Position numbers and translations under genes: made by a program. Below are positions 1 to 64,000 of a stretch of DNA of 64,000 nt, piece after piece. The DNA is from Ischnura elegans (Eukaryota; Arthropoda; Insecta; Odonata; Coenagrionidae): positions 132,246,198-132,310,197 of the forward strand of contig NC_060246.1 of assembly GCF_921293095.1 (NCBI RefSeq). Reading direction: 5' to 3'. The notes beneath the pieces were generated by a model, which had not been told where the DNA came from, ran no database searches, and saw nothing but the letters and a program-made list of their open reading frames with translations. The stretch's first letter is position 1. Each line of letters begins with the position of its first letter.

Positions 1-2
1 AC

Positions 3-164
3 CGATGAAAGTTGATGAATTGAGGAGACCCTTGTCGTACGAAGTCATCCGAAGGTCACATTCCGCCGAGGGTAGAAGGTAGCTTATGCAAAATGTCTGG
101 AAAGCACAAGCAATGTAATATACACCGATGGCAGTCATAACACCAATCTGGAATTTTCCTTGAC
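3..164 (-). CDS. copy A exon 3 (TM1 and LPSAECD motif)
   Basis: 162 nt, the same size as exon 3 in B and C. It starts after ctccag and ends at TTC ATC G, with the donor GT at window bases 2-1. It encodes QGKFQIG, a TM1 rich in Tyr and Cys (GVYYIACAFQTF), then LPSAECDLRMTSYDKG. TM1 is much changed relative to B and C. Confidence 0.88.
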
Positions 165-2994
165 CTGGAGAAAATAAATTCTTTCATTAGAAGCCATTTT
201 GGGCTTAAAATTAGATATCTGTACAGAGTAATTTATGCTCTACAGTTATTTTAAATCTATTTTCACATAAAAGTAAAAATGGAGACAATATTTTAAGAAA
301 AAATACTTCTTACGCCTTTAACTGTCTTCCAAGAGTTTGATTGTTAATAAATACCCTCATAATGGCGGAAAATAGTTTTTTGTATCCCTAGAAATGACAC
401 TCATCACCTAATTATTCTATAGTCACCTTGTCTTTCTGGTTTCTAACACATTTACCCATTTATTTATGTGCATTTCTTCAGTGAATTTCCAAGATTTCCA
501 TGAAAATGGCCCATTTTCGATGGCAGATTTCCTAGCCCCGATAGCTATTTATTTATCCATGGACCTTATCATAAAAATAACCTTTATAAGTATCCGGAGT
601 GGTAAAACTTGTGGTCGGATGCCGTGGAGGTATTTCTACGCATTCTCGCGATCTAATTAGCAACTATTCTTTTACCTCGGTGGATAGTAATAAATATTTT
701 GCCTGTTCCCGTTTTCACGGAGCTGATTGCAAAACGTAGTGAATTGTGAAGCAGTTAGTTGTCAAAAAAGCAATTTCCATTGATTGATTCATAGTCCTTC
801 TGAAAATTTTCCTGCACTTTCCATAGTGGGTTTTCATCATTTTCAGCTAAATCGGTACACGTTATTGATTTTAATTTATCAGGATCAAATACTTAAATGC
901 CCTAATGAGATAAAAATTAATTGATTGCTTGGTGAATTTTTAACTTAGCACGTAAAACTCGACGCGGTGATCGTGTATGTGGCCTACCATTTTCTCGCTT
1001 TGGGGGAAAGAAACCGAAACGCCACAACGAAAACAACTTCCTACAAATGTTCTCGATGATCGTTTTTCAGGTGAATATTCCGATAAAGAGGTTCTCCATG
1101 CCTCGTCCCGACACAAGGCACGACGTGTTTTTAGGAGCTTGGCGATTTTCGGTTCACACTTCATTGCTTGCTCGTGAATATTTGGCCAAAGACAATATCG
1201 TAACAATTCCCCAGCCTCCATAATCGCCAGGCATGGCTCCGAGTGACTTTTCGCCGTTTCCAAAAGTAAAGACAACCTTAAAAGGCCGTCGTTTTACAAG
1301 CAAAGATGGCATTAAAAGGAATCGCTGATAGGGCTACAGGTTATCCCAAAGATCGAGTTTTGAGAAGTGTTTCCAGGATTGGAAGAAGCGCTAGCAGAAT
1401 TGTATAATATCTAATGAGGGTTATTTTGAAGGCGATAACATTAATGTAGATAGTAAATAAACATATTTTCAAGTGCTAAAATTCCCGTTATTTTCTGAAC
1501 ACACCTCGTACACTAGGGGTACACGCCAATCGCGCGGCACACAGGAGCGCGCTCTATAGTTTCGCTGCATTCGCGCGGCTTGCGCCGGCTAATCTGGGGG
1601 TGTGCCATTTTCCGGGCGATCCCGTCCAAGTCGCGCACCGATCAGCTGACTGGCCTTGGCACGGCACCCGCTTTCGCTGCATCACCATTGACAATCTTAC
1701 GAGAGATACGTCGACCTTTCGGTCTGGCTGGCAGAGTTAGTATTATAGATGGACCGTAGGGATTGTTGTGCTTGAAATCACTTTCACCATTGCGTGACAG
1801 GATTCAGTGTGTGTCTTCATAATCAAGAGTCTTCGCATATCTTGATCATCGCGTAAATATATGAAAACTGTTCGGATAAACTTGCCATGAAATAATTACA
1901 CGGCCTGATCGGAATTCTAATACGGATATTCCTAAGGCCGGGGAGGTATGATTTGCAAGTACCAGTTTCACCATCGGATCATCATTTTCAGTTTGGCGAT
2001 GACTCCGTAATTACGAGAATACATGACAGGATATCAGGGGACCACACATCGAATCTCGGACAAGGGAATTGATTCTTTCACATCCATTTTCTTATTTTGG
2101 TGCTACATCATTAAGTAGGAATTTTCGTAGTTTCTGGCATAATTTATAAGAAATAAAATAATAAGAAACAAATGATAAGAAATGAAATAATAACGTAATA
2201 ATAAAATAATATAGATCCGTGGATTTGAGCATGTGACGAACGATTTCAGTGTAACAAACGTATTCTTAATAAGCTGTTTAATTTAAGTATTTTCCAATGT
2301 GTTCCTTTATATTTACGATGAACACACTATCGTATAGAGTAATACCCTGGCAATCAACATACTATTCATTAATCATTACCTTAATTATTTCAGAAGTTTT
2401 TTTATTCGCTGCATCAGTGATCTCATACATCACAGGTATTAAATCCACAATGCCCTTTTGAATGATAGATATTTCAAATGTGAGATAGGTTTTTTATAAG
2501 CTATTAATAACCCTTGATATATTTACACTAACCTGCCGTTTGAATGGCGGTCTCGTAATCCACTGCAGTCGCTGAAAATAGAAATGAAAGATTTAAGTTT
2601 ATCCTCCATATCGTCAAAATAGTTAGGGCAAGCAAATGCCACCGCCAACATTTTTGAGCGATAAATTTTTCTTTGCAGAAGTGTTGAAATCGCGTGTATT
2701 ATAAAGATTTTTCGTTCCAGCGGATCCATATGGTTGTAATAAATCAATCAATCAAAAAATAAGTTGGGCACGAAAAACTAAGCTAACAAGCAGCTTTCTC
2801 CGATCGATCGTCTTCCTTCTTCTTTTCTTCATTTGGAGGGCACACCACCGAATTCAAATTCGTGTTGGGCGCCATTGAAAACTTCTCCCTTTGTTCACGA
2901 GTGTCGTGAGCGTATAGGTACCGAAAAACTATGTCTCTTGATATCACCTACCTGATATAGAATTCCCATGTTCCAGGAGAGCTTTTGACTTCAT
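3..2994 (-). CDS. SV2-like MFS transporter, copy A (5' part, exons 1-3)
   Basis: Partial gene running off the left edge. Coding exons on the minus strand are 2952-2994, 2533-2571 and 3-164; all borders are GT-AG, and the donor of exon 3 is bases 1-2 of the window. The start ATG at 2994 opens MKSKALLEHG, matching the first exon of copy B (MKTKTLLEHG). Exon 2 encodes VDYETAIQ; exon 3 encodes TM1 followed by LPSAECDLRM, an SV2-family signature. 81 residues are visible; the remainder (TM2 to TM12) should lie just left of the window. Exon 3 is identical to copy B at 32 of 54 residues, and most changes fall in TM1, where the acidic residue found in B and C (E) is Q. Copy A is therefore the divergent member. 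Intron 2 carries a mariner remnant. The family is a 12-TM major facilitator; the substrate is unknown. Confidence 0.85.
940..1510 (+). mobile_element. mariner transposase 3' remnant (in intron 2 of copy A)
   Basis: From about 1,150 on the plus strand, one frame reads HTSLLAREYLAKDNIVTIPQ, then MAPSDFSPFPK and LKGRRF, the last catalytic-Asp block of mariner transposases (usually SPDLAPxDFFLFPKLK). A further block near 1,400-1,440 reads CIISNEGYFEGDNI, the usual mariner C-terminus. Internal stops (a TAA in place of the codon before SPG, and a TGA) show it is dead. The right end, TGAACACACCTCGTA, looks like a mariner terminal repeat. No left terminal repeat was found; bases 940-1,150 are included tentatively. 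Confidence 0.72.
2533..2571 (-). CDS. copy A exon 2 (DYETAI mini-exon)
   Basis: 39 nt with an acceptor after a pyrimidine tract (ttttcag) and donor gttagt. It encodes TAVDYETAIQTA and aligns residue for residue with the mini-exons of copies B and C. Confidence 0.82.
2952..2994 (-). CDS. copy A exon 1 (start codon, cytosolic N-terminus)
   Basis: 43 nt: 14 codons from ATG plus one base, then donor gtaggt. It encodes MKSKALLEHGNSIS. Length, phase and the KxLLEHG core match exon 1 of copy B. Confidence 0.8.
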
Positions 2995-3699
2995 CGTGAG
3001 AACAAACACCCTTCACAGCCAACCGGATGTACCCCACTTGTGCTTTGGTTTCTTTTCACTGTGCGTATGACAGTTTATTGCCTCACAATCCATCTTCCCG
3101 CCGCGCAATGTGTTTGCTTGTGCTCCTGCGTGGAGCGCCGAGGTCTACCTCCCGCTAAGCCCCCGATGTTTGTGACGCTGTGATGTCGACGCGTATACTT
3201 TGATAGGGTAAGGGGCCAGGGATTGGCCTATATCAGTAATGGTTTTATTGAAGGTCTATGAAGATTGTCCTCCGATCCACCGTTGACGCAACGAACAGGC
3301 TAGCCTCTTCAAGTCACTCGCACACTTGACCTCCGAGGTCACTTTTGGGAGGAGGAAGGAACGGCTCTCTAGCGTAGGGGTGCATCCCTAGGTTAATCTA
3401 TCTCGTTTACAGCGTACGTTGGTCGCACGTGTGACAAATCTCTGCGGCGACTGAGTGAACCAGAGTTTGCGTATAAATTCGAGCAGTATAACCAGTGAGC
3501 CTACTCCCGCGATTAGCTGTTTTGATTGGCGCTAATTTAAAGATTAAAGCGAATGTATCTATTAAGATACGAGTTACCTAAAGTAACATTATCTATCGTA
3601 TTAAATGAGTCAATTCCCTACGAGCACATTTTTTTATTCATTTAATGATGCGTAAGCTGACTGCCGAAATTATCTCTACGGAAGATTTAACACTTTCCC

Positions 3700-3872
3700 G
3701 GCGAACAATATGTATAAACTCTCCTCGGGATTCCGCGCGGGTAATATTATGTAAGAGCGCTGACGTTTCGGTTAGCCGTGAGAATGGGTAACGAGTCGGT
3801 ACCCGAAACGTCGGCGCTCTTGCATAATCTTATCTTACGCGGAATCCCGAGAAGAGTTTATACATAGCTCGA
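3700..3872. repeat. foldback (MITE-like) inverted repeat
   Basis: A left arm of about 65 bp (from TGTATAAACTCTCCTCGGGA near 3,710) is repeated inverted on the right, ending at TTTATACA near 3,866, with roughly 25 bp between the arms. The arms differ at several bases. No coding potential. Probably a non-autonomous foldback element. Confidence 0.7.
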
Positions 3873-4489
3873 CGGAGATTAGGCGCTGAAATCGAGCGCT
3901 AAATGTTAGCTGAGAAGCGTGGCAATCTTTATATCATATCGATAGCATGAGTGATAGCTCATCATCAGTAAACGCAAGGTGAAGTGCTATCTACACTTTT
4001 TTATTATCGATAATTAAAATCGGCAGATAACTCCACTAATCCGGAAAAAGATGAGAAAGTGATCAAATACGGCTCGTCTGCGCTCTTGGTTGGTTGCCGA
4101 CTTAGCCACGAGTATGGTATTTGGAAGTGCCGGTCAACAATCAAGGTGATGTACTACGCCGTTAGGGAGGGGTTGGGAATGGATGTTGGAGGGAAACCTG
4201 GCGTCGGAATTAGCTTGAGATCAACGAAAGGCGATAATCTAACATAATCGATACGAGTAACTTAGAGTAAGGTTCTCCATCGTATTCATTAATCATACTA
4301 CTCCCTAACATTACATTTTTTAGTCATTTAAGCATGCATGAGTTGAATCCAAATACATGGATAAAATGATATAAAAAAAGAAATCTTTTTCCAAAAACTG
4401 CAGATTATTTTATTAGAAATGAGAATAGAAGAGTCTGACAGGTGAGTAAGGATATGTACCCAAGCTTTATTCCCCGAGTGATGAAAAGC

Positions 4490-4925
4490 TTTTTCTTTGC
4501 TCATTGGCGAATTTTATACTGTATTTGGAAAAAGCGTTATTTTTCTCTTTTTTCGTTTTCTTATTTTCAGTAAGAATGTTAATGTGAAGTTTTAGTAAAT
4601 TTTTTAATCAGTTCTAATATTATTTTCATACTTTTATAAAATTTAGGCTTTATATTAGGCTACCAAAAACTACCTCATATTAAGTGGGATTTATCAAAGC
4701 CTAAAACGATGCAAGTTGAAATAAAAATATGCAAATTTTGGAAAGAGCGTGTTTTCTTTCTTTTTCATTTTCTTGTTTTAAGTGAGAATATAAATGTGAA
4801 TTTTTAAGCAATTCTTTAATCCATTTTAATATTATTTCCATAATTTTATAAAATTGAGGCTACCAAAAACCTCCTCATATAAAGTGGGAAGCATCAAAGC
4901 CTAAAACGATGCAAGTCACGTAAAG
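4490..4925. repeat. direct duplication of about 200 bp
   Basis: Two adjacent AT-rich units (about 4,490-4,728 and 4,729-4,925) share blocks in the same order: GGAAAAAGCG / GGAAAGAGCG, AATGTGAA, CTAATATTATTT-like, ATAAAATT, GGCTACCAAAAAC, CCTCATAT, AAGTGGGA, and ATCAAAGCCTAAAACGATGC. An old tandem duplication. No gene is seen in it. Confidence 0.75.
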
Positions 4926-5386
4926 TCAAACTATATACTAAATTTCAAAATTTAAAGAAAACAATCGCCTATTCCAGTATTCAAACCCGTTGGCTTCTTC
5001 TTCTTCTTCTCTACTTCTCTGTTCGTTAGGCAGACGCGGTAAAACGTTAACCAGATGACACTTGCTGAACTGACGGAGAATGAAATTAGTATTACTAACA
5101 CGGTAGCTGATCGAATGATAATTGTCAAAAATGTTGGCTCATACTGCCTCTGAAGACCTAGGATAGTGTAAGAAAACATTGTCATCTGGTTCTGATCTGT
5201 ACTGAAAATTTAAAGCCTATCTGAGATTGCAAAAAGGGTTTAGAAATCAATCACAAGATTTCATCGGTTAAACAGACAAACGGACGAAGCAAGTCAAGTG
5301 AAAGCATGTGAAAATAGTTCTACGGAGTTAAAAGCGCTGAACTTGAGTGCTCAATGAGGAAATGCCTTGAACAACCATGGCCATTG

Positions 5387-5519
5387 CGATACCTCCACTG
5401 CATACGCTCAACAATCGCCCACCGAATCAAATCCGCTCATCTTGATAGCCCTAGCAGTACTAGATGAGAGGATTTGATTCGGCGGGCGATTGTTGAGGGT
5501 TAATGCAGTGGAGGTATCG
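5387..5519. repeat. foldback inverted repeat
   Basis: The left arm begins CGATACCTCCACTGCAT and the right arm ends ATGCAGTGGAGGTATCG. Arms are about 57 bp, interrupted by a short spacer of about 18 bp. The palindrome suggests a small non-autonomous DNA element. Confidence 0.75.
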
Positions 5520-5582
5520 ATTGTCGTGATTTTGGGGTAGCAAGGGAAGTCACCTGCACCGTCCGACGTACGCACTGCTTCA

Positions 5583-6232
5583 CTTGAATATCCAGCGATT
5601 TGATCTTTGGATCTTTCTCTTTTATGGAAAAATCTTCCAAAATCGTTGACAAAAAAAATATGGTTTCGCTAGTAGTGGGCCCTGGTCATTTTTATAGTGG
5701 CAAGGGTATTCCCTATCCTACCCTGCCACTCCTATCTCTACCCTGGAGGCGTCGTCGGGCTCCTTATTGCGGCGGCGCCTCCATCCTTTTTCCTTCCCAT
5801 TCCACTCCCCTCCCCGGGTGCGCGGTCGTATCAGTTGTAGTACTGGGTCCCGGCCCCGGTGCGTTGTAACCTTCTAAGGACCCCCCTTAGGTCCTCATAC
5901 TCTACTTTACTTGAATATCCCACGAAATGATCGATGGATTTTTCTCCTCATAGAAAAATCTGCCAGTTTCGTAGGTAAATCAAGAAATGGTTTCGCTAGT
6001 AGTCACAATGGCAACGCGGGTATTCCCCATCCCACCCTACCATCCCTATCCTCGCCTGGAAGAGTCGACGGGCTCCTATCGCGGCGGCACCCCCTTCCTT
6101 TTCCTTCCCACTCCAACCCCTCCCCGGGTGACTGAGCGTATCAATTAAATTTATTATTAGGTCCCAGCCCCAGGGTGTTGTATCCTTCGAAGGGCCCCCC
6201 TTGGACCCTCATTCAATGCTTTACCTTTACTG
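5583..6232. repeat. two tandem units of a ~320-bp repeat (GGCGTCGTCGGGCTCC family)
   Basis: Unit 1 is about 5,583-5,905 and unit 2 about 5,906-6,232. Both start with ACTTGAATATCC, pass through GGTTTCGCTAGTAGT, a pyrimidine-rich segment, GGGCTCC...GCGGCGGC, CCCCTCCCCGGGTG, and end with GGGTCCCGGCCCC-like and GGACCC blocks. A third copy lies at about 14,905-16,450, where it is split by a transposon. The open frames seen here are pyrimidine-rich and not credible proteins. Confidence 0.78.
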
Positions 6233-8219
6233 AAGTGGCTTACCGGGTATAATAGCGACAGTCACCGCGAAAGCTTACGACAGTGCGCAGTGCACTATTT
6301 TTGGGGTGGAAGCGTTCTCTTAGAACCGCTTGTCACGGGTGGTCGGTAAGCTCACGTGGAGTTGTGCTTACGATATTGTAATCGCCAACATCGAAATTTG
6401 CCTAATGGCGTCAATTGATCTGAATGGACACTGCTAGTCATCCAGTGTGACACGAAAAAAATCACTTCTACAAGGAGGGACCATTTTCTCTCTTCCCAAG
6501 GCCGCACTCTTTAGCGGGCTAAAATTAGGAGAAGGGATCTAGAGCAGTATTGTTGCATGAAGAACTACAAAAATTATAATTTCACTGTCAAAAACATACG
6601 GTCACTAACCCACCAAGCAGATTTGCTTTAAAGAGCAATTTTCTGCGCAGATATCACGTACACTTACATTTACTGGCAACTTCTTTTACCAGTGACGCGT
6701 TATCTCTGTGTAACATTGTCTTCTAATATTTTCCATCCAATGCTTCTTGAAGCCAAACACTCAGCAATTAGTCGGATGCCGACCGCGATTGTGATAGGAA
6801 ATGATCATATTCCTTGGAAAAAAACAGCTGATTCCAGTTACCCCGGATTACCTGTTTTTACATTGGTCCACATCGAATATAACTCGTATTATTTTAGTCG
6901 TGGCTAATCTACCTTGTAAATAACTCTAGTTGCGTTGCGTGTTGCCTGTTTTCCGGGGCAGAAATGCCTCATTTAATTCCAGAATTCACGAGTACACAGG
7001 AGGTACTTTCATTCTCTTTTACCTTGCATTGTTTGTTTTCTCATAAAAGAATGAATAAAATAGCAAACATTAAAATTACGGTTTTGTATGTTACCTTGAT
7101 CAAGGAAAAAGTTATGCATACCTACCAAAGCAAAAAAAGGAAATTTGACAGGCATTTAGACTTACATATATGTAATTCTAATCTATACATTTATTAAACT
7201 TAAAATCATTATTTAAATGTATTTTACCCAATGTAAAGTGGTTAACGATCAATTAACAATTAGTAAACTATGAAAAGAGGCAATTTTAGACTCTATACAA
7301 TGACATCATCCAGTAGAAGCTTACTATCTTTCATGAAGAAATGAAGTGACAATCTTTCTTTCTGGCCCTACACTCAAATCCCATCCTCCCCCTCTTAAAT
7401 GGGTCAACCTAATGACTCCCACATAGAATGTATTTTTGGTCATTTTGGTATTTAACTACAATTGTATTTTATAAAAGTAATTAAAAATACTACATTTTAG
7501 TGGGCAAATTATAACCAGTTCTCTATTATGCAAGCACAAATTGGTGAAGATAAAAAATATAATTCCTTTTTTGCTGAAATTTCTCACCAAATTCTAATAT
7601 ACTCATTGTAAGATGATGAGGGACAGCTGAATTTTTGATATGTAACTAATCAATACCCGCTCAAAAATGTTTTCTAGCTGTGGCATTGGTGCTATTTTGC
7701 AGAGAGTATGAGTGCCTTAGCATTATTTTATTATATATAAATCTGTAAAAAATTAGGATCATTTTTGGCCTCCTCCATATACGTGTATTTTACAATATTA
7801 TTAAATTCTACCGTTTTAAATGAAAAAAATATGTATCTGATACTAAAAAAATACTGTCAATGTGTCATAATAAACCAATAAACCCCTCCTAATAACTATA
7901 AAAGCCAAGGCTGTATCTGCTTATCTGGTTACAGTAGTACTGAATACAATATTGATGCATTTCAATGTAGGAGCATAGAATGTACCCACCAGCGGCATGC
8001 TCTCAGATGAAGCAACTAAAGCTCTGCTTCAGTGATTAATTTTTTAAAATTTCATCTTGAAATCGTGGCATTAATTCAATATGGCTAGCTGGGAAATGCA
8101 TGGTCATCACCCATACTTCTCACTTGTAATCAGCACATGCTCTCTGAGGCTGTGATGCCAGCCAAAGGAATACCAAGGGAAGTAGAGAAGAGAATGCTTC
8201 GTCAAGGCCCTGGCAAGAG
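6233..8219. other. AT-rich intergenic DNA between copies A and B
   Basis: Short open frames only, none with a recognisable motif or credible codon use. I see no gene, RNA or clear repeat here. Confidence 0.5.
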
Positions 8220-8460
8220 CAAATGATCCATTAACTTGCCAAGTGGCATAACTAGGAATATGCTTTGGAGAGGGATAGCGGGGCTGGTGGGGGCGACACC
8301 CCCCCTGGGGCAACGGAAAAATTTTTGAAAAATGACATGCCTAGAAATACATTTTAAATCATTTTGGCACTTAAAATTTGGGTTTCACTCGCAATTCTGC
8401 GGGAAATCATCACAACAGGGAACAAATTAGTATGTATACTATATCATTCTATGAGGCTTG
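8220..8460. repeat. C/G-rich interspersed repeat, copy 1
   Basis: Shares AACTAGGAATATGCT, a G/C-run core (CACCCCCCCTGGGG), ATGACATGCCTAGAAAT and TTTAAATCATTTTGGCAC with 14,560-14,815. Short mononucleotide runs around a conserved AT part are typical of widespread arthropod repeats. Confidence 0.6.
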
Positions 8461-9054
8461 AGATTCTATGAGGAAGGGGAAGGAAAAATCATGAGAAAAT
8501 ATTTTGGAAGGGTTGATGGTGATCAAGTGGGTCCAGTCATGTGTGCAACCCCTCCAAAAAAAAACTCCACCCCTTTGTGTTGGGTTCGCCACCAGAAAAT
8601 GATTAAAACATGCATAAGAATAATGATGCTTATATTTCTCCAGGATAAATTAGAGCTTATTCCACTTAGCATCCTTTTTCCATCTGCGCTCACATCCGAG
8701 TCCCCCCAGCCAACCACGTCACTTACTGGCTCTCAGCCCAACAACAAAACATTCACTAAACAAGTTTGAACGTAAACATACACAGCACTCTGTAAAATCC
8801 TCCTCCCTATCCAAGTAAACCTTCCCACTAAACCATTTTTCTGCTTATAGACCTCAACCCTTTGATTTGAACTACACCTAAGGAAAATATTGTGTTTAAG
8901 AGAATTGGGAAGAGTAAGTAAAAAAGGGCAAGAAGGGACAAAGTAAAGGGCACAATAAATAAGAAATGACATACAGTAAAGCCTTGCATTACAATACTTA
9001 TTCCTGCTGCATGGCCAACTAATTTTTATTAGCAATGTGCATCAATCAGAATTA

Positions 9055-10190
9055 TTTCATGTTTAATGATAATCTCTATAAACAATTGGAAGGTTTAGCA
9101 ATGGGTTCCCCCTTGTCACCTCTACTAGTCGAAATATTTGTGCATGACCTAGAAAAGAAACTTTTAACCCCCTCCTAAAAATGTGCACTATTATTTCTTT
9201 TATGTGGATAATATATTATGCTTGAAGACAGGAACGAAAATGCAATTGGGAAATTTTCATTAACTCATCAATTCTTTAAACTCCAACATCAAATTCACCA
9301 TGGAGCCATAAGAGGGTTATGCCTTGAATTTTCTTGATCTAAAGATTCCAATCAAAGATGGGAAACACAAATTTTCTATTTTCCGCAAACCTACTTCCTC
9401 GGGCCAGGTCATCCATGCATCCTTCAAACATGTAATTAACCAAAAATTAGCATCTTTTCATTGTACATATGCTACACAGAGCATTATCCATCCCATTAGA
9501 GCGCCCAGCCTTCATTGTAGAAACCTTCAATAATAAAAAAATTGCTGTGGCCAACAGTTACACTGAACAATATATGATTGACAATTTATGATGATGATTT
9601 GCTCCCAAGCAAAAAGAAAAAGGGTTTATTTAGAGAAATTTACTCTTCCTCCCCTGTGACCAAGTTTCATGGCAACTCATTAATTTAGGACAACCGTCCA
9701 TTAAAATAGGCAATTTTCTCAAAGCAATTAATATTGAACCAGCGTATTTTAATAATAGAAACCTCAAGAGCATGCTACCTGCAGTCCAATACCCCATAAA
9801 ATTAGCCCTTCAAAGTGGAGTTTACCAATTGCAATGGGGTGACTGTGACACCAAATACGTCAGACAAACGGGGAGGAGCCTAGTGATGCTAGCCAAAGAA
9901 CACTGACAGAATTACAGAAATAAAACAGGGATGTCCCATTTTGCAACTCATCTCCTTGAGGAAGGTCACCAAGCAGATTTCACCCTGGAGCTGCTGCACA
10001 GAGTGAAGAAAGGGACACAGCTGGATTTTAGAGAACAGTTAGAAATTTTAAAGATTGTAAAGAAGAAAGGACAGATTGCCAACAAACACCTTATCCCTTT
10101 CAACTCCCCCCTCCTAGGCAGTAGCATACAGAAAAAACTCAAGGTGGGGTGCAAAAATACCTTGAGTTACCTTTACTTTTATCTTTTATC
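9055..10190 (+). mobile_element. decayed Penelope-like retroelement (RT plus GIY-YIG remnant)
   Basis: The plus-strand reading is broken by stops and frameshifts. About 9,060-9,150 gives YKQLEGLAMGSPLSP, the RT motif of Penelope-like elements. Near 9,190 is FYVDNIL, where an active enzyme has YxDD. 9,324-9,533 gives NFLDLKI and FRKPTSSG, typical of the block after the RT catalytic motif. About 9,820-9,960 gives GVYQLQWGDCDTKYVRQTGRS, resembling the GIY-YIG endonuclease domain that follows RT in this class. 9,931-10,190 continues with HFATHLLEEGHQ and a basic tail. The order RT then GIY-YIG is what decides the class. Confidence 0.82.
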
Positions 10191-10199
10191 GTAATAAAA

Positions 10200-11714
10200 A
10201 TAATCCAGTCACATTCAAAGTTTAAGAAGTTTTTAATTAAAGTAATTATGTAAAAATACAAGACAATGCCATCTTATGATAAAGAAGAGTTAAAATTGTG
10301 GTTCTGCAATGTTAGGCAATACGGGCGGTCCCACAAGGGGGGGGCACGTGCACCCTGCACCCCTATCTGTATCCGCCACTGCTCCTAGACATGGCGCTAC
10401 TACACCCTGTAAAATTCCAATGACGTCAACCCACGCCTCGGTACTAACCCCTTTCCCACAAGACACCCCTCCTTAGCAAACTTCCCCATTTCAACACTGA
10501 CTGTACCCCCCCACCCCTCTTCGACTACCACCACCGAACTGGGCATAAAACCAAGTAAGAAAGTCTCCTGTACCACTAGCCTTGTGAATGATACAGTGTA
10601 ATGAAACTAGTTGACAACAATATAAGTGCGTTTGTAGAAAAGCAAAGTTGTTATTTTTTCCTAACCTTATAATGGATTTCTAAAAAGTTAAGGCCTCAAC
10701 TATTCAGTGCACCAAAAGAATGATCAATTACTCGACCCGTCGTTTTCTGAATCACAGGGTCATTCCCACCGTCCCTTTTTCCGCTGCTTTTTCCGTCACT
10801 TTCCATTTTTAAAACTGTCCTTCAATTAAGAGCCAAGAGAAGCATTACAAATGCTGCAAGTAGCTAAGCATTCTGATTGGCTGAAGGACAAATCCAGCAA
10901 TGGTTTCGCACCAAGTGATGGAAAAAGGGGTGAGATTTCCATCCCTTGAGCCAATGCAGAAAATAACCACATGAAAGGGTCATTTTGTTCTTTCATCATT
11001 GGAATGATTGCTGGAGCTGTCCCTTAGAAGGGATGGAAAAAATGACTGTGTTATTCAAGCTTAATATTATACATATGTCAAATATATTGCAATTGAAAAC
11101 CATCAGAAAAGGGGGTCTACTATACTTTATTACACATATGACTCCAAAAAATATACTTATCCCTGATATTTCCATGATGGGCATATTCTATTGAGTCACT
11201 CATGAACAAACTAATTACCTCCACTCATCATGGAGCTGATGGGTCTTTTGGATATAGCAATGAATATTTCAGCTTCTGTGGCTTAAGTGTATAAATAAGA
11301 TTTTCATTCTTCTGCCAGTCATTCTTTGTGAGATTTTACTTATTGTTTGAACCAAAACCCATTCTTCCTTTGAAAATACAGTAGACTCCTAGGTAAGATG
11401 GGTTCGACTTGTGATGGATTTGATAGGTAATCCGAACTGATTTTGCCCATGCTTTTAAAATGTTCTGATTTAAAAATAATTGAATCTTGGACATCAAAAT
11501 GTGTGATTCTATGCCTTATTTTCTAATGAAAGACATTGTTATGTAGCAACAATTTAAATGCACTTTTTAAAATGATCCATCACCTGGAAATAATTCTGAT
11601 TCAACATGCGATGCAATTTGCTCTACCATTAGTCCTCAGGAACAGATTAAAATTGTAAAGCAAGGTTCTACTGCATATATGCATACATGCATACTCATAA
11701 ATGCACACAGTTTC
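10200..11714. other. intergenic DNA, short repeat pieces only
   Basis: 10,320-10,385 has a GGGGGGGCACGTGCACCC / TATCCGCCACTGCT segment that recurs near 59,100-59,160 (TATCCGCCACTGCT). Otherwise I see nothing supported. Confidence 0.45.
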
Positions 11715-12006
11715 AGTGGCGCAGCGAGGGAGGTTTAAGGGGATAAAACCCCCCCACAGCTGAGAGAAACTTTTAAGTTTAGTACATTTTACTTAATTTG
11801 ATTAATGTACTTATAGAAGAGTGTTAGGATTAATAAAATATCCCTCAGAAAGTCATAAAAATCAGTATTTTGAACCATTTATCTTAAAACTTTTCTGGGG
11901 GAGGGCCCCCACACCTCCCTCTTATCCTGGTGAGTATACCACACACCTCAGGTCTAGTTGTGCCTAAAAACCCCCCTAGCCTTAATTCCTAGCTGCACCC
12001 CTGCAC
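11715..12006. repeat. C/G-rich interspersed repeat (different subfamily)
   Basis: Begins CAGTGGCGCAGCGAGGGAGG and ends CTAGCTGCACCCCTGCAC, giving short inverted ends around an AT-rich centre with CCCCCC and GGGGGAGGGCCCCC blocks. No coding potential. Confidence 0.5.
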
Positions 12007-12009
12007 AGT

Positions 12010-13150
12010 ACATAATATTTTTCTTCTTCAGAGATAATAATTATGCATCCTTGCCATACTGACTGTACTGTCAGTATAATTGGGAATAATATCCCCTTAG
12101 GTGCAAATGAGTATATAATGACGAGATACTCTGGTCACTTTCCAATTGCTGTGTGGAAGCATGCAACTGAGCGGGCAGACCCCTTGGCTGCTGACTGAAG
12201 AGCCGGCTGAAGCCTGTGAATACTCCCTGACAAAAATCCTTAAGATGCAAAGTGACCCAGGGAAAAAACCTGGCTCTCTCCACTGAATGTCTAAAACTCA
12301 CACACCTGCAGCTTAGCATGGGCTATAGGTGCTGACATCACCTATCAAAACCGACCTTCATGTTTAAGCACTGAGAGAGGGATTTGGATACATCTGTGAT
12401 ATAAAGTCATGTAACACCTCATTCACGTACATAGAGGCCTGAGCATGCTCATCAAGTGCCTATCATGAGCATATCAACCAGTATTAACATGAATTCACTC
12501 TTCAATACCATGTAAGACAAGAAATATTAAAACATAAACATGCATAATGGAAACTCACATCAAATTCATGGTCAAAAAGAAGGAAAAAAATTCAGCTTGA
12601 ACCCACTGATGCATAAGTCTTTGATATAAGGTGTGACAAAAGCATGGATACAATTTGCCAAGAAAGCTACAAGGGTGTATCAAAAGAGTGCATTGTGATT
12701 TCAAGGAAGATTTTATCCGTGAAACTGTACAGTTTGATTTGCAATTATTGTGATCATTTTGGGCTTAATTAATTTTATGACTCAGGATAATGACGAGGCA
12801 TCTCTCAGATCTATGACAAACTGACACTACAGTGATAATAAATGAACAATATAATAAAGCAAATTATTCTGCTTAAGGCAATGTATAAGCGTAGCTACTG
12901 AAAAAGTAATTGTAATGAAATATTTATTATTTGATTCACTATGAATAAATTGAGCAACTGATGGCCCATTAATAGTCTCACTTAGGTGCTGACAAAAATT
13001 CCATAAGGATATATAATCACCTCAGACTACAAAGCCTGTGAGTGCTCTGCAAAAATCTATCTTTGCACATTTAAAGTATTTCACTTTGCTTAAAATCCTT
13101 GTCTTGAATCAAATTATTTATTATTTTTTGCTCTTGAATGTTGTGGAGCA
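12010..13150. other. intergenic DNA without recognised features
   Basis: No open frame above 85 codons and no repeat that I could pair elsewhere in the window. Confidence 0.45.
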
Positions 13151-13152
13151 AT

Positions 13153-13280
13153 TACCGTATTTCTCCGAATATAGTCCCCCTCTGAATATACCCCCCCCCC
13201 CCTAATTTTGAGACTTCAATTTCAGGAAATAATTTTCAATTTCAGGAAAAAAACGCGTTTGAATATAGTCCCCCCTTTAC
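13153..13280. repeat. CCGAATATAGTCCCCC repeat with a C-run
   Basis: CCGTATTTCTCCGAATATAG near 13,155 and GAATATAGTCCCCCC near 13,260 are direct copies around a poly-C run at 13,190-13,202. Looks like an interspersed repeat; no gene. Confidence 0.5.
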
Positions 13281-13429
13281 TTTTACCACGGACATTTTTT
13301 TGTACTAACATTTTCCTGCACATTGGTCCCCTCAATAGGAATACAAACAGCAGGAATACAGAACACACCTATAAATGCAATGATAACTCAAGACTGTTGT
13401 TATATGAGCAATCAGGACCATGGCTTGGC

Positions 13430-13522
13430 GGACTCACACAAGCTGATGTTCAAAAAATTTGCAGGCTTGAAAAACCAGTGTCCATAAAATATTTCAGAAA
13501 CACTCTTTTAGGGTTTTTTCTA
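13430..13522. repeat. 90-bp repeat shared with 16,735-16,822
   Basis: AATATTTCAGAAACACTCTT and the preceding GAAAAACC...GTG are shared with the second copy about 3.3 kb away in the same direction. No coding call. Confidence 0.65.
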
Positions 13523-14158
13523 TGACTTGCATAGCGGCACTCTTCTTAATAATATGACAGGCAAGTTGAGTAATAATTTTTTTCAATGGTTGGCTACATT
13601 CCGCAGATTAAAAACTTCCTCACCAATCTAGAAAGGATAAGGTTCCCTAATTCACCTTCATGGCTATCAGTGATTGATCGTAAGAGAATTCAGTCAATGA
13701 ATTTTTGCAACTTGTATCCTCGCACATCTGCAATAGTCTGGCCTTGGGCCTGGGAAATTCAACATCCCACATTTCAATTTCCAGGCAAGTTAAATTTTGT
13801 CGTGTATTGTGCCATGAGAAATAATTAGCTACAGGAATGACGACGTATAGATTTTTATTTCTTTGTTAAAGTCTCGTACAAGTATTCCAAAATTTTCAAC
13901 AGTAAATCTTAATTATAAATTTTTATGATAAACCTCTACCTTCTATTTTGCTATAATGAGGAATATATGTATATCTGTTAAAGAATAGATCTTTGCAAGA
14001 ACTGTTAAAAGCATGTTTACAATGACAGTATATTACTTACAAACAATCCTCCCTTGATACTTAATGTATCTTGCAAGATGCATTAAGTCATGCATTCATT
14101 TTATGAAGAATCATGCAAAAAAGTAAATACTTATGGAATTTAGATTTTATGGAAAAAC

Positions 14159-14164
14159 TTTATT
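14159..14164 (-). terminator. AATAAA polyadenylation signal candidate, copy B
   Basis: The first clear AATAAA on the minus strand after the copy B stop at 14,383, about 220 nt downstream. Plausible 3' end; not tested. Confidence 0.5.
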
Positions 14165-14382
14165 CGGAGGAAAATAAATTTTAAATTTTCAAATAAACAG
14201 ATACATACAGTCACGTACGAAATTCATTTCAACATTTTCCTTAATCTCGGAGGTTGGAAAATTTAAGTAGTTGTGTACAAATAGTTATCCTATTTCCCAT
14301 GGGATGGGAGTCGTGTCCTCATATTTTCTACACGATAGACGTTTTTCATCTGCAGCAGGTGCCAGCACCTTATTTTGATCCA

Positions 14383-14438
14383 TCAAGACATCGTTGCATT
14401 CTTGTTGTTGGGCAGGAAAAAGACAAGAATGGCGCATC
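14383..14438 (-). CDS. copy B exon 11 (C-terminus)
   Basis: 56 nt after acceptor tccatag. It completes the split Gly codon and encodes CAILVFFLPNNKNATMS then TGA. Copy C exon 11 aligns (FFLPNNKIAAMS). The exon lies 9.7 kb from exon 10; the matching phase and sequence make the link firm. Confidence 0.85.
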
Positions 14439-17400
14439 CTATGGAGACATGAAAAAGAATTAGTTTTAAGAACACACATAAACTTACAAAGAGTACGATG
14501 TAAGTTAATAGTGCTGGAATCTTTATTATTCTTCAGCGGAGAAGTTTACAGGATTTACACTAACTAACTGGGAATATGCTCTGGGGGGGAATGGGATGGC
14601 CAGACCGGGCATCGGGGTCTGGGAAAAGTTTTGAAAATTGACATGCGTGGAAATATATTTTAAATCATTTTGGCACAATGTATTCATCTTTTAGCAGATG
14701 TAGTTATTACATGTCAAAACTAAACAATAGCATTAATAATTAATTTATTTCTATGAGGATTTGGGGGGGGATCTATCCCCTCATCCCCCCCATAGTTACG
14801 CCACTGGGTGGCTTCTCTAGGTCACTCCATCATAGGCATATGGCAAGCAGTGATCTGAAGAAGCCATCTGCATGCAGGCGAAACTGTCGTCCACACAATC
14901 CAACGGAATGATCGATTTTTCTCATTATAGAATAAACTTTCAATTTTTTTGGCATCATGGTTTCACCAGTAGTGGGCCCCGTTGCACAGTGGGGCCAAAC
15001 CCCACTTTAAGTGGACAAAAGTCCAAAAATGAAAGTTTGAAATGGGGTTTTTTAAATATAAGGCTGGGTAATAGGATGTATGAACTGCATGACAGTGTAT
15101 TTCACGGGTTGGTCTGTGTGCACCTTCGCGTAGAAATAAGAGTCAAAGTGAGAGAAAAGCGAAGCACTGGTCTTGGAGTCGCAGACGCCTAAATGGACGG
15201 TCGACTTTAAACTATGATTACAGTACACTGGTCCCTTTGATTTTATTTTTTTAACTTTCAATCAGTTGGAATAAGTATTAAAAATATAAATTTGCTTTTA
15301 CTATTTATATTTTGGAGAAAATAGCCCTCGAGAAATTAATTATCATGAATGGAACGTCGTTGATTTTTCACAATGAAAAGTTTTATTTAATTAGAGAAAA
15401 GTTATATAATCGGACGGAATCGTAACGTGATTTTTAGATATATTATTAATTGAAGAATGAGCTAAATAATACAAAAGAAATCAACTGCCATCGAGCTGCA
15501 AAAAGAGTTTTATGATAAAAGATTAGCTATGCATGACAAGCTGAAAGGGAATCCATCTGGCCGTAATGGCCGCATAGCAACGGGTAAACTATAATATAAA
15601 CAGTGTCCATTAAGATATTATTATTTTGTAATAAATGAAATTTGCATACATTATCTATTTTTTCTACTCATAGATACAAGCGGTGAAGTTTTCTACTCAT
15701 GAGCTGAGATTTTTGAAATGTAGAGAGGCCATTCCCGAGGCTCCCACCCTGTTGTGAATGAAGTGCTCGAAAAGGTTATTTCCGTTCAACTGAGGTGTAC
15801 TTATTCGATTCCGGAATAGCAATTTAGTACTTTTTCACTCTCTACGCACAATAAACCATGTTCTATTGTATTTTATTTTTTAAAGTTAAAACTACCTCTT
15901 CAATGCAGTATTTTCTTTCTTTGTGTATTGTAAAATGGTACATGCAAACTTAAGAGCAAATCTTTATTTTTCTATTTAGCATGAAGGTTTTTTCAAAGAT
16001 ATTGCAAAAATAATTTTGCAAATTTTATATCAGATTTTTTCTGACCACCAGGATTATTGACGTGACCTTTTTTATTTTTATCATTTAAAACTTTTCTATA
16101 TAATATATTTTTACAACTAATCAAGTTACTTTTCAAATTCTGAAAGAAATAAAATTGAAAAAAAATCAAAAAATCGAAAACATTGAAAACTTAATATTGG
16201 ATTTCATTAAAGCGGTCTCTAAAACATATACATGAATATTTTAGGGTTGTTAGAAAAAGTTTTTGACTTTTGTCCGTCTAAAGTGGGGTTTGGCCCCACT
16301 GTGCGTCGTCTGTATGGCGGCGCGGGTTAGTCCCTATCCCCTACCTTCCATTCCTATCCTTTCCCTGGAGGCGTCGTCGGGCTCCCATCGCGGCGGCACC
16401 TCCTATCCTTCTTCCTTCCTCAATCCTTCCCCTCCCGAGGTGCAAGAGTGAAAAGCGAAGGCTTATTCGCCCGGTGTAACCCCGCGAGCCCGCCCTGGGA
16501 ACTCGATTCACCTGCCGTCCACACAGATGGACACACGCGGTGTAAAACCCGTGAACCTCTCCGATGAATCCCGCATTGCCGAACATTACAGAACCCCACT
16601 TGTAACTTTTTTATATCATAAGATAGCATTGTCTTGTAAGGAAATTATATTACAGATAGGAACTTTGAAATGCATTTAATAAATTGTTTCAGCCAATAAT
16701 CTCGGAACTAAATATCTCGGATTATTATCAGGTGGATTCACATTAACTATTGCTAAAAAAATTTATAGTTTTGAAAAACCCGTGCCCACTAAATATTTCA
16801 GAAACACTCTTTTAGGGTTTATAATCAGTCTAAATAAAACTCTTAAATTTTGCATGTAACTTGATTTTTTTCATTACGATAAAAGTATGGACAGCTCAAA
16901 TATCTTTTGCGCCCCCCTTGCGTTTTTTTCTGAATCCGTTACTGATCATAATGCTTGTAAGCTGAGTCAGAATCTCAAATGTGCGGTGCAGATCGGGGAC
17001 GAATGGGAGATAGTCATGATGGAACGCCACTATTTAGCCTCCCAGTGAAATGGCATTGAGGAGTTTGTTAGTGCGGTCAAAGCACTTTTGGGGTCTTATG
17101 TCATTTTTTTGCAAATCTTGAGGAAAATGTGGCACCCGTAGCATCTGAAAAACACACAGGAGGAGAAGGAAGCAGCTCTTCATTTCCTAGTCGCATCTTT
17201 TTCAGTTTGGCGGAAAACCTTACTTTTACTTCAGTATGACGACTATTAGGGTTAATAATGAAAGAAACTTCGTTTCTTCCACAAGTTTATAAAAATTTCT
17301 ATTTTATTACCGGTTTAGGCTGTTACACCATTATCAAAAATTGATAGTATTTGATAATGGTGTAACAGCCGAAACCGGTAATAAAATAGAAATTTTTATA

Positions 17401-20400
17401 AACTTGTGGAAGAAACGAAATTTCTTTCATTATCAATATGGAGCCCTTTCACCGCGTACGTGCTTCAAGTTTCGATTTAATTTTATTATTAGGGTGGTTT
17501 CCTATTATTTTTTATTGACTAAATCGAAATATCGATTATTACTCCTGGAGTACGCATTTCTCGCTTTTAGATTTTTAAATGGCGATATCTATATTTCGCA
17601 ATTGAATAAAAAATGAAGGTCAATGTCGCTCTCGTGGGGACGACCGATGGTCAGTCCCGCTAATGAGGGTTCAACCTCGACTCCGAGCCTAATCCGACCC
17701 TTTTCCGAGGGTCCGAGCTCGCGAGGGACGAACCCAAAACACCGGGAGGGCCCCCACCCATCTGGGCCACGTGTAGTACATTTTACAATTCTTTTAGTGC
17801 TATCAACAATTTATTGGCTTTATCGTCTTCTTGGTAACTCTAGAAATATGGGCGTTCTACGATGTCGATGTTCATCGTAGAAAGACGATGACGACGACTC
17901 TCATCGTCTTTCTACGATGATTTTTAAGAATTTTGTCCAATTTGCGATAAAAATCCCCTTCTGACTTGGCAACGCTGCAGCCATCAACTGTGGGCTGGGT
18001 AGTGAAGGTCCTCTCGGACCCAAAGCGCTTGACGCCCGAGAATGACAAACCCTGTTCTGACCTGGGAATTGGAAATACCATGCGAGCCACCTCTAGGGTG
18101 TTTGGCAGGGGGTGACCAATCTTCAACATGCAGCATGCAAGATGACCGCCGCATTTCACGTCGCAATTTCATAGAAATATTCTACACATTCATGTAAAGA
18201 CATAACTTGCCAAAGGTTAGTAATTCCTATGGCGAATCCATGCAAGTTTCAACTAAATAGAAAAAAACATGCAGTGAGTCGTCCTAGCGAGTGACGCCAA
18301 TAATTCTGTTGATTGAAACACCGTTGCTATCCTTAATAGTACGAAGGAAGAATGGCGTTCTAAATCTCTCTGCTTTGCAGTCTATTTCTTTTACTTTCTT
18401 CTCGTGATCACGTCATAGTACGTCGGTAAACGTAAGATTTTTTACACGTCGTCTGAGAAAACATTTTCTCCGAATTTACTAATAAAATTTTGCATACACT
18501 TCTACGCTCCCGTAGAGAATGGGGTTAGTTTCACAAGACCTCCCAATTCCAAATACGTGATTTTCTTTTAATAACAGATATTTGGTGTTTAGATGACCCA
18601 TTATCGAATGGAAAATAATGTGTTCCAATATTTTGAAAGGATTGGAAGTATAGTAAGTCGAGGTAAAGGTGTTGATATATTTGTCGTGAAATTAGTGAGG
18701 ACACTATGAAAAAAGTATAAGGGATTGAACGAACTACGGCCGTTAAACAGTTGAAAGAAAATTAATTTCCCAAGACCGTACTCTTTGATGGGCGGATGGG
18801 AGAGGTAATAATGTTAACACGGGGAGTGATGGACAAAATAAGACACTAACGGAAATACAAACTAGAAACTAACACACGCACAAGCACTCACTTACTCAGG
18901 TTTGTGAAAAACACGCTACCGACAGTGACCCACACACAACAATAGAAAAGGACAAATGATGACAAATGAAAATTTTAAAGCGCGCGAAATCGCGACGGCT
19001 AAGTATGAATGCTGGGAAAAGCCCGAGTGACGTCTGGCTGTTGCTGTGTGAGACCACCTGGGTGCGATGCTATGAACGCCGCTACGATGCAGGCTGCTTA
19101 CTGCCGAGCATTGCGGTAGCGTAGAGTACCCAGCTAGCAGGTAGCGCTTGGCTTAAATAAGGATTATTAATACCTTATCAAACGAGGGAAACTTTCCGAC
19201 CGTAGGCAGTTTTAATAGGTGATTATTAAGAAATTTTTCCCTGAGTTCTGTGCCTCATGCGTGCATTGGTAAGCTCAGGCGATGTAAAACTCCTATCTAC
19301 TCGTATAGAATCTAGGTCCCTGAGACGTCGCGTGGAGTGGCATCGCTTGCCCGCCAATCTGGCCTTTTTCAAATGAGGTTAAAATTGACCATTGCCATTC
19401 GTCTGAACTGTAATTTCTAAAACCAAATAATTTGTATATTATGACTACACTAATGTTGGGTAACGAATCGCAATCATTGCCTTTCGTTTTCTTCGATGAA
19501 GGAAATTACCCTAATGTGACTCTGTCGAGCTCCTGGAGCAACCGCGAATCAACTGATCTCTTGATTTATTTACAAAATAGATCCTCATACAAAAATATAT
19601 CACATCCGATGATTACCAAAAATTCATCGCTTTTGGTGACCGATTTTATCCTGTTTAATATGCTAATTCAGCTAAGTAATTTAGCGAATCTCACGCCTGC
19701 GGCTTAGCTTATAGGCTCTACTCTCACCTGACCATTGGGCAGTGTCCAAACAAACCTTGGTTACGGGATGAATTACTGAGTTAGCGAAGGATAGCTGGAA
19801 GGCCGATGAGGATAATAATCGTATTGTGTCTTGCTAAAGTACATGTCGTCCAACGTTGCGACCTCTTGGGGTTGTGTCTGAGATTGTTTTGTAAGGGAGA
19901 GGGGCATCAAGAAGTGTTGAAACATCGCATGAAAAATGCGTGACATGGTGTAATTAGCTGGAAGAGCGCAGACCTAGCAGTCGTGTGGTTGGGTGCCACC
20001 TACTGGATAACCGTGGAATTAAACTCTTACCAGCCGACGAAAAGGAAGAGTTACCAAGGAGAACTACTGCCGCCCAAATTTTTTCCGAGCGGAGGATGAG
20101 GGTGGGGGGCGTGGAGGTGCGGCAAATGGGGATGTGATCGGTGGATTGTTGACGAGTCGATTCCTATAGCCGCCCGAAGATTACCGTCTTAAGCAATACT
20201 TGGGGCGTTGTGTTTGCCTTGGGATTTAGATATTTTGATGAAATCCAACCACTGAAGTCAGGGACGCCAACTTACAAAAAATATTGGGGGGGCTCAAACC
20301 GGGGATCTTGCCCCGGGAAATTTTATAAGTAGTGAGTTTTAAGTTTTTTAAGCATTTTAGAAGAGTCATATGATCAACATTAGGACCTTGATTAATCGAA

Positions 20401-23400
20401 TCTCAATATTCGGACACTCCGGGGAAAATCGACAAGCCTGACACATTTTTCCTCACACCCATAACGGATTTTTGAGGGGGCTCGGGCCCCCTCAAGCCCA
20501 ATGGAGTCGGCGCCACTGAGTCTGTAGTTCCACCATTGCAATTTCGCTACATCGAAATCAATTTACAGTGTTTTGCCAACACTAATTTTGACGGTAATAG
20601 TTTTCCGGGTTCATTCCGCGTCGATTCTTATTTTGTGGACGACAGTTTCGCCTCCGTAATAATTTACTGATTTTGACGTTTGGTTAAATTGTTTTTGAAA
20701 ATTTCTCCATATTTTGGTGTAAATTCAAGCTTAATTTATAAGCGCACCATTTAAGGCTTCCAATTTATCGCACATGAACTTTCAGAGTACATATTTTGAT
20801 TACAATTTATTTTTCTTTCAACATGTTTTAAAACCTAGACAGGCTGCAGGAACATGCGCTCGAACATGCACAGGGTCGACTTCCCGCATGCCGCGTTACG
20901 AGGGTAAGTTCTTAAACATGACTATATTTACCATCATGAAAGAAAGGTTAGAACTCTTTGGGCTCCTCCAAACCTTCAGGCCACATCGGCAACTGCTTAC
21001 TTTGACTTCTTGATGATCCAACACTGGTTATTTCAACTTATCTTTCATCACTTAGGCCCATTTTACTTCTTGAATTAGATAAAACCCCACTTGCTGTGCA
21101 CTTTCTCTCGAGTTTCGGGAAAAAAACCGATTTTGTCGTGCATTTCCTCCGGATGTATTTTTAATTTAGTGTTTTCATTGCTCAGTCTCTACTCTGGGGC
21201 TGACGCAGTGACATCGAAAACATTTTGGTAAAGAAAAATACAAAATTAAAGTTGAATTTTCAGTATAAATAAAAGACATTTGATATTATTAATACTTTGT
21301 AATTAACCCTCAACGCAAGTCTTTTAGCTGTATTCGGGGCACGAAATGGCATCTCTTCAAACTGCCGGGTTTTTTTTTATAAATTGGGCGTGTAGACATT
21401 CTTTAATTAGACGAGGGGCTATTTTGTCACCTTCAGGCAATGCATTTTCGTACGCGCCCCAATGAAAAAATTGTATAAACCTGTTTCAAAATTTTATACA
21501 ATTTATACAATTACCATGGCAATTGTATAAATTGTATAAAATTTTGAAACAGGTTTATACAATTTTTTCATAGGGGCGTTCATCCATTACGCGGCTTTTC
21601 GCGATGGATTTTTAAATTCAAGCTCGCACGCGCATCAGGTTGTGCAACTCCTCGTGAGCGGAGCGAGATCGCCGGCCTGGCTCTCTTGGCGAGTATGGAC
21701 CGGATGAAGAACTTAAACGCTGGAAGGACCAGACTCGTAATTCCCGTCATTTTGACGAGTAACCTCCACTTACCTTATTTTATTGCCTAGAATTTTTTTC
21801 TGTCGTCTTAATTTTTCTGACTTTTATTTATTTTTTATGCCTCGCATTCTACTAAAATATAATTTTGTTTTTTTTTCGCATAGAAATGGAGTTATACCGC
21901 ATCTATCTTAAAAGACACTCGTCAAAATGACTGGTTAAGCGTTTCTATTTTATTTGTAACGTTATCGCGTGTTTTATTCATCAAATCACCAAACTACATT
22001 ACGTCTGGCCATTTTGATGTTTTAGTTAGCACATTTATGCATTTAATATTCCTTATTACATTTAGAATGAAAATTAAGCAGCATATATCTGCCACACCGA
22101 ACTGTTCATTTTAATTTCTTATTGTAAAATGATCTGTAAAAATATACTCAGTTTTATAGATAAGTTGAGAAAAAGGTTATGTTTAATGAAGTTATCATAT
22201 ATTTAACATAAACAACGATATATGTAAAACAATTACTATTCGTCAAAGGTCCTTCTAGTACAGCCTCCGTCCTTCTAGCGCTATTGCGGTACACAAGCTC
22301 CGACATGCCTTGGACGCTCGACCTTGATGGTCGGGATGGCTCATGTGTTCGGAGGAAGGGCGGGAGTGGTGGAGACTGACCTGTGCAATACAACACATCG
22401 CCGGAATGGACGAGAGCCGTCTCTGATCGAAGCGAAGAAGCAAGCGGACCTTCCCCTACCCTCTAACCTAACCCAAGCGGGCTGGATCATGCCCAGCTGT
22501 GGATTCAGGGTCGTCGCCGTCGTCGCGGACGACTTGGAGCGCCTGCCGAGCTGCCCGTCCGCTTAGGGGCAAAAAAAAAAAACAGTTACATAACCATAAC
22601 CGGACAGCCCGTCGCTAGAGATCTCCGACAAGCCTTCCTACATTATGGTCTGGAAAGGATATTTGGCGATCCCGCCGTGGAACACATCACGTTCACAACC
22701 TTGGAGGATATATATAAGACGACCGATCGTCGAGGCTACGAGTTTCGCCGGATCCTAGGTGAAGTTTTATCACGTTGAGGTAGTTGGAGTTTTTCTACTG
22801 AAAACGTACAAATTTATGCGACACTTCGCGCGCGCGTTTTATTTTGTGATATTCATGGATTGAAGCAAAAAAAATCACAATTCGGTTGAAAAAACATTGC
22901 CATGCTACTCTAACACATAAGCTTACAGGGCAGAATATAAATTACTGCGTAGTTCATTTTTAAACAATTGAATGAACTTATAAGTGGGAAATAATGCGTA
23001 AAAAGTCGTTACAGCCCTAAGAGAAAATAACGTTGAAATTCCTTAAAAGTTTTTCTAAAGGATTCCATTATATTTTGTTCGGAAGGTCTTAAAAACATTG
23101 AAACGCTTTTAAGGCATTTCTACAGAATTCCTTGCAGAGTCTGGAGAATTCTTCAGAATTCCATTGAGCGTTCTGCAGGAATTCCTTAACATAATTTTTC
23201 AATTGTACGTTTATTAAAAATTATATTCTAAGTTTGTAAAAAAAATTAAGCCATACTTAAGAATAAAAATTTTAAAAATGAATTAAGGAAAAACTAAATG
23301 GGTGAGATTTGAACGTAAGACCTATGACTATTATATAACCTGCTCTAATCATTGCATAAAAATATGTCAAACGAAGATTTTAGTCGTCACCTTGTATGTT

Positions 23401-26400
23401 ACGTGTTTTAGGGCAAGAATATTACAAGTATAGCACTTTATGGCCATATTTTAACGGAAGAATAATTTAAATATTTTTCCCCTCAGAAATTGGATTTTGT
23501 GAGGATAAAATCAGTGAAGCCGTGAATAACTGCTGGGAGCCTCTTCCTCGCTTAAGAACCCATTAAGGAAAATGCATCTACTTCAGAGCCATTATGATGA
23601 AGCATTGGATGCTCCTAAGCACTAAGTATTGGTCATTGATAAAGATCCTCGTCACTTTGCTGGATTAATTCCTTCTCGTCGAATCGCCTTGCCAATTTTA
23701 AGACTGTCAATACGTGCCTAGTTTGCTCGCCCTGATTACGTTATCTGTATTCGAAATATTTTCGAGCGCCTTTCAAATGTATATATTTCATGTACCTACC
23801 TTACCTTTATTTGTCTTCTATTTCGTCTTATCTCTATCTACTGCTCCATACCCAATATTATCTTTTATTTTATCCTTTTTACACTTTGTTTGGCAATAGC
23901 ATGACGCAGTGTTTACGATAGGCTATATATTTCCCTAATGCTTGTACTTATTCTATTAAACAAAAAAACAAGGCTAGGGAAATCTTACATTGAGGGTTTG
24001 CCACTCCAGTTTTCATGATGTACTTCTTTCTAGAGATACATTTTGTCTTCAGTATAAAAACACGTTGAATTTTCATTCGCTATGGTGCATGAGTTGTCAA
24101 TTTCGCACTGCTCTGAATTCAAATTATTTCCTGTAAAAATAAGGAAGAAATGCTAAAAACTTCTCACCTCCTATGACTCCAGCGGTAATGAAGACAGGGT
24201 ATGCGCAGTCAACATCCAAAAGCAATCCAAACAGTAGACTCCCAACTACGGATCCAATGTTGCTGATGCTCATTATAATCGTGGAGGCCAGACCCCTGTA
24301 CCACGAAAATATAAATTAGCAAACTTAAATCCAAATCAAGTTCATGTTTCCGAGACAGCAGTTGCGAGAGCCATGTAACCTATCTTTTTCCCGGCAATTG
24401 CTGTTTTTCGCGTGAAATCGCATCGAAAGCCATTTTTCCGCTGGGAAAAATCACAGGTTTTTCATCCATCTCGCCACAGCTGAGTACGGCAAGCAAGAAA
24501 GATAGTCCAATGAAAAAAATTTGCCCTTCCCATAATTTCAGAAACTCACGATTTTTGTATCACCAAGGTGGCCAATAGATGATTGATTAACGCGAAGTTA
24601 ACACAAATTGGAAGAAAAAGAGGTAACCAGGTAAATTCATGCAACAGATTCAAGAACTTAATGCAAATTAAGTTCACCACTTGTATTGATTTAATAGATA
24701 TTGAAATTCCTTCAATGAGGATTCTAATATTATTATGCTTCTGAAAATCGTCGTGGGATTATTCAAACTATATTTTTGTTGTATTATTTTCACTGGAAAA
24801 TGTTTCTACTAAAAAAATTTCTTCTCACTTATTTAAACTGTTGAATTATTTCATTATAATGAGGCCTTACTTTGAATTAGTTGCCATAAAGTCCTCTGCC
24901 TTGATTTAATAATTGAACGCCTTATAAATATTGCGAAATAACTTCTATTTTCAAAAATTACCTCAACGATGCGGGATATAGCTCGATAATGACGGACATT
25001 AGAGTGGCGTATGAGGCTCCATTAGAAGCTTGAAGGAAGCAGGATAGTGCAAGATTCTGAGCCGCTGATTTTGTGAAATAGCTCCCAGCGCCACAGCTGG
25101 CGGTGAGTGCCATCGCCATTACTGTAAAGGAAGATTTCAATTAGTTAGGCATATGTCTGGTTCGTTGATAAATATTAACAGAATGGATATATTTCTGAAA
25201 TGTTATTTCTTCTCCAAATATCCATATTTTAAGCCTCTCTATGAAGCTGAAATCGTCAGTTCCATGCAAATTTTCCTGGTTACATCTACATCTACATATT
25301 ACCACGCAAGCTGCCTAAAAGACTGCGGCAGAAGGTGTTGGCACACCAGCCGTTTACATATAAATATGAAGTGCTCTAACGAAGATGGGACTAGCGTTTA
25401 TTAAAGTTCTTTATGGCTCGGGGGAAAAAACGAATTCCCATTTCTATCCGTACGGCAAAACATCTCCCTTAATTAATCGCTTCTATCGGGCCTGGAAATA
25501 TAGTGTGGCTCTAATATTATGTTCTCCATGTCGCTCTTAAAGGTATTCATTCACAATTGTTCAAGCAATCTAAGCCTAGCGCGTAGCCTGCGAGTCTCCA
25601 GCGGCTCCCAGCCTAATTCGCTTAACATCTGGGTAATGCTGTATGTACGCCCGTAGCAGTTTTTGACGAAAGGCGCAGCCTTCCTTTGCATTTTATTCAT
25701 TTCGTTGATTAAGTCTTTCTGCACTGGATTACATACGCTCGCTGAATATTCAAGGTGCGGTCGGACGAGTGCGAAATAGCACCTTTCTTTTACTTTCTCA
25801 TCCGATAACCTTCCCACAATACGCTTGACGAATCCTAATTTATTCAAGGCTATGCCGCAAATATTCGTTATATATGCTCCCCAAGAGAGCTTCGAGGTTA
25901 TCGTAACTCTCAGGTACTTCACGTCGTCTGTTGCTTTTATATTAATACCATCGAAAATAAGATTTATATATTTCATGCATCGTGCTATAAGTGTTGATTA
26001 TTTGACATGCATCACCTATCAATCGCCAGCGTACAGACTTAAGGAATTCCCTAACATCAAACCTATCTTTTAATTTATTTCGCTTTATTAAAATAAATTC
26101 CTATCTAAATGGCGGAATTAAATCCTTTTTGCCCTGTATCAGGATCTTTTAGGTTTTCTCTTCATCCTTAACATTAATTAACGAAATTTGATACCATAAT
26201 TTGTATCTCACCATCTTTACGCGTTTCAAATATCCTTGCAGGCTTCTAAATGACTTTAGCGGATTGAAGAAGAGAGCCAAAAAGAAGCAAATTTTCTAGT
26301 TGTAATTCGAGCTGTCGAATCACAACGAGAAAACTTGCTTCTCTTTCTCTCTTCGAAGGAAAGGATCATCGAAGAATTCATCGAAGAATCAAGAATTAAT

Positions 26401-29400
26401 TCATCGAAGGATATCTCCTTCGATGAATTCTCTCGTTAAAAAGCAGTCGTTAAAAACCAGTGTCGAAATATTTTACGATTTTAAAAATTGTACGTTGACA
26501 AACATGGAAATGACAATGGCCAGATATCAGCTGGAAATTAACAAAAAGAAGACTAAGATATTAGTTTGCAGTAAAAGAGAGGAGGCTAAAACAAACATCA
26601 ACCTAGGAAAGCATAAGCTTGAAGAGGTGAACGAGTTCTCTTACCTGGGAAGCCGAATTACCAGCGATGGACGGAGCAAGAAAGAAATACACAGTAGAAT
26701 AGGCGAAGAGGGCTTTCTACAAAAAGAAGAATCTTCTTACAGCTGAAAATACCAGCATAGAAGTAAGGAAACAATTCATCAGATGCTACATATGGAGTAT
26801 GTTTCTCTATGGAAGCGAGGCTTGGACGTTGACAGCAGCAGAGAAGTCAAGAGTGGAAGCATTCGAAATGTGGTGCTACCGAAGAATGATGAAGATAAAA
26901 TGGATTGACCGTGTGAGTAACCATGAAGTGCTAAGGAGAGTAGGAGAAAAGAGAAGCCTCCTAAAAACATTAAGCAGAAGAAGGGACAACTTAGTTGGCC
27001 ACATTTTGAGGCACGATGGTCTGATGAAGACAATCGTTGAAGGACAAGTGGAAGGAAAAAAGGGCAAGGGACGGCCCCGAATGAGTTATATCGGACAGGT
27101 TATAAAGGATGTAAAAGAGAATAAATATGTAGCAATGAAAAGATTAGCGGATAGGAGAGAGAAATGGAGAGCTGCGTCAAACCAATCTTAGGATTGTTGA
27201 CTAATGATGATGATGAGTGATTCACAACTATTTTATGGAATTCGGGGCATTTATTTTCATCTCCTTTTTATGAAAAGAGTTGGCCAAGTGTTTTTTTGTA
27301 GTGTGGGCGCTCTTTATTGTTTTATGTGGGAGGTAACGCTCCAGTATCTCTTTCACTTCGGTGCCTCTGCCGCTTGTATCAACAGTCTGGTCGGCTCTCA
27401 CCTGTTCCTGATATCGATAGGCTAGGGCTATCCAATTTAAAATTTTATCAAGACAATTTAAAACTTTTTGACAAAATGCTAGTATTAATTAAACATCTGA
27501 AGGTGCGAAATATTTTCTGCTGCCTACCCAATAAAATGAATATGCGTGTTTTTTCAAGCCGTGGGTCGAACATAGCGTCCCTTATATTTAATAAGTGATC
27601 ATGAACTCTTCATTAAAAACAATTCTAGTACTAAACGCAAAAACTTCTGTCTGCCCCATGAAATTGTTTTCAGGATACAAAATGGTCATTTAGGGAAAGA
27701 GCCCTGACAAACTGTTTACTCAGATTTATTAATTTACTCTGCGCAGTCAAAGGGTATTACATTTCTCGTACGATAATTAGCTAAGCATATGCGCTTACCG
27801 ATAACTCTTTTGCGCCCGATTCTCTCCACAAATGTTCCCGTGAAGAAGGCAAAAAGGATACATGTGATTCCAATGGAAAAGGTGTTGACGAAAACCTTTG
27901 GTTGAATCGTGTCCTCCGAGCAGTCAATGGTGGCGTTGGTGCCACTCTCCCAGTCGATCATCCACTGTGGTTTATCCACCATCATGTTGGAAACCTCGCA
28001 CACGGACGCCGTCAAATTCGGATGTTTCTCCTGAAACTCCTCGAATCTGTTGAACAACTCAGGAAACCACATCCCAAATCCGAAGTACCTGCGAATAAAA
28101 TGAGTTACCCCTGCATAGGCATGTTCTTAGCTGTTCTTGCATGGTAATATAATACAATGAGATCACAGCCGCGCCCATAAGTGTCGTAAATCAGGAAGTA
28201 AATATTGCGACATTCATGGAAAGTTTGAAGCATCTCTGTGCGTAAAAGCTGAAAAGTGATTAAAAACAAAATACAAGCACAATTTACCATGGAAGGAAAG
28301 TAGAGGCCCACAGTAAAATCTAGTAGGTATTGTGTCGACTCCAATAACTGATATTAATGCACTTCAATAATTTGATATCGTAATATGTATTCATTCCGTT
28401 AAGTAAAAATTTTCAAAATGATGAATTTACCATTCTATTATTTCATAACTGGAAGGAATATATAACTCTAAAAGTTTAATGCTAGTATCTATCGCACAAT
28501 TTATAACAAGCATGTCTTAATTTTCTTCTCCGTTCAGTCTGCCCTTCGATTATTTTTATTTTAAAAATTAGGATTGGGCCGGCCCTAGAGTTTGGCGCCC
28601 CCAATCCCCTAGTGCCGCCTCTAAAAAAAAGCCTCCCTTGACCACGCCAATCTACGCCGTTGCTCCTCACAAAAAAATTCATCCCGGGAATTCGCCAATT
28701 TTTGGACGCCAATCCCTGTGTGGCTTTTCATAGCAATAATAATAATCGAATTAAGTTATTTTTGCGCAATTTTGATCAGCCCTCAGTTCAACTACTGAGA
28801 GAAATGTAACCCTTACAAAGAAAATAGTAAATATTTATATCTTTGCGCTAATTTTGTCGAAGAAAATTCCTGAGCCTGTGAACTGATGTTGAGAATATCT
28901 AAGTCGTTTTTGCTATCAACCAATTATTCAAATAACAAGCTGAAAATGTAGGAATGAGATGCAGTATATAAGTTAAGAACGTACTGGCTGCTGCCATTAA
29001 GGTGCTCTTGAGCCCCTCTTCATCTTTAGGCTCAATCCCCATGTTTTTTATGATGTCCACAATTTCATCCTGTGAAGCTTAGAAGTTCAAAAGTTTTTAG
29101 ACAAAAAAATAACGATGGCGTCAGTGATGTAATGACATTTAAAGGTGTGGGAATACCACATAAAAACGGTAGCTGATGCTAGTTTCAGAGATGCAGTTTC
29201 CTCCCATATCCGTAATCCTCTACTAGGTTGTAACTTACCCGAGTTGAAGGGAGAATAAACTTGTGAGGCCAATGATTGTATTCTTTAGAAGAGGAGGTCG
29301 GAATAAGTGAATTATTTGCAAAATCATCGTCCTCACGCTCGATTTCCCATTATCTTCATCCTCGTTAACTTTCTCCTCCAATGAGATATTCATTTCCAGC

Positions 29401-32400
29401 CGATTTACCTATGGAAAAACAGTATGAAATAGATACCCTTGGATTGCATTGGTAAATATTTTACATTAATGGGGTTTTTAATAAGACTTCAGGCCTATTT
29501 TTAATACGACTGCATTACTTTCAATTTCATTTGGGTAAATATTACTTCAAACCATTCAGTGAAATGTGAAAGCATTATGGTTTAAGGATAGTTTAAAATA
29601 TCCATTGGAATTTTTAGTAACGATTAACATGTTATTACTTATACCTTGCTTGTTTCACTGATACTTTCCTTGGCCTGGTAGTAAATTATGACAGAGATTG
29701 TGGCATCGTGGGTTTGCAATATGGGTCATTATTGTTAGATGAAACTTTTTATAAAGATTTATTTCTAAGGGATGGAGCATGAGTTCTCTTAAAATACCTT
29801 CCATCATTTCGTACACTCACCGGGTATGAATCTGGAGATTTTCCAGTGTTCGTGCTGTATATACTCTTAAAAACTTCTAAGGCCTCGTCATGTTTTCCTT
29901 TGGACATGAGGTATGCCGGGGATTCCGGAGAGAAATAAGTGGCAATGGCACATATCATGGAAGGCAGTGCCGAGAACGCGATGAACATTCTCCAGGAGTT
30001 GTAACGAAATCCGATCTCGGTGGATCCGAGGAACCAGGGTCGAGGGATGATGGCCCAGGCCACCACTGCAAATAATAAATGCACCATTTCCATTTAACCC
30101 CTTCCTCTTTCTAAGGCCACGCCTAAGTCTTACGGCTACCTAAAGCTTTCAACATCCCAGGACATTAATTGATGAATTACTTGGCCCTGTGCATAGTGTA
30201 TCAGCGTAACTTGGACAAATTTTGCACTACGTCAGTGTTGAAACCAAGAGTAAGGTGTCCACAAGTTGGTGTGGCGTAACTCAGCTTGGCGTATAATTCA
30301 ATTGAGTGCGTTTGGAATACAATCCGGGATTTTTTCAATTAAATATTTCACTGATCGGTACAATTGTGCAAGGTATGTATGTATCACCGTGCATTCCCGT
30401 GGATCTTTGTACTCACCAGGGACACATATGCTTCCAAAGGATGCAAAAATCTCCAACCAGACGACCGCCCTGCTTCGATACATTGAGGAGTGGAATTCCG
30501 CCAGGTAAGGGAAGCCGACTGGCTGGGCCGCTATTATTCTGTCACCGAACATGATGGTCCAATAAAAGATGTCAAATGCTTCGTGAGGAAACGAGAAAAG
30601 AGTTATTTTAATGTGCCTAAAGTTGTACCTTTGCGAAATTGAAATCTTGATGACATAAGTGGTCAGTACTACTAGAAAGGTCATTTAAGTACATGTTACC
30701 ACCGATAAAGTACTGCAACTATTTCACACAATGGCGACTCTAATGAAGATGCTGGAGGGGGAGTTTCGGAGGAACGGGGAAAGTTAACTCCTTAGATTGT
30801 CTTATTCTAAGGAAGGAAATCCAAATTAAATTTACATTACAGGATGAGATAGAGGATAGATCAGTAATCACTTCAGTGACTGACATACAGCGTATTTTCT
30901 CATGTATAGATCAGGTTTTACTGCGATTTGTATATCAAACTGCGATTAGTTCACCACGCTAAAATTATACTCAGTTATAGTGCTAAAATTAACTAAAAAA
31001 AACTTATGCCTAACACCAAAATCAAACTTATTGAAGTTATTTTTCAAAATTCGAAAAATCGCAAAAAAAATTCATCGCGTCTGAAGTCCGCTATACAAGG
31101 CGAATGATCATGCGAATCATTCGCCGTGCATAATGTAAAAAAAAGCGAATGAACCGTCATGCGCATGACCATGCAATGAAAATTGGAACATGCTCTATTT
31201 TTGCTCGCATGATCCCGTGAATGATGGCATGGTCATACGCATGCACATTCACCGTGTATAGCGGCCTTAATCAAACAAAGCTTCAGACTAAGGTCGTAGA
31301 TTCAACATCTGGGCATAATCATACGTTTTTGGAAATGGCATTCCATACCGAACCTAGAACTACCATCGAAATCATGTTGCATTGCATGGTGTTCTGTAAA
31401 TTGACGTGAAAGTGAGGACAAATGTATAATTATACAGACAAACCGAATGCAATAGCGCTTTTTTTCCATCAATGAGAAAATGCGCTAAAAAGGCAACTTT
31501 TATCTCATAACGCTGTAATTTTTTATCTCGAACTGGTTACGACATAGAATTAGATAATATTCAGGCACATCTTTTTCCGTACCGCGGTTTCGCATGAAGC
31601 TATCTGGTATGTAATGACGTCACAGCACTCGAATCCCGACGCCAGGTTTTTTCGAGAGATTCTGCTTCCGCCTGTACTGTCGGCTTCAATGTCTCAGCCA
31701 GTTATTATAAATGCAGTTGATTTACGTGGAAAATAAACATTTTAGGATCCCGCTAAACGATGGCTTTCAATTTTCAGGAAATAATGTAAAATGACCCGTT
31801 TGACGATTGCCCATTACACTCGGCCATTTCGATGGATACCTATTTGGAATAAAGTCGAGGAGAAATTTTTGCTATTTTCCATTGATTGAGGGGCAACATT
31901 AAAGGTTCTTTCTTTATTCATACTTTGGCATTTAAGCATATTGTTTGAAGCGAATATTGCAAAATACCTCTGATATTAATGATCTCAGATCACTTGGTTT
32001 CAACGGTATGTGGTAGCAATTGCTGCCATTATGATCCATACTATTTTTAGAGCAGTTCGAATGCATCCTCTGATGCAAAGATTTATTTCAGTTTTGGAAG
32101 CCATTGTTTGAAGTTGAGGGTCGTTTAAAAATTGTCATTATTGTTCTGCAATTTTCCCTTGCTCGTATGATATTTTTTCTGTGAAAAAATATTTGTGGCT
32201 GCAATAGATACTTACGTCAATCCGGTGATAAATCGGAAGAAAATAAATGGCCAGAATGTTTGCATTAAGCTTGAAAGAATAGCAGCAACTGCATCTGTAG
32301 TGATGGCAAACAAGATGGCCGACCTGCGACCCCATGAATCAGCCATTTTCCCCCAGATGCAGGCTCCAAAGAGAGTACCTGGCATGACAGATGCAATAAA

Positions 32401-34042
32401 TAAGAAGTATGATAGGCCTGAAAACTGCATTAGAAAATTTCCTTGCGAAACCGAAAAGTAAAAAAATATTACTTGATAAAAATAATGAAAATAGTGTTTG
32501 TACCAGCTCATGTCTTGCACTAAGTATATAGGAACTTAAAATCTCTCATTAGCATATCTGATGTGTATATATTTCATTATTAATGGTGTTCAACCGATTC
32601 AAATAGGGTGATTAAATAATTTATTCGTCCTTTCTCAATAGGTTGACCGGATTGTAAATAATTAATATTGAAATAAATGCATGTTTAGATGGAATCATTT
32701 TTATTTTATTCTTTAGAGCAATAACAATGAAATTTAATCTTGATTGCGTTGCTTACGTTATAACGAAACCTCTGTTCCGAGGAGAAGAAGTCTTCCAAAT
32801 GTAAATGACAAACAAATCCTGAAGGTTTAAGGAACTTAAGCCTGACATTTTGTATTGTAAGCATGTAATAAGCAATTGTAAACATGGCGTAAGAATATTC
32901 TATTCTATGCTTGAATACAGGATCGCTTTACCAATTATGTGCTTGGTCCTACTTGATACTAGACAATATAAATGTTCTGCATCAATTTACTATGGCCATC
33001 ACAAGATAGTGTTAGTAATAATTTTCAGCGATACCCACCAATGAAAGGCGCTGAATTAAGGATAGTCTTATCGTAAGAACTCATCCGGAGATCGCATTCT
33101 GCAGATGGAAGCAAATAGGTGATGCTGAATGCTTCAAAAACGGTTGCTATGTCGATCAGGCCAACCAGGAGCAGCATTTGAAGTTGGAATCTACCTTGAC
33201 CTGGAAGAGAGAAATATATTAAAGCTATTATTACTAAACTGCTCGCCACAAAAATTGGTTCAGAAAAACCGTATCTACACAGCTTATGGTGCTTGGAGTG
33301 CAGCATTTACCTCATCTTTGTACCAAGTGCATTGGAAACCGGTCACTTTGGTGAGAGGTGTTTTAAAAAAATATTAATGACACATGTAAATTTAGCTAAA
33401 ATATTTCAAAATAATAACTATTTATTCATTTACCATTATTGCGTAGATTTTACCCAATTCCTGACGATGCGAGTAATGAGCGATATATGGAAAGGGAGGG
33501 GAAATTTTTAAAATAAATTCCAAGTTCTTGGATGAGAAATTTTTGTTCGGGCAATACTCTTTTAGTTCCATGTCTACGAACTTCAGTCTCTATAATGAAA
33601 ATATTTTGCTGTCATGTAGGTAACTAAATGAATTGCTCTTTTTCTCACTTACCTGCAATGTTGATAGCTGTCTCATAATCGGCCATATTATCTATAAAAA
33701 ATATTTTTTATAGAGCGTTAGATGAAATACTCATAAAGAATGTGTATAGTATTATGGAGTAAAGTAAACTTCTTTCATTATAAAAACAGTTTTTAAATTC
33801 CTTTCATAAATAAATGAATTATTGAGAAGCAATAATTATATGTTTTATAATAACTGTTAAATACAGCTATACCGGGAATCACATTTCGATTACGCTGTTT
33901 CGCCATTGTCACTAATTTCTGTTTCCATTAGGAAGAATGAGGGAAACGATTACATATGTTTTTTTGTTTCTAGTTCCAAATCTTGTGAATTTTAATCACC
34001 TGATTCAAAGCTCCCGTGTTCCAGAAGAGTTTTTGTCTTCAT
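14383..34042 (-). CDS. SV2-like MFS transporter, copy B (complete, 11 coding exons, 525 aa)
   Basis: Exons from 5' to 3' on the minus strand: 34000-34042, 33653-33691, 33039-33200, 32216-32378, 30417-30538, 29821-30065, 29239-29408, 27799-28088, 24962-25121, 24168-24295, 14383-14438. The joined length is 1,578 nt with one open frame and all introns GT-AG. It is a twelve-TM major facilitator of the SV2 type: TM1 then LPSAECDLRM; GKMADSWGRR (residues 91-100) between TM2 and TM3; VAWAIIPRPW; PESPAYL (from residue 223) and GKHDEA after TM6; a central cytosolic acidic loop; a luminal loop of about 60 residues between TM7 and TM8 with sequons at N339 and N366 and cysteines 345 and 371; ERIGRKR after TM8. 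The vertebrate SV2 luminal domain is about twice as long, so this is the short insect-type form. Intron 10 is 9.7 kb and repeat-filled. An AATAAA signal lies about 220 nt after the stop. Likely a vesicle or plasma-membrane transporter; the substrate cannot be inferred. Confidence 0.92.
14560..14815. repeat. C/G-rich interspersed repeat, copy 2
   Basis: Homologous to 8,220-8,460 (shared GGAATATGCT, GAAAAGTTTTGAAAA-like, ACATGC, TTTTAAATCATTTTGGCAC). It ends at CCCCATAGTTACGCCACTG. Lies in intron 10 of copy B. Confidence 0.6.
14985..16303. mobile_element. 1.32-kb non-autonomous TIR transposon inserted into a repeat
   Basis: The left end CACAGTGGGGCCAAACCCC is mirrored by the right end (GGGGTTTGGCCCCACTGTG at 16,285-16,303). 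The inverted ends match over about 40 bp through GGACAAAAGTC with a few differences. The tip is itself palindromic: GTGGGG-CCAAA-CCCCAC. The flanks are the two halves of a third copy of the 5.6-6.2 kb repeat, so the borders are independently supported. Neighbouring bases GTTG / CGTCG may be a decayed short target duplication. The interior is AT-rich with no transposase. Superfamily not assigned. Confidence 0.8.
16735..16822. repeat. 90-bp repeat, second copy of 13,430-13,522
   Basis: Same orientation as the first copy. It starts after TTCACATTAACT and includes AATATTTCAGAAACACTCTT and AGGGTTT. Lies in intron 10 of copy B, while the first copy lies outside the gene. Confidence 0.65.
17255..17433. 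repeat. near-perfect foldback palindrome (~88-bp arms)
   Basis: The left arm AATGAAAGAAACTTCGTTTC... to the centre near 17,342 is mirrored almost base for base by the right arm ending GAAATTTCTTTCATT. There is almost no loop. Few mismatches imply recent insertion or gene conversion. Lies in intron 10 of copy B. Confidence 0.85.
17498..17620. repeat. dispersed repeat R1, copy 1, left half
   Basis: TGGTTTCCTAT...TTTTTATTG, CTGGAGTA, TTTCTCGCTTTTAGATTTTT and GGCGATATCTAT align with 47,692-47,800. In that copy the sequence continues straight into the part that here lies at 18,958-19,510, so about 1.34 kb has been inserted. Confidence 0.68.
17871..17921. repeat. short perfect hairpin
   Basis: CATCGTAGAAAGACGATGA and its exact inverse (TCATCGTCTTTCTACGATG) are separated by about ten bases rich in GACGAC. 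Inside the sequence inserted into R1. Confidence 0.8.
18958..19510. repeat. dispersed repeat R1, copy 1, right part
   Basis: About 540 bp aligning in the same direction with 47,810-48,365: TAGCGCTTGGCTTAAATAAG, ACCTTATCAAACGA, CTATCTACTCGTA, CCAATCTGGCCTTTTTCAAA and GGGTAACGAATCGCAATCA are shared. No transposase or RT is visible; possibly an LTR or a long non-autonomous element. Confidence 0.75.
19515..21450. other. copy B intron 10, no gene seen
   Basis: Contains one G-run repeat (20,255-20,525) and GTGGACGACAGTTTCGCC near 20,635, whose inverse occurs near 14,880. No coding region. Confidence 0.45.
20255..20525. repeat. G-run interspersed repeat
   Basis: AGGGACGCCAACTTACAAAA to TGGAGTCGGCGCCACTGAG, with G-run and C-run blocks around an AT centre. 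Ends are loosely inverted (GGGACGCCAAC / GTCGGCGCC). Resembles the other C/G-rich repeats of this window. Confidence 0.45.
21453..21579. repeat. foldback palindrome (TTGTATAAA type)
   Basis: Arms of about 58 bp: CGCCCCAATGAAAAAATTG at left and CAATTTTTTCATAGGGGCG at right, each with GTATAAACCTGTTTCAAAAT inside. The centre ACCATGGC has almost no loop. Lies in intron 10 of copy B. Confidence 0.85.
22240..22770. repeat. GC-rich island repeat, related to 37,715-37,905
   Basis: The part from about 22,545 (GTCCGCTTAGGGGC, an A-run, CATAACCGGACAG, GATCTCC, AAGCCTTCC, GTGGAACAC, ACGTTCA, CAACC) recurs in the same order at 37,715-37,905. The left half is GC-rich with short open frames on both strands but no recognised protein. 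Confidence 0.6.
22771..24167. other. copy B intron 10, right part, featureless
   Basis: AT-rich; repeated GGAATTC/AATTCC motifs at 23,040-23,200 (CAGAATTCC, GGAATTCCTT) form a loose internal repeat. No gene. Confidence 0.45.
24168..24295 (-). CDS. copy B exon 10 (TM11 and TM12 start)
   Basis: 128 nt after acceptor gtacag, donor gtgaga. It encodes GLASTIIMSISNIGSVVG and LLLDVDCAYPVFI. The AYPVFI segment begins the last helix. Same size and phase in copy C. Confidence 0.93.
24962..25121 (-). CDS. copy B exon 9 (TM9-TM10)
   Basis: 160 nt, acceptor tttacag, donor gtaatt. It encodes MAMALTASCGAGSYF and YATLMSVIIELYPASLR; the ELYP-x-x-x-R end is the conserved MFS loop after TM10. Same size as copy C exon 9. 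Confidence 0.93.
25277..25985 (-). mobile_element. jockey/CR1-like LINE 3' fragment
   Basis: An open minus-strand frame (25,551-25,976) reads VKYLRVTITSKLSW, LVRPHLEYSASVCNP and MQRKAAPFV, the end of a non-LTR reverse transcriptase. On its 3' side is an untranslated part ending in repeated TGTAGA units near 25,277. The 5' end is truncated, as usual for LINEs. Lies in intron 8 of copy B, same strand as the gene. Confidence 0.88.
26285..26440. repeat. cluster of short hairpins
   Basis: AGCAAATTTTCTAGTTGT...ACAACGAGAAAACTTGCT and TCATCGAAGGATATCTCCTTCGATGA-type inverted repeats sit side by side with ATCGAAGAAT tandem copies. No gene; possibly a decayed foldback element or an integration hot spot for the LINE that follows. 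Confidence 0.55.
26495..27215 (+). mobile_element. LINE (RTE-like) RT C-terminal fragment, frameshifted
   Basis: About 26,495-26,705 reads EINKKKTKILV and NEFSYLGSRITSDG; after a frame change near 26,703 it continues AKRAFYKKKNL, then MFLYGSEAWTL, MWCYRRMMKI, RRRDNLVGHILRH and KGKGRPR to 27,191. This is the standard C-terminal region of an endonuclease/reverse-transcriptase LINE. A (GAT)n-like tail follows the stop (TAATGATGATGATGA). Antisense to copy B, in its intron 8. Confidence 0.88.
27799..28088 (-). CDS. copy B exon 8 (TM7 end, luminal loop, TM8)
   Basis: 290 nt, acceptor attcgcag, donor gtaagc. Encodes YFGFGMWFPELFNRFEEF, then a luminal loop with sequons NLT and NAT and two Cys (VCEV, DCSE), TM8, and ERIGRKRVI. 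A glycosylated TM7-TM8 loop is the SV2 hallmark that separates it from SVOP-type relatives. Confidence 0.95.
28985..29069 (-). other. orphan exon-like open segment in copy B intron 7
   Basis: Between acceptor-like ttcacag and donor-like gtacgt lie 85 nt reading DEIVDIIKNMGIEPKDEEG and KSTLMAAA without a stop. The phase (0 in, 1 out) does not fit between exons 7 and 8, and no counterpart was seen in copy C. It could be a relic exon of another gene or paralogue, or chance. Confidence 0.3.
29239..29408 (-). CDS. copy B exon 7 (central cytosolic loop, TM7 start)
   Basis: 170 nt, acceptor ccatag, donor gtaagt. Encodes VNRLEMNISLEEK, an acidic stretch (NEDEDN), then LFRPPLLKNTIIGLTSLFSL. The acidic cytosolic part is the most variable between copies (copy C has one more codon). 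Confidence 0.94.
29821..30065 (-). CDS. copy B exon 6 (TM5 end, TM6, PESP motif)
   Basis: 245 nt, acceptor tttgcag, donor gtgagt. Encodes VVAWAIIPRPWFLG, NSWRMF, and PESPAYLMSKGKHDEAL. The WAIIP and PESP...GKHDEA motifs are shared with animal SV2 proteins. Confidence 0.95.
30417..30538 (-). CDS. copy B exon 5 (TM4-TM5)
   Basis: 122 nt. The acceptor ggtgacag was chosen because it restores phase with exon 4 and gives the same 122-nt size in copy C, whose intron differs just upstream by a net 5 bp. Encodes IIAAQPVGFPYLAEFH and YRSRAVVWLEIF; AEF...RSRA is the usual TM4-TM5 loop. Donor gtgagt. Confidence 0.9.
31084..31268. repeat. MITE with CCGCTATACA inverted ends
   Basis: AAGTCCGCTATACAAGGCGA at left is the inverse of TCACCGTGTATAGCGGCCTT at right with a few changes. 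The interior is built of GCATGA/TCATGC-rich motifs. Lies in intron 4 of copy B. Confidence 0.75.
32216..32378 (-). CDS. copy B exon 4 (TM2 end, MFS loop motif, TM3)
   Basis: 163 nt, acceptor atgccag, donor gtaagt. Encodes TLFGACIWGKMADSWGRRSA, containing the major-facilitator G-x-x-x-D-x-x-G-R-R loop, then TM3 and FFRFITGL at the start of TM4. Upstream the same frame stays open for some 40 codons, but copy C fixes the acceptor here. Confidence 0.94.
33039..33200 (-). CDS. copy B exon 3 (TM1, LPSAECD motif)
   Basis: 162 nt, acceptor cttccag, donor gtgggt. Encodes QGRFQLQMLLLVGL, an acidic E in TM1 at the place of a conserved SV2 glutamate, and LPSAECDLRMSSYDKTIL. 48 of 54 residues match copy C. 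Confidence 0.94.
33653..33691 (-). CDS. copy B exon 2 (DYETAI mini-exon)
   Basis: 39 nt, acceptor ttatag, donor gtaagt. Encodes NMADYETAINIA. It contains an ATG, so it could also start a shorter protein, but exon 1 upstream matches in phase. Confidence 0.88.
34000..34042 (-). CDS. copy B exon 1 (start codon)
   Basis: 43 nt from ATG to donor gtgatt. Encodes MKTKTLLEHGSFES. Start chosen by equal length and similarity in all three copies (KTLLEHG / KALLEHG / NTLLGRG). Confidence 0.83.
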
Positions 34043-34090
34043 CGTACCAAAACTACAAATTAGACTTGAATCTTCACACCTAGACCCCTC

Positions 34091-34233
34091 ACCCAGTGTA
34101 CGATTGTTTTATGTCTTTACACCTATTATCTCATCGAGAAATACGGCCACTGACGAAATTGTTTGAAGTTCCTTAGTTTGCTGGAAGTTAAACCCAGTGC
34201 TGCATGCAGTGTGTCATTGACATATGGGTCTGC
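34091..34233 (-). promoter_or_regulatory. 5' flank of copy B, conserved with copy C
   Basis: Just upstream of the copy B start, about 140 bp align with 49,004-49,147 upstream of copy C: on the plus strand ACCCAGTGTACGATTGT / ACCGAGTGTATGATTGT, CTATTATCTCAT, GACGAAATTGTTTG / ACGAAATCGTTTG, CTCCTTAG and TGTCATTGA-TATGG blocks. Likely 5' UTR and promoter carried along in the duplication. No certain TATA box. Confidence 0.55.
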
Positions 34234-34639
34234 TCTTGGAAGCTCGTTCAGTAGCTTACTAATAGGGCAACGACTCATGATTCTCAATTACCTTCAATCC
34301 CTAATTTTTGTAATTGGTGTCTTAATCGTCTCTTTGAAATATGTCGCTCATTATCCGCTAAAGCTATCGCTAAAATTTAATAACAGGGCAATGCGGAGGC
34401 GAAGTATTCTTGGTGAAGTACATAATAATCGAGCATACTTCAGGAACGTATGTATCAATTATTTATTCATTTTTTTATACTTACATTTGGGAAAAGCGGT
34501 TTCCGGTTAAAGAAAAAGTTGCAGAAAACCTTACATATGGTCTTACAAATTTAAAAATAGGAATAAAATTCTTCGTATGGAAATGGATATCCTTATGATA
34601 ATCTTCATTTCATTGTTACTTCTTCATTACTCCAAGTTA

Positions 34640-35445
34640 TTCCAATTATTATTATTATTATATAGTACAAGTTACAAGTTGGCTATTTGCCAGGTGGTAA
34701 CAGGTTATACAAAATAAAAAGAAAAACAAAAATATAGCAAATGAGAAATACATTACCAAAATGAAACTAGAAAGTATTAAAATTCAGTGATATTAATTTT
34801 CCAATATTAATCCTCTACACCTCTTTTTGAAAATCCTTACGTTGTTAGGGTAGGGCTTAAACAGTTCTGCAGGGAGTCTATTCCATTCCGTAATCGTCCT
34901 GTTAAGGTACGAGAATTTCTTTACGTTAGTCCTTTGCGGCCGGCATTTCATCTTGAATTGGTGATCATGCCTACCAATATAGCTGGGGTATTCAATCTTC
35001 CTCCGAAGTTCCCCCCATGCCTTTTCCCCTTTCAGTGTGCGGAAGAGTGCGCGAAGCCTATTTATTTTTCTTCTCCGTTCTAGTGTATCCCATCCCAGGC
35101 CTTTCAGCATTTTACCGACACTTTCGGTCTTTTTGTGTTTCCCCATGACGTACCTTGCTGCCTTTCTTTGCACCTTCTCTATGGATTCTGTTTGTCCCTT
35201 TTCATACGGGTCCCACACTAGTGACGCGTACTCTAAAATCGGCCGGATTAATGTCTTATACGCCTTCTCCTTTGTAGTTCGATCACTTTCCTTAAGATTC
35301 CTCATCACCCAATGTAACATTTTGAACGCCTTTTTTGTTAATTGTTCGACATTTGCCTCCCACCCTAAATCTTTCATTAAATACACCCCTAAGTATTTAC
35401 ATCGGTCACAATTAAACCAAAATTCCAAGTGATTTCCCACTTACG
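34640..35445 (-). mobile_element. CR1/jockey-like LINE 3' fragment with ATT-repeat tail
   Basis: The minus-strand frame 34,793-35,440 (215 codons) reads CKYLGVYLMKDLGWE, LIRPILEYASLVWDP, VQRKAARYVMG and WNRLPAELF, the RT C-terminal region of non-LTR retroelements. 3' of the stop is an untranslated part ending in (AAT)n (plus-strand ATTATTATT at 34,648-34,662). It is longer and less damaged than the other LINE pieces, 5' truncated. Lies between copies B and C. Confidence 0.9.
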
Positions 35446-36413
35446 TAGATTTACGCATCTTTGAGAACACATGACATTTATTTTATTAGAGGATTTCTTC
35501 ATAATGGTGTATTACTCTTTACCTGGGGATGGTTTATCCTCTAATAGAGTTAATTTCGTGTGTCGAGGTTACTAATGGATATTGTTTTACGGGACTGCGA
35601 AGTAGGTAATACCAACACTATATCCAAATATGCGTCAGTATTTTTGACCGATAATTTTTAACTTGCTGAATTTCATGTCTTTACACATTTCTTTGCCAGC
35701 TGACCACATTTCTGTCTGAGAGACTGGGTTGTGATACTTTTTTAGTTTTCCATTGCATATAGGCTGTGCGTAAATAATACTCGTATTTTCATGTGCGATG
35801 AATGAATATCTGTTAATGATTATCTGATAATTAATAGAATCTTATATTTTGCTTCTGTGACACAAACAGCTCTACTGCAGTTTTTGCACTCAGCACAAAG
35901 TACCAATTAGACATGCAAGTAATATTCACAACATATACTATCTCTCCAGTCTATGGACAAATTTCTGGTATATTAGAATTATGTATTTCATTCGAATTTT
36001 TTTCATTTCATTTTGAATTAGGTATATGCATTTCTGGATATCCATATGGATATCTATAGGTGTTAACCTACTGACAGGAATGGGATAGTAGTATGTATTT
36101 TTGATATCTCGTCATAGATGTACAGACATACATAATTTTATTGAAATATTAATGTCCTTTCACAAAAATTTAATTTAATGGATTATCCCCATGCAGCTGG
36201 GCATATACAACAATTTCTCAAAGCACATGAACGCCATATTTACACATTCTTCAAACTCAGCATATTATGCACACCTATTTCACAGAAAATACTTATTCTT
36301 GTAATCGATCTCCGCAAAAATATCTCATTGTTAGTGTTTCCTGGAGGCTTAAAATTTATTTCTAGGAATAGCTAGGAGCCCAAAAAATTCTCACGGATAT
36401 TGAAAATTTTATA

Positions 36414-36419
36414 TTTATT
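36414..36419 (-). terminator. AATAAA polyadenylation signal candidate, copy C
   Basis: AATAAA on the minus strand about 265 nt after the copy C stop. Position comparable with the copy B candidate. Confidence 0.5.
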
Positions 36420-36683
36420 CCACGCACATTTTAGCAAGGGATAAAATTTATATTTCAGATGCATTATTTCCTTCCATTTGTATCTCACATAAATTTCCAC
36501 CGAAGAATGGTGTGTGAGCACACAAAATTACGCTTCAAAGCAATATATTTTAAAAGACACATGCAAAATTACTCTTAAAATATCTCATTCTATATTTTAG
36601 TGTCTATTTGATTCAGAACGAGTAGTGCGTCTCATTTGTTCTTTTCTGAGGCCATTGGCACCATCATTTGGGGCTCAAGCTCA

Positions 36684-36739
36684 TCAAGACATCGCTGCGA
36701 TCTTGTTGTTGGGCAGGAAGAAGCAAAGAAGAGCGCATC
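36684..36739 (-). CDS. copy C exon 11 (C-terminus)
   Basis: 56 nt after acceptor ttctag. Encodes CALLCFFLPNNKIAAMS then TGA. Same size as copy B exon 11. Confidence 0.9.
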
Positions 36740-39700
36740 CTAGAAAATAAAGAAGAGGTAATTTTTGGTAAACAGAATACATCAATTACTAATGATAAAA
36801 AAATGAGAGATACTGTAGCAAGCTCGCGAAAATCACAATGAAAATGCACTTGAGTCTTGTACGATAGTTATTTTCTGTCATTATGCTAAGCTGCTAATGT
36901 TGCACTTCCTCCTGATTTTTACTACTTAAAACGAATTTAATTACAAAAATTTTTATAGCATAACATCAATTTGTTTCTTTTTATCTATGCTGTCAAATTC
37001 ATCAAATGTTTGCAGCGTTTGCCCCTTCCCATCAAATATTGAAGTCATCTCGTACTTAGGCATGCTTTTTAGGAGATTCATCGAACAGTTAATCTCCGGA
37101 AACAGTTTTCTTCTAGCCACATTTCATCATGAAGTGTATACATTTTTGCACCTTACGTGTCACATCAAAAAAAGTCACAGATAAAAGGGTATTAATTGAA
37201 ATATCAGATGGAAGCTACACATTGCTGGAATGGTGTAGTAAAAATTCCTCTCCTTCATTTGTGCTTTTTTTGGTTTTGTTAAGCGGTGAGTGGATCGGGA
37301 TCCTGATATACTCCTGAGGCTGGGACGACGAAAGAGCGGAGAGTCCGTTGAATTATTAGGCACAGTCGGTACAGACAACAGTCAGAGCAACGTTTTGTAC
37401 CGAGTGCATGCCCACCAAGTCCTTCCTATACACCCACATTCCGGCTTCGCTGTCGCCAGTAAGGTCGATCGGATTTGTTCCCTCAATTTTATTCGAGCCA
37501 CCATGCTTCCGCGGCAATCATCTAGAGGCTGTGGACGTTGGAAGGTAGGAATGGGCAACGATTTCGGAAGAATTCCTCATTGGTTATAAATGTAGTTTTA
37601 AAATAGTTTTCGGCCAACTTTTCTCGATTTTAGCCCACTGACAACCAGCGTCACCCGATTCTAATCTCAAAGTAAATCACAGATCATGCTCAATAGCGGG
37701 TATTTGAGGAATGCGTGAACGGTCCGTCCTCTACGGGCCAAAAAAATAACACGACCAAAACCGGACTGCCTTCTGCTTATATAATCTCCACTAAGCCTCC
37801 CTCCCTTAGCACCCGAAAATAAAATTCGGTGGAGGCGGTGTGGAACACTTTCCGTTCAAAGCCTCCAATTGTGAATGTAAGAAGATGGTTCGTCGAGTCT
37901 CGGAGTTTATTCATGTGAGACAGTATTTTTTTACGTTTGGTCTAGCATTGTTTCGCGGATATATTTTAAGCTCATTTTTTTCCTTATTAAAAAATAAAAT
38001 TATATTGCACCTAATGATTCGAAATGCGTCCACTACCGCACTACTAAGATGAAAACGAATTTTCTCGGCTCAACAATAATTTGTTTTCGGGAAAATTTAG
38101 TTAGGAGATGTTTGAAATATTACTTACGTAGCCAACAAAAAATTCACTAACTTTTTTCATTATTAGCTTTGTGGTATTCCATTATAAGGTTTCTTGGATA
38201 TTTCACTATACTTATACCACTACTTTTTTACATAACGTGGCCCGAGTTTCGATGAGTTACCATCATCTTCAGGCGTAAATTACGATCTATTTACGCCTGA
38301 AGATAACTCATCGAAATCCGGGTCGCGTTATGTAAAAAAGTAGTGGTATAAGTGTAGTGAAATATCCTAGAAAAGCCAACAAAAACTATTTTACTTCTTG
38401 GAAACTGCACATTATTTTTATTACATATACCAAATATTTTGCTCAAATATTTTATGACTGAGCCTGAAATTTCACGACATTTCCCTGATTTGAATACCTC
38501 TCTCACTCTAAAGTTCAATTAGAAGATATCTTATTATTCCGTGTATGCAGCAAAGATTTTATTTAACATTGTTCAGTTTATAAATGGTTAATGCTGGCCT
38601 TTTTATGTATTAGTAGAGGACAAAATAGTAAATATACAAACACCTTACCTCCCATGACTCCAGCAGAAATGAAGACCGGGTATGCACAGTCGACGTCGAG
38701 CAGCAAGCCAAAAAGTAGGTTCCCCACTATAGAACCAATGTTGCTGATGCTGAGTATCAGTGTTGAGGCGAGACCTCTGCGTCAAGAAAAGAAACAAGTT
38801 CATTAAATACCGATAAATTTTCAATTATGTGGACACAGCAGTACCGAGAACGACGCAAAGGTGTATCTTAGCACGACATGACAACAATTCTGTGTATACG
38901 GATTAAATGTAGAATTTTTCTACTTATTATAATCACGTATTATTCACGAATCTCACCACTTATAAATTCGTAAAAAAATGAATCATTTGCTATCGAAGCA
39001 ATCCTGTTTGCGGACCGTTGAATCCATTAACATTTCCGAAAAATTCTATTTATCCACGCCTTACCTAAACTCTTTTGAATTGTTATTTTCTAATGGAATC
39101 TGTGATATTGTGCTTTGCAATGGTATAAACGGCGTGGGATGATTATATGCTGATAATCGATTTTAATAATACTTATATTAAAAATTGGGAGGAAAAATGG
39201 TTGTTTAGTGAGCTTTAGATCTTTTATACATATATGTGTACCATTAGAAGGGCTTGGAGGATTACAAAATAGTATGATTACTAATGATTCGAGTTTTTCT
39301 TAGAATCATGGAGCGCGATTCTAATTATTATTTCTTTTGCGTAAATTTTGGGCAGTTGCTTCATCTAGTTCAGTTAGTTCATCTAAGGCAATTGGTAAAT
39401 CTTTGAAATTTTCCAAAAACATTATGTTATCTAACCTAAATGTTAGGAAATTTTTAAAAGTAAATACGTAATGTTTTGAATACTAACTGTGAATTAGAAT
39501 TTAAAGTAAATTTTAAAAATAAATTATGATATTACTAGCATATACTTTCTCCTGTAATAATTACCTTAACGAAGCGGGATAAAAATCAACGATGACGGAC
39601 ATGAGAGTGGCATAGGAGGCTGCATTGAAAGCCTGCAGGAAGCAGGATAGTGCTAAATTTTGAGCCGCTGATTTTGTGAAAAAGCTCCCTGCGCCACAGA

Positions 39701-42700
39701 GAGCAGTGAGTAGCATCGCCATAACTGTGAAATAAGATAATATTTAACCTATGAGTATAAATGAATACTAAGTAACAATAAAAAAAACTTGTTAATTGAC
39801 TCCATTCAGTTGGGAAAAACAAGTTGTAATGTTGTTCAACTGAGGATGATTTCTTACTGATAACTCTTTTGCGCCCAATTCTCTCCACGAATGTGCCCGT
39901 GATGAAGGTAACGATCATGCACGTGATTCCAATGGAAAGGGTCTTGACGAACACTTGCGGTTGAATCGTATCCTCCGAGCAGTCAATGGTGGCGTTGGTG
40001 CCACTCTCCCAGTCGACCATCCACTGTGGTTTCTCGTCCATCATGTTGGAAACCTCGCACACGGAAGCCGTCAAATTCGGATACTTCTCCTGAAACTCCT
40101 CGAAACGGTTGAACAGCTCAGGAAACCACATACCGAACCCAAAAAACCTGCGAATAAGACGAGTATTCAACAAGTAGCTACACTGTTAAGTTCCTATTTG
40201 GAATATCGGTGCGATATTTTATTACCATTATTTTATCGGGGTCTAATTAAAAAAAGAAATTATATGACGGAAGAAATGTTTCCCAATGAATCGCGAAACA
40301 GCCCAGTGAGATCACAAATTGATAAATTTTAATATCTGCATCTCGTTAGCTCATCGAACGAATTCCTTCGCGGTCATAAATTTTCCATCAATGTCTTGAC
40401 TAGACTGAAGCGATCGAGCCGTGAAGGAGTGAATAAACAAGTCATAGACTGATTAAAATAAACATTTCATTGGATTTGTGTAAACACAGGAGAATGACTG
40501 ATTATTAAATAACACTGGCCTAGCTTGATAAGGTTAACTTTGCCCTTAACTTAGCTTATATATTAATGTGATAGCTGTTCAGTGGATGGAGGTTACATTT
40601 TGAAAAGGAAGGAAAAAAGGTAATTTAAGGTGTGCTTCATGAAATATGTCCTCCTAAAGAAATTCCAGACCAGTGACCAGATGAATATGAACGTAAACCT
40701 GAGCGCGCGTTGCATATGTTTTAATAGCTTCTAATCTAGAGATGTCTAAAATGGATTTTGATAAAATATCTACGTTAAAACTAATTCCTTTATAATATTA
40801 TGGATATCTAGGTACTAATGAAACACTCCCATGCTAAGTCTTTGATTTTTTGAAGGTTTTTCTATGTTCGCAACTTAATACATCATTATGCTTAGAAAAA
40901 ACTATTTTATCAAATTGTTAATAAGAGGAATATGATGAGATTGAATGATTAAAATACTCTAAAGAGTAGTTTAAAAATGGATAATAACTCTGCCTTCTAT
41001 ATATTGATGTTCTGATATAATTTTATTTAGCCTAAGTTGACGAGTAATATTTCCTAGCTTGCTTTTACAACTATAATTCTGTTTTGCTGGACTTACCCGA
41101 GTTGAAGTGAAAATAAACTAGTCAGGCCAATGATTGTATTCTTCAGAAGAGGAGGCCGGAATAAATGGCTTATTTGCTTTATCATCAATATGACACTCGA
41201 TCTCGTAGAGGCTTTTTCCTCCTTTTCATCTTTCTCCTCTAGCGTGAAGTTCATTTCCAACCGATTGACCTACGGGAAAATGGCATTGTTGAGAGACATT
41301 ACTAATAACCATATATTTTTTATGTTTTATTTATAGTCCTTTCTCTGCTCCCTTTCAAAAGTTGCTAGCTTATTTGCGTTTCTTTCGTATTTGACCTCAC
41401 GAGACTAGATAGCATTGTACTCCTGACATTAAACATGTATCAAATGAGTTCATGAATATTTTAATTATCCGATGATATCCGTGTGACTGACTCCACCTCT
41501 AGCTTTTCTAGTGGGAGCGCTCTTAGTTTGTAAGTGTGTGAAAATTTCAAATGCTAATTAATTGTTGTCTTTTCAGTTTTTAAAGCATAGATTCAACTTG
41601 ATGCGACGTTTTGAAGCAAAAGTTGATGTTTAGATTATATGGTTTAGTTTTACTGAGAATGATAAATGCCAATAAGCGTTGAAAATAGGTTCTTTGAATA
41701 ACCACCATGACTCACCGGATATGAATCAGGAGAATTTCCAGTGTTCCTGCTGTATATACTCCTGAAAACCGCCAAGGCTTCATCGTGTTTTCCTTTGGAC
41801 ATGAGGTAAGCAGGAGATTCCGGGGAAAAATAGGTGGCAATCGCACATATCAAGGCAGGTATTGCCGCGGCCGCCATGAACATTCTCCAGGAGTTGTAGC
41901 GAAAGCCGATCTCGGCGGATCCGAGGAGCCAAGGACGAGGGATGATCGCCCAAGCCACCACTGCAAATCATACATGCATCAGCGTTACCATTTAGTCCCA
42001 CAGGCTGTCTGTTTCCCTGCGACATATCATGGCATTGAGCAACATAATACTTCATTTTATTACTATCATGCAGTTATTTTATATGAACCTCTGAATCATA
42101 TGCAGCAAATTTGCTGTGTAGCGTGGGAAAGGACTAAACTTATTATATAATTAGAATAAAATTAATGTATTTTTGCATTATTATTTATTAGGCACTCTAT
42201 ATTTATATTAGCCACTGCATGGCTGGGTAGATAACTGCAGAGGACTTCAAATATTCAAAAGATTCAATTAACGATAGTCATGAATTTTAGTGAAAGCTCG
42301 CTGATTTTGTTTGTAGGAGGACATAATATCAATATGTGTATTTAAAGCACTTTAAATAGTCTTTAGATAGAAAAATATTTCTTGTTTGCATTCCATTTTA
42401 TGCCTGCATTCATTTAATTTTCATATTTCATTGCCAACAAGAAATGAAATTTCGTTGATGTAATGGCACCCATGGGCGTACCCAGGATCATAACTAGGGG
42501 AGGGGTCAAGCCAAGTTGTGACATTAGTTTATGAGATCATATCCTTGAAAAAATAATTGTATTTTAGTTACATATCTTATACTAATACCATAAAGTATAT
42601 AATATAATATACTTACAGAATAATAGAATATACTTACTCTATGCTAATACATATCATTTTTCGTGGGTGTAAAGAAAATTTGTTGAATACTCAATTCAGT

Positions 42701-45700
42701 GCTGATTTTTCTCAAAGACTTTAGCAATTTTTGCCTCCAGGGGGGGCAGCTGCCCCCCCCCCCCTACCCCTCGCTGGGTACGCCCATGATGACACCGTTA
42801 CCTCGTCTGGTTGATTGAGTTGCACTTCGCATCGGGGTATTAATTAAAATTGGTCCCTTGAATGAGCATCGTGAAACTGGTCTATTTGAAGAAAAATCCT
42901 GAAAATTTTTATGCTTCCCAGTGGCTTGGAAAAAAGTTTTTAACGAAATCACTTCAGGGTTTTCTTGTTCTGCGGTTGGGTTAGGAATGGCGATGGCTTA
43001 TTATACTTTGTTACTCATGAGTTAATTAATTGATAATCATTTCATTTTCACCAAACGTGGTTGCGTATAATGTCAGAACCCTGTTTGTAGCGAACGGGCA
43101 ACCATTTTCACATCTTTACCCATTATAATTATTACTCATGCCTTTACCTTTTTTGGCTGCATTCACTTTTTCCCCCTTATTGAAATTTCTTTTCTGTGAT
43201 GAATTTGGACTTAATATCAACGAACGAAATCATGTTTCCTCTATCATGCAAAATATTGCATCACATATTGCATCATATTGCTTTTGAGCAAATTTAGCGC
43301 TTTCTAATTGACTAAAAGTAGTGTTTTCAATGTTCTAGTTTAAGAGTAGTGAACAATTACATTGCTTTTGTATTTTTAGTCCATGCCATTCAGTTGCAAA
43401 TGCTTGTGTTTCCTAGCCTGTTTAAGGGATAAAAAATAAAGTCACCTACCGCACTTATTCATGCCAGTCCTGAACTGCTGAACTTTTCACAGGGGCTCGA
43501 ATCATCTCATTGTGACTAGAGAGTGGTACAATTAGTGCGAAGTAGCTTCAGACTTTCATCTATCTATCTCAGGGACAACTCTCAGACTAATTAAAGAAAA
43601 TCTAAGTTAACTCTAATGAAGGTTTGTACTCACAAGGGACTAATATGCCCCCGAGGGCTGCAAATATCTCCAGCCAAAGGACTGCTCTACTTCGATAGAT
43701 CGGCGAGTGGAATTCCGTCAGGTACGGGAAACAGAGTGGATGCGCTGCCATGATTCTGTCCGCCAAACATCCGATAAAAGACGTCAAATGCTTAATGAGA
43801 AGACAAGAAACGAATTAATTGGATGTGGTTAACATGGTTTCCAGTAAAATTAACTATTGGGATTCTCTTGAAAGAAATACATTTTTTTATGAATTATGTT
43901 GAACTAGCAAGAGACAAATGAGGATGGAAACTACAAATGGAACCTGCTTCTTTGCATAAAACCATATACGGCATCCTCCGGGATAGCCTGGACTTATTCA
44001 TCACATGTTCAAGTTTTTCTTTGCTTGGAAGGTACTATATTTGGATTTAGTTTCATTAGTGTACAGTGTGATTCTGAAAGTGGAAATTTTATGATTTTAC
44101 ATTTTATGATTTACATATTGGTTACTATAAGCATGGTTTCATATGGCTATATGCCAGCGTGAGGAAGGTAGCACTAGAAAATAAACCTCCATCTAACTCT
44201 CCAAGTTATTGAAATTTAATTTATTTTTCACACATATTATATTAATTATGATTATGTTGGCATGCTTACGTCAATCCAGTGATAAATCGGAAGAAAACAA
44301 ATGGCCAGAAAGTTTGCATCAGACTTGAAAGAATGGCCGCTATTACATCGACTGAGTTAGCAATAAGAATGGCCGATCTACGGCCCCACGAATCAGCCAT
44401 TTTTCCCCAGAAACACGCTCCAAGAAGAGTACCTAGAATGAAGGATTCGATGAATTTAATGCATGGTAATAAATTATTTCACATATTTCCATGAAACCAC
44501 GGCAATTCTCTCAACCATACTAGACATCATTTGGGATTAGACCGCGTTGATTTCATTTCCTGAAAACAACCAAGAACGCAACCTCTTATTGTTACGAGCA
44601 TTGATTAATAAATATGCATTGAAAGAGCAGTTAAAATTTGCAGACTATAGGCTTGAAATAAATTAAGATAAATGAACAGAAGTTCCAAGTTAGATATTTT
44701 ATAGAAATTTCACTTACTAAGATAATGAACTCGAAATATTTCTTCTTAAGTGCTAAGCCATTAAAATAAAACTAGCCTGGAATGATTCAAGCTGTTATCT
44801 ACTTTCACCCGCGTCTCTTTTTTCTAACTTGGAGTAATAGACTAATATTCCAGCTTTATTGTTCATATTATGTAATGTATTTAAGTTATCTCAGAAAAAG
44901 CGTCTCACGATAAGAACCGTAATGAGTTTGTGTATCTTCAGAGAGTATTTATAAATATTTGGAGCCATTTTAACGGCTGTGAAATCAGCATTAATTCAAT
45001 AATATAATCCATGTTTTTATAGGATCTAGAGGACGGAATGTGGTCGTAAGAAGAAAAGTTCCTTCTTACGACGAGTAATTTGAATTATCTTCCTCATTTT
45101 GCGTATTTATAAATTTTCACAATTTCTTTATGGTTAATTTCATTTGTAAACTTCTCCTTCTCAGAAAAAATACAGCGAATCGCCCGAATTTAAAGTTCAA
45201 ATCGCTAGTTTTCAAGTTCTCTCATAAATTATTCTAATGTGATAAATCTGAATGATTTTTAACTTTCTAATGAACTAGAAGTATTCCTTACCTATGCAGA
45301 GTTATCTCCACCTAGGTTAGAACAATTAAGCCGCAATCGAGTGACACAAAGGTTTCTCAGCCAGCTTACATGAAGGGTTGATATTCAAACATAAATATTT
45401 AATTCGTGCTTGAACACGGAAATTCTTCTTGATTCAATTCCCTCCATGATCATGCACTTCAGGCATATCGTGCATAAATTATTAGTCGCCAGGTATTCTA
45501 GAAATTTTCATTCTAAATAAGGTACTCACCGATGAAAGGCGCTGCATTGAGAATAGTTTTGCCATACGAACTCATCCGGAGGTCACATTCTGCGGATGGA
45601 AGCAAGTAGGTGATGCTGAATGCTTCAAAAATGGTAGCTATATCAATCAGGCCAGCCAGGAACAGGATTTGAAGTTGGAATCTCCCTTGACCTGAGAGGG

Positions 45701-48700
45701 GAAAATGCTTGTATATGGTATGCAATAATTTCACTGACACCTAGGATATATATATATAAAATGAGAGAAGTGGAAGCCAGATTATAGTGGTCATTTAATT
45801 CATTCATTATGTAAATTAAGCTGCTAATTTTTCATTTAATTTCATTTATTTTTTAATTTCATGTGTAATTTGCCATTGTGAAAATATTCGGTGCATTTGA
45901 AACCCATGAGTGGAAAAGGAAAGAAATTTTCAACGATGTAGTACATCTGCTGCTGCTGCTGCTACAACAGAATAATCTTTTCTCGTTTTAAAATATCAAA
46001 CTCAGTGTCAAGGCAGACACCTTTGCACGATAAATAACTATGATTCGTTGTAGGCACATTTTTCTGTCCTTGTGTTTTAGCCGAGGAATCTTCACTGTTT
46101 TTATTTAATTGGTACCTAATTCGCCCATTTTCGCTTAGCACTGTGTAATCGAAAATCTTTCTTTGTAATGAAAAAAACTATTAGAAATTTTGGTGAAAAA
46201 ATTTTATAGAAGAACCCATTGAAAATCTTTCAATAACTAATTATGTATTTTTGCTGCTGTTGAATTTACCATAGCATACGACGTTTTATATAAGTATCGA
46301 TTTCAAACGGGAAATGCATGAAAGTATTTTCTCCTCTATTACTTATCTTCAAAGATGGAATGCAGCCATTCTATTTAACTAGAGGATTTATAACTAATTC
46401 CCCCGAATTAAGGATTTATTTTTTATAAGTTCGTCAGTGAATAGTAAACTTTTCACCTGAAATGGAGTAAGTATCAACATACATTTAAATAAATATTTCG
46501 AAATATATCGCGGAAACAAATTCATCCAAAGTACAATTTGCGATCATTATCTTTTAATTTCTAAGTAAATTTTAACATGTGATCCGTCTACTTACAACAT
46601 GCATCTCCGTCTATCCGTGTTTAACGTACGAAAACTACGGTGCACTATGCTGCGAGCCGCTAAACTCGCTATCCTGAGAGAGGCTTTCTTATAGTTTTCT
46701 AGAGTTTATCCCTCCTCAGAGTTATTTCAATGTAAATGGTCCGTTCACTACTTTATAGTCTCAAATATTTGAAAAGAGGTTTTCCCTAATGGACTATTTC
46801 ATGCTGAGTGACCTGTTTTAAGGCATAACGTAACTTTGATGGTTCATTTGCTGCTATTCTTATGCAAAGGACATGAATCCCATCCCATTCTTATGCAAAC
46901 AAAGATCATGAAGAGGGGTTTTTCCCGTCCTGAGACATAAGATTTAAGAATTTTTTTGCTATCCGACATTTTGGCCGCAGGGAATCGTTTATGATCTAGG
47001 GTCAAAAGCTATGAATTCTTCCCCTATACTGGGGTCCATTGTTAATTATGAGATGATAATTATTATCAAAATTTTGAGTTTAGTCCAATAAATTGAATCA
47101 TTATCGATTTTTTTCTTGCAACTGAGTTTTTGAACTGCAAAATAGTGACAGCATTGATGCAACGCCGTCTGAGAGATTGCGCAAGCGATTCATTTTCCTT
47201 CCTTTCAAGGATTTCCCGTCATTCACAAAATGGTCCGGCGATTCTTGTCCAATCTTAATTGGCTTAAAGACAAGATAGCTGACTATTAATGACTCGCACG
47301 CTCGCAATTACGGAAATGTGTCAAGCAAGTGACACAATTTGTCGATCAACTCCGCATTCGTAAGTGTCTAATTACTCCTGTTTACTAGATTGCACGCTTG
47401 CTGCTCCACCACGCCGGGGTAAAGTCTTATTATCTCGTTATTGTAGACCTTGACACCTAACAGCCGCTAGTTCACCAATTTTCAAAATTTTACTCTATGC
47501 GTGAAAATGTAGGTTTGGAAAATGTATGGTGAAATTTAGTCGATCTCCGCGCTATTTAAATCTTGTCACCTCTTACAATGTATTATATTTTATTCCTCAA
47601 CGATGGAAGTGCAGAAAACCAGTTTCACTTCTTATTATTACTATGTTTTTCGCATTCGATAGGGACAGGACTTTTTAAACGGAATAGAGTGGTTTCCTAT
47701 CATTTTTTTATTGCCTAAGTTGAAAGATTATTACTTCTGGAGTATGTATTTCACGCTTATAGATTTTTAAATGACGATATTTATTTTTCGCGATAAAATG
47801 AAAAGTGAAAACTTTCAAGCGCGCGAAAACCCGACGGGTAAGTATGAATGCCGGGAAAAAGTCCGTGTGACGTCGTTCTGGTTCCCGCTGCCGCAACTGA
47901 GGTGACCTTGGGGCGAGGCTCTGAGCGCTGATACGACGCAGGATGCTAGCAGGTAGCAGAGTACCATGCTAGCTGGTAGCGCTTGGCTTAAATAAGGATT
48001 ATTAATACCTTATCAAACGAAGAAAACTGTCCGACCTTAGGCAGTTTTAATAGGTGATTCTTAAGACATGTTTCCCTGAGCTCTGTGCCTCATGCATGCA
48101 TTGGTAACCTCAGACGATGTAAAACTCCTATCTACTCGTACAGAAACTAGGTCCCTATGACGTCACGTGGAGCGGCGTTGCATGGGCGCCAATCTGGCCT
48201 TTTTCAAATGAGGATAAAATTGACCCTTGCCGTTCGTCTAAACCGGTATTTCTAAAACCAAATAATATTTATATTATGAATGCACTAATGGTGGGTAACG
48301 AATCGCAATCAATGCCTTTCGTTTTCTGCAACTATGAAGGAAATCTATGAAGGAAACTACCCTATTAAGCAGCGGCGCCAATGATTAAAACGTAGGTATT
48401 TCGGGGGCTGGCATGTCATAATTTTAAGTTGATGGACGAAAATGAGTTGCTTTAAAATGATGGAATTTAAGCCTAGGAGCATATCATGCTATTCTATATG
48501 ACGGAGATGCGGAGCCAATTCCAGTAAAGGGCATTCCCGAAAGCATGTTTTGTATCGGCAAAATATAATTTATGAGCATGAAAAAATTTTTATGTGATCA
48601 CTATTCTTGAACCAGTATAAAAATTACGTGCATTTACATTAATATCAGGCTTGATCATTCAGTAACAATAAGTAGGTGTATAAAAAAATTTCTTACTCAC

Positions 48701-48948
48701 CTGCATTGTTGATGGCTGTTTCATAATCGGCAATGTTCACTAGAAAAAAGTTTGCAACGAATTTTAGTAAAATATCTATCCCAAATGTGTTAATTACTTG
48801 GGAACCGATAATTATCCTTTGGGTGAAAGAAAAGCATCTGATTAATTACTCGCTTATATATTTTCTGTTTTACAGCACTAGCTAAAATGATTTTTTTTAC
48901 ATCACCTGGTTCATGGTTCCCACGCCCAAGAAGTGTATTCGCCGTCAT
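36684..48948 (-). CDS. SV2-like MFS transporter, copy C (complete, 11 coding exons, 526 aa)
   Basis: Exons from 5' to 3' on the minus strand: 48906-48948, 48701-48739, 45530-45691, 44270-44432, 43634-43755, 41716-41960, 41097-41269, 39858-40147, 39565-39724, 38649-38776, 36684-36739. Joined length is 1,581 nt, open throughout, all introns GT-AG with the same phases as copy B; exon 7 is one codon longer. The start ATG at 48948 gives MTANTLLGRG. Motifs: LPSAECDLRM after TM1, GKMADSWGRR, VAWAIIPRPW, PESPAYL with GKHDEA, a TM7-TM8 luminal loop with NLT and NAT sequons, ERIGRKR, and the C-terminus FFLPNNKIAAMS. It lies 2.6 kb upstream of copy B in the same direction, so it is a tandem paralogue with its own 5' flank. 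An AATAAA lies about 265 nt after the stop. Two extra upstream mini-exons could supply another N-terminus. Confidence 0.92.
37715..37905. repeat. repeat shared with 22,545-22,770
   Basis: GTCCGTCCTCTACGGGCC, an A-run, AACCGGACTGCC, ATAATCTCC, AAGCCTCC, GTGGAACAC, TTCCGTTCA and CGTCGAGTCTCGGAGTTT follow the order seen at 22.5-22.76 kb. Same direction. Lies in intron 10 of copy C; unidentified interspersed repeat. Confidence 0.6.
38193..38370. repeat. foldback palindrome (~80-bp arms)
   Basis: CTTGGATATTTCACTATACT at left matches the inverse of the right end (AGTGTAGTGAAATATCCTAG). The arms also share TTTTTTACATAACG and CGATGAGTTA; the centre is TTTACGCCTGAAG and its inverse. Lies in intron 10 of copy C. 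Confidence 0.85.
38649..38776 (-). CDS. copy C exon 10 (TM11 and TM12 start)
   Basis: 128 nt, acceptor gacgcag, donor gtaagg. Encodes GLASTLILSISNIGSIVGN and LLLDVDCAYPVFI. Confidence 0.93.
39565..39724 (-). CDS. copy C exon 9 (TM9-TM10)
   Basis: 160 nt, acceptor ttcacag, donor gtaatt. Encodes MAMLLTALCGAGSFF and ATLMSVIVDFYPASLR. Confidence 0.93.
39858..40147 (-). CDS. copy C exon 8 (TM7 end, luminal loop, TM8)
   Basis: 290 nt, acceptor attcgcag, donor gtaaga. Encodes GFGMWFPELFNRFEEFQEKY, loop sequons NLT and NAT, two Cys, then TGTFVERIGRKRVI. Very close to copy B exon 8. Confidence 0.95.
41097..41269 (-). CDS. copy C exon 7 (central loop, TM7 start)
   Basis: 173 nt, acceptor cccgtag, donor gtaagt. 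Encodes VNRLEMNFTLEEKDEKEEKA then LFRPPLLKNTIIGLT. One codon longer than copy B in the acidic stretch. Confidence 0.94.
41716..41960 (-). CDS. copy C exon 6 (TM5 end, TM6, PESP motif)
   Basis: 245 nt, acceptor atttgcag, donor gtgagt. Encodes VAWAIIPRPWLLGSAEIGF, NSWRMF and PESPAYLMSKGKHDEALAVF. Confidence 0.95.
42471..42788. repeat. MITE-like element with CATGGGCGTACCCAG inverted ends
   Basis: The left end CATGGGCGTACCCAG is the exact inverse of the right end CTGGGTACGCCCATG; 318 bp. The right part has a G-run followed by CAGCTGCC and a C-run. A related, partly truncated copy is at 59,186-59,398. Lies in intron 5 of copy C. Confidence 0.82.
43634..43755 (-). CDS. copy C exon 5 (TM4-TM5)
   Basis: 122 nt, acceptor gcggacag, donor gtgagt. 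Encodes IMAAHPLCFPYLTEFH and YRSRAVLWLEIF. It ends in T, not the G of copy B, turning the split Val codon into Leu. Confidence 0.9.
44270..44432 (-). CDS. copy C exon 4 (TM2 end, MFS loop motif, TM3)
   Basis: 163 nt, acceptor ttctag, donor gtaagc. Encodes TLLGACFWGKMADSWGRRSA then FFRFITGL. Confidence 0.94.
45530..45691 (-). CDS. copy C exon 3 (TM1, LPSAECD motif)
   Basis: 162 nt, acceptor tctcag, donor gtgagt. Encodes QGRFQLQILFLAGL and LPSAECDLRMSSYGKTIL. Confidence 0.94.
47692..48365. repeat. dispersed repeat R1, copy 2 (uninterrupted)
   Basis: Matches 17,498-17,620 plus 18,958-19,510 in order and direction, without the 1.34-kb interruption present there. Its right end has a local GAAGGAAA duplication. 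No protein recognised. Lies in intron 2 of copy C. Confidence 0.75.
48701..48739 (-). CDS. copy C exon 2 (DYETAI mini-exon)
   Basis: 39 nt, acceptor ttctag, donor gtgagt. Encodes NIADYETAINNA. The Met of copy B is Ile here, so translation cannot start in this exon. Confidence 0.88.
48906..48948 (-). CDS. copy C exon 1 (start codon)
   Basis: 43 nt from ATG to donor gtgatg. Encodes MTANTLLGRGNHEP. Aligns in length and phase with exon 1 of A and B. Confidence 0.8.
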
Positions 48949-49003
48949 TTTTCCAAAAGTTCCGACCGAATTACCAAGTTCTTCACTAGACCTACGTTGA
49001 CTG

Positions 49004-49147
49004 CCACCGAGTGTATGATTGTCTGATGCCTCCGATTCTATTATCTCATATGAATTATGGTTCCTTACGAAATCGTTTGGAGCTCCTTAGAACGCCGAAG
49101 TTTAAACCTTCTGCTGTTGAGATTATGTCATTGATGTATGGACCACT
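49004..49147 (-). promoter_or_regulatory. 5' flank of copy C, conserved with copy B
   Basis: Alignment partner of 34,091-34,233. It sits at the same distance upstream of exon 1, consistent with a duplicated 5' UTR and promoter. The copy A flank at 3,000-3,150 does not align. Confidence 0.55.
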
Positions 49148-50556
49148 GCACCAGCTCCTAGCACATTGCTTAAAGTTTACATTAAATTATCCGCTGTAAT
49201 TTATTCATGATAATGAACGGATTATCCGAGATAACTGATTATCAGAAAGTATAGAAAAGCCATTGATGAAGTAGAAATTCATCGTGTATGATTGGAAAAT
49301 ATTTAACTCGTTGAAAAGTTATGAAAGTTAAAAAGCAGTGAAGCTTATGGATGTAATTTTCTGTGCAAAACTTAGCGCTGGCTAAAATGCATCTTACTTC
49401 TTATATTGTTCAATGTTAACGCCTAAATGTGGAAAAGAGAAGGAGATAGTACGAAAAATTCTCAAACCCGATATTCGGTGGCCAAATGATCGAGAGCTTG
49501 CCATACTAGCTAATTTGTAAGGGAAATGGTGATTGAGTACCATGAGTTTTCATTTTTATATCCACTGCCAACAGGTAATACCTCATGATTCGTCGTAAAA
49601 TGTTTTCATATTCAAATGGCACGGCACGCCGCTACGTGGCAGTAAAGATACATTGGATCGGAGGTGACACTTCCAGAAGGTTACACTCTTCACATAGCAT
49701 TTGCATACGATTTCAGATACTGATCCAGCCAAATAATGAATACTTCCATTTTAAAAATTATGAACATATTACTAAGAGATACGTTGAATATGTGTATTGT
49801 TTTCATTGCTCAATCCTTTCTGAAAAATAAATACCGAGGTGTAGAGATCTCGTTCACTCGGTGATGGTAATTTAGATGGAATAAAAGACTTGGAAAATTC
49901 AGTCGGTTCTTCGGTAAGATGGGGACGAAAACTATTCTGGATCTCGGATCCACGGACCAGATAACGCTATATATTATTTTGGGATGTGCTGCATAACGGA
50001 AAATATTATGTACGATTTTAATGCAGTTTGCACTTATTATTTTTATTTAAAGCGATTTTATCACGATTGAAACTTCCTTGGTGTATTGGCTTCTACTCTT
50101 TTTTTTTGTCAAATAAACTAAGAAGACTAAATTATGATAACTCGTTCAAAATTTCCTAGTTCTGAATTGCAGCAGATGTCGACTTCGAAGCATAAAGTAG
50201 GAAATCAGGAAATTTTTGTGATTTAACATTGGATTTTAACCTCAAATATAAAATATTCCTTTTTTGCATTTTTATTTAATGCGTAAGGATTGCAATGATT
50301 TCATTTGTAGGATTTTTAATTGATTTTTAAATTGTTTGTGCCATTTTGTGGGGCTTGCAATCGAATCCTCCATGTGTCAATTCGCGATATTAAATGCAAT
50401 ATGAGGCACCGTTGTATTTATGAGATTTATGTATTTATGACATATTAATAATGATCTTCCAGTCTTACCATCGGATATACTTATGCAGTACAAACACTTG
50501 TAATTGCTGAAATTACTGAACAATTGGAAACCTTCAACTATTAACTTCGTTGTTAC

Positions 50557-50576
50557 CTGAATAATTGACAAGCTGG
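50557..50576 (-). CDS. candidate alternative exon 1b of copy C
   Basis: 20 nt after acceptor-like atgag (preceded by a run of eight T), donor gtaaca. In phase after exon 1a it encodes QLVNYS and joins copy C exon 2 in frame. Alternatively the overlapping ATG at 50,581 (MSQLVNYS) could be a start by itself; it has the same phase into exon 2. Not supported by comparison with another copy. Confidence 0.4.
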
Positions 50577-50857
50577 CTCATTGTGGCAAAAAAAAGTATC
50601 CGTATCGTTTCAAATGCATTCTCTATCCCTGAAAGTGGCAGTGTTGGATACATGTCTTTTGTCGGAGAGTAATGGGATGCTGATAGAGTAACAATTAATT
50701 CACGAGTTTACTTGAAGAACTTTTCAATATTTGCCAAGTAATTTATTTGTTTAAGCCTTACTTTCCCAATTCAGTTCACTTTTAATCTTGCATTCCTGAT
50801 ACTATTTTTCTCTCGGTGCAAGAATTATAGTGAAATTTGAGCTATCTCTAAACTTAC

Positions 50858-50961
50858 TTTTCGTAATCCGGTCCTGTCAATTTTAGGCTCGCAACCGTCC
50901 TCTTACGGCCGTCTGCTCCTTCGACAATCAACGGATGAGTTCCCTCCATTTGTTTATCCAT
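50858..50961 (-). CDS. candidate alternative first exon 1a of copy C
   Basis: From ATG at 50,961 to donor gtaagt, 34 codons plus two bases: MDKQMEGTHPLIVEG, ADGRKRTVASLKL, GPDYE. The hydrophilic start and final DYE resemble the N-terminal part of SV2-like proteins. Phase 2 does not fit exon 2 directly but does fit via exon 1b, giving a predicted 553-residue isoform. It could also be a leftover of a further gene copy. Confidence 0.45.
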
Positions 50962-51114
50962 AAGTGCTGTTGTTCCATTGTATGAAGTTAAAATTAAATA
51001 GCATACAAATCAGAAGATATCAGGCATTAAAAAATTAAAATTGCTCCATGTGATAAATCACGAGATTGATAAAAAGAATATGTTCGAAAATCATTCTTGT
51101 ATGCACTCAAGCCA

Positions 51115-51355
51115 TGCAAGGGCGGATTCAGAAAAATTTTCCCGGAGGGGCACATGGGATTGACAGGCAAACGGTCATCTCATATTTGATATAAAAAAGC
51201 GTAGAACAATAATTGTACAAAATATTATCTTTATTTTAAAATGAAAGTGATAATATTGAGGCTCCGTGACACAAAACAAACGAAATGATAATCCTATTAA
51301 AAAATTTTATTATTTTTTAAGCGTTTGGGGGGCTCGTGCCTATGAAGCCATGACG
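51115..51355. repeat. interspersed repeat with GGGGC ends
   Basis: GCAAGGGCGGATTCAGAAAA starts it and a GGGGGGCTCGTGCC block ends it, with an AT-rich centre; similar in design to the other C/G-end repeats. Low-confidence borders. Confidence 0.4.
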
Positions 51356-51849
51356 TCATGTGTAATTATATTGTGTCATATTCTATATCATGAAAATATT
51401 GGGCAGTTTATCATCAGTTTTTTATCGCCTATCTTATAGACGAGTAAAGTCAGTGTGGTATGGGAAATATTTTATGACAGTTTTAGCCCGAAAATTTCAA
51501 ATACTGTTTGAACTACAGAGCGTTTCCGAATATTCTCAATATATTGCAGCTCAATGGGAGCGCAAATCCAATCATAGATTATGAAAATCACTTTCCATGA
51601 AAGCTTTCGCTTCGTGGATGATAAGCGGATGACAATGCCAAGGAAGTACATTTCCCGCTTAATTTTTTGCGACTATTTTTCACGTGAATAATTGATAAGC
51701 TTGCCCGTAAACTCTCTCTGCATTCTTGCTCATTTCTCAAGCAAACTATGATGGTGAGCAAAGTGGAATAAGAGGTTAGAAATTATTGGTAAAGTGAGAG
51801 CTTCTTTTCGATTGTGGGCCAGATTGCTCTTTCATTTCAACGGGTGCAG

Positions 51850-52110
51850 TTAACCCTTTCAGTGGGCGCGCGGGCCACACTGGTGGCCCAAATCCAATTA
51901 TTTTTTACCTTTAGGTTTTCAACTTGTTGGTAAAACTTTTTATAAAAACAATAAATTTGGATGCGATGGTTTGATGCATTGCTTGATGGAACTCTTTCAT
52001 GACTGTCAGGAAAGAACAAGGGTGGCCAAAAGATGATACACTGTATTGGCAGCGGTCGCAAGTGAATAAATTATGTGGAACAATCCCAGCCTTTTTCTTT
52101 CCTGACAATA
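51850..52110 (-). mobile_element. possible piggyBac-like end
   Basis: TTAACCCTTTCAGTGGGCGC at 51,850 has the TTAA plus CCCTTT form of a piggyBac terminus, followed by GGGCCACACTGGTGGCCC. The minus strand next to it shows a short Cys/His-containing frame (FTCDRCQYS, HPCSF, KEFHQ). No partner end was found. Weak call. Confidence 0.3.
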
Positions 52111-53869
52111 AATTTGGACTATTTTTATTGTTTAGTAAACTTATTGCCTCTAGGGAACATATTTAACCTTAAAAGTTGAAAAAAATGGCAAATTTATGAA
52201 AAATCGTAAAACATTATGAGCATCGAATATCCATGGAATATCCAATAAATTTATACATAAAAAGTTGAAAAATTATATGAATGTAACAGAATGGAAGACA
52301 AAATATGATAAAAATTGAATGATAGAATATGTTTTAAAAATTCTCCGATTTTTTTGTCATAAGACATAAATAATTTACTAAGAGAAATAGAATTATCAGG
52401 TTCACAGCAGAAAAAAAACCATGTTTGATCAAAAGGTAGAATAAATGGATCAGAAATGGAATTGTGAAAGTTATAATTTTACTATCTTAATTTTACTGAT
52501 AAATATTTTATCGAGTTTAGGAAAAGACGATATGAACATGAGGTAAAAAATAAGTTAGAGATAAAGGCGTTTTTATACACCGCCCCTCCTTTCCAGCCTC
52601 AAGGTTCCGTTGTAAAGGGAAACTGTTTTTCCCCTTGTTTGAGCTCCATCGTCCTCTTTTTATGGCCCATGCATCTCTTTAAGCTTACCTAATTGTGTGG
52701 GCTTATTTCCCCTGACAACGACGCGTGGCAAACAATCTTCCATATAGTACCTTAGTGTTGCGTCAGTGATACAGTAGTGTCTTCGTCACGCTTGACTCAC
52801 AGTGGGCATTTAATTAAGGATAGGGCTGCTAAAAATAACTTTTCAATTTGGGGTGGCACTTTTCTATGTGCGTAGATAGGTGACTATTTTGGATCATTGA
52901 TCCATCTTCACAATTGTGATTTCCTTTTATGTAGGTTTCAGCCACAAAATATCATATTCCGTAAACTTCGCACTGAATCTCATCTTCGAAGGCATAGCGA
53001 TGGCTAAGTTCTAACTACACGTGTCTCAAAAATAGCTACTTTTCAGGAGATCAAAAAAAAACGATTTGTTTTTTAACTGTATATAATTTTAAATGAAATT
53101 AAAAACTAAGGATACATAAAACTGAAAAAGAATCATACAATTTCGAACAAAGAGTTGTTTTCTGCTTGAATTTTATTTTTTATTAACAAACAGTATTAGC
53201 AATATTAACTCAGACCGGCCAAATTTTGAGATTCGTGTTGTTAGAACGTAGCCAGCGATAGGTATTTCTTTCAAACGAAATGTAGTCATCAGCGAGCCGT
53301 CATTGTTAAAGTATAGGTTGGAATGCTGTACTATAAGTTGTAATAGTCGTTTCACGATTTTTTTCTATTTCCATCGCGGCTTATGTGGTTATGATTTGTG
53401 ACTTAACTAGCTATAGTAAAACTATGAGATGATCTTTATTGACTTTCGGAGCTCAAACCAGAATTACTTAGAAATCTGCTTACTTAACGCTGGTAATGCT
53501 GAGTAATATTCACTGTACCATTAATGCTTGTGAAAAATACCAAGAATGTTTATTTTGATGTGTTATCATATCGTCTTAGAAAGTGTCTTACTTTTAGGCC
53601 GGCAAAGGAGAAGAGACGAATGTCAGCGATCGAATTGCTTCAAATCGACATCTCGTTGAATAAATCTGTTATTTGGGTGGCTAAATATCCAGCGATGGAC
53701 GGATCAAGGTATAAATCGTGACAAGAATAGCCGAGAAGAATTCTAGAAAAACAAGGTTTTACTGACCAAAAGGAATATAAGCATTCACTGGAAAAAGTAA
53801 TTGATCAAAAATTACATTTAAATAATTTACTTCGCAGCAGTCAAGCATATACGATGGAAGTTGAAGGTA

Positions 53870-54400
53870 AGTCGAGAAAGAAAGCATTCTAAATTTTTTA
53901 CTCGAGAAGAATGATAAATATGGAATCAAATCATCGAGTTTACATGGAGGAATTCATAAGTAGAGTGGAAGAGAAGATAAGGTTTATGGAAACCATAAGA
54001 CGAAGAGGAAAGAGCTTAATTTAACAAAATAATAATATAATAATATACATTAGTAATAGTGGTAAAAATCAAATTGATTCACCGAATAAGCAATGAGGAA
54101 TTTATAAGGAGAGCGGGAGAGAGGATAAGGCTCGTGGAAACCGTAGGAAGAAGAGGGAAGAACTTAATCTAGTATATCATGAGATACGACAGTCTAATGA
54201 TGAAAGTCGTCGACGGACTAGGCGACTGCGGGACCGGCAAAGCAAAGACTCAAGGAAAATATTTGGAATTTGTGATGAAATGTGAAATGGTGGAACTGCG
54301 TTGTATTGAAGAGATTAGCTGATAGGAGAGATGAGTGGATGGCTGCAAAAACCAATCTTAGAATTGTTTACCAACGATGATTATGATGATGATGATATCG
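53870..54400 (+). mobile_element. degenerate RTE-like LINE remnant with GAT-repeat tail
   Basis: The end (AAGAGATTAGCTGATAGGAG, then AAACCAATCTTAG and a GAT-rich tail) matches the 3' end of the 26.5-27.2 kb element. Upstream, GAGGAATT-ATAAG...GAAACC-TA-GA-GAAGAG occurs twice (about 53,945 and 54,090), a local duplication of the coding part. No long frame remains. Confidence 0.65.
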
Positions 54401-56170
54401 TAAACTACGTGCGAAATCAGATAGCAATAGAATTTTGTTGAGTGAGTGCCTAAAACCAAGCGAACGTGTGGAATTTTATTGAGCGGGTCTGGAGGGAGTA
54501 AAAGGATTCCATTTCTTAATTTAATCTTATCGTGTATTTAGAAAATTTTAACCTTCACCTAAAACGCTTATTAGATCAGTTATGTATCTAAGACACACCA
54601 AGATTATTCATTGTCTATTTGCATGGTTCCTTGTATCATCTATTTCCATCGGTATTTATTTGAAGTTATCTCACTGTAGTTATTTCGTTGCTCTAGATGC
54701 CTTTATACAAGAACGCGCTCGTGTTTCCGTTTTTCTTCTCTCTCCATCCATTCTTGCACACATTAACAATTGCATGAAATTGTCTATCGTTGGCAATGCT
54801 TTTTTTTTAAGACTATTTCGCAGCGTAAGTCCGAAGGTTATCGTGTACAACTCACTCTATCGCACTCTTTGAATGTAATGAGATAACGTTAAGAGCGGTT
54901 ATTTAAATGAACCGAACGATATGCAGCGGGTACCGAGTGAAGATCATATTTGAAGTAGATACTTTTAGATGCTCAGTGGTGATGAGCCGCCTAAATTCTG
55001 ATAGGTTTCAAGTGTATTAAGATTCTTCCTTATCATAACTTAAACTTATTTTCTTTTACTGATATCACTTAGACGTGTTTTCACTGTTTTTCTTTATGTT
55101 CAATCATTTAAATATTTTTTCTAATCGTACGTGAAAATTGTTCGGCAATAGATAAATTATATCAGGCAAAATTATAGGTTAAGCACATTGTCTGCTCTTT
55201 TTAATTTTCCATTTTCACCTTGAAGTTTAGTATGGAGTATTTCCAAACTAAATGATTCTCATATTAGCGATAATATCCTGTTAAAAGTTCTTCTAGAATT
55301 AAATGATCGCAGAAAAGTAATAATTTATATTTCATGAATATGCTGCAACAAGTAACGCCTCAAACGATTTCATCCAAATTTATCGTTTGTAAAAACTTAA
55401 GGCAATAAAATAATTGAATTTTGGCCACTACTGTGCCCCCTAGGCCCAAATATTAGAGTTTTTAAGAAGAAGCCTAGAGTACGCCCCAAAGAATACACGA
55501 CATTTATTCTACTTTTCCTAAATAGTGAACGTATTAAAATGGATGAAACGTGGAGAGGTGTCCAGACGAGTAGTGTATATGATATAAATAGAATAGTGTA
55601 TATGACTATAAAATGGTCGTGAGGATGCTGAAATTCCTCGCAACATGGGGAGATATGAAAGATAGGGAGGTATATATCAAAGATAATAATCTTTGAAGTT
55701 GCTTTTCCTTTGATATTCCACATATTTCTAAGATTCATAACCTTAAGATCATTTCAAAATTCATAACGTCGAAGGTTATTGCAATATTGCAATTTTAAAT
55801 GGGAAAAGTAAAGCACAGAATTGTGTGCATTATATTTAGGTAAATATCGCTATCTGGGTAATGCTTTGCAGGAGAATAATCGCAGAGGTGAAGTACTAGA
55901 TAACGTTATCAAAGCAGCACATTGCATTGATAAAGCTGAAACAGCATTGTGCATAAGAGCGCGAAAGAGGCTAATTGTGAGATTCAGGGGAGTTATCGCT
56001 TTGCATTACAGATAACTTCAGGCTTAAGAGTGTGAAACCATGCTGAATTTGGAATTGTAAGGTTCACTGAAATTTTTATTTTATTCCATTCCATTTTTAT
56101 TCTTGTAAATTCCGTTAGAGGATAATCTGATCATAAACTCTGACGTAGGGTAGGTCTGTAGGTTATGTTG

Positions 56171-56369
56171 ATCTAGGCCAGCGGTTCCCAAAGTGGGGGT
56201 CGCGACCCCCAAGGGGGTCGTAGGCCGTTCGGAAAGGGGTCGCGAGATACTAATAATATGGTGAACAACGTACTTAAACTTGGACGACCATTTTTAGGGG
56301 GTTGCGGCTAAAAAGAATGAGCTAAAATGGGTCGCGGAAAGAAAAAGTTTGGGAACCGCTGATCTAGGC
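56171..56369. mobile_element. hAT-like MITE with exact 8-bp target duplication
   Basis: The element is 56,179-56,361 (183 bp). It starts CAGCGGTTCCCAAA and ends TTTGGGAACCGCTG, exact inverted ends of 14 bp. Both sides carry ATCTAGGC (56,171-56,178 and 56,362-56,369). The CAG...CTG ends plus 8-bp duplication are the hAT pattern. The interior is rich in GGGGTCGCGA and its inverse, with no ORF. The perfect duplication suggests a fairly recent insertion. Confidence 0.9.
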
Positions 56370-57013
56370 CTAACATTTACAGTCTAATTTTAATAGCCAA
56401 ATTAATGGGAAAACTCAGCCACTAGACCCCCAGGCACTGTTCTTCTCCCTTTGTTCTTTTTCTTTTCGCACGGCCTCACTCCCGCCGCTTCAACGAGGTG
56501 TCGCGAAAAAGCGCAAAATTTCGCCTTTGGAGTTACAAAAGGAATCTAACCCCAATCTTCTTATAAATAAGGAGCGCTAAACTATTAACCCATCCATCTT
56601 CTTCCTAAACTCCCTATATACGTATCCGTTATAATGTGCTTCAGGCTTACCTTTGTTAGTAGTAATGACTAACCATGTTAACCATGTCAGTAACCATGTG
56701 AAAATATTACTCAATATACTCAAAAAAATTAAAATGTTCGAAACACGAAGTAAACTATTAAGTATTTATTTAACACTAGTAAGTGTAAAACGCTGAAACA
56801 GACGATGGCTACTTACATACGAGTTGGAGGACCACCAGAACAGTTATGACAAAAAAGGGGTGGGTGAGATGCTGCGGATTCTCGTGAGGAGTATACCTGA
56901 GCCATTTATTATTATTTTATTAATTGGCTTATTGACCTAATTATTATGTATATAATTTATTGTTTTAAGTGATGACAATCCTGAAGGGTGAGGTGATCGG
57001 TGGTGGATGGTCA

Positions 57014-57288
57014 GAACCGAGGGCTAAGGGCAGTCGGTGAAGATTATGCGAAAAAGGCACACTTAAAGATATATGCGAAGAAAGCGCACGAGAGCCACTG
57101 CGACAGATGGACTTGAGCTATTGTATTGCTAATGATGACTAACCTCTAAGCAGCTTCAAGTTTACTTTACCCGGTAACGTAACCTCTACCCCAAACTGTC
57201 GCATTGGCTCTTGTGCGCTTTCTTCGCACATATCTATACGTGCACTTTTTTCTAATAATCTTCACCGACTTACCTTAGCCCTCGGTTC
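57014..57288. repeat. foldback element (~92-bp arms)
   Basis: GAACCGAGGGCTAAGG...GTCGGTGAAGATTAT at left and its inverse ending CCTTAGCCCTCGGTTC at right; both arms hold GCGAAGAAAGCGCAC. The arms differ at several bases and are separated by about 85 bp. Confidence 0.8.
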
Positions 57289-57460
57289 ACCCGCACCCTT
57301 ACCCAGCGCTGCCCGCTACCTTTGTGTCTTCTCGCTCCAGCAGTAATTAAGCTCAGAAGGAAAGGGGATGATTCGTCAGGTAGGCACTATCCTGTTTGAA
57401 AAAGTGTCTCTGAATAGTAACGAAGTATAAAATCGTTTCAGGCTTGATTTTGTGGGAGTT

Positions 57461-57935
57461 CATGATAACAGAACTTTCACACTTCAATTCAAAACTCAAT
57501 AAACCACCATGGCTTCAACATATTATGATATGGGATAGGGTTGGTGTGGCGGCTAGAGTTTTGGCTTCCCATCTGACGGGCTCGGGTTCAAATCTCGATA
57601 GTGGCAGAGCATTGTCAGAGACTATCCGATCCCTGCTTGAGTGTTGTGTGGAGGAAATTTCAAGCGCAACACTCCGTCCGTCGGATGGGACGTTAAGCCG
57701 TGGTCCCCTTGGCGCCATTCGTTAAGAGCAGGCTGATGCCGACGCCGGGTTTCTCTCCACCCTTCCTTCCCTACCCTTCCCAGATGGCGCAAATGAACTC
57801 AATTGTCGGTCGCCTCCTCCAAATACCATACCCATACCATATTATGACATGAGTTGAAACTATGATCGGTTGTTGAGTTTTGAATTGAAGTGTGGAAATA
57901 ACCATTTGTGTTCGGTTATCATGAAGTAACGAAGT
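57461..57935. repeat. foldback element interrupted by a SINE
   Basis: The left arm (CACACTTCAATTCAAAACTC near 57,478, ending near 57,530) and the right arm (GAGTTTTGAATTGAAGTGTG near 57,875) are inverse copies. The SINE at 57,534-57,837 sits in the loop. Confidence 0.7.
57534..57837 (+). mobile_element. tRNA-derived SINE, copy 1
   Basis: The 5' part looks like a tRNA: TGGCGGCTAGAG (A-box-like) and GGGTTCAAATCTC (B box). The body has CCGTCCGTCGGATGGGACG, AAGCC-TGG-CCCCTTGG and CCGGGTTTCTCTCCACCCTT, shared with 58,655-58,900. The tail is ACCATACCCATACC. Not a functional tRNA: no acceptor-stem closure checked and no clean cloverleaf seen. Confidence 0.85.
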
Positions 57936-58654
57936 AGGTTAATTTTAAGAGGATATCTCTTCAAATTCAGTTTCCCACACGGTTCCAATACCTTCAAGCA
58001 TCACTCTCTCGGAAAATATTTTTCAATGGAAATACTATGATTTATAGCGTTGATAATCTTACATTGAACGAGTTCAGATGGTTTGACATCATGCAAGTCT
58101 TCTCTCGACGACATATTTGACCTGATTTAGAGCTAACTTATTCATTTAAAATTATTACCATCTCTATCCTTTTCTGAGTGTTTCTTCAGTTAAGCGTAAA
58201 ATATTTTTGGATAATGGCTTTTCACGTTCCTGATGGTGGCTTTCGGATTTTTCCGCGTTGCGCGACTCTTCATGCTCCAAGCTTGCACGTGAACTCCGGA
58301 GCGCGTTTTCCCTCACTCACGTCGTAACTCAACCCAATGGTTGGTTACAATAAGTGAGGGTAAAGCTCAGCCTGGAGTAAACCACGGGCGTGTAAAGTTC
58401 ACATATTATTTTTGCTTCTTTCTCTTCCTGCTTTAGCTTTAAGGAGGGAGGGGAGAGTAAGACCTCGATGCCCGTTCCATCCGCATTGCCCTTGAAGGGG
58501 GGTTAGCAGATTCTTTCCATCTCCAGGGTCAGCACCACCACTCTTTTTGTTTCATCGCCTTGTGGATTTATTGCGACCAGAATTCTTGGCCAGCTGAGTT
58601 TAGCCCGTCGTCAGGGTTATATTAAGTGTAAATGCTTCAGTTACTAGGACTTCG

Positions 58655-58905
58655 CGGGGGTGGGGTTGGTGGGGTGGTTATAGAGTGTTAGCTTCCCACC
58701 CAGTGAGTCCGGGTTCAAATCCTGGCGGTGGCAAAGATTTTTTATAGAATGCCCAATCCCTGCTTTAATGTAGTGCGTAGGGCACTTAAAAGCACAGCAG
58801 ACCGTCCGCCGGATGGGACGTCAAGCCATGGCCCCCTTGGCCAAACGCCGACACCGGGTTTCTCTCTACCCTTTCCATATGGCGCGAATAACCTCAGCTG
58901 CAATA
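58655..58905 (+). mobile_element. tRNA-derived SINE, copy 2
   Basis: Same family as 57,534-57,837: GGGTTGGTGGGGTGGTTA, CGGGTTCAAATCCTGG (B box), CCGTCCGCCGGATGGGACGT, CATGGCCCCCTTGG and CCGGGTTTCTCTCTACCCTT. The mid-part differs (GAGACTATC against GAATGCCCA). Confidence 0.85.
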
Positions 58906-59185
58906 GCGGATACAGAAAAATCTCAAGGAGGTGGGGGTCGCAAAAGATATTTTGAGCTACCTATACTTTTACCGCAGTGAAAAATAATCAAGTTAAATGC
59001 GAAGTTTAAGATAGTTTTATTTAATCCGTTTATACACGTATATAAGGCAATCCTATCTTATGATAAAAAAAATTACAATTGCAGTTCTGCAATGTTCGGC
59101 TATGCGGGCAGCTCCGCAAGGGCGCCCCCTGAGCCCCCCATACTTATCCGCCACTGCTCAGGTGTCGGTCCTCACCTCCAATCAA

Positions 59186-59398
59186 GGGGGTACCCAGGAT
59201 AAAAACTGGGGGGGGGGCAAGCTATGGTTGTTCAAGTTTTAGGTATCAAAATTTTAAGGAAACTGTAACAGCTCTTTATTAGTTTTTTATAATAGTTTGC
59301 TTTTAAAAATATTATTTTCCTTAAAGACATTTGCGATTTTTGCTTCTGAGGGGGGGGGGGCAGCTGCCCCCTCCTGCCCCTCGCTGGGTACGCCCATG
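59186..59398. repeat. CATGGGCGTACCCAG-family element, copy 2
   Basis: Begins GGGGGTACCCAGGAT (left end altered) and ends CTGGGTACGCCCATG exactly as 42,471-42,788. Contains the G-run, CAGCTGCC, C-run module. Shorter inside. Confidence 0.75.
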
Positions 59399-59686
59399 CC
59401 TCCAAATACAATACCTAGGAACTCGTGCAGTAGCTTCTCATGAAATATTTCTTGGGCTAAAGCTTGATTTTCTACCAATTTAACTTGTAGTTCATTACTC
59501 AGAAATATACTACAGTGAGGCCAAGAAATAATGAGGAACTTGCATGGGTCGTAGATTGCTCTAAAAACTATTTTGAATAAGTCAAATGAATACATTAGCT
59601 CGCAAAAATACCTTCAGTTTCTCCATTCAACATCAAAAGAAATAAAAAAATTGCATTTAAAATCGAGAAAAATTTCTCTGAGCCGA

Positions 59687-61453
59687 CCACTGCGCGAAGA
59701 CACCCGAGCGTTGCCGAGGCCAGGCGTGACGTCATAGGTGCCTAAACAACCGTGGGGAGTAGGGAAATACGCTGAGCGCTTGGAGTAAAATTTGTTTTGA
59801 GGGAGTATTTAGCCGCTAATCGTCACTTTATTTTGTTCTGTTATTCTTGGGCAAGTTTTCCTATTGCTATTGTGCCTAGATTATTACTTGGGATATTAAT
59901 AATGCGGCATCGGGATGATGAAGTACAAGCGTTTCACTTCGTGTGTTTTAGTTATCAGAAAAATGGATGATAACGTTGCCACTCGTTCGAATAGTACACC
60001 TGAAATTCATCTACGTCTACATAATACCCCGCAAGCCGCCTATAAGGCGTGTGGCATGGGATGTTAGGACACCAGCCTTTTTTTAGGACACCAAAAATTG
60101 ATGCCATGACCCTCATGGAATTTGTTAAGACAAATTATTGCTATACGTTGGCGGCAAATCGAGTTGTGAAAGAAACTTGTAATACAGCAGGATAACGATC
60201 GTAAGCTGTGCTGTTGACATTAGAGTAAGCTGTGCTGTTGAATTTGGCAACGCCGGATTAGCGGAGAAGGTATTCCTATCCGTCCTACGGTACGAATTCA
60301 CAGCAAAACAGTCTGCACACAATCCACATGTGAGATCGCGATCGGTTCCGCTGCCAACACACACACAAACTACAACCTATTTCAATAATATAGGTAAATC
60401 CATAAACAATATACTACCATATACAATAAAAAATATAGCGGGAAATAGGCAAATACTCTTATCAAAAACTGGATGTCACTGTCACATTCTTATATTCATC
60501 ACGTACAACTTACAATAACAGAACTCGTTATGATGAATACAACTATTTATTCACTGATTTAAACCCTTAAATTAACCCACACAAGTGACACAGGTGACAT
60601 TTCTCACTACTATTCGTTGAAATAATGGAATAACAAACTTCACACACAGTTTTCATTTCAATAGCGTGATCGTGAAATATCATATCTACGGTGAACAACG
60701 GAGATTAGCACGCCACTGACAATTTTTACACTACTGTTAGACATTTATCGATAGCGTAATAGCACTTTTTACAATTCAATCACGATGGAACACTGATAAC
60801 TCTTGGCCGATATTTTTCAGCCTTGTCAAACTTTGTGCATTACAACCACTGGCACTGTGATTATTAGCAGTAGCTTAACGGGAGATGTCACGTTGAAAAT
60901 AACACTATTTTGGCACAAAAATGTTTCTAGATGCCTCCAATCAGCGAGCAAAAGTTGCATTGAATGGAATTCACCCCATAATACAAGCACAGACAGTCCT
61001 GAACGACGAATTCTCCGGTACCTACGAATAAACGGATGAAGTTATTGTATATAAAAGCTAAGCGGACATCAGTAAACATCAAAATCCTTCTAATTGCATA
61101 CTTAAATGAATTATATGCCGTCGATAACATCAACTTACAATTAACGTATCTCCCTTCCAATGGCCGTGGCTCAGACTCCTACAACGATGTTATTTAGGTA
61201 TTATAGAATTTTTGGTTTAACTGCTCCAGTTTTATATTTTATGCCCGTACTCAGATATTAATATTATAAATAATGCAAAATATGAGGGCTTCCAAGCCTC
61301 TATCGTCGGATATTTATCTTTAAATATAAAATAATCAACACGTCTAACAAACGAAGCTCTCACAACTGCTGGCAACTATTACAAACAATCACAACAATAG
61401 CTTCGCGTGGTGTTTAGGCACCTTTGACGTCATCGAGGCTTCGTCGGCAGTGG
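59687..61453. mobile_element. 1.77-kb non-autonomous TIR element with nested LINE tail
   Basis: The ends are imperfect inverted repeats: CCACTGC at left, GCAGTGG at right, and TGACGTCA followed by AGGTGCCTAAACA at 59,728-59,749 mirrored at 61,411-61,432. No transposase. Inside, 60,015-60,340 is similar to the 3' tail of the LINE at 25,277. Target duplication not clear. Confidence 0.65.
60015..60300 (-). mobile_element. LINE 3' tail fragment
   Basis: CATCTACGTCTACATAATAC and CGCAAGCCGCCTA...GGACACCAGCC parallel 25,280-25,360, and CCTATCCGTCCTACGG parallels the region near 25,445. It is a 5'-truncated insertion of the same LINE family. Confidence 0.6.
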
Positions 61454-61834
61454 CTTGGGGGTGAGGTAGTTTTTCCCGCGCTTTAAAATTCGTAATATTT
61501 ATCATTAAATATCTCGCGAAGGAAAACTCAGATAAACATGCGGTTTTCTTTGTTGTATTCAGAAAATAATTTTCTATCCGCCTGTGAAATAAAAAAAATT
61601 CATGCAAGTTCCCCATTCAATTCTTCCCCTAACCCCGAGTCTAATCCTAAAGCCTCCTCCAATTACCATCGGTATATTTGGACGGAGAGAAAAGAGCATG
61701 GACACACACGAAAATGACGTGAAAGCGTCGAGTCAGTACATGAAATTTTGTGGAACATGCAAAACTTCTATTATTTATAACTTATGTTCTTTTATTAAAA
61801 TTTTGTACTCCGAAGCGGCGCCTAAAAATAGGCA

Positions 61835-62916
61835 CACGGGGGTTACTATTTATGTATCCGGAATATATGTCATTGAGACTAGTTTTATTGTTTTTCAAAA
61901 TATTCTCCCCGACGATTGATACACTTTTTATACCTTTGAACCAATATTATAGCATTTTCGTCATTCCGATTGAGGTATCTCCAAAACATGCATTTTGAAC
62001 GCATTAACAGCTTCTTCTAGCGTCGAAAATCGTTGTCCACGTTTTTAATTCTTCACGGACGGAAATAAAAAGGAATCATTGGATGCCAAATCAGGACTGA
62101 ATGGCGGATGACGCATGAATTCGATATTTTGTCCGTTTAAATATTCAGTTGTGTAAGCCGATGTGTGAGAGCTAGCTTTGTCATGTTGAAGTATGGTCTT
62201 ATGTCGCTGTTGTTTTTTTCTTATTTTTTCAAAGACTTCTGGTAAACAAATTGTTGTGTACCAATCAGTATTGACCGTTCTACGATTCTCTAGCGGCACC
62301 GTAGTCACGTACCCGTTTATCCCAAAAAAATCAGGCGACCATTTGCTTCGAAGTACCTTTGGCGCGAACTACTTTTGTTGGGTTTGGCTCATCTAGGAAG
62401 ACCTATACAGTCGATTGCTGTTTACTTTCGGGCTCATATGCATAGCTGATTCGCCACCTGTGTTAATGTCATACACGGCTTTTGACGGACCAAGACTGTA
62501 TTTTTGATCATTTCTTTGCACCAATCCGCACGAGATTTTTTTGGGTCATTTTCAAATTATGTGGATCTTAAGATCTTGCTTTATCACCTCGTGCACAGCC
62601 TCGATGTTTTCCGGCACTACAATCGATTTTGGACTGCCTTCTTTAACTTCGTCCTTGAGTAACAAAGACAACGACTGAAGTCACTAAACCAGTGATATAC
62701 AATGGTTTTAGATGGTACAAAATCGCCAAAAGCCAAAGCGAGTTGACCGATGCACTGCAGTTGAGATAATCCACGTCGAAAGTCGAGTGCCCCACTTCAA
62801 GACGTTCTGAGTACGTATACTGTCAAAAATGTCAAAATTTATTATATACATTATGTTAGATGGCACCTAGCAACACCATTGTATCCAATTCGAATATATA
62901 AATAGCAACCCTCGTA
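61835..62916 (-). mobile_element. defective mariner transposon
   Basis: The left end (GGGGGTTACTATTTATGTAT) and right end (ATATAAATAGCAACCCTCGTA) are inverse copies. On the minus strand the reading includes DEPNPTKVVR, GINGYVTTVPLENRRTVN (62,308 downward), ILQHDKASSHTSAYTTEYLN and HPPFSPDLASNDSFLFPSV, the mariner D,D34D core; the middle Asp context is HDKASSH where most have HDNA. Multiple stops and frame changes make it inactive. Confidence 0.85.
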
Positions 62917-64000
62917 CAAACGGAGCGATGCGGGGATTTCTCTATGTATTTCTCAGAAGAGCTTTTCTGCGTATCTCTGATACGGCACGCTGCGGACAGC
63001 GCGGTTTGATCTATTTGAGCTTTATCGCTGGTGCTAAGTACTTTTTCAACTCCTTAAGTAATATGAAAGTCGATGCTGTCTTTTTCGGGCGGTCGAACGT
63101 TCTTGTTGAGGATTGCATCTTCGGGTCGCGTCATGATCCTAGCATCTCCCCTCAGGCAAGATATTTCCTCCTTGCAACCGGCGTCACATGGTTTTGTGGC
63201 GTGTACAAACGGTTTCTATTCCAAGGGTTTATGTTTTTTTCTGACCTAACATATATAGCTTCCATTTTCAACCTTCTCCCATCAAATTATACCAGTATTT
63301 TGGTGGTGAAAACATTGTATGTCCAATAATGACGTTCGTTTTTTTCGAATTGCTATTTTATTCATAGCATAATTTAAGCTGATCTGCAATTGCCGTGTTA
63401 TACCGTACCATAAGGCTACTTTTCCATTCGTGGATCATACCAGTTGCAGTATAGTCCTCATTTGTGGAAGTTGCCTATTCTCATTTGAACTTCCATATTA
63501 CGTAATCACTAAGCTCTCTCCATTTTGGGCATGGTTGATTCGAATCACTAAGTTCCTTTACCGACCTGTCTCACTAACCAGTTTCCGAGCAGTTACATCG
63601 TCACAACTACGGACCATTTCAGATTGATTTGACCCCTGCGTTCATCGCCTCATACGAACCTATTTCTCCGAAGATTCTCCGGACCGCTTGAGGGGAATTA
63701 ATTTTTCGTCCATTCGGCTGCACGTATCTTTTAAATGTCAGTTTGTACGATTCGGCGCGTAAACTATTTTCATTATTTAAAAACATCAACGGCAAAAAGT
63801 AAAGTTGGGAAAAGCATCCGCAGGAAGAACATTTAGAACACTTTTAAATGATCCTTTTTTTAATTTCCTCAGTAAGAGTAATAGTAAAAAATTAATATTT
63901 TAGCAGTAAAAATACGAATAAATATTTTAGTAATGAAATGGCTATTAAATACCTAAGTATTACAAATGTTTCTTGCTCCTACCTTGGAAGAAAGTGCAGC
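62917..64000. other. right edge, no supported gene
   Basis: A 133-codon plus-strand frame (62,928-63,329) starts 12 bases after the mariner end. It has no recognisable domain, and I do not call it a gene. The rest is unassigned. Confidence 0.4.

Follow-up and report, generated by a model that had tools for sequence, protein, structure and literature searches.

Four tandem SV2-like transporter genes, arranged as two pairs, on chromosome 1 of Ischnura elegans

How many SV2-like transporter genes stand side by side on chromosome 1 of Ischnura elegans, how did they arise, and do the copies perform different tasks? These questions are raised by a window of 64,000 nucleotides (the whole stretch of DNA that was analysed), in which a preliminary description had recognised two complete 11-exon genes and a third entering from the left, all on one strand. 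We reconstructed the genes using self-comparison, tblastn with exon peptides and splice-site reading (Table 1). Genes B (34042-14383) and C (48948-36684) are predicted to be complete on the minus strand, with 11 exons each, and encode proteins of 525 aa (B) and 526 aa (C) with no internal stop in either. Gene A is represented in the window by exons 1-3 only (2994-3, minus strand), with sizes and phases as in B and C, whose own phases are identical. The reconstructed exons, the open frames and the end points bear out the arrangement first described, the exon sizes and phases listed for the window were correct for B, C and A exons 1-3, and positions 3 and 48948 proved to be the true edges of the feature.

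Table 1. Predicted exons of genes A, B and C in the window (positions are those of the window)
Exon	Positions	Strand	Size (nt)	Remarks	Evidence
A exon 3	3..164	-	162	ends at window edge	tblastn + splice-site reading
A exon 2	2533..2571	-	39		tblastn + splice-site reading
A exon 1	2952..2994	-	43	start codon	scored scan + splice-site reading
B exon 11	14383..14438	-	56	stop codon	self-comparison, tblastn, splice-site reading
B exon 10	24168..24295	-	128		
B exon 9	24962..25121	-	160		also spliced alignment
B exon 8	27799..28088	-	290	codes TM7-8 luminal loop	also spliced alignment
B exon 7	29239..29408	-	170		also spliced alignment
B exon 6	29821..30065	-	245	WAIIP + PESP...GKHDEA	also spliced alignment
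B exon 5	30417..30538	-	122		also spliced alignment
B exon 4	32216..32378	-	163	MFS loop 2-3 motif GKMADSWGRR	also spliced alignment
B exon 3	33039..33200	-	162	LPSAECD	also spliced alignment
B exon 2	33653..33691	-	39		also spliced alignment
B exon 1	34000..34042	-	43	start codon	scored scan, also spliced alignment
C exon 11	36684..36739	-	56	stop codon	
C exon 10	38649..38776	-	128		
C exon 9	39565..39724	-	160		
C exon 8	39858..40147	-	290		
C exon 7	41097..41269	-	173		
C exon 6	41716..41960	-	245		
C exon 5	43634..43755	-	122		
C exon 4	44270..44432	-	163		
C exon 3	45530..45691	-	162		
C exon 2	48701..48739	-	39		
C exon 1	48906..48948	-	43	start codon	

Two short exons required particular care. 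When 14370-2570 was scanned, the candidate for A exon 1 scored 43 and the runner-up 12. A search of 24160-20000 for exon 11 of B was negative; this exon lies 9.7 kb past exon 10 and was recognised via self-comparison and a weak tblastn match. As a control, the spliced-alignment script was run on 23901-34200 with a profile made from the four array proteins, B included, and returned nine of ten exons of B exactly; exon 10 was overrun, since the sequence supplied did not reach exon 11.

The window (chr1 132,246,198-132,310,197) was then placed in its surroundings within the I. elegans genome (110 contigs, 1,722,721,009 bases), and the B and C exon peptides served as queries against 100 kb on each side of it. 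Looking to the left for A exons 4-11 and for further copies, as the preliminary description had proposed, completed A and revealed another gene. Exons 4-11 of A lie at chr1 132244301-132231812, which brings that gene to 11 exons. Beyond it, at chr1 132210831-132186107, comes another 11-exon gene in the same orientation, D, the fourth of the array; the predicted A and D proteins have 534 aa each. Since A is complete to the left and D lies beyond it, the array consists of four genes rather than the three originally counted: D, A, B and C, all on the minus strand, at chr1 132,295,145-132,186,107. The claim of a local tandem array was thereby borne out by four neighbouring genes on one strand. In the exon-peptide search of the 100 kb flanking the window on each side, no other copy was detected at E 0.02, a cut that also missed the short exons A 1, A 2 and D 2, which were located by other means. 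The frames of all four genes are intact, and GT...AG borders were read at 40 of 40 introns, although this rule had guided the choice of the boundaries. The ten intron phases are the same in every gene. The exon sizes, described as identical across the copies, are indeed common to all four genes at nine of the 11 exons, but exons 7 and 8 vary (191/191/170/173 and 296/296/290/290 nt respectively in D/A/B/C), the differences being multiples of three.

The order of the duplications was read from pairwise comparison, with dN and dS estimated by NG86. D and A show 87.8% amino-acid identity (dN 0.066, dS 0.490, dN/dS 0.135), and B and C 81.5% (dN 0.103, dS 0.646, dN/dS 0.160); identity across the pairs is 61.6-68.4%, with dS saturated at 2.9-3.6. 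In codon bootstraps, the D-A dS was below the B-C dS in 198 of 200 replicates. The array is thus made up of two pairs, (D,A) and (B,C), of which D and A are the closest of the array, B and C being closest only within the window. The earlier view of B and C as the youngest pair holds in that they are sisters, but not in their rank, as D and A are closer (dS 0.49 compared with 0.65). The dN/dS values of 0.135 and 0.160 imply that the copies have been maintained, and all four genes are under purifying selection. No sign of positive selection was seen in a blockwise analysis, dN being below dS in eight of eight blocks in both pairs. Upstream of the start codon, 800 bp are alike within pairs (D-A, 403 bp at 71%; B-C, 138 bp at 70%), and a same-strand comparison between pairs found no match in this stretch at E 0.001. 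This gives indirect support only to the suggestion that the pairs may have diverged in tissue.

An 83% repeat (18959-19506 and 47798-48344) was considered as shared intron DNA and rejected, its two copies lying in B intron 10 and C intron 2; as these introns do not correspond, it was taken for a dispersed repeat, and is probably a mobile element. Intron 8 spans 2.7 kb in B compared with 133 bp in C. Within the B intron, at window positions 25551-27191, open frames on both strands resemble by eye the ends of non-LTR retrotransposon reverse transcriptases, with no Pfam match at E 0.01; such retrotransposon-like frames may explain the length of the B intron relative to that of C. Between B and C, a 215-codon open frame on the minus strand (34793-35440) likewise resembles by eye the end of a retrotransposon reverse transcriptase and had no Pfam match.

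The matching exon plan had been taken as a mark of the tandem copying, a view that the dispersed relatives of these genes contradict. A genome search with protein C gave at least 54 matches at E 1. Besides the array, they fell at chr10:40.80-40.82 Mb, chr3:131.15-131.16 Mb, chr1:39.45-39.46 Mb and chr12:39.28 Mb, with weak matches on chr6, chr2, chr9 and at chr1:86.1 Mb, so that the genome contains at least eight genes of the SV2 group (four in the array and at least four elsewhere). Spliced alignment with the array profile gave, for exons 3-7, sizes of 162, 163, 122, 239 and 170 nt in the chr10 paralogue and of 165, 163, 122, 242 and 170 nt in the chr1:39.45 Mb paralogue. In the chr3 paralogue, the 163, 122, 160 and 128 nt exons recurred exactly, exons 3 and 6 measured 178 and 265 nt, and exon 7 was split. 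For the chr12 gene, the same script and profile returned a different plan (148, 181, 152 and 173 nt); the array profile may favour array boundaries, yet the chr12 gene was not forced into them. Short, doubtful terminal exons that the script added to the paralogues were disregarded. As several array exon sizes recur in the chr10, chr3 and chr1:39.45 Mb paralogues, the exon plan appears older than the array, and the matching sizes look like an old feature of the family and not a sign of the tandem event.

To which family, then, do the four proteins belong? Both B and C matched Pfam MFS_1 well above its cut-off (129.8 and 125.5 bits compared with 33.4); where the hydropathy of the array proteins was read for twelve membrane helices, neighbouring helices merged into single runs. 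Their best NCBIfam match was the SV2 model TIGR01299 (217.2 bits for B and 215.9 bits for C), although its curated cut-off of 637.3 was missed. The model of the SLC22 organic ion transporters, TIGR00898, came second, 31-49 bits lower (186 and 166.8 bits for B and C), and its cut-off of 550.75 was missed as well. For the N-terminal half, the SV2 model scored above the SLC22 model in both D (189 compared with 121) and C (174 compared with 113), and the chr12 gene scored 226 with the SV2 model. Among PDB proteins, C matched SV2B at 3e-58 and SV2A at 3e-48 to 6e-48, followed by sugar transporters at 1e-11 or weaker and SLC22 proteins at 3e-9 or weaker. The PDB-match alignments showed that the motifs LPSAE-x-D, WAIIP and PESP...GKHDEA are common to the array proteins and SV2. 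Identity to SV2A and SV2B is 29-33% in the N-terminal half.

The array proteins depart from SV2 in several respects. Their N-terminus is short, residue 18 of C aligning with residue 150 of SV2A, about 130 residues fewer. The luminal pentapeptide domain between TM7 and TM8 (Pfam LD_SV2) was not detected in B or C at E 0.1, and scans of the D and C loops at E 10 were likewise negative; the A loop has the length and cysteines of the D loop. In all four proteins, the TM7-8 loop measures 58-60 aa, with two sequons for N-glycosylation besides its two cysteines. A tree built on the N-terminal half of 12 sequences (two SLC2 proteins as the root, SVOP and SV2C not among them) supported the array clade at 99 and each of (D,A) and (B,C) at 100. 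Human SV2A and SV2B and the chr12 gene formed a clade (94) that excluded the array, the nodes between having support of 63, 78 and 86, the 63 beside the root. Thus the membership of SV2 that was first claimed stands in so far as the best model and PDB matches and the motifs are concerned, but the array falls outside the SV2A, SV2B and chr12 clade and LD_SV2 was not found in it. On these comparisons, the array proteins are classed as SV2-like, not as SV2 proper.

SVOP and SVOPL (SLC22B4-5) form a related group of MFS proteins that are not known to carry the luminal domain of SV2. No SVOP sequence was among the PDB matches of the array protein, and a search for SVOP with the N-terminal half of the chr12 gene gave at least 31 matches, none of which was recognised as SVOP; they comprised SV2-group loci, sugar-transporter-like loci on chr2 and one chr6 locus that appears SLC22-like by eye. 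Several intron-poor open frames, SLC2-type by eye, lie at chr2 8.225-8.363 Mb and apparently form another local MFS cluster. Three small genomic fragments are also SLC22-like by eye.

A separate locus carries the domain that was not detected in the array. When the genome was searched with LD_SV2 (the best 150 of 533 candidates being scored), one match exceeded the cut-off alone, at chr12:39297690-39297944, and as a peptide it matched LD_SV2 at E 6.6e-10. This exon lies on the same strand as the SV2-like exons of chr12, about 11 kb after the last one found, and a match to the SV2 model, at model positions 510-630, falls at its site too. A weaker match on chr9 was over the cut-off only jointly with its neighbours in the same frame. 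The LD_SV2 control, with matches in six of 14 prokaryote genomes and over the cut-off in one, was unclean because pentapeptide repeats are widespread. The SV2 model itself gave no match over the cut-off in the genome, and in its control had matches in 13 of the 14 genomes, none over the cut-off. Taken together, the domain exon and the SV2-like exons make chr12 39281700-39298100 the probable SV2 orthologue.

The preliminary description had also proposed that the copies diverged towards different substrates. We mapped on our alignment the residues lining the SV2A drug pocket or lying near its ligand, as given in PMC11026379 and PMC12663137. At positions 176, 179 and 182 of TM1 (SV2A numbering), the residues are Tyr, Cys and Gln in D and A, and Asp, Thr and Glu in B and C. 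With their Asp at 176 and Glu at 182, B and C have Ala for the pocket residue Trp300; D and A have no acid at the three TM1 positions and keep the Trp. Position 176 is about one helical turn from Asp179 of SV2A. Of ten SV2-group sequences set side by side, B and C alone show Ala300 and Asp176; at 176, 179 and 182 the chr3 paralogue likewise lacks an acid, and D and A are not special in that respect. Judging by MFS transporters in general, acidic residues in TM1 may bear on proton coupling. By analogy, the pairs might have split the transport site, B and C with TM1 acids at 176 and 182 and Trp300 lost, D and A the reverse; we offer this reading tentatively and consider it, on balance, unlikely.

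As one comparison of 22 literature positions, some of them merely near the ligand, and uncorrected for shared ancestry, the pocket test gave nine of the 22 columns as fixed differences between the pairs (3.4 expected). Such differences take up 66 of the 431 columns of the alignment (P 0.0026), and 51 of 316 when the background is confined to membrane segments (P 0.0035). When any variation was counted instead of fixed differences, the result was 13 of 22 and not significant (P 0.055 and 0.062 respectively). The proposed divergence of substrates is therefore weakly favoured by the fixed differences and loses that support in the broader count, and we see in the pocket no more than an indication that the pairs may handle different solutes. 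According to PMC11026379, SV2A restores galactose growth of yeast, with galactose binding unseen, and what the SV2 core transports is still unsettled (PMC11026379 and PMC12663137). As the substrate of SV2A itself is unsettled, the reasoning from its pocket is by analogy.

We consider it likely that the locus is a tandem array of four intact SV2-like MFS genes, in which an older duplication gave rise to two lineages and each lineage then duplicated once more in place, yielding (D,A) and (B,C). The proteins would be alternating-access solute carriers with the SV2 transporter core and a short loop in place of the pentapeptide domain, and the two lineages might further have separated in substrate and possibly also in proton coupling. 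Our guess is that the solute would be small and organic or sugar-like, and carried at the plasma or vesicle membrane of a non-neuronal epithelium. Adjacent similar copies in one assembly could instead be haplotypic duplication left uncollapsed, or some copies could be decayed pseudogenes. Identities of at most 87.8% and dS of at least 0.49 were judged far beyond allelic divergence, and the four open frames, the 40 GT-AG introns and dN/dS of 0.07-0.16 over the six pairs argue against decay, making such an artefact extremely improbable. It is also very unlikely that these are duplicates of a genuine synaptic-vesicle SV2 that act in neurotransmitter release as in vertebrates. The MFS core, the three shared motifs and the best matches to SV2 models and to solved SV2 proteins do liken them to SV2A, SV2B and SV2C (SLC22B1-3). 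Unlike these, however, the array proteins have neither a detected pentapeptide domain nor the long N-terminus, they score 217 and 216 bits against 637, and at the racetam site all four have Met for Asp670, while Phe (D and A) or Tyr (B and C) stands for Trp666 (Trp300 being W/W/A/A in D/A/B/C). Their position outside the SV2A, SV2B and chr12 clade, together with the separate chr12 locus with LD_SV2, points the same way.

A harder alternative to set aside is that the four copies are redundant, moving one substrate and being kept for dosage or by drift, with neutral differences in the pocket. It accords with dN/dS far below 1 in all pairs and with dN above dS in no block, and the pocket excess comes from a single test and is gone when any variation is counted. 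Against it, the fixed differences between the pairs concentrate at the pocket columns, and the upstream DNA, alike within pairs, finds no match between them. We regard redundancy as quite possible, if less likely than not.

Multiple SV2-like genes are already known in insects, and the array is therefore another such case. The fruit fly has ten SV2A-related proteins according to PMC5627054, and in PMC7251169 a silkworm expression table includes several genes annotated as SV2A, 2B and 2C, the names being those of the annotators; by their description, these multi-gene expansions are like the array. The fly orthologues are given as CG3168 for SV2 and CG4324 for SVOP in PMC7358622. No title on Odonata SV2-like genes was among the matches listed in a literature search for SV2-like expansions in insects and odonates. 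Apart from its pockets, the array has the look of an unremarkable expansion of an insect gene family. That the luminal domain was not found in it cautions against inferring a synaptic role when genes of this kind are annotated 'SV2'. Should the transport site indeed be split, proton coupling may be confined to one pair and the substrates of the two may differ, and the array would be a natural pair of LD4-free carriers for learning what the SV2 core transports. In any case, neighbouring LD4-free copies that are intact and contrast in their pockets, within one genome, are convenient material for asking that question.
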